Origin: a bacterium
GTDB taxonomy: Bacteria > JACRDZ01 > JAQUKH01
Reading direction: 5' to 3'
NCBI GenBank assembly: GCA_040754625.1
Contig: JBFMCF010000112.1
Span: 1-39,838 of the forward strand
DNA length: 39,838 bases
Positions 1 through 39,838 of this stretch are shown here, piece after piece. The number at the start of each line of letters is the position of its first letter. Within the stretch, counting starts at the first letter, position 1. Both the position numbers and the translations under genes were made by a program. Under the pieces are notes generated by a model. The model saw only the letters and a program-made list of their open reading frames with translations, was not told the DNA's origin and did not search any database.

Positions 1-142
1 TTTTGGTCGTCTAAAAATATTCCGAATCGGTTTGAGTAAGATGTCATTTTTTCTACAAACAACAGTTGCTTTACAGTTTTAATAATTCGACCGATTGAAA
101 ATATGTACTTACTTCTCAGGAATCATACTTTAATGAACGTCC

Positions 143-220
143 CTGAAATCCCCCCTGAAATCCCCCTGAAATCCCCTCTGAAATCCCCTCTGAAATCCCC
201 TCTGAAATCCCCTTTTAAAA
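143..220. repeat. 12-bp tandem repeat (TGAAATCCCCTC)
   Basis: Six copies of a unit beginning TGAAATCCCC start at 144, 156, 167, 179, 191 and 203, a period of 12 with one 11-bp step, and a degenerate seventh copy starts near 216. The three copies from 179 are almost identical, which points to recent slippage. Confidence 0.85.
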
Positions 221-225
221 TCTGT

Positions 226-261
226 TTGAACAGCTTAAACGGTTTGAACTGTTTAAATCAA
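226..261. repeat. 9-bp degenerate tandem repeat (TTgAACnGn)
   Basis: Four 9-bp units follow directly: TTGAACAGC, TTAAACGGT, TTGAACTGT and TTAAATCAA. They begin 5 bp after the 12-bp array, but the unit is unrelated in sequence. Confidence 0.65.
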
Positions 262-386
262 CTGACAGAATGGAAATCGGCACAACAAATGTTCTGCTGA
301 TTAAAGCATTGCTATATTCATTTCACCTCAACCGAAGCCGACGGGTCGAAGGGATTTGTGCGCACTGCCAGTTCATCCAGAAACTT

Positions 387-986
387 TTAATCCGCCCATC
401 TTTTATATAGGTTATGTTCAATATCCAGCGCGTCTAAAACCCTGCCCGCGATAAAATTCGCGAGGTCATCCATGGATCCGGGTTTGTTGTAAAAGGCGGG
501 CATCGCGGGAAGTATAATACCCCCGGCGTTTGAAATTTTAAGCATGTTTTCAAGGTGGATTGAACTTAAAGGGGTTTCTCGGGGGACCAGAATCAATTTC
601 CTTCTCTCTTTCAAAACGACATCCGCGGCCCTTTCGATTAAACTTGAGGATACACCCGCCGCTATCCTTCCAATACACCCCATGCTCGCGGGAATTACAA
701 CCATTCCGTCTGTTTTGAATGAACCGCTGGAGATAGACGCGTGGAAATCGGTATTTTCAAGATATTCAATATTTTTATTATTGAAATAATCCTTAAAAAA
801 TATTGTCAATTTCTCTTTTTCAGGCAGTTTAACCGATAGCTCATGCTCAAAAATAGCTAAACCGGTGGCAGAACAAAGCAGAAATATTTTAACACCGGTA
901 ATATTAAGGCTTTCGACCAATCTTTTCGCGTAAATTGAACCACTGGCTCCTGTTACGGCAACAATATATTTTTTACCGATACCCAT
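387..986 (-). CDS. ubiX: UbiX/Pad1-type flavin prenyltransferase
   Basis: This family joins a dimethylallyl group to FMN to make prenylated FMN, the cofactor of UbiD-type decarboxylases. The N-terminus has the Rossmann-like VAVTGASGS motif. Further on are VVIPASMGCIGRIAAG, VLKERRKLILVPRETPLS and MPAFYNKPGS, all typical of the family. At about 199 residues the length is normal. An ATG at 995 is also in frame, but a strong promoter (TTGTCA, 17 bp, TATAAT) ends at 996, so transcription should begin near 989. I therefore prefer the ATG at 986, which would give a leaderless mRNA. No ubiD partner lies nearby. It diverges from the PpiD-like gene. Confidence 0.93.
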   Translation of the reverse strand: MGIGKKYIVAVTGASGSIYAKRLVESLNITGVKIFLLCSATGLAIFEHELSVKLPEKEKLTIFFKDYFNNKNIEYLENTDFHASISSGSFKTDGMVVIPASMGCIGRIAAGVSSSLIERAADVVLKERRKLILVPRETPLSSIHLENMLKISNAGGIILPAMPAFYNKPGSMDDLANFIAGRVLDALDIEHNLYKRWAD

Positions 987-995
987 AATAATCAT

Positions 996-1024
996 ATTAT
1001 ATTCCAGCCTTCATAATTTGACAA
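996..1024 (-). promoter_or_regulatory. Sigma-70-type promoter of ubiX
   Basis: Read leftward: TTGTCA (1024-1019), 17-bp spacer, TATAAT (1001-996). The -35 hexamer overlaps that of the opposite promoter at 1018-1023 almost completely, because TTGACAA reads TTGTCAA on the other strand. Confidence 0.75.
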
Positions 1025-1045
1025 ATTATTTTTTTGTGTTATAAT
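1018..1045 (+). promoter_or_regulatory. Sigma-70-type promoter of the PpiD-like gene
   Basis: TTGACA (1018-1023), 16-bp spacer, TATAAT (1040-1045): both hexamers match the consensus fully. The predicted start near 1052 leaves a leader of about 60 nt before the GGAGG site at 1101-1105. Confidence 0.8.
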
Positions 1046-1111
1046 CTTTTTTTAAATTATATTTCAAATACCGGTGACTGGTGCGCTGGTGACTTTTTTT
1101 GGAGGACATTT

Positions 1112-2563
1112 ATGCTTAAATATATGCGAAATAACCTGAAAATAATCATGTGGATAATCATTGGGACATTTATCGGGACTATTTTTGTTTCATGGGGAAT
1201 GGGCGGGATTCAACAGCAAAAAAATATAGCCGCGAAAATCAACGGGAAAAAAGTGCCTTTGACTGAGTATTATGAAATTTTAAACCGTTATTATAATTTC
1301 TACCAGAAAATTTATGGAAAGAATTTAAATCCCGATATTCTTAAAAAGATGAATGTGGAAAAAATGGCAATAGACCAGATTATTAAAGACACATTAATTG
1401 AAAAAAAGGCGGAAGAAATCGGTGTTACCGTTTCAGATGATGAAGTAATAGATTATTTCAAAAGCTACGATATTTTTCAGACAAACGGGAAATTTGACCC
1501 GAGGAAATTCAGCCAGGCGGACCAATTTGTGGACGCCAGCGGAAGAAAAGTCAATTGGAACGAGCAGGAAAAACTGGTACGGAAAGACATAATCCGCATG
1601 AAAATGGAAGAAATCATTAAAGACGGCATAACGGTCTCAGATAAAGAAGTCGAATTCCGCTACCTGTTCGAAAACGAGGAAATTAAAGTGTCTTATATCT
1701 TCATAGACCCTAAAAATTTTCTTTCTGAAAAAAAGATTAAAGAATATTACCAGAAAAATGAAAAACAATTTGAAGAACCGGAAAAGGTAAAGGCAAGCCA
1801 TATCCTTTTTCTGGTAAAAGACAGCGATAATTTTAATGAAGAAAGAGAAGCCAGGAATAAAGCGGAAAAAGTCCTGGCTGAATTAAAAACAGGAAAAAAT
1901 TTTGCGGAACTGGCAAAAAAATATTCTGAAGATTCATCAAAGGAAAAAGGCGGGGATTTGGGTTATTTTTCACGGGGCATGATGGACGCGAATTTTGAAA
2001 GGGCGGCTTTTGCTTTAAAAACCGGGGAAACAAGCCCGATTATCCGCTCAGCTTACGGTTTTCATATTATCAAATTGACCGACAGAAAAGACCCGTATAT
2101 CAAGCCGTTTGAAGAAGTAAAAGAGAACATCAAATACATGGCTGTAACTGATGAGGAAAGAAACCAGGCAAAAAAACAGGCGGAAGAGATATCAAAAAAC
2201 CTGATTGAAAAAAATGATTTAATTAAAGCGGCCGCCGAATCCAAAATCCCGGTAAAAAGCCTGGATTATTTCAACCGTTCAAAATTTGTTTCCGGAATTG
2301 CCGACAACAAAATATTTAAAGAAAATGCCTTCAAATTATCAAAAGGAGCCACAAGCCGTTTAATTGAGGCGGAAAACGGCTTCTATTTTATAAAACTTCT
2401 TGAAAGAAAACAAGTGAACGTGGAAAAATTCGCGCAGGCCAGGGATGAGCTGAAAACCCGGTTGTTACAGGAAAAAAAATCCAGCTATCTTGACAATTGG
2501 TATAAAGATTTGATAAAAAATTCGAAAATTGCAATATATATAAATCCAAATGAACAGGTTTGA
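1112..2563 (+). CDS. PpiD/SurA-like membrane-anchored peptidyl-prolyl isomerase
   Basis: A periplasmic folding chaperone of the parvulin class. The ATG at 1112 is preceded by GGAGG at 1101-1105; an in-frame extension back to 1034 has no ribosome site and would include the promoter. The 483-residue protein starts with a short cytoplasmic stretch and one membrane segment (residues ~8-30), as in PpiD. A SurA-type N-terminal domain follows. A parvulin (PpiC) domain sits at about residues 228-326, with KASHILFLV, DLGYFSRGMM and GFHIIKL motifs, and a further C-terminal helical part follows. It ends 3 bp before the convergent PhnD-like gene. Assignment to the SurA_N/PpiC family is sure; the PpiD orthology is an inference from the anchor. 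Confidence 0.9.
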   Translation: MLKYMRNNLKIIMWIIIGTFIGTIFVSWGMGGIQQQKNIAAKINGKKVPLTEYYEILNRYYNFYQKIYGKNLNPDILKKMNVEKMAIDQIIKDTLIEKKAEEIGVTVSDDEVIDYFKSYDIFQTNGKFDPRKFSQADQFVDASGRKVNWNEQEKLVRKDIIRMKMEEIIKDGITVSDKEVEFRYLFENEEIKVSYIFIDPKNFLSEKKIKEYYQKNEKQFEEPEKVKASHILFLVKDSDNFNEEREARNKAEKVLAELKTGKNFAELAKKYSEDSSKEKGGDLGYFSRGMMDANFERAAFALKTGETSPIIRSAYGFHIIKLTDRKDPYIKPFEEVKENIKYMAVTDEERNQAKKQAEEISKNLIEKNDLIKAAAESKIPVKSLDYFNRSKFVSGIADNKIFKENAFKLSKGATSRLIEAENGFYFIKLLERKQVNVEKFAQARDELKTRLLQEKKSSYLDNWYKDLIKNSKIAIYINPNEQV

Positions 2564-2566
2564 CCC

Positions 2567-3454
2567 TCAGTTTCCTTCGTAAGGCGTCAGATTAACACGT
2601 TTGGCCATTTCGCGCAATAAATCGTAATCTTTATCATTGACCTCTATAAAACCGTCAAGCCATGCACGTTTTAATACCGACAGGTGTTCATTTTCCACCT
2701 CTACGGTATCTTCTTTTTTGATGCCAATCATTACATCCTTTACCTGTTTAATCAACGCGTCTTCAATCTCTTTCCTCGCGGCTAACGTGCAGTAACTTAT
2801 CATTTCCGACCTGGCTATAATCCTGAAATCATTCGGGCCAAACTTTTTATCCGCTATTGCCTCCCTGAGGTCCTCCAGCGGAGCGGCTCCCGCGTCAAAG
2901 GCCTGGTAATAAACGGCATAAAGCACTTTTTCATGTTTAAAAGACCCGGAGGGTATAGCATAATAAGCCAAATCTTTTTCAGGGTCAACGCCATTCCGTT
3001 TTAACAAATCGTAAACCGCGAGGTATCCCGCGGGCGCGAATTCCGGACCGAAAATAAATTTTTTGTCTTTTAAATCCGAAATATTTTTAATACCGCTTTC
3101 ATTCCGGACAATGATCGTCCCGATAGTATTTTTCCCCTCGGGACCTCTTTTTTCACCCACGACAAGTTTCGCCTGGTAATTTTTCTTTAAAATAATATAC
3201 ATGACGGAATTGGCATGGACAAAATCGATTTTTTTCTCCCTGAACGCGTCTTCAATATCATAAGTGTTCAAATAAACCGCCTCAAACTTTTTACCGAGTT
3301 TCTTGTTCAGATAATTCGTCAGCGGCTGGAACCTCTCCTCTGTTTCTTTAAGGCTGTTACAGACCATGTAACCAATCTTTATTGAATCTTCAGCGTAACA
3401 ATATCCATAAAAATTAATTAAAATCATAAGCATTATTATCATTTTTCTATTCAT
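2567..3454 (-). CDS. PhnD-like ABC transporter substrate-binding protein
   Basis: Periplasmic binding protein of the phosphate/phosphite/phosphonate (PhnD, COG3221) family. A signal peptide (residues ~1-21, ending CYA) precedes IKIGYMVCNSLKETEERFQP, which corresponds to the usual family start 'G..P...E....P'. SGIKNISDLKDKKFIFG and GPEFAPAGYLA are the typical hinge and lobe-2 motifs. At 295 residues the length is normal. AAAGGGG lies 6 nt before the ATG, and the start overlaps the preceding lipoprotein stop as ATGA, so the two are translationally coupled. No permease or ATPase gene is near, so this may be a sensor-type or orphan binding protein. The ligand is not known. Confidence 0.85.
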   Translation of the reverse strand: MNRKMIIMLMILINFYGYCYAEDSIKIGYMVCNSLKETEERFQPLTNYLNKKLGKKFEAVYLNTYDIEDAFREKKIDFVHANSVMYIILKKNYQAKLVVGEKRGPEGKNTIGTIIVRNESGIKNISDLKDKKFIFGPEFAPAGYLAVYDLLKRNGVDPEKDLAYYAIPSGSFKHEKVLYAVYYQAFDAGAAPLEDLREAIADKKFGPNDFRIIARSEMISYCTLAARKEIEDALIKQVKDVMIGIKKEDTVEVENEHLSVLKRAWLDGFIEVNDKDYDLLREMAKRVNLTPYEGN

Positions 3455-4581
3455 TTAATACCCCTTTCATATCTGAATAATTTAATATCAACACCAGGTG
3501 CATCCAGAAAAGGCCTAAACATCACAATACCTGAAACAGCGTCATCTTTGCCGTCTTCAATGGTTTTCCCGATTTCATCTTCATTTAAATTTCCCCAATA
3601 ATTATTCGCGGCTTCAATTTCCAGAGCGCCTTTATTGTCCAGGTTAAATTTTTTGTTTTCCGCTATGTTATTGTAACCCAAAACAGCGTCCGAGTTGTTC
3701 AAAGAAACCCCGTCTGACCCGTTTTCAAGAATAAAATTACGATGAATATTTAATTTTGAATTATTGCCTGATATGCCGTCCAATTCATTTTTGCCGATAA
3801 AATTGTCATTAATTGAAATTTCCCCGCCCTGGAAAAGAGCGCCATAACGGTTATTAATCATAAAAGAATTGGAAATTTTACCCACGGACTCTTTCATCCT
3901 TAATCCCTCAAGATAATTATCTTTTACCGCGTTCTTTTCAAAAATAACTTCTGAGCGGAAACTATGCATAGCCGAATAGTTATTGGAAAATACCGTGTTT
4001 ACGATTTCCGCCCTGGAATCGCGAAAACGCAGTGCGCTGTAATTATCGCTGAAAATACTGTCGTTTATTTTAATATCAGACTCCTGGAATTGAAAACCGC
4101 GGCTGTTATTGAAAACTATCGTATTTTCCATTATTATTTTGGAAAAATGGCTGTGAAGGGCCCTGTACGCGTTTTTAAATTTGCAATAAGATAAAATATT
4201 CGGGTCACCCTCGCTTGCCATAAAATATAATCCCTCCCAACGCGTTTTATTGTTTTCCGGGCCGGATGAGAAAATTATGGGGAGGTCTTTCTCACCCCCC
4301 GCTAAAAGTGTTCCAAAAATATAGAGGCCGCTTTCACCGATCCCATCCATATTTTCGTCCTGCCAGAGAAATTCAATTTCGGCCCCGGGTTTAATAGTCA
4401 AAACCGATCCCGCTTCCACCGTGCATATGCCTTTAATAAAAATTTTACCTTCCCAAACTGTATTATTTGTAATATGCGTCTTATTATAAACAACAGGTCC
4501 TTCTTTTATTCTCTTGATACACCCGGACAAAATTATAAGTGTTATAACGAGGGCAATATATCTATTCCTGCCTGACATCAT
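3451..4581 (-). CDS. Right-handed parallel beta-helix lipoprotein
   Basis: The signal peptide ends in a lipobox (LIILSGC, Cys at about residue 21), so this is an anchored lipoprotein. The region NNTVWEGKIFIKGICTVEAG followed by GSVLTIKPGAEIEF matches the start of PbH1/'nitrous oxidase accessory'-type beta-helices. From about residue 115 to 330 there are repeated rungs with stacked N and G/S (SNNYSAMHSF, NNRYGALF, ENGSDGVSLNNS, YNNIAENK). It ends with a NYWG-type capping motif common in these proteins. It overlaps the upstream homologous lipoprotein by 20 bp and the PhnD-like gene by 4 bp. Function is unknown; such helices bind or cut polysaccharides or act as scaffolds. Confidence 0.82.
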   Translation of the reverse strand: MMSGRNRYIALVITLIILSGCIKRIKEGPVVYNKTHITNNTVWEGKIFIKGICTVEAGSVLTIKPGAEIEFLWQDENMDGIGESGLYIFGTLLAGGEKDLPIIFSSGPENNKTRWEGLYFMASEGDPNILSYCKFKNAYRALHSHFSKIIMENTIVFNNSRGFQFQESDIKINDSIFSDNYSALRFRDSRAEIVNTVFSNNYSAMHSFRSEVIFEKNAVKDNYLEGLRMKESVGKISNSFMINNRYGALFQGGEISINDNFIGKNELDGISGNNSKLNIHRNFILENGSDGVSLNNSDAVLGYNNIAENKKFNLDNKGALEIEAANNYWGNLNEDEIGKTIEDGKDDAVSGIVMFRPFLDAPGVDIKLFRYERGIK

Positions 4582-5290
4582 ATTTATTCCCGCTGAAATT
4601 GTTGCCTTTTAAAATCAAATTTGATTTTATGCCGATGAAAATTCCCTCCTCCTCGTTATTTTCAATCCAATTCCCCGTAAGCTCACCCCTGGAAGAAAAA
4701 ATCCCGTAAAAACCCGCGTAATTTTCCCTTATGACATTTTTAGCTATTTTGGGATATGAAATTTCACCTGAAGAAACAAAGGCGTATTTATTTTTCTCAA
4801 AAATATTTTCTTCGATAACGGGAGAAGATTTTAAGGAATCAATCCCCGTAAAGGCATTTTGAATTTTGCAAAAATTAAAAATCCCGTCTTCCGCCTGGTC
4901 AAGAATAATCCCGGCCCAGAAAATCCCGTCCATGGATTTCCCTTCGCCGTAAAATATTATAGGATTATTTACTTCACCCCTTGCAATAATCTTACCGCGT
5001 ATCAAAATTTCATTATAAGGCGACAAAAATAGCGGTTCATTTTTAGAAGAATCTTTTTCCTTGATTTTGATTTTAGTGCCCGGCTGGATTATAAGTTTTA
5101 CGCCTTTCGGAATCAAAAGGTCATCGTCAATCTGGATAATTCCGTCCCAAACCGTATTTTTGGTTATTATCCCGCTAAACAAATAAATTTTTTCCCTCTG
5201 CCCAGGATTTATTTTTCCTGCCTGCGGATTTTTTAAGCATCCCGATGTTAATAAAAAAATTACAATAAAAAAACTTTTTTTCTTTCCCAT
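4562..5290 (-). CDS. Short beta-helix lipoprotein, paralogue of the next gene
   Basis: A 242-residue lipoprotein with lipobox LLTSGC (Cys at about residue 18). It shares with its downstream neighbour the block 'ITKNTVWDGIIQIDDDLLIP', the following KPG-type turn and a few beta-helix rungs (SGEISYPKIAKNVIRENYAG, NWIENNEEEGIFIG). It looks like a shorter paralogue of the neighbour, so a local duplication is likely. It starts 7 bp after the betaine-type binding-protein gene and overlaps the next gene by 20 bp. Function unknown. Confidence 0.8.
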   Translation of the reverse strand: MGKKKSFFIVIFLLTSGCLKNPQAGKINPGQREKIYLFSGIITKNTVWDGIIQIDDDLLIPKGVKLIIQPGTKIKIKEKDSSKNEPLFLSPYNEILIRGKIIARGEVNNPIIFYGEGKSMDGIFWAGIILDQAEDGIFNFCKIQNAFTGIDSLKSSPVIEENIFEKNKYAFVSSGEISYPKIAKNVIRENYAGFYGIFSSRGELTGNWIENNEEEGIFIGIKSNLILKGNNFSGNKYDVRQE

Positions 5291-5297
5291 GACAAAC

Positions 5298-5918
5298 TTA
5301 AATCAATTTTTTCTCTTTCAAAAACCATCTCGCAATGTCCCCTGCTGATTCCGTTTCATTATTTATTTTTTTAAGGAGTTCTTCATATGTTTTATCATCA
5401 ATGGTACCGCCTAACTTATCCAGCAATCTTGTAAGCGCAGGGAACTTTTTGAGGGTGTCTTTCCGGACAACAGGGGCGGCTATACAGGGTAAACCCTGCT
5501 TTCCGTCACGTTCGTTTTTGTAAAATTTACTTTCAAATCCAAACGGTTTCAGCCAGACAAGATTCAGCTTTTCCTGGTATTCCCGCCGCACAACTTCAAA
5601 TATTTTATCCTTTTCAGAAACATCTTTTCTTTTCAGGACCTCGGTCAAACTTATGCCGGTATATTCGACAAAAATATCGATATCGCCTTTTTCCAAAACA
5701 GCATGGCCGTTTTCACCCGGTTCCAGCATTTTAACTACAGCAGTCGTCCCTGTCCTTTCCCGGATAAGTATCGCAAGCATTTCAGCTAAAATCATGGACT
5801 CGGGATTTTTTTCCTGGCCGATGTAAATAGTTTTGCCGACACAGGCATAGGAAAGTGCCTGAATGGAGATAAAACTTACAATAAATAACGCCGACAATAA
5901 AAACTTATGTTTCTTCAT
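5298..5918 (-). CDS. Glycine betaine/choline-type binding protein (OpuAC-like), lobe 2 apparently missing
   Basis: The ATG at 5918 has GGGGAG 6 nt upstream; the in-frame ATG at 5942 has none. A signal peptide is followed by KTIYIGQEKNPESMILAEML and the family motif GDIDIFVEYTGISLTEVLKR, then LNLVWLKPFGFESKFY. The sequence then jumps to the C-terminal block CIAAPVVRKDTLKKFPALTR, 'LDKLGGTIDD' and 'AGDIARWFLKEKKL'. The family is usually about 270-300 residues; this protein has 206. The part normally between the two blocks, most of lobe 2 ('TISDLA...' and 'EALKNGQVDV...'), is absent. The frame is intact, so this is a clean internal deletion or a natural one-lobe form. No permease or ATPase is nearby. 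Confidence 0.78.
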   Translation of the reverse strand: MKKHKFLLSALFIVSFISIQALSYACVGKTIYIGQEKNPESMILAEMLAILIRERTGTTAVVKMLEPGENGHAVLEKGDIDIFVEYTGISLTEVLKRKDVSEKDKIFEVVRREYQEKLNLVWLKPFGFESKFYKNERDGKQGLPCIAAPVVRKDTLKKFPALTRLLDKLGGTIDDKTYEELLKKINNETESAGDIARWFLKEKKLI

Positions 5919-6004
5919 GGTATTCTCCCCGTGAAAATTCAAATTGCAAAATGCAAAGTTTAAAATGTGGAATCACTTCACACTTCATAATATTGTTTAT
6001 TTTG

Positions 6005-6952
6005 TCATGAAATGACACAACAATTTTGACTTTCAATTTTTGAATTTTTCGTTACACGTTTCAAACACATCGGATCCGGACTTTTAAAATTCCCTTCATA
6101 AAAATAACTGCGTCCCCGGCACCCGCCCTGGCACCAGTTTACAAGCCGGCAGGGAATACATTCCTCAGGCAGCATGGAAACCTGGTTTCGTAAATTCTCC
6201 GCTTTATTTTTCCAGATTTCCCTAAATGACTCCTTATTTAAATCGCCTAATTCCACATCTATTGAAGAACAGCCGTAGACCCTCCCGTCCCGCCTGACAT
6301 ATGCCACTGCTGAACCCGCCTGACAGCCGTTATACACCCCTTTGGCCGGCGCGGAGGTGTCTCTTTCAGGATAAAATATCGAGCTTATAAAAAAATCTCT
6401 TATCACAAGTTCAATGTTTTTTTCCCAGTATTTAATCTTTATGGCGGTTATATTTCTAAAATTTTCGAGCCTTTCTTTTTCTACCTTAAAAACTATGTTG
6501 TCCTTTTCGCATTTCCAGCTGTTAAAGTTGTTGATGATAAACCTGCCAAATGACATATCAACCGCATTGTCTATCATATAAATTATATCTTCAAAATTGC
6601 TTTTAGTTACGAAAACACTGGCCGCTTTTTTCTCCTTTGAAACGGCCGGCGGCTTTTGCCCGTTAAAACCGCCTGTAAGTATTTCCGGCCCGAAAACAAA
6701 ACATTCAACAAGGGCCTGGGTCCCGGGCTCCAATAAAAAGGCGGGGCATTCGCCCTCCAGAAATAAAAAAACCTTTACGCCCCTGGATTTTGCTTCGGAT
6801 AAAATAAAGCCGGTACTTTTTTCTTTACCCTCAAACTCTCCCCTGACGGCCAGTTGGAATATTCCGCTCGAAATTATTTTTTTTCCTGAAAATATAATAT
6901 CTTCTTCCCGTTCCGGCAAATCCCATTCTAATCTAAGTGGAACCTGAAGCAT
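6005..6952 (-). CDS. SPASM-domain protein without a radical-SAM cysteine motif (GeoRSP-type)
   Basis: I chose the ATG at 6952 because GGAAGGAAG stands just upstream; it lies inside the end of the radical SAM gene (20-bp overlap). The first 60 residues align in pattern with radical SAM enzymes (PLRLEWDLP where the neighbour has PLLVNWSLS), but the CxxxCxxC motif is missing. The C-terminus (about residues 215-305) has a full SPASM set: C-x17-C, then CIPCRLVNWCQGGC (C-x2-C-x5-C-x3-C) and a final C in PDPMC. It can bind auxiliary iron-sulfur clusters but not the radical SAM cluster. This matches what is known as the SPASM-only partner of 'GeoRSP' systems, named from Geobacter and of unknown function. 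The tail ends QNCCVIS. Confidence 0.82.
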   Translation of the reverse strand: MLQVPLRLEWDLPEREEDIIFSGKKIISSGIFQLAVRGEFEGKEKSTGFILSEAKSRGVKVFLFLEGECPAFLLEPGTQALVECFVFGPEILTGGFNGQKPPAVSKEKKAASVFVTKSNFEDIIYMIDNAVDMSFGRFIINNFNSWKCEKDNIVFKVEKERLENFRNITAIKIKYWEKNIELVIRDFFISSIFYPERDTSAPAKGVYNGCQAGSAVAYVRRDGRVYGCSSIDVELGDLNKESFREIWKNKAENLRNQVSMLPEECIPCRLVNWCQGGCRGRSYFYEGNFKSPDPMCLKRVTKNSKIESQNCCVIS

Positions 6953-7961
6953 TGTCTTCCTTCCAGCAATGCGGATCCGGCTGGTTAAAATCGCCGGACA
7001 CAGCATAGGCCCTCGCACTGCACCCGCCTAAACATTCTTCATAATTTTCGCATGAAACACATTTGCCTTTTGCTTCCTTATTACGGAGTTTCAGCAAAAC
7101 AGGCGAATTTTTCCAGATATCCTTAAAATCATCTTTTAAAATATTCCCGATAGAAACCGGCATAAAACCACAGGGTGTTATGTCCCCGTTAGGCTTAATG
7201 GCAAGTGAAAGTTTACCGCAGCTGCTCCCGGGAACAATTGTTTTGTCCCTGCCGCCAAATTCCTTTAAAAGGCAGATAACAGGGTCGTCCAACGATATAG
7301 TAATATCAGAAATTTCTTTTTTCTTAATCAAAACGTCCCGGTAAAATCCCATCCATTCCCGCGGGGTCAAATCCAGCTCGCCGCGGTTTTTCAATCCTTG
7401 TCCGCTGCATTTATAATTGTGAAAAGTAATTTTTTTAATACCCAATTTCCTGGCCAGGTCAATAAGCTCCCCAAATTCCCTGTAATTCATTCTGCTGATA
7501 ACGGATGATACAGCGGTCTCGATATTATTTTTGCGCAATAATTCAATCGCAAAAACCGCCTTTTTAAAGCTTCCCTTTTTATTGCGAAAATTATCATGAT
7601 CCCTTTCCCGCGCGCTGTCTAAACTTACTTCAACTTTTGAAATCCTGCTGTTTTTAATTTTATCAACAATCTCTCCGTCAACTAAAAAACCGTTTGTCGA
7701 AACACTTATATGAAGCCCGTTCTCACGGGCAAATAACGCGATATCAAATATGTCTTTTTTCAGAAAAGGCTCTCCCCCGCCGAAATTCGCAAAATAAACT
7801 TTTGCGGCAACAAGCTTTTTAACAATTTCCTTGTTCTGCCCGGCCGGTAATTCTTCATATTTCTCCAGCCTGGAATAACAGTGCTTGCAGTTAAAATTAC
7901 AATTATTGGATAAACTCCAATTAACCAACAGCGGCGCGTCAGGTATTTTTGTTTTCATCAT
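6933..7961 (-). CDS. Radical SAM/SPASM peptide-modifying-type enzyme (GeoRSP-type)
   Basis: The radical SAM motif is CNFNCKHC at about residues 17-24, followed by FGGGEPFL (SAM-binding GGEP) and an (alpha/beta)6 barrel. The SPASM domain has SSCGKLSLAIKPNGDITPCG, then CVSCENYEECLGGC (C-x2-C-x5-C-x3-C) and a last C in PDPHC. These enzymes reductively cleave SAM to start radical chemistry, often on peptides brought by a PqqD-type chaperone, and a PqqD-like gene directly precedes (23-bp overlap). The SPASM-only gene follows with a 20-bp overlap. This trio is the signature of the GeoRSP system. No precursor peptide could be seen beside it. Heme-biosynthesis relatives (AhbC/NirJ) are an alternative, but the partner genes argue against them. 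Confidence 0.88.
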   Translation of the reverse strand: MMKTKIPDAPLLVNWSLSNNCNFNCKHCYSRLEKYEELPAGQNKEIVKKLVAAKVYFANFGGGEPFLKKDIFDIALFARENGLHISVSTNGFLVDGEIVDKIKNSRISKVEVSLDSARERDHDNFRNKKGSFKKAVFAIELLRKNNIETAVSSVISRMNYREFGELIDLARKLGIKKITFHNYKCSGQGLKNRGELDLTPREWMGFYRDVLIKKKEISDITISLDDPVICLLKEFGGRDKTIVPGSSCGKLSLAIKPNGDITPCGFMPVSIGNILKDDFKDIWKNSPVLLKLRNKEAKGKCVSCENYEECLGGCSARAYAVSGDFNQPDPHCWKEDNASGST

Positions 7962-8265
7962 AAATCAACCAGCCTTCTTTTAAAAGTCGGCTGAGAAAAT
8001 AATTAACATCGTCCTTTAATGTTTTCTCATCTGTTTCAAAACTCTTCAATATTTCTGACACTATCCCGTCCTCTCCTAAAGTTCCATCGGCCAGCATCCA
8101 AATCTTGCCTGCAACATAGTTCAGCTGGTGGACCACATCGGCAATAACCAATGTTACCACAGATTCTTCTGAAATATCCTCGCCGTTTCTCGCCCTTGCC
8201 AGTAATTCTTCTTCTTCAATCTCAACTCTCCAGACAATTTCAGGATTACGTTTTATTTTCTTCAC
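7939..8265 (-). CDS. PqqD-family peptide chaperone (GeoRSP-type)
   Basis: PqqD-like proteins bind a leader peptide and present it to a radical SAM/SPASM enzyme. Here IKRNPEIVWRVE opens the winged-helix fold, and LNYVAGKIWMLADGT, DGIVSEILKSFETDEKTLKD, DVNYFLSRLLKEGWL match the typical PqqD pattern ('N..A..IW.LLDG..T...I', 'D...FL..L...G.L'). The longer frame back to 8322 is translated mobile-element sequence. The likely start is GTG at 8265, created at the junction with that element, with AGGAAGG 5 nt upstream. This gives 108 residues. The stop overlaps the radical SAM gene by 23 bp. Confidence 0.82.
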   Translation of the reverse strand: MKKIKRNPEIVWRVEIEEEELLARARNGEDISEESVVTLVIADVVHQLNYVAGKIWMLADGTLGEDGIVSEILKSFETDEKTLKDDVNYFLSRLLKEGWLIYDENKNT

Positions 8266-8374
8266 CCAGCCCTTCCTTTTTAAGTTATCTTGTTTATATT
8301 CACTTCCCCAATGTTGCCACAACCCTTTTTGCCATTCCCTTGCATACCTTATATCTCAGGAAGGGCTGGGTTCA
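8261..8374 (-). mobile_element. Start-codon element E1 (MITE-like), upstream of pqqD-like gene
   Basis: Perfect 13-bp inverted repeats CCCAGCCCTTCCT (8265-8277) and AGGAAGGGCTGGG (8358-8370) bound 106 bp and are flanked by TTCA at 8261-8264 and 8371-8374. On the gene strand it reads TGAA, element, TGAA. The proximal arm supplies AGGAAGG, and its last G plus TGAA gives the GTG start of the pqqD-like gene. A weak third arm copy (9/13) is at 8318-8330. The far end starts a 9-codon frame (GTG at 8375, MNPALPEI). A strong native site AGGAGG (8402-8397) remains further upstream. Confidence 0.72.
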
Positions 8375-8422
8375 CGGTCTCTCCATATGGAATATACCTC
8401 CTGGTATATGAGAAGTTTCTTG

Positions 8423-9625
8423 TCAGGGTTTTTTATTGGACTTGGCTGTTTTAAACTTTGATAATTCCAATAACTTGTATGAAAGCTTTGCGATTGAAAA
8501 CTGGAATGTAGACGCTAAATTATTATTATCCAGAAATAAATTTACCTCAGCGGATTTCCTGAAATCCAGCAAACGGTTTAACCTGGTCTTTAAAACATAA
8601 TCATTATTCCTGTTGACCGCGCTTATAACCCGTTCTATTAAAGCATCCTGGTATGCAAGACTGTTCCTGACATCCCACAATTTTTCATAAGCTTTAAAAA
8701 ATTCGTATTCCTTTTTATTTTTGGATTCCATTTCTTCAATTTTATTTTGTTCGAACCTGCTGATGGGAATAAAGGCCGTATCATCTTTTTTGTCCCTTGT
8801 CATTTTTAAAGCCATATTACAATATCCCCTGCTTAATTGTATCATCTCATAAGACCGGACAAAATTTTTTCTCATATCTTTTTCGGCCATATCCCTGTAT
8901 TTCAGACCCTGATTAAAATACCATTCTACTTCCTCGTTTCCGCTTTGAAGCACATTATCCACATCATCTTTCACAAGATCATCCAAATCGGCGATTTTTT
9001 CTTTCATTATATTTTCTATCCCGCGTAACAATTCATCCACACTGAGTTTCATGGCGCTCAGCAAACAATCCATGGCGAAATTGATGGAATCCTGCGCAGA
9101 AATATATTCCCTGCGTTTGGTCTCAGCGCGGGCTTTTTCATAAGATAGTTTTGCCTGCTGGAACAAATCCTTTAATTTCGCGCTTATATCATTGAAATTA
9201 TTGTTAAAATAAAGTTTATTGCTGTATTCAAATAATGTTTCAAGCTGCTGCATCTTATTTTCCACCCTGTTTTTTAATTCATTTGATTCTGCATTTGATA
9301 AATTCAAAATTTTATTTGAAAGGTCTTCCGCCAACTCTATCTTTTTTATGGCCGCATTAAATTCTCCTTTTTCAATAAATTCTTTGGCCTGGGAGGCAAA
9401 CTCGATTGCTTTTTTCAAGGTTAAATGATAATCCCCGTTATAAAATTCAGAAATTAAAATTTCATATTCAATTAATTCCTGAAGTTTAAACATCTTTTCT
9501 TTTACCATTTCTTTTATATCAGAGGTGTCAAGCTCTTTATCGCTGTGTCGCTCCTCTGAATATGCAATAAAAACAGGGTGCAGCACGAAAATAAAAATTA
9601 TGCCGAATATAAATAACTTCTTCAT
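8423..9625 (-). CDS. Secreted alpha-helical protein of unknown function
   Basis: I do not recognise the family. The 400-residue product starts with a signal peptide (MKKLFIFGIIFIFVLHPVFI, then AYS/EE as a likely cleavage site). The remainder is almost wholly helical, charged and rich in K, E, L, N. It shows TPR-like spacing of A and L (YEILISEFYNGDYHLTLKKA, EFIEKGEFNAAIKKIELAED, RREYISAQDSINFAM), so several degenerate helical-hairpin repeats are plausible. There are no cysteine motifs or membrane segments after the signal. AAGGA stands 5 nt before the ATG. It lies 60 bp after trkH and 48 bp before element E1, on the same strand, so it could lead or belong to the GeoRSP run. Confidence 0.7.
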   Translation of the reverse strand: MKKLFIFGIIFIFVLHPVFIAYSEERHSDKELDTSDIKEMVKEKMFKLQELIEYEILISEFYNGDYHLTLKKAIEFASQAKEFIEKGEFNAAIKKIELAEDLSNKILNLSNAESNELKNRVENKMQQLETLFEYSNKLYFNNNFNDISAKLKDLFQQAKLSYEKARAETKRREYISAQDSINFAMDCLLSAMKLSVDELLRGIENIMKEKIADLDDLVKDDVDNVLQSGNEEVEWYFNQGLKYRDMAEKDMRKNFVRSYEMIQLSRGYCNMALKMTRDKKDDTAFIPISRFEQNKIEEMESKNKKEYEFFKAYEKLWDVRNSLAYQDALIERVISAVNRNNDYVLKTRLNRLLDFRKSAEVNLFLDNNNLASTFQFSIAKLSYKLLELSKFKTAKSNKKP

Positions 9626-9685
9626 TAATATCCTTGATTTATTTTATAAATTATATCATTTTTTCTTTTAATTTACTATCAAAAT

Positions 9686-11203
9686 TTAATTTATTACTCG
9701 TTTTTTGGGCGTGAAAAAATTAATTAAAACACCAAACAGGGTAAGAACAGAAACAAATTCCAGACGTCCAATCCACATTTCAATAATGTAAATAATTTTT
9801 AAAAGCGCCGGCATATCCGGATTGGTTATACCGCATGAAAGGCCGGAGTTGCTTCCCGCGGAAACAGCTTCAAAAAATGCCTCAATCGCCGAATAGCCGT
9901 AATACATTCCGAATATCGTACCGGTAAAATATGTCATCATGTAAAGCAGAATAATCATCATCGCGTTTTTGACAAGGGAGTTATCCAGAAGATAGTCACG
10001 TATATGATGAAATTTTTGTGAAACAACGGAAGATTCCGGGGAAATAAGCCTTCTTACTTCCTGGATTAAGCTTTTAAAAACTATACCGACTCTCAAGCTT
10101 TTAAAACCGCCGCCTGTGGAACAGGCGCAGGCGCCGATTGACATTGCAACAGAGACCCCCATCATGGCCAATGCCCCCCATTCTTTAACAAATTGTATCG
10201 CGTAAATCGTCATGTTGCCTGTGGTTGTATGGCCGGACAAAATTATGAAAAACGCCTTCCGGAAATTAATCAAAAAACCCGGGTATGTTCTTACCTGAAA
10301 TAATCCCCATATAAGAATTATAAAAGAAATTGAAAGAGTAACTATGAAAGACCTTATTTCAATATTTTCCCGCATTTCTTTTCTCTGGCCGGACCAGATT
10401 GCGTAATGAAGCGCGAAATTAAATGAGCCAAGAATACAAATAATCGTCACAACAGCGTCAATCCAGTAATTATGGTAATAAACAATATTCTGGGTCTGCG
10501 GGGCAAACCCCCCTGTGCTCCACGCCCCCATAAATAAGCATATGCCGTGGTATAAAGCCTTGAAAAAAGGAAGCCCGTCCGCCAATTCAATAATGGTAAG
10601 AATTGTGGTCCCAACCGCAAGGTACAAGAGGCTGATCATCCAGATTGCCCTGGATGTCTGGGCGACATTCGGCAAAAGTTTTTCTTCCCTGCCTTCACCG
10701 ACATACATTTTAAACATTCCCGATGTGCCTCCTACCATAAAACTGAGCGCAATAACCACTATCCCCTGCCCGCCGCAATAAGTTAAAATATGCCTGTAAA
10801 GATTCAACCCGTATGAAACATGGTCCAAATCCTTCATTAAAAAAAGCCCTGTAGTGGTAAAACCGCTCATTACATCGAAACAAGCGTCAAGATATGAACC
10901 CATTACCCCGCCAAGATAGTAAGGAATGGCGGCCAGGCACGTGGCAACTATCCAGCTGAAACCTACTGCGGACAGCCCCTGCGTCCACGACGGTGTCCTA
11001 TCCGTACGGCATAAAATCATAAACAAAAAACCGGCAGCCAGGGAAATTGAACCGCCGAGGACCAAATCAACGGCAGGGTTCCATTCTTTTAAAAGAAAAG
11101 ATATTACGGCTGGAATAAACAGGAGAAAACCCACCCCTGCGATAATTTTTGAACTAAGGAATATTATAATCTTTGCATCATCCGCATTAACCTTCGGGCT
11201 CAT
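9686..11203 (-). CDS. trkH: TrkH/KtrB-type potassium uptake channel subunit
   Basis: Integral membrane subunit that conducts K+ across the inner membrane. The 505-residue sequence has about ten or more hydrophobic segments. Four selectivity-filter loops are visible: SGFTTTGLF, GAWSTGGFAP, SGHTTTGNM and SAGSNSGLSCG, each carrying the conserved glycine. The GxxxK-type helix region and the conserved intracellular GREEKLLPN loop also fit TrkH. The start overlaps the OB-fold gene by 17 bp. Together with the two TrkA-type genes upstream it makes a complete Trk system. Confidence 0.95.
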   Translation of the reverse strand: MSPKVNADDAKIIIFLSSKIIAGVGFLLFIPAVISFLLKEWNPAVDLVLGGSISLAAGFLFMILCRTDRTPSWTQGLSAVGFSWIVATCLAAIPYYLGGVMGSYLDACFDVMSGFTTTGLFLMKDLDHVSYGLNLYRHILTYCGGQGIVVIALSFMVGGTSGMFKMYVGEGREEKLLPNVAQTSRAIWMISLLYLAVGTTILTIIELADGLPFFKALYHGICLFMGAWSTGGFAPQTQNIVYYHNYWIDAVVTIICILGSFNFALHYAIWSGQRKEMRENIEIRSFIVTLSISFIILIWGLFQVRTYPGFLINFRKAFFIILSGHTTTGNMTIYAIQFVKEWGALAMMGVSVAMSIGACACSTGGGFKSLRVGIVFKSLIQEVRRLISPESSVVSQKFHHIRDYLLDNSLVKNAMMIILLYMMTYFTGTIFGMYYGYSAIEAFFEAVSAGSNSGLSCGITNPDMPALLKIIYIIEMWIGRLEFVSVLTLFGVLINFFTPKKRVIN

Positions 11204-11687
11204 TTTCTTTTTCCTTTTTTCTTAAAAATATTTCAATTCCAAAAAGAATTACTGCAAAAATAAAAACCCCCGATGTTATTTTTAACCTTTTTTTGTCAAC
11301 GGGACGTGAAATATTACTGCCTTTTTTTAAAACATTAAGGGCATCCAAATGGATATCCACCTCGCCCATATGCTCGGGGCAGGCGCGATGGAATCTGCCA
11401 GTTATCTGGATAAAATCACCGGCGTGGTTATAATCGCCCGGGTGAGACATGTTTTTTGCCAATTCCGCAGGCATCCAGACGCCGATAGCATTGCTGCCAT
11501 CAGAAACATTGATCCACGCGAATTCTTTTTTATAGAAAATATCCCCTATAGTTTCACCTTTAACACAGACTTCTTTAAAATCATGTTCCCTCGCGTTTTC
11601 AATCAATTCAGTTACAGAAATAAAGGCGTAAGCGCCGGATATATAAGAAAATATTATTAAAAAAAACCAGAAAGATACTTTTTTCAC
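11187..11687 (-). CDS. Signal-peptide OB-fold protein with C-terminal membrane anchor, in the trk operon
   Basis: The longer frame back to 11729 is element sequence. The GTG at 11687, formed at the element junction with AGGAAGG 5 nt upstream, gives a good signal peptide (KKVSFWFFLIIFSYISGAYA). An OB-fold-like core follows: VCVKGETIGDIFYKKEFAWI, 'NVSDGSNAIGVWMP' and DFIQITGRFHRACPEHMGEV, similar to tRNA anticodon-binding-type OB domains in exported proteins. One transmembrane helix (about residues 134-153) and a charged tail end the 166-residue protein. A domain outside the cell with a C-terminal anchor is implied. The overlap with trkH suggests an accessory role in K+ uptake, which is only inference. 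Confidence 0.75.
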   Translation of the reverse strand: MKKVSFWFFLIIFSYISGAYAFISVTELIENAREHDFKEVCVKGETIGDIFYKKEFAWINVSDGSNAIGVWMPAELAKNMSHPGDYNHAGDFIQITGRFHRACPEHMGEVDIHLDALNVLKKGSNISRPVDKKRLKITSGVFIFAVILFGIEIFLRKKEKENEPEG

Positions 11688-11797
11688 CCAGCCCTTCCTT
11701 TTCTTTAATGATTTTATATTTCTAATCAATTTTCAGTAACTATTACTGTATTTTTAACCTCATCCTTCTTTTTTAAACTTAGGAAGGGCGAGGTTCA
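11683..11797 (-). mobile_element. Start-codon element E2 (MITE-like), upstream of the OB-fold gene
   Basis: Arms CCCAGCCCTTCCT (11687-11699) and AGGAAGGGCGAGG (11781-11793), 11 of 13 matching, bound 107 bp; TTCA flanks both sides (11683-11686, 11794-11797). The proximal arm gives AGGAAGG and the GTG start of the OB-fold gene. A third arm copy, CCTCATCCTTCTT, lies at 11758-11770. On the gene strand it pairs with the distal arm across a 10-nt loop, and it shares the distal arm's CCTC/GAGG change, which the proximal arm lacks. The distal end opens a 12-residue frame (11798-11760, MNLALPKFKKEG). Its ATG overlaps the stop of the 42-residue gene as ATGA. Confidence 0.7.
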
Positions 11798-11923
11798 TCT
11801 GGAAAGTATTTCTCCTATTATGAATATAAATGCCATAAGCAAAAACAAGGCAACAGAAAAACCAACTTCCGTTAAAATCCCTAAAAAAACATCTTTTAGC
11901 CAATTATTGCCATTTTTTAACAT
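11795..11923 (-). CDS. 42-residue single-span membrane protein in the trk operon
   Basis: A small frame in the gap between trkA and element E2. It translates as MLKNGNNWLKDVFLGILTEV followed by GFSVALFLLMAFIFIIGEIL and SR. A hydrophobic helix from about residue 12 to 38 suggests one membrane span with a polar N-terminus. It begins 8 bp after the stop of the upstream trkA gene and ends with the TGA that lies in the 4-bp repeat of element E2, so it sits exactly in the operon. I see no strong ribosome site. Small subunits such as KdpF exist for other K+ pumps, but there is no sequence likeness I can claim. It could also be a chance frame. Confidence 0.5.
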   Translation of the reverse strand: MLKNGNNWLKDVFLGILTEVGFSVALFLLMAFIFIIGEILSR

Positions 11924-11930
11924 TTTAATA

Positions 11931-12596
11931 TTAACTTATTTTTCCTATAAGAGAAGTAAGAAGGGACTGTTCATTTTCAACCGATGTTATAGCGATAACA
12001 TCATCTCCCGGGGTAAGGACTGTTTCACCTTTTGGAATAATTATATCACCCCCGCGCACAATGCTGACTAAAACAGAATTTGGAGGAAGTGTAATATCTT
12101 TAATCATTTTGCTGATAACAGGTGAACCTTCACCAAGGTCCACCCGGACCAGGGAAATATTTCCTTTTTTGAAACTTAACAAATTTATGAAATCATCCAG
12201 CGAAACTTCTTCCTCGACAATCTTCGCGATAATGGTGGTGCTGTTTACAGGGACATCAACACCCAATTCGGAAAAAATCGCTTCATTGTTCGGGTTGTTG
12301 ACACGCGCAACTGTGCGCAAAACATTATACCCTGTTTTTGCGAGCTGGCAGGCGACAAAATTGTCCTCATCGCTGCCTGTAACCGCCGCGAATACGTCCG
12401 TTTTTGCAATCCCGGCCTGTTCCAGTATATTAATATCACAGCCGTCCCCGTTAATGACCATTGAATCAATTTCATGGGCAATTTGTTCGCAGCGCGCCCT
12501 GTCTTTCTCTATTAAAGCAACATTATGCCCGTCCCTGGCCAATTTTTTAACCAAATAATATCCGACCTTGCCGCCGCCGACAACTACAATGTTCAC
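11931..12596 (-). CDS. trkA: TrkA-type RCK protein (NAD-binding plus TrkA-C), second copy
   Basis: Cytoplasmic gating subunit of a Trk potassium system. The N-terminal Rossmann fold starts MNIVVVGGGKVGYYLVKKLA (GxGxxG) with ALIEKD as the acidic end of beta-2, then VINGDGCD and AAVTGSDEDN. A TrkA-C domain occupies about residues 135-215 (LVRVDLGEGSPVISKM, LPPNSVLVSIVRGGDIIIPK). At 221 residues it is a one-RCK protein, half of the two-domain E. coli TrkA. The start is GTG at 12596, at the junction with element E3, with AGGAAGG 5 nt upstream. The pre-insertion start was probably ATG AAC with GGCGGAG at 12696-12690. Confidence 0.92.
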   Translation of the reverse strand: MNIVVVGGGKVGYYLVKKLARDGHNVALIEKDRARCEQIAHEIDSMVINGDGCDINILEQAGIAKTDVFAAVTGSDEDNFVACQLAKTGYNVLRTVARVNNPNNEAIFSELGVDVPVNSTTIIAKIVEEEVSLDDFINLLSFKKGNISLVRVDLGEGSPVISKMIKDITLPPNSVLVSIVRGGDIIIPKGETVLTPGDDVIAITSVENEQSLLTSLIGKIS

Positions 12597-12679
12597 CCCG
12601 CCCTTCCTTTCTAATTCTTAAGTTCACAGCCACATTTACCCTCACTCTTCCTTGTTACTATTAGGAAGGGCGGGGTTCA
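12592..12679 (-). mobile_element. Start-codon element E3 (MITE-like), upstream of second trkA
   Basis: Perfect 13-bp inverted repeats CCCCGCCCTTCCT (12596-12608) and AGGAAGGGCGGGG (12663-12675) bound 80 bp; TTCA flanks at 12592-12595 and 12676-12679. The proximal arm supplies the SD and the GTG start of trkA. A third arm, CCCTCACTCTTCCT, at 12639-12652 is preceded by TTTA and can pair with the distal arm over a 10-nt loop (11 Watson-Crick pairs plus one wobble, one bulge). The distal end begins a 12-residue frame, MNPALPNSNKEE (12680-12642). That frame has its own SD, GGCGGAG, 9 nt before the ATG; this is presumably the original trkA ribosome site. Confidence 0.75.
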
Positions 12680-12701
12680 TTTTCTTTTACTCCGCCTGTA
12701 C

Positions 12702-13349
12702 TTATTGAAAATAATCTGAATATTTTTCAAGTTTTTCCGACTTGACCATTGCGTAAATTATCACATTTTTCTCAATAACATAATCTTTCTCCGCCATATT
12801 CAATTTTTTATCCTTTTTCACCAGGATAATCTTAAATTCATTCTTTTTTTCTACCTCCCCCGCGGTTTTCCCGATCAAATCCTGGTTAGGAACAAAATTT
12901 ATTAACCTGACATCCCCGTTTTCTAAAATACTTGAATCGCTAGAATAATTAGTCTGGATAATCTTGTTTTTCATAAGCCTGGCGATTAAAGTCGTCCCGC
13001 CTACTACATCCAATCCCAGTTTAAAGTATGTTTTTTCTCTGCCGGGGTCATATATTCTTGCGACAATCTTGGGCACTTTGAAAATTCCCTTCGCGACCTG
13101 GGCAGCCATAATATTTGTATTGTCACGATTTGTTACTGCCGCGAAAGCATCCGCTTTTTCAATCCCGGCCTCTAACAAAACATTCTTGTCAAAACCGCTC
13201 CCGGTTACTGTCGCGCCGTTGAACCCCACACCAAGGCGGGTAAACGAATCCGGGTTTTTATCAACAACAACGACATTATGCCCGTCATTGCTTAAAATAT
13301 TTGCCAACTGCGCACCAACACGGCCGCATCCCACAATAATCACATACAT
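12702..13349 (-). CDS. trkA: TrkA-type RCK protein, first copy
   Basis: One-domain regulatory subunit of the potassium channel. Starts MYVIIVGCGRVGAQLANILS with GxGxxG and VVVDKNPDSF, then TVTGSGFD and AAVTNRDNTN, which is the NAD(H)/nucleotide-binding RCK pattern. A TrkA-C-like half occupies about residues 140-215. It is a paralogue of the next gene; the pair probably does the work of the two-domain TrkA. AAGGA stands about 7 nt before the ATG. The gene leads the operon trkA, trkA, 42-residue protein, OB-fold, trkH. It has a strong promoter about 130 bp upstream and a structured leader between. Confidence 0.92.
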   Translation of the reverse strand: MYVIIVGCGRVGAQLANILSNDGHNVVVVDKNPDSFTRLGVGFNGATVTGSGFDKNVLLEAGIEKADAFAAVTNRDNTNIMAAQVAKGIFKVPKIVARIYDPGREKTYFKLGLDVVGGTTLIARLMKNKIIQTNYSSDSSILENGDVRLINFVPNQDLIGKTAGEVEKKNEFKIILVKKDKKLNMAEKDYVIEKNVIIYAMVKSEKLEKYSDYFQ

Positions 13350-13470
13350 AGTGTTTCCTTTTATTTATAAAGAGTAAACAGGCCAAAACTTGAATTTACA
13401 AGTAAAATATTAATCACTCTGGTAACTGTGCTCCCTCATATTTTAAAGTAAACAGGCCAGAGCATAAATC
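13350..13470 (-). promoter_or_regulatory. Structured 5' leader of the trk operon with 13-bp direct repeats
   Basis: Transcription from the promoter at 13477-13504 gives a leader of about 120 nt. On the gene strand TGGCCTGTTTACT occurs twice (13459-13447 and 13385-13373), 74 bp apart. CTCTGG and CCAGAG can pair around the first copy, ACTTG/CAAGT forms a hairpin at 13403-13388, and GTTT/AAAC plus CTTT/AAAG can fold over the AAGGA site near the start. This looks like a cis-acting control region. I could not match it to the c-di-AMP (ydaO) riboswitch consensus. Confidence 0.45.
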
Positions 13471-13476
13471 TCCAAG

Positions 13477-13504
13477 ATTATATACTTAATAACCGGTTTG
13501 TCAA
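13477..13504 (-). promoter_or_regulatory. Sigma-70-type promoter of the trk operon
   Basis: Read leftward: TTGACA (13504-13499), 16-bp spacer, TATAAT (13482-13477), a full match in both hexamers. It is back to back with the rightward promoter at 13524, their -35 sites 19 bp apart. Confidence 0.8.
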
Positions 13505-13523
13505 GGGTAAAATGAAAAATCTC

Positions 13524-13552
13524 TTGACAAATATAATTGTTTTCACTATAAT
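13524..13552 (+). promoter_or_regulatory. Sigma-70-type promoter of the DUF2155-livK pair
   Basis: TTGACA (13524-13529), 17-bp spacer, TATAAT (13547-13552). The predicted start near 13559 leaves about 50 nt before the ATG at 13612, which has AAAGGGG just upstream. Confidence 0.82.
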
Positions 13553-13611
13553 ACTTTTGATTTTTTCCAATGTAAATATTTCAAAATAACTATTTGTGAA
13601 AGGGGCTAAAA

Positions 13612-14088
13612 ATGATTAATAAAAACAAGGTGAAAAAGATAGCATATATCGGATTATCCTTATGCTTTTTGATTTCATGCCAGAACAAAGAAAAATTGAC
13701 CGAAAAACAACAGGAATCGCAGCAAATTGTCCAGATGGTCCCTGGTGCGGGAAACGCATGGAAGTCAGTAAGACTGATAATAAAAAACAAAAAAGATCCA
13801 AAAGATAAAGGCAAAGATTTCGATGTGGAAATAGGGGTAAATCCCGTATCAATCCCAAATACAAATCTCAAGATTAAAATTGAAGAATTCTATCCTGATT
13901 TTTGCATGGACGGCCAGGGCAAAGCCGGGTCAAAAAGCACTACTTTGAACAATCCGGCTGCCCGCATAATTGTAGAACAAGAGGGAAAACCTCCATACCA
14001 GGGATGGTTATTTGCCAATTACCCGGATGTTCATGAGTTTCCAAGTGAAGAGATAAGTATCCGTTTAAATGACTTCATCAAAAAATAA
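13612..14088 (+). CDS. DUF2155-type lipoprotein
   Basis: The signal peptide ends with LCFLISC (Cys at residue ~20), a lipobox. The core KIKIEEFYPDFCMDGQGKAG with NNPAARIIVEQEGKPPYQGW and LFANYPDVHEF matches the DUF2155 (COG4765) pattern, where the CMDG cysteine and GWLFA..P..H are conserved. At 158 residues this is a normal size. The start has AAAGGGG 6 nt upstream. The stop overlaps the next start (TAATG), so it is coupled to livK. Function is unknown for the family; linkage to an amino-acid binding protein may be incidental. Confidence 0.82.
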   Translation: MINKNKVKKIAYIGLSLCFLISCQNKEKLTEKQQESQQIVQMVPGAGNAWKSVRLIIKNKKDPKDKGKDFDVEIGVNPVSIPNTNLKIKIEEFYPDFCMDGQGKAGSKSTTLNNPAARIIVEQEGKPPYQGWLFANYPDVHEFPSEEISIRLNDFIKK

Positions 14089-15320
14089 TGACCGGATTTA
14101 ATATGTTAAATAAAAAAATAATTATTGTTGCTTTTTGTTTCTTAGCAATATTTTCAATAAATAATACTTTTGCCGAAGAAAAATCGATAAAAATCGGCGT
14201 CCTGCTGGCACACACCGGGGATTTAGGCACCTATGGAAAAGTAATGAAAAACGGCACAATTCTCGCTTCTGAAATGATCAATGAAAGCGGCGGTGTTTTA
14301 AAAAAGAAGATTGAACTGATTCACAGGGACAGCCAGACAGACCCAACCATGGCTGTAGACGCGGCGCAGAAATTGATTGATATTGATAAAGTCGCGGCAA
14401 TTGTCGGCGCAATTTCAAGCGGCGAAACCATACCTATCACAACATCAGTCGCCGCTGATAAAAAAGTAATAGTAATCTCGCCGTCTTCTACTTCGCCTGA
14501 AATCACAAATCTCAATGATAATGATTTTTTGTTCAGAACAGTCCCTTCAGATGCGCTTCAATGTGAAGTCCTCGCGTCAACAGCAAAAGAACAGGGGTTT
14601 AAAAAAATATCAATTATTTATGTAAATAACTCTTACGGCGAAGGGTTAGCGGAAACAATGAAGCAGGCTTTTTCAGTCATGGGGGGGAAAGTTTTAGAAT
14701 CAGTTGCGTTTAATCCCAGCCAGCCGACTTACCGTTCTGAAATACAAAAAACCGTTAAAAATGAACCTGATGCTTTACTCCTTATTGCATATCCTGAAAA
14801 CGGCGTAAAAGTATTACGGGAGGCTATTGAATTCGGCTTTATTAATAAATTCCTGCTTACCGACGGAATGAAGGCGGATGAAGTTGTTAAAAACGTGGGA
14901 GGAAAATATCTGGCCGGAACATACGGAACGGCGCCCGCACCGGTGGAAAGCAATTTAAGCAAAAAATTCAAAGAAGCATATCAAAAGAGGTTTGGAGAAA
15001 TGCCCCCAAAACCTTATATCGACACCAGTTTTGATGCTGTGATTGTAACCGCCCTGGCTATCGCAAAAGGCGGGAGCGCCGACGGGGCGGTCATCCGCGA
15101 TAATTTGCGCAAGATTGCCAATCCCCCTGGAGAAAAAGTAAACTTTCTGGATTTAAAAAAGGCACTTCAATTGATTGAAGAAGGCAAAAAAATCGATTAT
15201 GAAGGTGTTTCCGGTTCATTGAATTTTGATAAAAACGGCGATATTACAGGCGGGAGCTATGGAATCTGGAAAATTGAGAATGATAAAATCGTGGATGTCC
15301 GTGTCGAAATTGTAGAATAA
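14088..15320 (+). CDS. livK: Branched-chain amino-acid-type ABC binding protein (LivK)
   Basis: Periplasmic type-I binding protein (Peripla_BP_6). A signal peptide (NKKIIIVAFCFLAIFSINNT, then FAEE) precedes KIGVLLAHTGDLGTYGKVMK, the family's G.....TG....G opening. Later motifs are GAISSGETIPITTSVA, VISPSSTSPEITN, and FRTVPSDALQ. Length is 410 residues, or 405 from the ATG at 14103, which may be the true start; the ATG at 14088 overlaps the previous stop. It likely binds branched-chain amino acids or a related amide. A terminator follows. The permease genes livM and livH are convergent rather than downstream. Confidence 0.9.
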   Translation: MTGFNMLNKKIIIVAFCFLAIFSINNTFAEEKSIKIGVLLAHTGDLGTYGKVMKNGTILASEMINESGGVLKKKIELIHRDSQTDPTMAVDAAQKLIDIDKVAAIVGAISSGETIPITTSVAADKKVIVISPSSTSPEITNLNDNDFLFRTVPSDALQCEVLASTAKEQGFKKISIIYVNNSYGEGLAETMKQAFSVMGGKVLESVAFNPSQPTYRSEIQKTVKNEPDALLLIAYPENGVKVLREAIEFGFINKFLLTDGMKADEVVKNVGGKYLAGTYGTAPAPVESNLSKKFKEAYQKRFGEMPPKPYIDTSFDAVIVTALAIAKGGSADGAVIRDNLRKIANPPGEKVNFLDLKKALQLIEEGKKIDYEGVSGSLNFDKNGDITGGSYGIWKIENDKIVDVRVEIVE

Positions 15321-15325
15321 ATTTG

Positions 15326-15362
15326 TAGGGGCGGGTTCTAAACCCGTCCTAAAATATTTTTT
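15326..15362 (+). terminator. Rho-independent terminator of livK
   Basis: TAGGGGCGGGTT (15326-15337), loop CTA, AACCCGTCCTA (15341-15351) make an 11-bp stem with one bulge, and a T-rich run follows (to 15362). The livM stop codon lies inside the stem's right side. Confidence 0.7.
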
Positions 15363-16296
15363 TCTTCTCTCCGAAAATCCCCTCAGGCCGGAAAAGAAGC
15401 ACCAATTCGAGAACAATACTGATAATGATTATACGAAGGGGCCCCTGGATATTGGATACTTTTTCAGCAGTTTCTGGATTTGAAAAAAACCACATTATTA
15501 AATCCTCTGTTCCCGACCAGACTGCCAATACCAGTAACGCGCCAAGTAAAGCACCCCGGTTGTTCCCGCTTCCGCCAATAATAAGCATTACCCATACAAG
15601 AAAAGTCCATTGCATCGGCTGAAACACATCAGGGCTGATAAAAGAAATATAATGGCTGTATAATCCGCCGGCAAGCCCCATAAACATTGATCCGATAACC
15701 AGGGACTCCAGTTTATAACGAAAAACATTTTTCCCTGCTGACGCGGTTACCAGTTCATCTTCACGGATTGCTTTGATTACCCTGCCCCACGGCGAATGAA
15801 TATTTTTCTCAATAAAAAGATAAATTAAGATGATAATAACCAAAATAACCAGTAAAAACAGAAGATTATGATATTCACTCGCGGATAAATCCGTCCATGG
15901 CTTTGGAATATCTTTTATTCCCCTGTTCCCATTGCTAAGCCATGACTCATTTGTAAAAACTAATCTTATTGATTCCGCAATCCCAAGGGTGGCCATTGCA
16001 AGATAATCTTCCCTCAATTTTAACACGGGCAAACCAATCAAAAACGCGATAATCCCGGAAAATAACGCTGAACCCAGGAGCCCAATGATTACCGGCAGTC
16101 CCAAACCTCCTAAATGCTCCGGCGACGGCCCTTTTGTCAAAAAAGCCGTAGTATACGCCCCAACAGCAAAAAAACCGGCAATCCCCACGTTAAATAAACC
16201 TGTAAATCCCCATTGAAGATTAAGACCCAGGGTTAAAATAGCAAAAATACCGGCCTTGATGCTAAATGATATAAGATAACTTAAAATCCCGCTCAT
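15349..16296 (-). CDS. livM: Branched-chain amino-acid-type ABC permease LivM
   Basis: Inner-membrane permease of the BPD_transp_2 family. The 315 residues contain about nine hydrophobic helices. GLNLQWGFTGLFNVGIAGFF (the N-terminal 'G..N...G..GL...G..AF' motif) and LREDYLAMATLGIAE are typical of LivM. The C-terminus is the usual LLFRPEGIFG. Its ATG overlaps the livH stop by 4 bp. No livG or livF ATPase follows; the next gene is convergent livK. Confidence 0.93.
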   Translation of the reverse strand: MSGILSYLISFSIKAGIFAILTLGLNLQWGFTGLFNVGIAGFFAVGAYTTAFLTKGPSPEHLGGLGLPVIIGLLGSALFSGIIAFLIGLPVLKLREDYLAMATLGIAESIRLVFTNESWLSNGNRGIKDIPKPWTDLSASEYHNLLFLLVILVIIILIYLFIEKNIHSPWGRVIKAIREDELVTASAGKNVFRYKLESLVIGSMFMGLAGGLYSHYISFISPDVFQPMQWTFLVWVMLIIGGSGNNRGALLGALLVLAVWSGTEDLIMWFFSNPETAEKVSNIQGPLRIIIISIVLELVLLFRPEGIFGEKKKIF

Positions 16297-17153
16297 GCCC
16301 TTCTTTCTTTTTTTCCAAATAAACCTTCCGGTCTTATCAAAAGCACTAAAATTAAAATAATAAAAGAAACCACACTCTTATACGCCGGGTTAATAAAAAC
16401 AGTTGAAACTTCCTGGGATATGCCGATAATCATCCCTCCCGCCATCGCGCCGTAAGGACTCCCGATTCCGCCAAGAATTACACCCGCAAAAACCGGGAGA
16501 AGCACATCCCATCCCATCACCGGCCTTAACTGGACCTCTAATCCCAGGAAAATACCGCCAACCGCCGCTAAAGCGCATCCCAATCCCCATGTCCAAAAAA
16601 TAATTTTTTCTGTCTCAATCCCAATAATGCCGGCCAGTTGCATATTATCAGACAAGGCGCGCATTGCTTTTCCGATTTTGGATTTTTTCAGGAAAAAATG
16701 GACGGCAATTATTAATAAAAATGATGTAATTATGATAAAAATTTCATCTGGTTTTATTTTAACACCAAAAGGCAGTTTTTTCGCCATTTGTAACTCTGAA
16801 CTATAATAGCTTATCTGGGGACCCCAAATCATCTGGATGAGATTACGTAAAAAAAGCGCCACCCCTATTGAAGCAATTAAAAGTGTAACCGGGGTTTTTT
16901 CTCTTAATTTTCTATAAAGACAGCAATCCAGTAAAATACCCAGTCCCGAGGCAACAAGTATGGAAAGAATTATTGAAACAATAAACGGGAGTTTTAATCC
17001 GAGAAAGAAAAGGCATAAATAAGCCCCCGCGGCCATAAAATCACCATGGGCAAAATTGGCAAAGTTCAGGATTCCATAGGTCAATGTTAATCCTATGGAA
17101 CCAAGAACAATTATACTGCCCATGATAATTCCATTAACGATTAGTTGGAGCAT
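16293..17153 (-). CDS. livH: Branched-chain amino-acid-type ABC permease LivH
   Basis: Inner-membrane partner of LivM. It opens with LIVNGIIMGSIIVLGSIGLT and LTYGILNFANFAHGDFMAAG, the strongly conserved LivH motif. Several further helices follow, and LGGIGSPYGAMAGG and LLIRPEGLFG close the protein. Length 286 residues, normal. It starts 21 bp after the polysaccharide export gene and overlaps livM by 4 bp, so the permeases may be co-transcribed with the export cluster. ATPases must come from elsewhere. Confidence 0.93.
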   Translation of the reverse strand: MLQLIVNGIIMGSIIVLGSIGLTLTYGILNFANFAHGDFMAAGAYLCLFFLGLKLPFIVSIILSILVASGLGILLDCCLYRKLREKTPVTLLIASIGVALFLRNLIQMIWGPQISYYSSELQMAKKLPFGVKIKPDEIFIIITSFLLIIAVHFFLKKSKIGKAMRALSDNMQLAGIIGIETEKIIFWTWGLGCALAAVGGIFLGLEVQLRPVMGWDVLLPVFAGVILGGIGSPYGAMAGGMIIGISQEVSTVFINPAYKSVVSFIILILVLLIRPEGLFGKKERRA

Positions 17154-17174
17154 GAGTAAATGGTGAGATTTTAT

Positions 17175-18491
17175 TTATCTGTTAAACGTATTTATTACAC
17201 CCACGATAATCGCAATCTCAGAGAAAAATTTAACTGTTTCTCTCCAGAAATGCGTCTTTTTGGGTATTATAACTGTATCCCCTGATTCTAATTCCGGGAG
17301 GTCCGAAAATTCGCTTTTCTTTAAATTTTCCGTCAGGTCCAGTTTTACCGTGTCCGGGTAACCCTTATTGCCTTCACCTTTTATTATTTTTACTTTATTT
17401 ATATATGCTTCATCGGTCACGCCGCCTGCCAATTGAACAATATTCCAGATATTTTTTCCGCCTCCAAGCTGATATGCGCCCGGGTGATAAACCTCTCCGA
17501 GTACATAAACAACATTGGCCTTGGACTCTATTTCAGGCCGGAGCAGTCCTTCATAAATATATGTCGGGACCACAATAGTGTCTCCCGCTTTGACAATAGG
17601 GTTTCCTGAAAGATCTCCGCGGTTTAAATAGTCATTGATGGAAAATGTTTTGACTACAGGCAGGTCCTCATGGTATGAAATTATTTTTATTCTGTTAAGT
17701 TCAGCGTAAGGTGTAAAACCGCCGGCCCTCGAAACAGCTTCCATTAATTCAATTGAATCTTCGAGAGGATAAACACCCGGGGCCCTTACTTCACCAACAA
17801 TGTTTATAATATTCCGCCTCTTTTCCCCGCGTTTCCTTTCTTCTATCAATTTTCCTTCTTCGCCCAAACGCGGCACATAGATAGTGTCCCCGGCTTTCAG
17901 CTTTGTAAGTAAACCGGCATCTCCTGTCCGCAAATATTTGTCCACATCCACAATTATAACCTCCGGTTTTTCCAACCCCCCCCGCAAAATCCTGACACCT
18001 CTCAACGAGGCAGCATCCGTACCTCCCCCGGCCTGGGTAATTACTTCCAAAATATTGGGCATTACCGCAAAGGAATACTGGCCTGGTTTGAATACCTGCC
18101 CTAAAACAAAAACCCTGTTCCCGCGGTAACCCTGTATATTTACTTCAACCTTGATAATATCTTTTAAATATTTGGAAAGTTTTTCAACCAATGACTTTTC
18201 AAGCTGGCTTACGGTCAGACCGGCAACCTCAATTTTCTCAATTACCGGCGGGAAGATAATATTGCCCTCGGGCAAAACAGAAACTGTTTTTTCCAAATCC
18301 GGATACCCCCAGACTGAAATTCTTATCACGTCTTCAGGCTGGAGAACATATTCCTGAAGGGCAATATTAGTTTCCGGCCCTTTGTCCCCGGGAGAAACCT
18401 GTGTTTCTTCCGCTCCCGATAATGGAAACGGCAAAACCATACTGATTATTAAGAAACAACAAATATACTTTTTAAACATTGTATAATCCAT
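17175..18491 (-). CDS. Wza-type polysaccharide export protein with repeated SLBB domains
   Basis: Outer-membrane/periplasmic secretin-like component for export of polysaccharide. After a signal peptide comes the Poly_export domain (YVLQPEDVIRISVWGYPDLE, VSVLPEGNIIFPPV). Three SLBB-type beta-grasp modules begin at VFVLGQVFKPGQYSF, INIVGEVRAPGVYPLED and VYVLGEVYHPGAYQLGG, each ending with a GDTI.VP motif. A final hydrophobic helix (FFSEIAIIVGVINTF) is typical of these channels. No lipobox cysteine is evident at the signal end. The ATG at 18479 is an alternative start giving a tidier signal peptide. It follows the beta-barrel gene by 3 bp. No Wzc-type kinase or glycosyltransferases adjoin. Confidence 0.9.
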   Translation of the reverse strand: MDYTMFKKYICCFLIISMVLPFPLSGAEETQVSPGDKGPETNIALQEYVLQPEDVIRISVWGYPDLEKTVSVLPEGNIIFPPVIEKIEVAGLTVSQLEKSLVEKLSKYLKDIIKVEVNIQGYRGNRVFVLGQVFKPGQYSFAVMPNILEVITQAGGGTDAASLRGVRILRGGLEKPEVIIVDVDKYLRTGDAGLLTKLKAGDTIYVPRLGEEGKLIEERKRGEKRRNIINIVGEVRAPGVYPLEDSIELMEAVSRAGGFTPYAELNRIKIISYHEDLPVVKTFSINDYLNRGDLSGNPIVKAGDTIVVPTYIYEGLLRPEIESKANVVYVLGEVYHPGAYQLGGGKNIWNIVQLAGGVTDEAYINKVKIIKGEGNKGYPDTVKLDLTENLKKSEFSDLPELESGDTVIIPKKTHFWRETVKFFSEIAIIVGVINTFNR

Positions 18492-18494
18492 TTT

Positions 18495-19274
18495 CTAAAA
18501 AATACAGGTCACGCCTATACCACTTTTGCTGTTAAAAAAACCGCCTGTATCTGAAACGCTCCCGCTGAATGAAAAATTCATTTCCCAGTTTTTGACGGGG
18601 CGAAACTGGATCCCCGGGCCGATATAAACTAAATTATAGTCCGTAGTCCTCTCCCCGCTGCCCTCAAGGAAAAAAGACACTTTTTCGCTCTGCTGGCATT
18701 CAACCGCAAAATCATACTGGAAAACATTTTTATATTTATAATCCCCTTCCGCTGGAAACCATCCTCCAAGATGAAAATAAAAAAAATAGCCGTTTTTCCA
18801 TTTCCCTATTTCATATCGTCCCAGGAGAGAACAAAGGACATCGGTTTCCCTGCCTCCCAGCCCTTTTTTTATCTCCCCGGTCCTTATTCTTCCTCCCAGT
18901 TGCAGGGCTATATCTAAATCTTTATCGGCAAGCAAATAACCCTGGCTCGAAAAAATCCGATATTTAAAAAAAACCAGGCTGTCCCTCAACCCGCTTTGTT
19001 TATTTGTTCCTCCCGAAGTATATGGGAGAGACAAATCCAATTCCGTATTTTTATTGATACCGTAATACAAATTGGCCTCTATGTCCGAACGCCATACGAC
19101 ATTGTCCAAACCAAAATTGTTTTCCCTGGTGTAAATTTCTTTTATATTAAGCTGTCCTTTTCCGGCAGGGATAAAACGAAAAGACGGAGTATAAAACGGG
19201 CTGGCATAAATTATATTTTTTGCCGGTAAAAATAATATTATTAAACCTGTTAAAAAAAAAACCTTTTTTATCAT
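18495..19274 (-). CDS. Outer-membrane beta-barrel protein of unknown function
   Basis: The ATG at 19274 has GGAG 5 nt upstream and gives the signal peptide MIKKVFFLTGLIILFLPAKN, then IIYA. The rest alternates polar and aromatic/hydrophobic residues in strand-length stretches (WRSDIEANLYYGINKNTELD, LSLPYTSGG, GKWKNGYFFYFHLGGWFP). It ends with SGIGVTCIF, a terminal phenylalanine as in outer-membrane barrels. About 12 strands are plausible. It resembles the barrels placed near SLBB export proteins in some candidate phyla, but I cannot name a family. Confidence 0.68.
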   Translation of the reverse strand: MIKKVFFLTGLIILFLPAKNIIYASPFYTPSFRFIPAGKGQLNIKEIYTRENNFGLDNVVWRSDIEANLYYGINKNTELDLSLPYTSGGTNKQSGLRDSLVFFKYRIFSSQGYLLADKDLDIALQLGGRIRTGEIKKGLGGRETDVLCSLLGRYEIGKWKNGYFFYFHLGGWFPAEGDYKYKNVFQYDFAVECQQSEKVSFFLEGSGERTTDYNLVYIGPGIQFRPVKNWEMNFSFSGSVSDTGGFFNSKSGIGVTCIF

Positions 19275-19297
19275 ATTGGCTCCATACAAGAGCTCTT

Positions 19298-20305
19298 TTA
19301 CGGCACGGTAACACCAGCGCGCAGGCTCAAATCGCTTTCATTATCCGAGTCATCCACCGCGGATATTTTAAAATAAGAATAGGTGCTTGACGTCAATCCG
19401 TTAACAATATAAGCAGTATCAGGGGGCTGGCCGGTTATCTCTTCTATTACGCTGTAATTTGTCCCGCTGGCGGATTGATATACCCTGTATTTCGCCAAAT
19501 CCGCTTCTGTATTTGCCGTCCAGCTTAAATTGACCTGCCCCTTTGACGCCCCCGCAAGCGCCGTAAGCCCGGAAGGTGCCGCCGGATTAACACTATCTCC
19601 CCTCGCCCTGCAAAACACTTCACTGCTATATTCACTTTCATTGTTTGAGTTATCCAGGGCCGTAATCCTGAAGAAATAATTGTTCCCTGCTATAAGCCCT
19701 GTAACTGTATAATTATTTGCTGACTGGCCTGCTATGAAACTGAAATTCCCACCGCCCTGGTTTGCGCCGTAAATGTTATACGCTAAAAAATCACTTTCAG
19801 AATTTGCCGTCCAGCTTAAATTAATCTCGCCTTTACGGGTCCCGGTCAACGCGGTAAGCCCCACGGGTTTCGCGGGGGCAGCGTGGTCCTTATAATTCAC
19901 AACCACCTGGTTGGACTTGTTGCTTTCATTATTATTTTTATCAAAAGCGCTGACGCGGTAATAATATGTCGATCCCGTGATAACATCGCTGTCGGCAAAA
20001 GACAGACCTGTTTCTTCAATATAACCCTGGTCTTTAAAACTTATTTTCTGGGGACCGGACAAATTCTTTCCCGGGAAATTAGAAATAGATGAGTTATTCC
20101 TGTATAACCGGTATTTTACGACATCGCTTTCCGGGCTTTTCGACCAGTATAAATAAATCATTCCGCTTGATTCCTGCGCGGCTAAGCCCGAAGGAGCGGA
20201 AGGCGGTTCAATGTCCGGTTGGACCACACTTTCACTTTCATCTTTTTTGGCACAGCCAAGAGCAACCATAAAAATGAAAATAAACAGCAATTTAATCAAT
20301 TTCAT
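19298..20305 (-). CDS. Lipoprotein with three fibronectin type III domains
   Basis: The ATG at 20305 is preceded by AAAGG and gives a signal with lipobox VALGC (Cys ~ residue 18). Three FN3 modules follow, each starting with a P.AP.GL.A pattern: PPSAPSGLAAQ, APAKPVGLTAL and NPAAPSGLTAL. They also share the core W...(S/N).E.D...Y..Y and the 'YYYR/YFFRI/YFKISA.D...NES' end. Modules two and three are close copies, so a recent internal duplication is likely. It is probably a surface-exposed adhesion or binding protein, encoded with the beta-barrel and export protein. Confidence 0.85.
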   Translation of the reverse strand: MKLIKLLFIFIFMVALGCAKKDESESVVQPDIEPPSAPSGLAAQESSGMIYLYWSKSPESDVVKYRLYRNNSSISNFPGKNLSGPQKISFKDQGYIEETGLSFADSDVITGSTYYYRVSAFDKNNNESNKSNQVVVNYKDHAAPAKPVGLTALTGTRKGEINLSWTANSESDFLAYNIYGANQGGGNFSFIAGQSANNYTVTGLIAGNNYFFRITALDNSNNESEYSSEVFCRARGDSVNPAAPSGLTALAGASKGQVNLSWTANTEADLAKYRVYQSASGTNYSVIEEITGQPPDTAYIVNGLTSSTYSYFKISAVDDSDNESDLSLRAGVTVP

Positions 20306-20369
20306 TAGTAAACCTTTAAACATAGAATGTTCATTATATCATCAAACTGAGTTCAAATCAATAAAATTT

Positions 20370-21128
20370 CTAAATCCACGGGACAAGTTTAATCTCTCCA
20401 AAACACCCCATTTTATCGTCTTTAACTATTACCACGCCTGATAACCCCTCTATTTTTTCAGCCAGTTCTATCCCGTTTAAAATATCATCCTTTGTCTGGA
20501 TAACATTCCCTATCGCAGTGGCGGCGGCATCCGCCAAAATGGCGGATCGAGATATTACAACTACCGCGTCAGCCTTTCCAAAACTAAACGAATGGCCGAC
20601 GGTACCTGAGGATGTGCAGATTCCCAAAGGACACGGGTGGGGCTGGATTTCAATCGCGGTCTTGTTGCTTAACGGCGATTTGCCGGCGTAAATCCCTATT
20701 TTACGGGTTTTTTTTGAATTCATAAAAATGTCTCCCCCGTTTTCGATTATAAATTCCCCGCTCAACGGCATAAGGTCATATCCCACAAATTCAGAAATGG
20801 CCCCGGCAACGCTTGCCATAGGGCCTACCCCAACCTTTGAACAGAATCTTGACATATCCTGAACTATCTTCGCGGCCAATTTACCCGGTGTATACGGTTC
20901 AAGCGTGGTTTTGAAAACAGGGAATTCTTCAATATATTTCTCGATTTGATTTCTATATTTCAATACCGCGCCCATTGCTTCTTTAGACAAATCCCTTTCC
21001 GCGCTTATCAAAAGGTCCGTCTCTTTGACAGAAACAGAAAAATGGACTAAACCGCTTGTTCTAACAGTTTCACGGTATGTGCGTTTTTCATATTTTATAT
21101 TTTCAGGATAAAAATTTTTTATGCTCAT
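20370..21128 (-). CDS. UPF0280 (ApbE-like fold) family protein
   Basis: The core GKLAAKIVQDMSRFCSKVGV, GPMASVAGAISEFVG, FIIENGGDIFMN, CPLGICTSSGTVGHSFSFG and ADAVVVISRSAILADAAATA is that of UPF0280, proteins related to the FMN-transferase ApbE but without proven activity. VGPMA, ENGGDI and SSGTVGHS are the conserved spots. Length from the ATG at 21128 is 252 residues, which fits the family; an in-frame ATG at 21164 overlaps the end of mnmA. No clear ribosome site is present, so coupling with mnmA is likely. Confidence 0.86.
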   Translation of the reverse strand: MSIKNFYPENIKYEKRTYRETVRTSGLVHFSVSVKETDLLISAERDLSKEAMGAVLKYRNQIEKYIEEFPVFKTTLEPYTPGKLAAKIVQDMSRFCSKVGVGPMASVAGAISEFVGYDLMPLSGEFIIENGGDIFMNSKKTRKIGIYAGKSPLSNKTAIEIQPHPCPLGICTSSGTVGHSFSFGKADAVVVISRSAILADAAATAIGNVIQTKDDILNGIELAEKIEGLSGVVIVKDDKMGCFGEIKLVPWI

Positions 21129-21130
21129 AT

Positions 21131-22300
21131 TTATTTGCAAATTATTGTATATTTTATAAAACAATTCTGTAATTTGTGTGTGTAATGTGTATTTTGGGAA
21201 AATTTTTCACTCGTGAAAAATTTTATCCATCCCCCGCCTACCACTGTATCTTTCTTATAGAAAACAACCGCCTGGCCGGGTGTTATCGCGCGCTGTGGTT
21301 TTAAAAACTCGACCCTTACCTTGTTCCCCTCAAGAGGGAAAACCACCGCCTTTTCTTCTATAAATTTATACCTTATCTTTGCTTTTACCAAAACCGGTCT
21401 TGTTAATCTATCTATTGCCTGCCAGTTAACATTATCCGCGATAAATTCCTTCCCGTATAAATCCTCGTCTTTTCCCGCGATAACCGTATTGTTCGTTATG
21501 TCTATCTTTAAAACATATAATGGATAAGGCGAAGAAATCCCGAGGCCTTTTCTCTGCCCGATAGTATAATGATAAATACCCTTGTGCTTCCCCAGTATTT
21601 TACCATTAATATCAAGGATTAACCCTTCTTTTTCTTTCAGCTTAAAATGTTCATTTATAAATTCCGGGTAATCGTTATCGGGGATAAAACATATCTCCTG
21701 GCTTTCTTTCTTCCTGGCCGTGATTAATCCGTTTTTCCTTGCTATCTCTCTAACCTCTTCTTTTGTCAATCCGGCCAGCGGGAAAATAACATGTTTAAGC
21801 TGTTCCTGCGTCAATGAAAACAAAACATAGGACTGGTCTTTTTCCCTGTCTTTTCCTTTCTTGATTGAGTATCTTCCTGTTTTTTTATTCAAATAATTTC
21901 TCGCGTAATGCCCCGTCGCGACATAATCAATGCCGTGTTTCTTCGCGTAATCAAGCAAATACCCGAATTTCATTCTCTCATTACATACAATGCACGGATT
22001 AGGCGTTACCCCTTTTAAATATTCCCCGCAAAAATAATCAATTACGTATTTTTTAAACTCCCTGACCAGGTTAATTGTCTGGAATGGTATTTTTAACTGC
22101 GACGCTATACGCCGGGCGTCGATAATATCGTCGGGCGAGCAGCAGCTTTTGTTAACCTGACACTCATTTTCATTATGCCATATCAGCATCGTTATTCCGC
22201 GCACATCAAACCTTTTTTTCTTAAGCAAAAACGCCGCTACCGAGCTGTCCACACCTCCGCTCATCGCGACAAGCACTTTTTTGTTTTTCATATTTTCCAT
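21131..22300 (-). CDS. mnmA: tRNA-specific 2-thiouridylase MnmA with a C-terminal extension
   Basis: Cytoplasmic enzyme that thiolates U34 of tRNAs for Lys, Glu and Gln. The PP-loop AMSGGVDSSVAAFLL is at about residue 12. The catalytic cysteines are in TPNPCIVCNERMKFG (~104) and SQEICFIPDNDY (~202), and GQRKGLG and the C-terminal RCHALE-like region follow. MnmA normally ends just after the GGGWI motif. Here about 32 more residues follow, starting within a perfect 26-bp palindrome at 21199-21224. An alternative ATG lies 9 bp downstream of the chosen start. Confidence 0.95.
   Translation of the reverse strand: MENMKNKKVLVAMSGGVDSSVAAFLLKKKRFDVRGITMLIWHNENECQVNKSCCSPDDIIDARRIASQLKIPFQTINLVREFKKYVIDYFCGEYLKGVTPNPCIVCNERMKFGYLLDYAKKHGIDYVATGHYARNYLNKKTGRYSIKKGKDREKDQSYVLFSLTQEQLKHVIFPLAGLTKEEVREIARKNGLITARKKESQEICFIPDNDYPEFINEHFKLKEKEGLILDINGKILGKHKGIYHYTIGQRKGLGISSPYPLYVLKIDITNNTVIAGKDEDLYGKEFIADNVNWQAIDRLTRPVLVKAKIRYKFIEEKAVVFPLEGNKVRVEFLKPQRAITPGQAVVFYKKDTVVGGGWIKFFTSEKFSQNTHYTHKLQNCFIKYTIICK
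21199..21224. repeat. Perfect palindrome at the 3' end of mnmA
   Basis: AAAATTTTTCAC, TC, GTGAAAAATTTT: 12-bp arms with a 2-bp centre, right after the codons for the usual last residues (GGGWI) of MnmA. It shifts the stop codon downstream. It could be a former insertion or a displaced terminator. Confidence 0.75.
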
Positions 22301-22780
22301 TTTACCGTTTATTTTACTGCATTTTGCAGCACTTTTCCAATTAAATTATTTTGCTTTATTTTATCGACAAACAAAAAGAAAAGATAAAAATTATCCAATG
22401 GAAATTGTTCGCAATTATCCATAATATTGGTAAAATATACAGGTATGGAATGGAATTCGCGTAAAGTTGAATGATAAACGGGAAAATAACTTAATAAATG
22501 CAGAAAAAATACTTAAGATTTTCGAAGATTTTAGTGGTAAAATAGAAAATCAAATTAAAAGTTGAAGAAATATTCTTTTAAAAAAGGTTTTTTCGACAGA
22601 CTTGTTAAAACAAATTAAGAGAAAAAAATGAATAAGAAAGAACATCTTGAATAATTAAAATTTTAAATCGAGGGAATAAAGAGGAAAATGTGTTAAATAA
22701 TTCTGTTAATTTTTTAAGAAGTGGATGACTTGCTGAAGCGGCCGGCAAATTCAGCTAAAGCGTCAACAGGAGAATTTAAA
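22301..22780. other. 480-bp stretch without a supported gene
   Basis: Between the divergent mnmA and the coiled-coil gene. It is AT-rich with only short frames. One open stretch of about 40 codons ends at about 22570 (NLINAEKILKIFEDFSGKIE and neighbours) and has no start site or recognisable motif; it may be a decayed coding remnant. No clear promoter was found. Confidence 0.4.
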
Positions 22781-23485
22781 ATGAGCAGTAATTTAATTAT
22801 CATATTGATAAGCAGTGGAATTATTTTTGCCGTTTTGATATTTACAGGCGCATATATAATTCTACAAAAATTAAAAAAAGAACTTGAAGAATATAAGACT
22901 GAGCTAAAAAAACAGGTGAATCGAAATTTATCTGAAGAAAACGCCAGTCTGGAAAAAGCCCTTGAAAAATACAAGGGTGAATTAAAAAAACAACTGGATC
23001 AAAATTTAATTAAAGAAAGTGAGAGATTTGAACAAGTTCTGGATAAAGAAAAAGCCATATTAGACATGGTCAAGGAATTATACAATTACAATGTAAAAAC
23101 TGCTGAAGAGTTGTCGGCCCTTATCGATAAAGCATACAACATAGCAACTTCAGATATATTGGTTAACAAAAGACATTTCAATGAATTCGAATCAGATCTT
23201 GCTGTATCTGTATTTAATTTAGAAAACAAACTCGGTTTTTTTCAGCCTTATATTCCCAAAAGCTTATATGATGATATTCATAAATTCAGGGAAAAAATTC
23301 AAATATTTCTAAAGGACTATCATAATATAGAAGAATATGAAAAAGAATATTTTTCTGATGAAAAAATAAAAGATTTGAAATCAGAAATTTCCGGCCTGCG
23401 TGATACGGCAGTAAAATCTATCAAACGCTGGTTAGACGCCCATAAATCATTTAAAAGTACTCATACTGAGACATTACCTTCCTGA
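22781..23485 (+). CDS. Membrane-anchored coiled-coil protein of unknown function
   Basis: The ATG at 22781 has AGGAG 8 nt upstream; the longer frame from 22721 has no ribosome site. The 234-residue protein begins with one transmembrane helix (SSNLIIILISSGIIFAVLIF, to about residue 27). A lysine/glutamate-rich coiled coil follows, in which the block 'LKKELEEYKTELKKQVNRNL' recurs as 'LEKYKGELKKQLDQNL', an internal repeat of about 33 residues. The C-terminal half is helical. I do not recognise a family. Isolated between a gene-poor stretch and a kinase remnant, the locus may be accessory DNA. Confidence 0.75.
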   Translation: MSSNLIIILISSGIIFAVLIFTGAYIILQKLKKELEEYKTELKKQVNRNLSEENASLEKALEKYKGELKKQLDQNLIKESERFEQVLDKEKAILDMVKELYNYNVKTAEELSALIDKAYNIATSDILVNKRHFNEFESDLAVSVFNLENKLGFFQPYIPKSLYDDIHKFREKIQIFLKDYHNIEEYEKEYFSDEKIKDLKSEISGLRDTAVKSIKRWLDAHKSFKSTHTETLPS

Positions 23486-23911
23486 CGATGTTTAACAAAT
23501 TGAGATTTCGGGCGTTTTTTTACCGCATTTTGTATTGCCTTGCCGGATTAAATTATTTTTTTTGCAGCCAAATTACACGCACGGCAATTTAATTATAACC
23601 GTAGAACCCTTGCCTACACCTTCTGAAAATATTTTAATTTCTCCTTTGTACATTTCAACTTGGTTATAGAGCCCCTTCATGTTCAACTTTGGATAAGTAT
23701 TAGTTTATTTTTGATTGGTATTATTCTTGTCTTAAGTTCCTTAATAATAAAAAAACACAAATAAAGATTAATGAGATCGCAGATTGACGTAGTTAAAAGA
23801 TAGATAACGTTCTTAATAAAAACTTTTCGCTCCACTTGAGCTTATAATATATTTAAAGGAATAAGTGTAAGAATGTTTTATAAAAAAAGGCATACCGATG
23901 ATTTATTTGAT
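23486..23911. other. Gene-poor stretch with a kinase remnant
   Basis: Apart from the histidine-kinase remnant at 23573-23704, I see no intact gene, RNA gene or clear terminator. The rest is AT-rich with stops in all frames. Confidence 0.5.
23573..23704 (-). pseudogene. C-terminal remnant of a sensor histidine kinase (HATPase end)
   Basis: Leftward translation gives KLNMKGLYNQVEMYKGEIKI then FSEGVGKGSTVIIKLPCV and a TAA stop. This is the G2 box and last strand of a HATPase_c domain (pattern GL.....E..GG.I...S..GKGS.V...LP). The frame is closed by a stop just upstream of 23704, and no start, H-box or N-box is present. About 43 codons of a gene of several hundred survive. It looks like what is left after deletion. 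Confidence 0.75.
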
Positions 23912-24721
23912 TTATAACTCCTCATTCATACTTCCCGTGCGGTAACCCTGCAAATCCAAAGTCACATAAACAAAACCCAGTGATTTAAATTTATTGATTA
24001 TTTTTTCACGGATATTTTTCCTGTTTAACCGTTCAATGGCCAAAGCTTCAAGTTCAATCCTTGCAAGGTTTCCATGGACCCTCACGCGAAATGATTTAAA
24101 CCCCAAAATGGAAATAAATTTCTCCGCTTTTTCTATTTTTACAAGGTTTTCTTTTGTTATTTCTTCTCCATAAGGTATCCGGGAGGAAAGACAAGCCATT
24201 GAAGGCTTGTTCCATGTCGGTAATCCCAATTCACGGCTCAGCCGCCGTATGTCTTCTTTTGTTAACCCGGCCTCCAAAAGAGGGCTGCGGACACCAAATT
24301 CCTTTGCCGCCTGCCTGCCGGGACGGACATCTTTCAAGTCATCCCTATTGGTTCCGTCACATATCCATTTTATATTTTCTTTCCCTGCAATATCAGCCAG
24401 TTTTGCAAACAATTCAAGTTTACAAAAATAACAACGGTCGGGAGGATTGGATTTGAAATTTTTATTATTTAATTCTTTTGTTTTTATTACCATGTGCCTC
24501 GCTTCAATAGCTTTAGCTAACTTCACGGCTTCCTTTAATTCTCTTGCAGGATACGTCTCTGACTGCGCCGTAACCGCCAAAATATTCCTGCCTAACACAT
24601 CATGTCCGACTTTCAGCAAAAATGCGCTGTCCGCCCCGCCGGAATAAGCCAGTATAAACGCGCCCATTTTTTTAATGTTTTTTTTCAGCCTTTCAAATTT
24701 TTCCTTCAAAATACTTTCCAT
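23912..24721 (-). CDS. larE: LarE-type ATP-dependent sulfur transferase, three-cysteine form
   Basis: LarE makes the sulfur ligands of the nickel-pincer cofactor of lactate racemase and its relatives. The PP-loop AYSGGADSAFLL is at about residue 25, followed by ILAVTAQSETYP. DRCYFCK (~97-103) and KPSMACLSSRIPYG (~175) place three cysteines. The family exists in two forms: one with a single sacrificial cysteine and one with three cysteines holding a [4Fe-4S] cluster that carries extra sulfide. The CxxC plus C pattern here fits the second. Length 269, normal. No larB, larC or larA is within the window. Confidence 0.9.
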   Translation of the reverse strand: MESILKEKFERLKKNIKKMGAFILAYSGGADSAFLLKVGHDVLGRNILAVTAQSETYPARELKEAVKLAKAIEARHMVIKTKELNNKNFKSNPPDRCYFCKLELFAKLADIAGKENIKWICDGTNRDDLKDVRPGRQAAKEFGVRSPLLEAGLTKEDIRRLSRELGLPTWNKPSMACLSSRIPYGEEITKENLVKIEKAEKFISILGFKSFRVRVHGNLARIELEALAIERLNRKNIREKIINKFKSLGFVYVTLDLQGYRTGSMNEEL

Positions 24722-24744
24722 GATACCATTAGGGCCTCTTATTA

Positions 24745-24774
24745 TAAAATAAAAAAACCGACTCTAAAGCCGGT
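24745..24774 (-). terminator. Rho-independent terminator downstream of the sigma-factor operon
   Basis: Read leftward: ACCGGC, loop TTTAGA, GTCGGT (24774-24757), then a run of T. It ends the transcript from the sigma-factor gene. It also lies just after the putative larE transcription start and could act as an attenuator there. Confidence 0.75.
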
Positions 24775-24782
24775 AATAAGAA

Positions 24783-24810
24783 ATTCTATCCCAATATATA
24801 AAATTGTCAA
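24783..24810 (-). promoter_or_regulatory. Probable promoter of larE
   Basis: Read leftward: TTGACA (24810-24805), 16-bp spacer, TAGAAT (24788-24783). Transcription would start near 24776, directly before the terminator hairpin. Confidence 0.55.
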
Positions 24811-24841
24811 TAAATTATTTTAATGAATTTGTTTTTTCCTA

Positions 24842-25672
24842 TTATGCAACTAAATCATCTTTAACCTTGGACAATTTACCCTTCAGCCTCAAAATGGCCT
24901 TGGTATGCATCTGTGACACTCTCGACTCAGACACATCAAGAAGGTCTCCTATTTGTTTCAACGTCAACTCTTCAAAATAATATAAAGAAACAACTGTCCT
25001 TTCCCTCTCAGGCAGCCTCTCAATAGCCTGCTGCAAAACTTCTTTTTTCTCCTGTGACTCGCTTTCTTCCTCCGGGTTCGGGATCTTAAAATCTTCAACC
25101 AAATCAAGCATCTGGACAGCCTGGTCGTCATCTTTAACAGTCCAGAATTTATCCAGTGAAACAACAGCCGTATTATTCACTTTTGTGACAAGATTATAAA
25201 AATCATCCATGCTAATGCCCAATGCGCCTGCCATTTCAGTATCAGTAGCCTGCCGTTTTAATTCGTTTTCCAGTTCACTGCAGGTCGCCTCCAGTTGTCT
25301 TGCCTTCTGCCTGACTGAACGCGGGACCCAGTCTAACGCCCTTAATTCATCCAGGATCGCTCCTCTCACGCGCGAGATAGCATATGTTTTAAATTTTATG
25401 CCCCTGTCCGGGTCAAATTTCTCGATTGCATCCATAAGCCCGATTATACCGCAGCTTACGAGATCGTCCGATTCGCTGTTCGGTTTATATGTCGGCAGGC
25501 ACATCTCAATACGGCTGACAACATATTTAACAAGATACATATATTTTTTAATAATCACCTCTTTAACCCTGTAATCTTTTCTTTTTTTATACCGGTTCCA
25601 TAAGTCATCATCCTCTTCCAAAACAGGATTCTGGTCCTTGGCAGAAAAAAACAGTTTTGAAATGTTTTTCAT
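24842..25672 (-). CDS. FliA/WhiG-family sigma factor (sigma-28 type)
   Basis: Alternative RNA polymerase sigma factor. Region 2 shows DLVSCGIIGLMDAIEKFDPD, 'GIKFKTYAISRVRGAILDEL' and RALDWVPRSVRQKAR, which is diagnostic of FliA/WhiG. Region 3 (ELKRQATDTEMAGALGIS) and region 4 (LPERERTVVSLYYFEELTLK, then QIGDLLDVSESRVSQMHTKA) follow. Length 276. It starts directly after the stop of the upstream gene (TAGATG), so the two are one operon. There are no flagellar genes or FlgM in the window; it may control motility elsewhere or another function, as WhiG does. Confidence 0.93.
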   Translation of the reverse strand: MKNISKLFFSAKDQNPVLEEDDDLWNRYKKRKDYRVKEVIIKKYMYLVKYVVSRIEMCLPTYKPNSESDDLVSCGIIGLMDAIEKFDPDRGIKFKTYAISRVRGAILDELRALDWVPRSVRQKARQLEATCSELENELKRQATDTEMAGALGISMDDFYNLVTKVNNTAVVSLDKFWTVKDDDQAVQMLDLVEDFKIPNPEEESESQEKKEVLQQAIERLPERERTVVSLYYFEELTLKQIGDLLDVSESRVSQMHTKAILRLKGKLSKVKDDLVA

Positions 25673-26038
25673 CTAATTGATCCTCCCTTCTGAATTTTTT
25701 ATTTTCTTTTTACCCAATTCCAAAAGTTCCTCTTCATTTCTTACTGATTTTGGATCAACGTCAAGCCAAAAAAATAAATCCAGTGCCGCCCTGCATATTT
25801 CGCTGTCATTAAGCTGTATCCCGTCTATATTCCCGCTGTGGAACGCGTATTCTCTTAATTTTTTTATTTGATCAATACGTAATTGGATATTTTTCTGCCG
25901 GATCTTAAAAATCTTCACAAGGGCGTCATCCTTTATCCTTAATTTCAGCCTGTTATCATGTGACAAACCCAGTTTATTAATCATCACTTCTTTTTTCCTG
26001 TCTTTTAAAGATTTTTTGTTTATTGTTATAAAATCCAT
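25673..26038 (-). CDS. Small protein upstream of the sigma factor, possible ribbon-helix-helix regulator
   Basis: A 121-residue charged protein I do not recognise by family. Its middle section, KNIQLRIDQIKKLREYAFHS then a short insert and LNDSEICRAALDLFFWLDVD, has the order of a ribbon-helix-helix (CopG/Arc) domain: a basic strand, a helix, a turn and a helix starting with D/S-E-I-C-R-A-A-L. The ATG at 26038 lies about 20 nt from the predicted transcription start; the ATG at 25984 is an alternative with AGGA upstream. Octamer repeats cover its own promoter, which would suit autoregulation. It could instead be an anti-sigma partner. Confidence 0.6.
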   Translation of the reverse strand: MDFITINKKSLKDRKKEVMINKLGLSHDNRLKLRIKDDALVKIFKIRQKNIQLRIDQIKKLREYAFHSGNIDGIQLNDSEICRAALDLFFWLDVDPKSVRNEEELLELGKKKIKNSEGRIN

Positions 26039-26042
26039 AGTA

Positions 26043-26074
26043 TAGTATTATAATATTATAGTATTATTATATTA
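26043..26074. promoter_or_regulatory. Four tandem octamers over the regulator/sigma promoter
   Basis: TAGTATTA (26043), TAATATTA (26051), TAGTATTA (26059) and TTATATTA (26067) run head to tail with an 8-bp period. They cover the -10 hexamer and transcription start. Ribbon-helix-helix repressors often bind such short iterated sites, so this is a candidate operator. Confidence 0.5.
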
Positions 26075-26093
26075 TATAAAAAATATATGTCAA
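26066..26093 (-). promoter_or_regulatory. Sigma-70-type promoter of the regulator-sigma operon
   Basis: Read leftward: TTGACA (26093-26088), 16-bp spacer, TATAAT (26071-26066), both full matches. Expected start near 26059, inside the octamer array. Confidence 0.78.
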
Positions 26094-26149
26094 GCAAAAT
26101 ATAACTATATTTTATAGATAGTTATAAATATACGTAATATTTTATACAA

Positions 26150-26173
26150 TAATATAATAATATTATCGTATTA
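26150..26173. promoter_or_regulatory. Second octamer cluster upstream of the sigma operon
   Basis: TAATATAA (26150), TAATATTA (26158) and TCGTATTA (26166) have the same length and phase pattern as the array at 26043-26074. They lie about 60 bp upstream of the -35 site. Possible distal operator; the extreme AT content makes chance likeness a real risk. Confidence 0.3.
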
Positions 26174-26234
26174 TATAATTTTTTATTTAATACTTTTTTT
26201 GAATAAACTGAAAATCAGGACAAAAATATCGCAA

Positions 26235-28205
26235 TCAACGGCGGGCGATTTCCTTTAACCATTCTTTAACTTTTTGGGACTGGGGGGAATCCGGCTCAAG
26301 TTTCAAAAAATCATTAAAATCCCTGACGGCAGAATTAAAAATATTTTTCTCTGCATATAAAAAACCCAGGTTATAATATGCCTCGGGGGTGGGATAAATC
26401 TTATTAGCTGATTGATATTGATAAATCGCAAGGTCCGCCTTTTTTTCTTTTAAATAAATCCTTGCCATGTTTAAATTGAAGGCAAATAGCTGCCGCAATA
26501 TTTCATTGTCCCTGACAAGGCGAATAGATTTATGCTTCCCCAGACCCCGGTATGAATAATCCAGCCATATTTTTTCATCAGTAAAATCCGCATTTTTCTC
26601 CCGCCAGAGAATACCTTTAAATTGCAGCGGACTGCTTTTCTGTAAAAAATCTCTGGCAAATAATGTATAATAAAATTTGTAGCCGGGATTATATGTTTCA
26701 ATATCTTCTGTAATAATTTTACTTCTTTCCGTTAAATAATTTATGTAATTCCAATCCGCGAATTCTTTTCTTTTTAAAACCAATTTCGGTTCTTCCTGCA
26801 TCATCTGGGCATAATACCATGGCATAGAAGCCATTCTCTGGTGCACTACAGCCAAATCTTTCCTCCTGCCCTCGCTGTATTTATAATACCATAAGGGGAA
26901 AGTATCGCCCGATAAAGAAGTAAAAATCAAACTTTTTTCCTCACAGGTTCTCGCCATATTTGCCGCGAAATCATAAGCAAAATAGTTTCTCTTTAAATCA
27001 TATAACGCATAATGATCAAAAAGAGATGTCAAAGGTAAAAGGAAAACCAGTACTAAAATAAAAACCCACATGCCAGGGGAAACAGGCGTGACTTTTTCTA
27101 AATAAAAATGAATTTTTTCCAGGATAAAAGCTACGCCGAAGCTTATCCAGACAGCAAACACCGCATATAAAGGCAGATAAAATGTTCTAAGAAGGGCAAA
27201 AATATGTGTGGGGATGGGCGGATTTACTATAAAAATAAAACCAATCCCGCTGCAAAAAGTGATTAACGAAAAAGTAATAAATAATTTCAGGTTTTTTCTA
27301 AATAGTCTCCATAATCCAAAAAAAGAAAAAAAGAAAGTCCAGATACTGACCTGTTCAATAAAACCGAAAAGATTAAACTGCTGAATTATTTTTTTAATAT
27401 CACGCGCTGTGTTCAATGCCCCATATTGCTCTCTGTTAACGGCAAACAAAAATCCCCTCATGGTTTCCGGGTTACTCCAATCCAGGTATGGGTTTTGAGC
27501 TGAACGAAGGGGTAAATAAACATAAATTGTAAGCCCAAAAGCAAACAAAAATATCATACAAACAAGATGTTTTATTTTGAATATTTCCCTCCAGTCCGTG
27601 GCCAATAAAAAATATATAAATGCAGGAAAAAAAAGAACCGCCTGCTCATGGTTCCCAAAACTCAGGCCATAAATTAATGAACCCAGAAAAATATAGCGGA
27701 TATCCCTTTTACTGTCCCATACCAGCAAAAGACAGGTCAGAAGCATCATAAGGAAGAGATTTAACGTATAAACTTCCGTGGTAACAGAATGAAGCCATAT
27801 CATACTGGAGAAGCCGGTAAGCATTGCCGCGATTACCGCCGGGACAAAACCGTCAAGTAAAATCCCCGTTGAAGTTTTCCCTTTTTCTACCAGGCTCCTC
27901 TCAATCCTTAAAACAATAAAATAAACCATTAACACGCTTAATGACCCCAAAACCGCACAGGCCAAGTTACCTCTAAAAGCGATATTACCTACAAGAAACA
28001 GAGACATCAAAACTTTCATTGTTATTGTATAAAGAGGATAACCTGAAGGATGTGTAATTCCCAAAATATACGGAGAGGTAATCAATTCACCGCTGTCTTC
28101 ATAAGTTATGGTGGGAGCTAAAGTATGAATATAGACTGCCAGGGAAATAAGAAAAACTATGATACCTATAAAATAAGGCTTATCTTCTTCCGCAAATATT
28201 TTCAT
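26235..28205 (-). CDS. DUF2723 membrane protein (GT-C-like) with C-terminal TPR repeats
   Basis: A 656-residue polytopic protein. The opening TLAPTITYEDSGELITSPYI with LGITHPSGYPLYTI is the DUF2723 signature, the family of the eukaryotic O-mannosyltransferase TMEM260; the DSGE acidic residues face the periplasm in GT-C folds. About ten to twelve helices follow, then a soluble part. The last 75 residues form TPR units (ADLAIYQYQSANKIYPTPEA, YYNLGFLYAEKNIFNSAVRD, FNDFLKLEPDSPQ). A role in lipid-linked sugar transfer to secreted proteins is likely by family. It starts 4 bp after the DUF4159 gene. Confidence 0.9.
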   Translation of the reverse strand: MKIFAEEDKPYFIGIIVFLISLAVYIHTLAPTITYEDSGELITSPYILGITHPSGYPLYTITMKVLMSLFLVGNIAFRGNLACAVLGSLSVLMVYFIVLRIERSLVEKGKTSTGILLDGFVPAVIAAMLTGFSSMIWLHSVTTEVYTLNLFLMMLLTCLLLVWDSKRDIRYIFLGSLIYGLSFGNHEQAVLFFPAFIYFLLATDWREIFKIKHLVCMIFLFAFGLTIYVYLPLRSAQNPYLDWSNPETMRGFLFAVNREQYGALNTARDIKKIIQQFNLFGFIEQVSIWTFFFSFFGLWRLFRKNLKLFITFSLITFCSGIGFIFIVNPPIPTHIFALLRTFYLPLYAVFAVWISFGVAFILEKIHFYLEKVTPVSPGMWVFILVLVFLLPLTSLFDHYALYDLKRNYFAYDFAANMARTCEEKSLIFTSLSGDTFPLWYYKYSEGRRKDLAVVHQRMASMPWYYAQMMQEEPKLVLKRKEFADWNYINYLTERSKIITEDIETYNPGYKFYYTLFARDFLQKSSPLQFKGILWREKNADFTDEKIWLDYSYRGLGKHKSIRLVRDNEILRQLFAFNLNMARIYLKEKKADLAIYQYQSANKIYPTPEAYYNLGFLYAEKNIFNSAVRDFNDFLKLEPDSPQSQKVKEWLKEIARR

Positions 28206-28209
28206 TCGC

Positions 28210-28881
28210 TTAATATAAGAGTGTATAGGTAATTATATTAATCCCCATCTCAAACGCTTTTTCTCTAATTTCAGGGGGGTCATTATAAACTTCCTGGCTT
28301 ACCCAGCCGTCACTGATATTTGTGTTATAGGTATAAAAAAGGACCAGTTTTCCTTCATGATATATCCCCAGTCCTTTAGGCCGGCCGGGATAATGCTCAT
28401 GGACCTTGGGCAGACCTTCCGGAAATTTGTAAACTAAATGATAAATTGGATGAGAAAACGGCAATTCTATTAATTCTTTATCAGGAAAAACCCTTTTTAA
28501 TTCCTGCCTGAAATATTTGTCCATACCATAATCATCATCAACATATAAAAAACCGCCGTTTGTTAAATAAGTGCGGAGACGCGTTATTTCCGGATCGGAA
28601 AATTTTATATTGCCATGCCCGGTTGCAAATAAAAACGGATAGGAAAAAAAATCCTCATCCTCAATCGAAACAACTTTTTCTTTTGAAGAAACTTTAATAT
28701 TTGTATTTTTTTGTATTTCTTTGGCGAGGTTTGGAATCAGGGACGGATCATTATACCAATCGCCCCCTCCGCTGTATTTCAACCTTGCAATGGTAAATTC
28801 TGACCACGCGGAACAAAATTTATTCAAAGCAAAAAATAAAAAAATTAATAATAAAAGCCTATTTTTTAGATTCTGTAACAT
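28210..28881 (-). CDS. DUF4159 domain protein, exported
   Basis: After a signal peptide (NRLLLLIFLFFALNKFCSAW) comes FTIARLKYSGGGDWYNDPSL, PFLFATGHGNIKFSD, LRTYLTNGGFLYVDDDYG, and VFPDKELIELPFSHPIYHLV. This is the DUF4159 pattern, a glutamine-amidotransferase-like fold often fused or linked to MoxR/BatA clusters. Length 223 residues. Its start overlaps the PDZ gene by 23 bp. It is probably functionally tied to the VWA cluster at 31914-36948, though four genes and a promoter lie between. Confidence 0.87.
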   Translation of the reverse strand: MLQNLKNRLLLLIFLFFALNKFCSAWSEFTIARLKYSGGGDWYNDPSLIPNLAKEIQKNTNIKVSSKEKVVSIEDEDFFSYPFLFATGHGNIKFSDPEITRLRTYLTNGGFLYVDDDYGMDKYFRQELKRVFPDKELIELPFSHPIYHLVYKFPEGLPKVHEHYPGRPKGLGIYHEGKLVLFYTYNTNISDGWVSQEVYNDPPEIREKAFEMGINIITYTLLY

Positions 28882-29566
28882 TCATACTCAATTCTTTTGT
28901 CAAAACTGACCCGTTATGAATGATTGTTAAAAAAACAGGTTCATTTAATTTAACCTGGCTGGCTACCTGGCCAAAATTTTTTAAATCTTTAAAAGTTTTC
29001 CGGTTTATGCCGATTATCAAATCGCCTTTTTCTAATTTGGCGTTATAGGATATTGAATCTGTTTTAATATCAGAAACAATAATATTCACAGGTTTATCCG
29101 AAATTTCCACAACCTTAACCTTAAAACCGAGCCTCTCCAGAAGTTCCCTTACCTGTCCCCATGTATCTTCTAATGTAATTTCCAATTCTATTTCTTTTGT
29201 ATCGCGTAAAAGTTTTACCTTTATCTTATCACCGACTTTTTTGCTGAAAATTGCAGTTTCAAATTCATATTGTGTCTTAATCGATTGGCCGTCAATATGC
29301 TTAATTATATCGCCTTTCTCAATCCCCGATATTTTAGCAGGGCTTTTTTCGATAAAATCATCAACTAATACTCCATCCGCCTCTCTCTTTTTTGTCCTCT
29401 CCTTAAAATAATCTTTTATAATTAAACCCATCCACGGGGTTTTATTAATTTTTTCTTCTAATTCAATTCCCTTCTGAACATCAGGCTTACTTTTAGTTTC
29501 TTCTGAAAAACCATAATTAAAATTAAATATAACCAAAAATAAAAAAAATATACTACAATTTTTCAC
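28859..29566 (-). CDS. Exported protein with two PDZ domains
   Basis: The open frame runs back to 29668, but that part is translated element E4. The GTG at 29566, made at the junction and with AGGAAG upstream, gives a proper signal peptide (KNCSIFFLFLVIFNFNYGFS). PDZ 1 (about residues 45-120) contains GVLVDDFIEKSPAKISGIEK and GDIIKHIDG. PDZ 2 (about 135-225) contains NIIVSDIKTDSISYNAKLEK and GDLIIGINR. There is no protease domain, so it is probably an adaptor or substrate binder in the periplasm. It overlaps the DUF4159 gene by 23 bp. Confidence 0.85.
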   Translation of the reverse strand: MKNCSIFFLFLVIFNFNYGFSEETKSKPDVQKGIELEEKINKTPWMGLIIKDYFKERTKKREADGVLVDDFIEKSPAKISGIEKGDIIKHIDGQSIKTQYEFETAIFSKKVGDKIKVKLLRDTKEIELEITLEDTWGQVRELLERLGFKVKVVEISDKPVNIIVSDIKTDSISYNAKLEKGDLIIGINRKTFKDLKNFGQVASQVKLNEPVFLTIIHNGSVLTKELSMNVTESKK

Positions 29567-29646
29567 CCAGCTCTTCCTTCCATAGTTAATAGAGAACCTA
29601 ATACTTTCCCCAAGCCTTCCTTTATTTTCAGGAAGAGCTGGGTTCA
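29562..29646 (-). mobile_element. Start-codon element E4 (MITE-like), upstream of the PDZ gene
   Basis: Perfect 13-bp inverted repeats CCCAGCTCTTCCT (29566-29578) and AGGAAGAGCTGGG (29630-29642) bound 77 bp; TTCA flanks at 29562-29565 and 29643-29646. Both arms carry the same C-to-T (G-to-A) change relative to E1, so pairing is kept. A third arm, CCCAAGCCTTCCT (29609-29621), pairs with the distal arm across an 8-nt loop (10 Watson-Crick and 2 wobble pairs of 13). The proximal arm gives SD and GTG start. Here the whole element is an open frame, from MNPALPENKG into the PDZ protein. Confidence 0.75.
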
Positions 29647-29675
29647 TTTTACATTTTGATTTTTGCATTTACTTA

Positions 29676-30653
29676 TCACCAATCCCTTTCTATGATGTAG
29701 TCCGTTAATGTTACAAGCGCCTGTTTTATTTTTGAAGGAGGGAATATTTCCAGTTCTTTTTTGGCCGATTGAATATATTTTCCTCCCATATCAATTACTT
29801 TCTCAAGTATTTTATAATCATTCATTTTACCGCGGATATACAGAATATCATTTTCATTCAACCCTTCACTATCAAGCATTTTACAAAGCGTATCTTTATC
29901 ATCCGGTTTAGATTCCTGGAGAAGATATATCAAAGGGAGTGTATATCCGCCTTCACGCAAATCATTGGTCACCGGTTTACCAAGTTTTTCTTTTTTTGCA
30001 TTCCAGTCCAGTGTATCATCAATTATCTGAAATGCAATGCCTAAATTTAAGCCGAACCTTTCTAACGCATAAATCTTATCACGGGATAAACCACCGCACA
30101 TACCGCCAGCCTTGGCACAGGCTGAAATTAATCCCGCCGTTTTCGCACGGATTATATATAAATAGTCTTCAAAACTGACTTCCGGATCGTTTTTAGCTGC
30201 TTCCTGGAGGACTTCCCCCTCGGTCATGTCATTGGTGGCCCCGATAACCAATCTTATCGCTTCTATGTCCTTGTCTTTTAAAAGTAAACGACAACCCTTT
30301 GTGTATAAATAATCCCCTAGAAGAACGGCAAATTTGTTATCCCATTTTGCGTTTATTGAGGGTTTCCCCCGCCGGAGATTAGCTTCATCCACAACATCAT
30401 CATGAACAAGTGTCGCAGTATGAATTAACTCTATCGCAACAGCGAGTTTAACGCTTCTTTCCCTGTCAAATTCGCCGAGTTTTGCACAAAGGATTAAAAT
30501 TGCCGGGCGGACACGTTTCCCCCCCGGCAATAAAATATGAGAAATAACAGGCGAAATCTTTGCGTTATCAGCTTCAATTTCTTTTTTAAGCTCAACTTCA
30601 ACTTCATCTAACTCACTTTTTATCAAATTATACAGGAAAATCAGGTTAAACAA
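29676..30653 (-). CDS. Trans-polyprenyl diphosphate synthase (IspB/GGPS family)
   Basis: Builds the isoprenoid chain of quinones or related lipids from IPP. The first aspartate-rich motif is LVHDDVVDEANLRRGKPS (about residues 83-100) and the second is IDDTLDW with KLGKPVTNDLREGGYTLPLI (about 211-240). GKRVRP near residue 46 binds IPP. Length 325, typical of hepta/octaprenyl synthases. The likely start is TTG at 30653, 6 nt after the GGGGG end of element E5. Without the element the same TTG would follow AGGAG at the same spacing. It is co-directional with the porin and PDZ genes. Confidence 0.92.
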   Translation of the reverse strand: MFNLIFLYNLIKSELDEVEVELKKEIEADNAKISPVISHILLPGGKRVRPAILILCAKLGEFDRERSVKLAVAIELIHTATLVHDDVVDEANLRRGKPSINAKWDNKFAVLLGDYLYTKGCRLLLKDKDIEAIRLVIGATNDMTEGEVLQEAAKNDPEVSFEDYLYIIRAKTAGLISACAKAGGMCGGLSRDKIYALERFGLNLGIAFQIIDDTLDWNAKKEKLGKPVTNDLREGGYTLPLIYLLQESKPDDKDTLCKMLDSEGLNENDILYIRGKMNDYKILEKVIDMGGKYIQSAKKELEIFPPSKIKQALVTLTDYIIERDW

Positions 30654-30655
30654 AG

Positions 30656-30766
30656 TTTACCCCCACACCAAATCCATTGTTGTTAAAATTATTACTGTAT
30701 TGTAAACTTTCAAAATTGCACCATCGGATACCCCACTTAAATCAGTCGATTTGGTGTGGGGGTTTA
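30656..30766 (-). mobile_element. Start-site element E5 (MITE-like variant), upstream of polyprenyl synthase
   Basis: Perfect 15-bp inverted repeats CCCCCACACCAAATC (30660-30674) and GATTTGGTGTGGGGG (30748-30762) bound 103 bp; TTTA flanks at 30656-30659 and 30763-30766. The sequence differs from E1-E4, but the plan is the same. A third arm, CCCCACTTAAATC (30731-30743), pairs with the distal arm over a 4-nt loop (11 pairs). The proximal end GGGGG replaces a native AGGAG at the same distance from the TTG start. The internal motif ATTACTGTATT is shared with E2. Confidence 0.7.
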
Positions 30767-30775
30767 CTCCTGATA

Positions 30776-31840
30776 TTAAAAACTTATTTCTACTTCTGTT
30801 CTTAATATATCGCTGTCAAACGTCCTCATTTCGCCAGGGCCGCTGTATTTAAAATAAATAATCCGAAAATCAGAATTTTCCGCCAAATTAAACTCCAGCT
30901 GGGGAGAAATCTCCCTGTATTTATCCCATGCAGAATAATGCAGTATTCCCATTACCTTTTCATAGAATCTATAGTTCATATTTATCCAATACCCGGATGG
31001 AATTATATCCCTGGTTGCCCCTGGGCCGACAGCAAAATTTGTAAATTTATCTTTTTTAATATAAACAGTGTACTGGGATTTAAAATCAAAATTATTCCCT
31101 GTATATATCAAATAAAAAGCGTATTTTGACACATCATCTTCTGCATCCTCTGTAATCCTGTCATTGTAATAAGAACCTCCCACCCTAAATCCCTTGCCGG
31201 CTTCTGTCGAAAAATCCAGGCAGTAATCCTTGCTCGGCCGGGGCCTGACACTTGTTGTGGTATCATGGCCGAAACCATCAATTAACGCAAAAGAATAATC
31301 TACGACCTCTGCCTTTCCGTTCAGGACCAACTGCCAGTGGCGTGTGTTAAAACGTTCAGGGCTTGTCCCTCCTAACGCCAGTTCTTCACCAAAAAGCGCG
31401 GGGTCTATACCAAATTTCGGTTTACTGTACCCTGCCCTAAAGTCACCCACAACATCTATTTTATGGCTTACATATGTATCGCTTAAAACTATCCTGGTTT
31501 GGCCTTTACCGGCGCCGGAAAACCCGATACGGGCATCAATTTTGTCGTTCACTCTGGAATCAATCCACAAATCCAGCCCGGTCCCTGCGTCAAAGGTCCT
31601 TTCATCCACACCTGTGTATATGTTTTGCATGTCACGGTTTTTTTCATTATCGCCGCCAATACTTACTGAAGTAGTGCCGGAGGGGTCAGCTATTACCTTC
31701 TTTAACTCGTCCGCATCACCCATATCCTGCCGGACTGTCATTTTCCCATGGACAGAAAAATTAAACGCTTTAACTTTCAAAGACAGGTTTAATATAAACA
31801 AAAAAAACAAAACACATATGATACGATTGATGTTTTTCAT
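30776..31840 (-). CDS. Outer-membrane porin-like beta-barrel protein
   Basis: The start has AAGGAG just upstream. A signal peptide ending VKA precedes FNFSVHGKMTVRQDMGDADE. Later blocks (GLDLWIDSRVNDKIDARIGF, WQLVLNGKAEVVDYSFALID, FRVGGSYYNDRITEDAED, YWINMNYRFYEKVMGILHYS) alternate as in porin strands, and the last strand ends in F (LRTEVEISF). 354 residues, about 16 strands, so it is probably a trimeric-type general or phosphate-selective-like porin. The substrate cannot be told. It heads the operon with polyprenyl synthase, PDZ, DUF4159 and DUF2723. Confidence 0.78.
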   Translation of the reverse strand: MKNINRIICVLFFLFILNLSLKVKAFNFSVHGKMTVRQDMGDADELKKVIADPSGTTSVSIGGDNEKNRDMQNIYTGVDERTFDAGTGLDLWIDSRVNDKIDARIGFSGAGKGQTRIVLSDTYVSHKIDVVGDFRAGYSKPKFGIDPALFGEELALGGTSPERFNTRHWQLVLNGKAEVVDYSFALIDGFGHDTTTSVRPRPSKDYCLDFSTEAGKGFRVGGSYYNDRITEDAEDDVSKYAFYLIYTGNNFDFKSQYTVYIKKDKFTNFAVGPGATRDIIPSGYWINMNYRFYEKVMGILHYSAWDKYREISPQLEFNLAENSDFRIIYFKYSGPGEMRTFDSDILRTEVEISF

Positions 31841-31866
31841 ATTCTCCTTACCTTTTATTTTAATGA

Positions 31867-31895
31867 ATTATATCAAAATTTTTAGAAAAGTTCAA
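31867..31895 (-). promoter_or_regulatory. Promoter of the porin operon
   Basis: Read leftward: TTGAAC (31895-31890), 17-bp spacer, TATAAT (31872-31867). It lies in the 73-bp gap after the VWA operon and gives a leader of about 20 nt ending in AAGGAG. Confidence 0.62.
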
Positions 31896-31913
31896 AGAAA
31901 ATTTTTATAAGGC

Positions 31914-34121
31914 TTATTTTAAGCCTCTTCTTTTTCTCAAATACCACTCGGAGGCAAGCAAAATTACAAACAGAGAGAAAACGAAAACATTATCCCATAG
32001 GCTAAGGTCATAAGATACTTTTGTTTTTAATATTTTGTTTTTAATATCACCCTCGAACTTTTTAAATTCAAAGGGAATTAACTCCTCTGCTTTGTAAAAT
32101 TTACCATGGCTCCTGTCTGAAATTTCTTTAAGAAATTTTTCGTCTATTTTGATATTCTGCCACTCTGCTCTGTCCTTTTTAACAAATATTTTTTTTATCA
32201 CCCTGCCTATAAAACCTTTACCGCCAAAAGCTTCAACTGTAATATCATATTCCCCCGGCACAGGAGGTTTATATTCCGCCTTTAATAAATCCTTGCTTCC
32301 GCTGTAAGAAGAAAAAACAATAATGTCTTTAACTTCCCTGTTTCTTTCTTTTTTTTCCTTTACAAAACCATTTATTTTAAAAGAAGTTAATTCTTTCTGA
32401 TATAGTGAAGCCATTAAATTAGCAGTTTCTCCAGAAGAGTAAACAAGCTTATCGGTTTCAACATCAAAAACGTCCCCTTTAACTGAAGTCAGCCATGATA
32501 TAACACGGCTCCAAAAACGTTCATAATACTCGGAAGTTTTTCCTATTCCTGTCATTAAAAAATCCCACCGCCATAAATCATTTGCCATAACCGCCATTGT
32601 CCTTCCCCTGCCGTAAGATTGCGCGGCCCAAACTATGTTATTTTTATCCGGCGACGCCACAGCCAAAATCAACGCACCCGGTTTTCCTTTATTTATAATA
32701 TTATATCCTTCCAAAACAGGCAATTCCTTCCAAACTTGTGTATTTTTTAAAGAATCAGGAATCAGTTGTGCCGCGGGGTGTGTTTTTCCGTCATTAGTCA
32801 ATTCAAACGAAAATTTGCTTTCACTCAATAAAGGACCTTCTTTCTTAAAAACTACGGGCAAAATATCCTCAACCGCTGAACCGCTGTATCCTCCTTCATG
32901 AAAAGAATTCTTTCCTCCCAGCATCAAAACTCCGCCGCCCCGGCCGCCTGTAAATTCTTTGATCCATGATATTAATGTTTCCGGTATTTTTTTTCTTTCA
33001 ATATCGTTAAAAATAATAAGGTCATACTCAAACAAATCCTCTTTTTTCACAGGGAAATAATCATTCCCCTCGTTTTCTTCAAGTTTAAAAAAATCGCCGT
33101 TTTTATTTTTTGATACTAAAAACCGGGATTTTATATTCGGTTCCCTGGAAACGTATTTATGTAAAAATTTATACTCCGGAGAAGGCGCCCCCCCAAGAAC
33201 AAGAATATAAAGTTTATCTTTAATTACATTCATATAAAATTCTTCTTCATTATTCTCCGGAGTTGCTTCATTTATTTCATTGGGTATGTATAGCAAATAA
33301 TGATGCGGGCCTGTATTTTTTGGAGTGAATTCCAAAGACAATGTGTTTTTTCCGGGCAAAACTTTAAATTTTTCTTTTTTTATTTCTGTCCCGTCCTCTC
33401 TGAGGACACAGTAAACATTTTTCGCACCAAAACCGGATAATTCAATAGTAAAATTTACGGCTGTTTTTTTGTCAAGAAACGCCTTTTCCGGCACATTGTT
33501 GAGATTTATATTTATATCCCTGAGTGTCTTTTCTTCCCCGGGGCTTATCGTGAAAACCGGATACGGAAGGTCCCCGGGTAAATTAAACTTATTTTCAGGA
33601 TGGTTATCAATCCCGTCGCTTAAAATAAAAATCCCTGCTATTGATTCTTTTCTGAAATCTTTATCAACTTCCGATAACACGGCAAAAAAATCAGTTTTGG
33701 TTTCACCGGCTTTCAACGCCCCAATATCATTAATATTCATCTTTTTCAGCTTGCCGGAAAATGAATAATAATGCACGTTATTTTTCTTTGATAAATCATT
33801 TAAAATATTCTTTTCTTTAAATAATTCTTTCAGCCTGGACAGCCTGTCTTTTCCATTTTTGTCTAAAATTCCCATGCTTGCCGAGTTATCAATAAGAAAA
33901 ATAATATTGCTTTTTTCCTTTTTCTGCCCCGTTATAGAAATCAAAGGCTGGAACAGGACAAATAAAATAACAAGAATCGCTGTTAACCGCAGGGATACAA
34001 GTATCAATTCCGGCCTGCCGGTTACACGTTTATAGGTATAAAATGTCACGGCCACTGCAATAAAAACAAGGAACAATATTATTAAAACAGGGATTTGCGG
34101 TGAAAAAATAATTTTTGGCAT
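31914..34121 (-). CDS. Large VWA membrane protein with a glutamine-amidotransferase-like domain
   Basis: Two N-terminal membrane helices (PVLIILFLVFIAVAVTFYTY and LRLTAILVILFVLFQPLISI) precede a von Willebrand A domain with MIDAS motif FLIDNSASMG (DxSxS) and ILSDGID. A central part has VLGGAPSPEYKFL, LIIFNDIERKKIPE and GGVLMLGGKNSFHEGGYSGS, the class-I amidotransferase-like fold seen in YegL/BatA-associated proteins. A last helix near the C-terminus (VFVFSLFVILLASEWYLRKR) anchors it. Length 735. It follows the BatA-like gene by 1 bp. Confidence 0.88.
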   Translation of the reverse strand: MPKIIFSPQIPVLIILFLVFIAVAVTFYTYKRVTGRPELILVSLRLTAILVILFVLFQPLISITGQKKEKSNIIFLIDNSASMGILDKNGKDRLSRLKELFKEKNILNDLSKKNNVHYYSFSGKLKKMNINDIGALKAGETKTDFFAVLSEVDKDFRKESIAGIFILSDGIDNHPENKFNLPGDLPYPVFTISPGEEKTLRDININLNNVPEKAFLDKKTAVNFTIELSGFGAKNVYCVLREDGTEIKKEKFKVLPGKNTLSLEFTPKNTGPHHYLLYIPNEINEATPENNEEEFYMNVIKDKLYILVLGGAPSPEYKFLHKYVSREPNIKSRFLVSKNKNGDFFKLEENEGNDYFPVKKEDLFEYDLIIFNDIERKKIPETLISWIKEFTGGRGGGVLMLGGKNSFHEGGYSGSAVEDILPVVFKKEGPLLSESKFSFELTNDGKTHPAAQLIPDSLKNTQVWKELPVLEGYNIINKGKPGALILAVASPDKNNIVWAAQSYGRGRTMAVMANDLWRWDFLMTGIGKTSEYYERFWSRVISWLTSVKGDVFDVETDKLVYSSGETANLMASLYQKELTSFKINGFVKEKKERNREVKDIIVFSSYSGSKDLLKAEYKPPVPGEYDITVEAFGGKGFIGRVIKKIFVKKDRAEWQNIKIDEKFLKEISDRSHGKFYKAEELIPFEFKKFEGDIKNKILKTKVSYDLSLWDNVFVFSLFVILLASEWYLRKRRGLK

Positions 34122-34122
34122 T

Positions 34123-36051
34123 TTACTCCGGCCCGGCGATTTTTATATCTTTGTTGGAAATTATATTCTCCAAAACAAGTAAAATTAAGACCAAAAGTAA
34201 AAATATACCGGATATTTCTTCTTTTGGAGCTAAAACGGGATTTATATCTTTTAAATCAAGGTTTTTGCTTTCTAATCTTTTATCTATCTCGTCTTTTAAA
34301 ACATAAGATAAATCAGCTTCTTCCGGAGAAAGATTGAGGGCTATATAATCATCCGGCTGTTTAATTAAATCAATCCCCGGCTCTTTATCAAAAAATTCAC
34401 CTTCCAGTATAACCTGCCTTTTTTTCAACTCTTGTGATTGGGAAAGATAATAAACCGCCTGGTGCAGTAATGGAAGATAATTCTTTCTTAGAGGGAAATC
34501 ACTCCAGCCGGAATCGAGAGATGAGGTAAAGAGCAAAACTTTTCCCAGGCCCGTCTTTTTTTCTATAACGAAGGGATATCCATCGTCAAACCTGGCTAAG
34601 ACACGGGTATTCAGGTCCAGGAGATTCGTCTCTGTGCCAAAAAAGGAATAAAAATGGGTTGACGCGAAAGATTCCGCTGTAAAAATTTTAAATACCGGAT
34701 GGGATTTATCAAACGACATTATTTTATAATATTTACTGGTTTCTTCCTCGCTCCCGATTTTAAACTGCAATTTTGCGGGAAGCAGTGAAGAATAACCGCT
34801 GTAATCTTTTATCGAAATATTGCCGCCCAGGCTTATTAATATCCCGCCGCCCGCATTTGCAAATTTTAAAAGCGCTTCCTCCAATTTCCTGTCTATCCGC
34901 GGCAGATTATTGAGAATGACCACGGGAAAAGACTGAAAAACCCCATAATCTGATTTTTCAACGGAAAGGTCTTTTAATATTATAGGTGAATCTCCTGTTG
35001 AAGATAACGCCTGTTTAATGTAAAAATTTTCTTCCCCGTTTTCTTTGTTCCCGGCAAGTAAAAGGACTTGCAGCGGTTTCATGGCTTCAACACAAAAATA
35101 ATACCTGTTGTCCGCCTTTAAATTATCGCTTCCTTCGATTTCCAGGAATCCTTTATATCTGCCCTTTTCAGGAAAAGAATAAAAGAAAACCGCGGTCCCC
35201 TCCGAATCATCCTTTATGGTAATGTCTGTTTCGCCAATCTTATTTTTCTCGAGATACAATATGGCATGCAATTTCTTTTCTTCCCCGGTATTTTTTATAT
35301 GGAAATTGATCCTTGTAGTATTTTTAGAGCTTATATAATTCGGAAACTCCATGCCTGTCACTGTTATATTAGAAGGCACCCCCGGCCTGAAAACAAGCGG
35401 GATAACTTTAATTCCTTTAACGGATTGTATATCTGAAAAACCGTTCTTTTGAAAATCCGAAAGAATATAAAGCTCTTTTTTTGAATTTTTTGCCTGGGCA
35501 AAAAATTCATTTGCCGCCTCTAACGCATTTTGCATCCCGGTTTTTGCGAAAGAAAGCCCTGTATTTTGCAGGATATTATCTAACGTCTGTTTGTTATTTG
35601 TGAAACCAATGCTCTGGCGGACCGGTTTTTCATTAAAAAATATTATACCTGCCTCGTCGTTCAAGGAAAGCCCGTCAATAATTTCTTCCGCTTTTTTCTT
35701 CGCTTTTAAAAAAAGTGTATTTCCGGTGTCCCTGTATCCCATGCTGTAAGAATTATCGATAAGAAAGATAATGCTTTTCGCTTCCTTGTTTCCCAATCCC
35801 AAAAATCCAAAAGATGTCAAAGGCCTTGCCAACCCGGCGCAGAAAAAAACAATAATGAGTATCCTGAGAAGAAGAAGCAGAAGAAAATCGATATTAATAC
35901 GGCTTCTCTTGTTTTCTTCCAGTTCTTTTAAAAAACGGATACTTCCAAAAAATATTTTCCTGGTTTCCCGTTTTGTAAGGAAATGAATAATTAAGGGGAC
36001 TGCCCCCGCAATCAGGCCAAAAAGCAATAACGGGTTTAAAAACGAAAACAT
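34123..36051 (-). CDS. BatA-type VWA membrane protein
   Basis: The N-terminus MFSFLNPLLLFGLIAGAVPL with IIHFLTKRETRKIFFGSIRF is the BatA N-terminal domain (pfam 'BatA'). One more helix and a VWA domain with FLIDNSYSMGYRD (DxSxS) and FLSD-like YILSDF follow. The middle has a beta-rich region and an amidotransferase-like stretch (ALLKFANAGGGILISLGG). The C-terminal helix is GIFLLLVLILLVLENII. Length 642. It starts directly at the DUF58 stop (TAGATG). Such proteins work with MoxR AAA ATPases in envelope stress or metal insertion. Confidence 0.9.
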   Translation of the reverse strand: MFSFLNPLLLFGLIAGAVPLIIHFLTKRETRKIFFGSIRFLKELEENKRSRINIDFLLLLLLRILIIVFFCAGLARPLTSFGFLGLGNKEAKSIIFLIDNSYSMGYRDTGNTLFLKAKKKAEEIIDGLSLNDEAGIIFFNEKPVRQSIGFTNNKQTLDNILQNTGLSFAKTGMQNALEAANEFFAQAKNSKKELYILSDFQKNGFSDIQSVKGIKVIPLVFRPGVPSNITVTGMEFPNYISSKNTTRINFHIKNTGEEKKLHAILYLEKNKIGETDITIKDDSEGTAVFFYSFPEKGRYKGFLEIEGSDNLKADNRYYFCVEAMKPLQVLLLAGNKENGEENFYIKQALSSTGDSPIILKDLSVEKSDYGVFQSFPVVILNNLPRIDRKLEEALLKFANAGGGILISLGGNISIKDYSGYSSLLPAKLQFKIGSEEETSKYYKIMSFDKSHPVFKIFTAESFASTHFYSFFGTETNLLDLNTRVLARFDDGYPFVIEKKTGLGKVLLFTSSLDSGWSDFPLRKNYLPLLHQAVYYLSQSQELKKRQVILEGEFFDKEPGIDLIKQPDDYIALNLSPEEADLSYVLKDEIDKRLESKNLDLKDINPVLAPKEEISGIFLLLVLILLVLENIISNKDIKIAGPE

Positions 36052-36948
36052 CTATTTCATCCTCATTCTTCTTTTAGCGAGGTAATTTGAAAGGGCGATA
36101 TCAAAAGGCGCGGATGTCAAAAGCAGTGAATAATCAATAAAACCCTCCCCGCAGCGGTATTTAAAATCCTTCAGGTATTCGTCAACCTTCCGGCGGTAAA
36201 AAGCTTTTATCCCGGCTGAATCGGTTTTCAAAACTTCATTGCTCTCCATGTCGATAAATTCCAGAGGTTCGCTGAAATTAAATTCTTTTTCCTGGACATC
36301 CATCAGATGGAAAACAATTACCTCGTGTTTTTTATGCCTCAGGTGTTTTAACCCGGCTATAACTTTATTCATGTCATCCATAAAATCCGATATAATCAAA
36401 ATAAGCGCCCTTCGTTTAATCTTGTCCGCCAGGCGGTGAAGCACAAAACTCAAATCAGTCTTTTCAAAAGGTTCAATACCGGCTATGGAGTTCAATATTT
36501 CCTTTAAATATGCCGGCTGGCTGCGCGGAGGCAGGTATGTCCTTATATCCTTGTCAAAAGTTACAAGGCCCGCGGAATCCCGCTGGCTGAGCATAAGATA
36601 AGAAAGAGCGGAAGTAAGATATACACCATACATAAGCTTGGTTATCTTGCCGGAAGAATATCCCATGGAAGCGCTTTTATCCAAAAGAATATAGCATTTA
36701 AGGTTGGTTTCCTCCTCAAATTGTTTTACGTAATATTTATCTCTTTTCCCCCAGACCCGCCAGTCAATGTAGCGGATTTCATCTCCCGGGTTATACTGGC
36801 GGTGTTCCGCAAATTCCACGTTAAAGCCCCGGTATGGACTTTTATGAAGTCCTGCGACAAACCCTTCGACAACAAGACGGGCGACTAATTCAAGATTTGA
36901 TATTTTCGCGACCACCTGCGGGTCGAGATATTTCTTATAATCGGACAT
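36052..36948 (-). CDS. DUF58 family protein (VWA-like) of MoxR/BatA clusters
   Basis: Cytoplasmic protein with LVVEGFVAGLHKSPYRGFNV, 'EFAEHRQYNPGDEIRYIDWR' and VWGKRDKYYVKQFEEETN: the highly conserved DUF58 core (YxxGDxxRxIDW). A VWA-like half with LLDKSASMGY (DxSxS) and LILIISDFMDD follows. Length 298. GGAG stands 4 nt before the ATG. It leads the operon with two VWA membrane proteins. The moxR ATPase gene, which nearly always precedes DUF58, is not here; the next gene upstream is the divergent acyl-CoA ligase. Confidence 0.93.
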   Translation of the reverse strand: MSDYKKYLDPQVVAKISNLELVARLVVEGFVAGLHKSPYRGFNVEFAEHRQYNPGDEIRYIDWRVWGKRDKYYVKQFEEETNLKCYILLDKSASMGYSSGKITKLMYGVYLTSALSYLMLSQRDSAGLVTFDKDIRTYLPPRSQPAYLKEILNSIAGIEPFEKTDLSFVLHRLADKIKRRALILIISDFMDDMNKVIAGLKHLRHKKHEVIVFHLMDVQEKEFNFSEPLEFIDMESNEVLKTDSAGIKAFYRRKVDEYLKDFKYRCGEGFIDYSLLLTSAPFDIALSNYLAKRRMRMK

Positions 36949-36997
36949 AATACTCCATTTAGGTTTCCGGCTGAAGGCTGAAATTTTTAAGCCTCCA

Positions 36998-37046
36998 GTC
37001 TTACGTCTTAAGTCTTCGGTCTTTTAATCTTTTATCTTATCATCTA
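36998..37046. repeat. Heptamer repeats between divergent genes
   Basis: GTCTTAC, GTCTTAA, GTCTTCG and GTCTTTT run head to tail from 36998 to 37025, followed by weaker units (AATCTTT, TATCTTA). They sit between the DUF58 start and the divergent promoters and overlap the -10 region of the leftward one. They may be a regulator site or simple slippage. Confidence 0.4.
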
Positions 37047-37063
37047 AGCATTAAAATTGACAA
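37034..37063 (-). promoter_or_regulatory. Probable promoter of the DUF58-VWA operon
   Basis: Read leftward: TTGTCA (37063-37058), 18-bp spacer, TAAGAT (37039-37034). The -35 site overlaps that of the rightward promoter, the same plan as at 996-1045. Confidence 0.45.
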
Positions 37064-37085
37064 TAAAAAATTACTGTGTTAATAT
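37057..37085 (+). promoter_or_regulatory. Promoter of the acyl-CoA ligase-ribF operon
   Basis: TTGACA (37057-37062), 17-bp spacer, TAATAT (37080-37085). Transcription should begin about 37092, at or next to the ATG at 37094, which predicts a leaderless mRNA. Confidence 0.62.
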
Positions 37086-37093
37086 TTTTTATT

Positions 37094-38629
37094 ATGATAA
37101 ATACATTATATGAAATAGTGGAATACCAGGCTGAAATTGCGCCTGAAAAAACAGCCGTTATTTTTCAAAATAAGAAAATAAATTATAACACATTAAATGA
37201 AAAAAGTAACCAGATTGCTGCCAGTTTAATAAAATTAAAACTTAATCCCGGTGAAAAAACAGCTATTCTCCTCAAAAATTCCCCCGATTATATTTATTCT
37301 TATTTTGGCATCCTTAAAACCGGCGCGGCCGCTGTCCCGCTGAACACTTTTTTAAAGGCAGAGGAGTTAAAATATATTCTGAATGACTGCCAGGCAAAAA
37401 TTATTATCACGATGGGCTGTTTCACGGAAGAATTAGAAAAAATCATTGCAAAGCTCCCTCATTTAAAATCAGTAATCCTGCTGGAAGAATCGGCAAAATA
37501 TTTGTCCCTGCGAAATATATATTCAGATTGTCCGAAAACAAACCCGGATATTAAAAGAAATAAAAATGATACAGCTATAATTATTTACACGTCAGGAACA
37601 ACCGGCTGTCCCAAAGGGGCAATGTTAAGTCATAACAACCTTTTAAGCAATGTTAAATCAATTCTGGAGGCAATAAAGACATACAATTCCGACAGGGTTC
37701 TGGACATCCTGCCCATGTTTCATTCTTTTACGCTTACCGTGTGCATACTGGTACCGCTCTACAGGGGAATCACAATCGTCATAATAGAATCGATCAAACC
37801 GTTTTCAAACGTTATAAAAAATATAATCAAGCACAGGGCAACCATAATCGTGTGCATACCAAATCTGTATCAGATTTTATCCCAGGCGAAAATACCCGGT
37901 TTTCTCCTTTTCTTTAACCCGGTAAGGTTATGCGTGTCAGGTGGGGCTCCGCTTCCGCCGGCCGTACTTGAAAGATTCGAAAAAAAATTTAAGATACCCC
38001 TTTTGGAAGGCTACGGTCTTTCAGAGGCATCGCCGGTTGTTTCCATAATGCCGGAAAATAAACCGCGAAAACCCGGGTCGATCGGGGCGGCAATCCCGGG
38101 GGTGGATGTTAAGATAGTAAATGAAAATTGCGAAGAGCTGCCCGCCGGTGAAATCGGCGAGCTTATTGTGCGCGGGCCTAATATAATGAAAGGATATTTG
38201 AACCAGCCGGAAGAAACAAATAAAACAATAAAAGATAATTGGTTATTTAGCGGGGACCTTGCAAAAATGGACAATGAAAATTACATTTATATTGTCGACC
38301 GTAAAAAAGATATGATTTTGTGCCACGGAATAAATGTTTACCCGCGCGAGATAGAAGATATGCTTTATAAACATCCAAAAATTGCCGAATGCGCCGTTGT
38401 AGGAATAAAGAACAAACATTATAAAGAAATCTCAAAGGCATTTATAGTCCTCAAGGAAGGCCAGACCGCGTCTATAAATGAATTCCAAACATTTTGCAAA
38501 GACAAGCTCGCGGACTACAAAATACCCCATCATTTTGAATTTATGCAAAATCTTCCAAAAACCCCGACAGGTAAAATATTGAAGAGAACATTGCGAAACC
38601 AGGCAAAAGAAGGGAACAGTACCCTATGA
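37094..38629 (+). CDS. AMP-forming long-chain acyl-CoA ligase (FadD-like)
   Basis: Activates a fatty or other carboxylic acid with ATP and CoA. The P-loop motif IIYTSGTTGCPKGAMLSHNN is near residue 165. LLEGYGLSEASPVVS (A5) is near residue 305, then LFSGDLAKMDNENYIYIVDR and KKDMI (A8 hinge), and the catalytic lysine in KTPTGKILKR close to the C-terminus. Length 511. I take the ATG at 37094; a GTG at 37076 lies inside the promoter. No ribosome site precedes the ATG, which agrees with a leaderless start. The stop overlaps ribF by 4 bp. The exact acid is not predictable. Confidence 0.92.
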   Translation: MINTLYEIVEYQAEIAPEKTAVIFQNKKINYNTLNEKSNQIAASLIKLKLNPGEKTAILLKNSPDYIYSYFGILKTGAAAVPLNTFLKAEELKYILNDCQAKIIITMGCFTEELEKIIAKLPHLKSVILLEESAKYLSLRNIYSDCPKTNPDIKRNKNDTAIIIYTSGTTGCPKGAMLSHNNLLSNVKSILEAIKTYNSDRVLDILPMFHSFTLTVCILVPLYRGITIVIIESIKPFSNVIKNIIKHRATIIVCIPNLYQILSQAKIPGFLLFFNPVRLCVSGGAPLPPAVLERFEKKFKIPLLEGYGLSEASPVVSIMPENKPRKPGSIGAAIPGVDVKIVNENCEELPAGEIGELIVRGPNIMKGYLNQPEETNKTIKDNWLFSGDLAKMDNENYIYIVDRKKDMILCHGINVYPREIEDMLYKHPKIAECAVVGIKNKHYKEISKAFIVLKEGQTASINEFQTFCKDKLADYKIPHHFEFMQNLPKTPTGKILKRTLRNQAKEGNSTL

Positions 38630-39549
38630 AAATAATACGCGCCATTCATCCTTTCCCGGACAATAAAAAAGCAGTACTTGCTATCGGCAACTTTGACGGC
38701 GTCCATCTCGGACACCAGGCGATATTTAAAGAGATGATTAAAGAAAAAAATAACATAAACGGTAAGGCAATAGTTTTGACTTTTGAACCGCACCCGTTTA
38801 AATTTTTGCACCCGGAAAAAGAAATTCTGCTTCTCACGCCGTTTCATGAAAAAATGGAGATGCTTGAAAAGTCCGGGATTGACACAGCCATATGCATTCC
38901 TTTCACCAGGGAATTTTCTTCCATTCCCGCCGGGGATTTTATTAAAAATGTTCTTTATGACAACTTAAAAATTTCTTCGATTTTTGCCGGGGAAGACTTT
39001 AATTTCGGGAAGGATAAAAAAGGTTCTTATGAATTGTTAAAAAAGAATTCCGGGAAATACGGTTTTAAAGTAAACCTGGTTAAAACCTTATTTCTTGATA
39101 ATATTATTGTTAGCAGTACCAATATCAGGAAATTCCTGCTCCAGGGGGAAATCGAAACGGCAAATAAATTATTAGGCAGGCCGTATTCCATCAGGGGTAA
39201 AATTGTCCACGGCAAAGGGCTTAAATTTGAAATTCCAACAGCCACATTGGAACCCCACCATGAGCTTATACCCGGGCAAGGGGTTTACGCGGTGCGAGTG
39301 GAGTTTTCCGGTAAAAAATACGCGGGCGCCGCGAACATCGGTATCACCTACCCTTACGGGAGCTACAAACCTACCGTCGAAATTCATATCCTCAATTTCA
39401 ACGAAACCATATATCATGAATTTATCAAAGTGGAATTTTTAAAATTCATCCGCGAGGAAAAAATATTTGCCTCGCAAAATGAATTGATAACACAGATAAA
39501 AAAGGATATTGAAGAGATTAAAAAGGAAAAAATTCTGTCAGACTATTAG
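38626..39549 (+). CDS. ribF: Bifunctional riboflavin kinase/FAD synthetase RibF
   Basis: Makes FMN and then FAD from riboflavin and ATP. The N-terminal nucleotidyltransferase part has LAIGNFDGVHLGHQAIFKEM (with the HxGH motif) and VLTFEPHPFKF. SSTNIRKFLLQGE marks the end of this domain. The C-terminal kinase starts at LLGRPYSIRGKIVHGKGLKF (~182) with EIPTATLEPHH (PTAN-like) and YKPTVEIHILNF. Length 307, normal. ATG overlaps the ligase stop (ATGA). There is no FMN riboswitch upstream. Prenylated FMN from UbiX would use this FMN, but the genes are far apart in the window. Confidence 0.95.
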   Translation: MKIIRAIHPFPDNKKAVLAIGNFDGVHLGHQAIFKEMIKEKNNINGKAIVLTFEPHPFKFLHPEKEILLLTPFHEKMEMLEKSGIDTAICIPFTREFSSIPAGDFIKNVLYDNLKISSIFAGEDFNFGKDKKGSYELLKKNSGKYGFKVNLVKTLFLDNIIVSSTNIRKFLLQGEIETANKLLGRPYSIRGKIVHGKGLKFEIPTATLEPHHELIPGQGVYAVRVEFSGKKYAGAANIGITYPYGSYKPTVEIHILNFNETIYHEFIKVEFLKFIREEKIFASQNELITQIKKDIEEIKKEKILSDY

Positions 39550-39605
39550 AAAAAAACCGCCAACAAAGTATATTATAGCTGCAATACATAGGCTGTAAGA
39601 AAACT

Positions 39606-39833
39606 TTACATTCTGCTCCACCTCACCTCATTAATCCTCATAATCTCATCCAGCTTTAACCTAAGGGAGGTCCTGTCTATACCTGTCATCTCAATCAGTT
39701 TGTCAACTGCTTTCAAAGTATCTTCTATGTTTTTCTCAAATTCTTTCTTTGTATCCGCGTTCCTGAGCCTTATTTTTTCCAATTTTTCTATTATAGTGTC
39801 TGCCTTCTCCCTGTCGGAAGGACTTAAATTCAT
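39606..39833 (-). CDS. Small helical protein at the window edge, unknown function
   Basis: 75 residues if it begins at the ATG 5 bp from the window end; it may begin further upstream, outside. The sequence (SDREKADTIIEKLEKIRLRN, ADTKKEFEKNIEDTLKAVDK, LIEMTGIDRTSLRLKLDEIM) is charged and helical, with the spacing of a coiled coil. No motif is recognised. It converges on ribF with a 56-bp gap. Confidence 0.5.
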   Translation of the reverse strand: MNLSPSDREKADTIIEKLEKIRLRNADTKKEFEKNIEDTLKAVDKLIEMTGIDRTSLRLKLDEIMRINEVRWSRM

Positions 39834-39838
39834 GCCGT

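Follow-up and report, generated by a model that had tools for sequence, protein, structure and literature searches.

The DNA stretch analysed here (the window; 39,838 nucleotides of contig JBFMCF010000112.1) carries five short elements with inverted ends, each lying at the beginning of a different gene (Table 1). A preliminary description had reported these elements. Its coordinates and end lengths are all confirmed, as are the 4-bp repeats that flank each element (TTCA four times, TTTA once); the imperfect 11/13 ends belong to the element at 11683-11797. Four of the elements have related ends (CCC[A/C/T]GC[C/T]CTTCCT) and are grouped here as family 1, whereas the fifth (30656-30766) differs, with CCCCCACACCAAATC ends. 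All five had been described as abutting start codons. This is accurate for the four family-1 elements, where the junction itself makes the start, but the fifth lies 2 nt upstream of its TTG. Among the adjacent genes, the small secreted one (11187-11687) has no match in Pfam, OB-fold being only the name given in the preliminary description, and no relatives of the PDZ protein were found in a scan of genome contigs. Elsewhere in the window, a motif like ATCGACAAACAAAAAGAAAAGATATAAA (22354-22393) recurs intergenically in a same-genus genome, G001 (C43, C12, C7 and C2), and has the appearance of a common promoter or regulatory site.

Table 1. Elements in the window and parts of the trkA copy (positions in the 39,838-nucleotide stretch).
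Feature	Position	Strand	Remarks
Family-1 copy within the (G)TGAA start, pqqD-like gene	8261..8374	-	Old start GTG; new GTG 8265-8263; gene 7939-8265; empty ATGAA site in G001
Family-1 copy within the ATGAA start, small secreted OB-fold-like gene	11683..11797	-	New GTG 11687-11685; gene 11187-11687; G001 has AGATGAGAAG here
Family-1 copy within the ATGAA start, trkA-like gene	12592..12679	-	New GTG 12596-12594; gene 11931-12596; empty site GGAG...ATGAAT in G001
trkA copy, right inverted end AGGAAGGGCGGGG	12596..12608	-	Shine-Dalgarno-like AGGA/GGAAGG plus G of the GTG start; representative of every copy
trkA copy, left inverted end CCCCGCCCTTCCT	12663..12675	-	Immediately follows the TGAA of the former start
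trkA copy, hairpin H1 at the left end	12638..12679	-	Left end pairs with internal AGGAAGAGTGAGGG
Family-1 copy within the ATGAA start, PDZ-domain gene	29562..29646	-	New GTG 29566-29564; gene 28859-29566; empty site in G001
Family-2 element, CCCCCACACCAAATC ends, TAAA duplication	30656..30766	-	Between Shine-Dalgarno and TTG start of polyprenyl synthase gene 29676-30653

In the genome of this stretch (G000), family-1 elements are 79-111 bp long, with 13-bp inverted ends and a duplicated TNAA that is nearly always TGAA. Read in gene orientation, the four window copies begin with the consensus given above and end with AGGAAG[A/G]GCNGGG, so that insertion converts (A/G)TGAA to (A/G)TGAA-[CCC...GGG]-TGAA. 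The right end (AGGAAGGGCNGGG followed by TGAA) contributes a Shine-Dalgarno-like stretch as well as the initial base of a new start codon. The element's final G and the TG of the duplication together form GTG; in gene direction, the right end reads AGGAAGGGCNGG followed by GTG AA. Tips of the form TCC...GGA give ATG at the junction instead. The downstream reading frame opens at the junction GTG (ATG once) in 32 of the 33 copies in G000, the sole clear non-start copy (C33:19782) lying after a stop codon, near a tRNA. The interrupted genes have no function in common. PurA (VNTVVIGTQWGDEGKGK) and RplI (VKVILIQDVEKLGNRG) start exactly at the junction codon in G000, as do CoaD and Fmt (VKIIFMGTPEFA) in other genomes, and these N-termini match those known for the four protein families. 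The interrupted genes thus almost certainly begin at the junction codon. We further note that a right end, AGGAAGGNCNGGGTGAA, occurs without a left end at several gene starts (L022, L023, L024 and L026 in G000; L043, C42:13735, in G001). These solo right ends may be natural Shine-Dalgarno sequences or remnants after deletion, and at L022 the G001 alignment is compatible with both.

The fifth window element had been described as having different ends but the same plan. It belongs to a separate family (family 2; about six copies) that is not start-codon specific and that resembles other CCCC-tipped MITEs found away from starts. The window copy separates an old AGGAG from the TTG start, and its GGGGGT is a possible replacement Shine-Dalgarno sequence. 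Another copy (108 bp; L074/L084; G000 C41:15623-15734) is embedded in frame in a reading frame of 310 residues, a position that recalls the Rickettsia palindromic elements, mobile palindromic repeats that are tolerated because the gene stays readable. Family 1 is likewise a mobile repeat at genes that remain readable, but Rickettsia palindromic elements are read in frame as an extra peptide, whereas a gene carrying family 1 restarts after the element. That family 1 too is an in-frame N-terminal extension would accord with the family-2 copy just described and with the two of 33 family-1 copies in which the old frame meets no stop. It is scarcely credible given that element lengths in G000 are not multiples of three and that in 31 of 33 copies the frame from the left ATG or GTG runs into a stop within the element or shortly beyond it.

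Comparison with G001, which is collinear with G000 across the window (roughly 71-86% nucleotide identity) and shows gaps exactly at the elements, supplies the empty sites that the preliminary description had proposed looking for. The start region is free of any element at all 17 loci compared, comprising 16 family-1 sites and the family-2 window element. At the family-1 sites G001 has ATGAA in 15 cases and ATGAG in one; within the window this amounts to ATGAA three times and ATGAG once, with an unbroken AGGAGTAAACTTTG at the fifth element, and the orthologues of the twelve further copies all have ATGAA at the start (12/12). Upstream homology reaches the junction, or nearly so, in most of these twelve comparisons; L072 and L007 lack homology in the upstream flank, and the evidence there is the element-free start only. 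Since these start regions are uninterrupted at 17/17 sites, family-1 copies are, by sequence comparison, real insertions. The same sites refute a conserved, riboswitch-like 5' leader that never moved. Such a leader would suit a structured sequence without an open reading frame at gene starts, but the genes are unrelated, interiors can be 90% alike at unrelated genes, and Rfam 15 gave no match above the gathering score (only a sub-threshold snoRNA match elsewhere); we consider this reading close to untenable.

The association with start codons extends over the whole genome. The 17-bp right end, allowing up to two mismatches, has 65 matches in G000 and only one for a reversed control pattern, which rules out chance for the right-end pattern. 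A covariance model (R1) recovers exactly 33 copies in G000, with 32 inside start codons rather than scattered, and no copies in G001, G002 or G003, in a scan run with stricter filters that could miss weak copies. By comparison, the window holds 589 unoccupied TGAA tetranucleotides on both strands (541 coding, 41 intergenic and 7 in start codons, with genes called by hand from the list of open reading frames); about 1 TGAA in 50 falls in a start codon. Because this share is so small, the start location must be either targeted or very strongly filtered by selection. Even if only start and intergenic insertions survive, the probability of at least 32 of 33 copies at starts is about 7e-21 (the 4 occupied window sites included). 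Together with the empty sites, the 32 start-codon copies support the earlier reading of a non-autonomous mobile element with a 4-bp duplication.

These observations make it very probable, at the level of sequence, that family-1 elements are short non-autonomous mobile elements that settle in start codons and recreate the start, so that the gene should stay translated. The purine run and terminal G of the right end would recreate a GTG (or ATG) start at normal spacing, and the interrupted gene should keep its native N-terminus. Translation would begin at the new start, as the sequences imply, while the old start would remain as a short leader reading frame, nearly always ending inside the element. 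The elements would presumably be moved by a recombinase acting in trans. The Shine-Dalgarno sequence and first start base in the right end, the fixed orientation and the presence in several phyla are points that the preliminary description did not contain. Insertion, empty sites, position, orientation and spread among phyla are all established by the comparisons reported here.

Copies in other genomes were sought with the pattern TGAACCCCGC-N65-95-GCGGGGTGAA in 84,980 species genomes, which returned at least 119 stretches. Matches in Rhodobacter and other high-GC genomes were taken as chance, their ends being short (6-7 bp) and their reading-frame rates at control level; short-ended and high-GC matches are excluded from the counts that follow. 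Among the matches listed, ends with a Shine-Dalgarno-like run open a reading frame at the junction in 53 of 57 cases (mirror control frame, 11 of 57), and ends without one do so in 5 of 16. The base before TGAA, again among the matches listed, is start-codon-like in the first group (A 51, G 4, T 2, C 0) and is A 8, G 6, T 1 and C 1 in the second. Most named hosts among the matches listed belong to Candidatus Omnitrophota; Elusimicrobiota, WOR-3, Yanofskybacteria and another Parcubacterium are also represented, as are several unclassified MAGs. A genome from another phylum (G096) has 16 covariance-model matches, most at starts and some making ATG through TCC...GGA tips; from reading the sequences, we take the target genes to include rplA, fmt, radA and hypF, among others.

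Within its first 800 kb, the Omnitrophota chromosome CP070837 (G098) carries 37 copies. About 33 are at starts: 32 open at the junction, and one more has a nested copy inserted in its own GTG. In this nested pair (C1:603821-604007), the later element sits in the GTGAA start made by the earlier one. The few non-start copies in G098 include some with TAAA, TTTA or TCAA flanks. The target had been proposed as TRAA; the 4-bp duplication and the dominance of TGAA stand, but the target is better written TNAA, TGAA being dominant because start codons dominate. Within single genomes, copies 87-90% alike occur at unrelated genes, and interiors this similar at unrelated genes indicate dispersal within genomes. 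In G000 the best interior identity between copies is 0.81; these copies have diverged, so that recent movement is seen only in other genomes. Two further kinds of element were encountered: an element of 99 bp from a different phylum (L045:1250-1348, G023), bounded by CCCCGTTAGAAAC ends and TTTA flanks, similar in plan but away from any evident start, and CCCCGC-tipped MITEs with TGAA flanks and no Shine-Dalgarno sequence, away from starts (L192 and L277 in Moranbacteria; L199 and L201 in Nitrospirota). The latter are possibly parent families, perhaps linked to the transposase.

How the copies came to lie at starts bears on two readings. In one, which we favour tentatively, family 1 belongs to a mobile class spread over several candidate phyla, with at least three end families, whose integration would be steered to starts by an enzyme or by the mRNA or translation machinery and whose ends would act as portable initiation modules, making insertion into essential genes harmless and then irreversible. 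In the other, plausible though more doubtful, a MITE inserts at TNAA without targeting and a selective ratchet does the rest: coding insertions die, intergenic copies are soon deleted, and start copies persist through host dependence on the ribosome-binding site of the element. The ratchet is in keeping with the few non-start copies flanked by TAAA, TTTA or TCAA, and the solo right ends fit loss of the remainder by deletion. Selection indeed also acts, as ends with and without a Shine-Dalgarno sequence differ so sharply in start location. Intergenic TGAA, however, outnumbers start TGAA about 4:1, yet non-start copies make up only about 3% in G000 and about 10% in the Omnitrophota stretch, and this rarity of intergenic copies favours steering. 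The ratchet also has no need of conserved left ends, yet these are as well conserved as the right ends across the 33 copies, and the pairs 87-90% alike are at starts. Insertion would thus be steered to starts, not placed there by selection alone.

All 33 copies share one orientation, the forward alignment being better in 526 of 528 interior comparisons, a count to which A-rich composition adds. The start would be restored in either orientation, yet only one is used in G000. Single-strand mobility of the HUH (IS200-IS605-like) type would fix the orientation, with the left TGAA as target and the right TGAA as part of the element rather than a duplication. The near-invariant TGAA on both sides and the hairpin directly beside the left TGAA agree with this. 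We nevertheless judge it improbable: some copies are bordered on either side by an identical tetranucleotide other than TGAA (TAAA, TCAA), which is what a true duplication would leave, and one Omnitrophota copy is in the opposite orientation. In addition, the Y1 enzymes that were detected are surrounded by other repeats, and the search of G096 yielded none.

The left end and an internal imperfect repeat are predicted to form a hairpin, with z below -1.5 in 26 of 33 copies and a mean of -0.3 in the mirror test on the right half. The left-end pairs of a copy outperform pairs swapped between copies (p=0.0012 for H1). The same holds for left-right pairing, for which none of 5000 permutations did as well; both tests ignore the shared ancestry of copies. 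In the predicted full fold, the left end pairs with the right end and hides the Shine-Dalgarno sequence, at a median cost of 11 kcal/mol to free it. Since this pairing can hide the ribosome-binding site, anatomy does not guarantee expression. The internal repeat would capture the left end during transcription, keeping it from masking the Shine-Dalgarno sequence, and ribosomes on the leader or finishing an upstream gene would help to free it. These features suggest a further reading, in which the element is a mobile RNA regulator that alternates between left-internal and left-right pairing and is opened by translation of the leader frame or upstream gene. The copy-matched pairing, the equal conservation of both ends and the fixed orientation speak for regulation, but we think it rather unlikely in view of the mismatch at end position 4 in 9 of 33 copies, the disparate functions of the target genes and the ancestry that the swap tests ignore. 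Moreover, Omnitrophota families show a weaker left-end hairpin, and the CCCCTC family at start codons shows none (z 0.45); the hairpin is thus not required for start-codon location.

The search for an enzyme using family-1 ends, which the preliminary description had suggested, found none among the three transposase families covered (PF13701, PF01609 and PF01797). The IS1380 transposase PF13701 has no match in G000, DDE_Tnp_1 (PF01609) is absent or below cut-off in element-bearing genomes, and the Y1_Tnp (PF01797) loci of G000 and G098 lack family-1 ends. Several of these RAYT-like Y1 genes (L117-L119 in G000; L354, L356 and L358 in G098) have GGGGACAC/TTGTGTCCCC or GGGACG repeats on their flanks, which seem to be REP-like sequences belonging to these genes. 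No autonomous copy bounded by family-1 ends 0.4-4 kb apart occurred in the stretches scanned. Pairs of ends at IS-like distances were considered as such copies and rejected, each proving to be two neighbouring MITEs.

By form, family 1 is a MITE: it is short (well below the limit of some 300 bp used for bacterial MITEs), lacks an open reading frame, has inverted ends, a short target duplication and empty sites, and is multicopy and dispersed. It differs from bacterial MITEs in that nearly all copies lie in start codons in one orientation, with ends that carry a ribosome-binding site and start codon, and in that no parent transposon was found. REP repeats are intergenic and have GTAG-type tetranucleotides; family 1 resembles the REP/BIME-RAYT system in its hairpin beside a constant tetranucleotide and in the Y1 genes of some element-bearing genomes, but REPs lie between genes, and the Y1 genes here accompany other repeats. 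Correia/NEMIS, RUP and BOX are, like family 1, small repeats near genes, able to affect expression, but have other duplications, and we know of no start-codon insertion or start replacement by them. The piggyBac/IS1380 superfamily has a 4-bp TTAA target and ends beginning CC. Family 1 shares a 4-bp TNAA target and CC-beginning ends, but given the lack of a PF13701 transposase in G000, membership is only a lead. The preference for start codons had been called undescribed; the papers searched, with subscription journals mostly outside their scope, likewise gave no description of a start-codon-inserting element. In its site, and in the start signal of its ends, family 1 is unlike any element known to us.

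Start codons of essential genes would be expected to be among the worst sites for a DNA insertion. By carrying its own start signal, family 1 would represent a new answer to the problem of harm versus spread that selfish DNA faces, one in which the host gene becomes dependent on the insert. Start sites would in this way be relocated in dozens of genes per genome, and ends of the family-1 type would constitute natural portable start modules.
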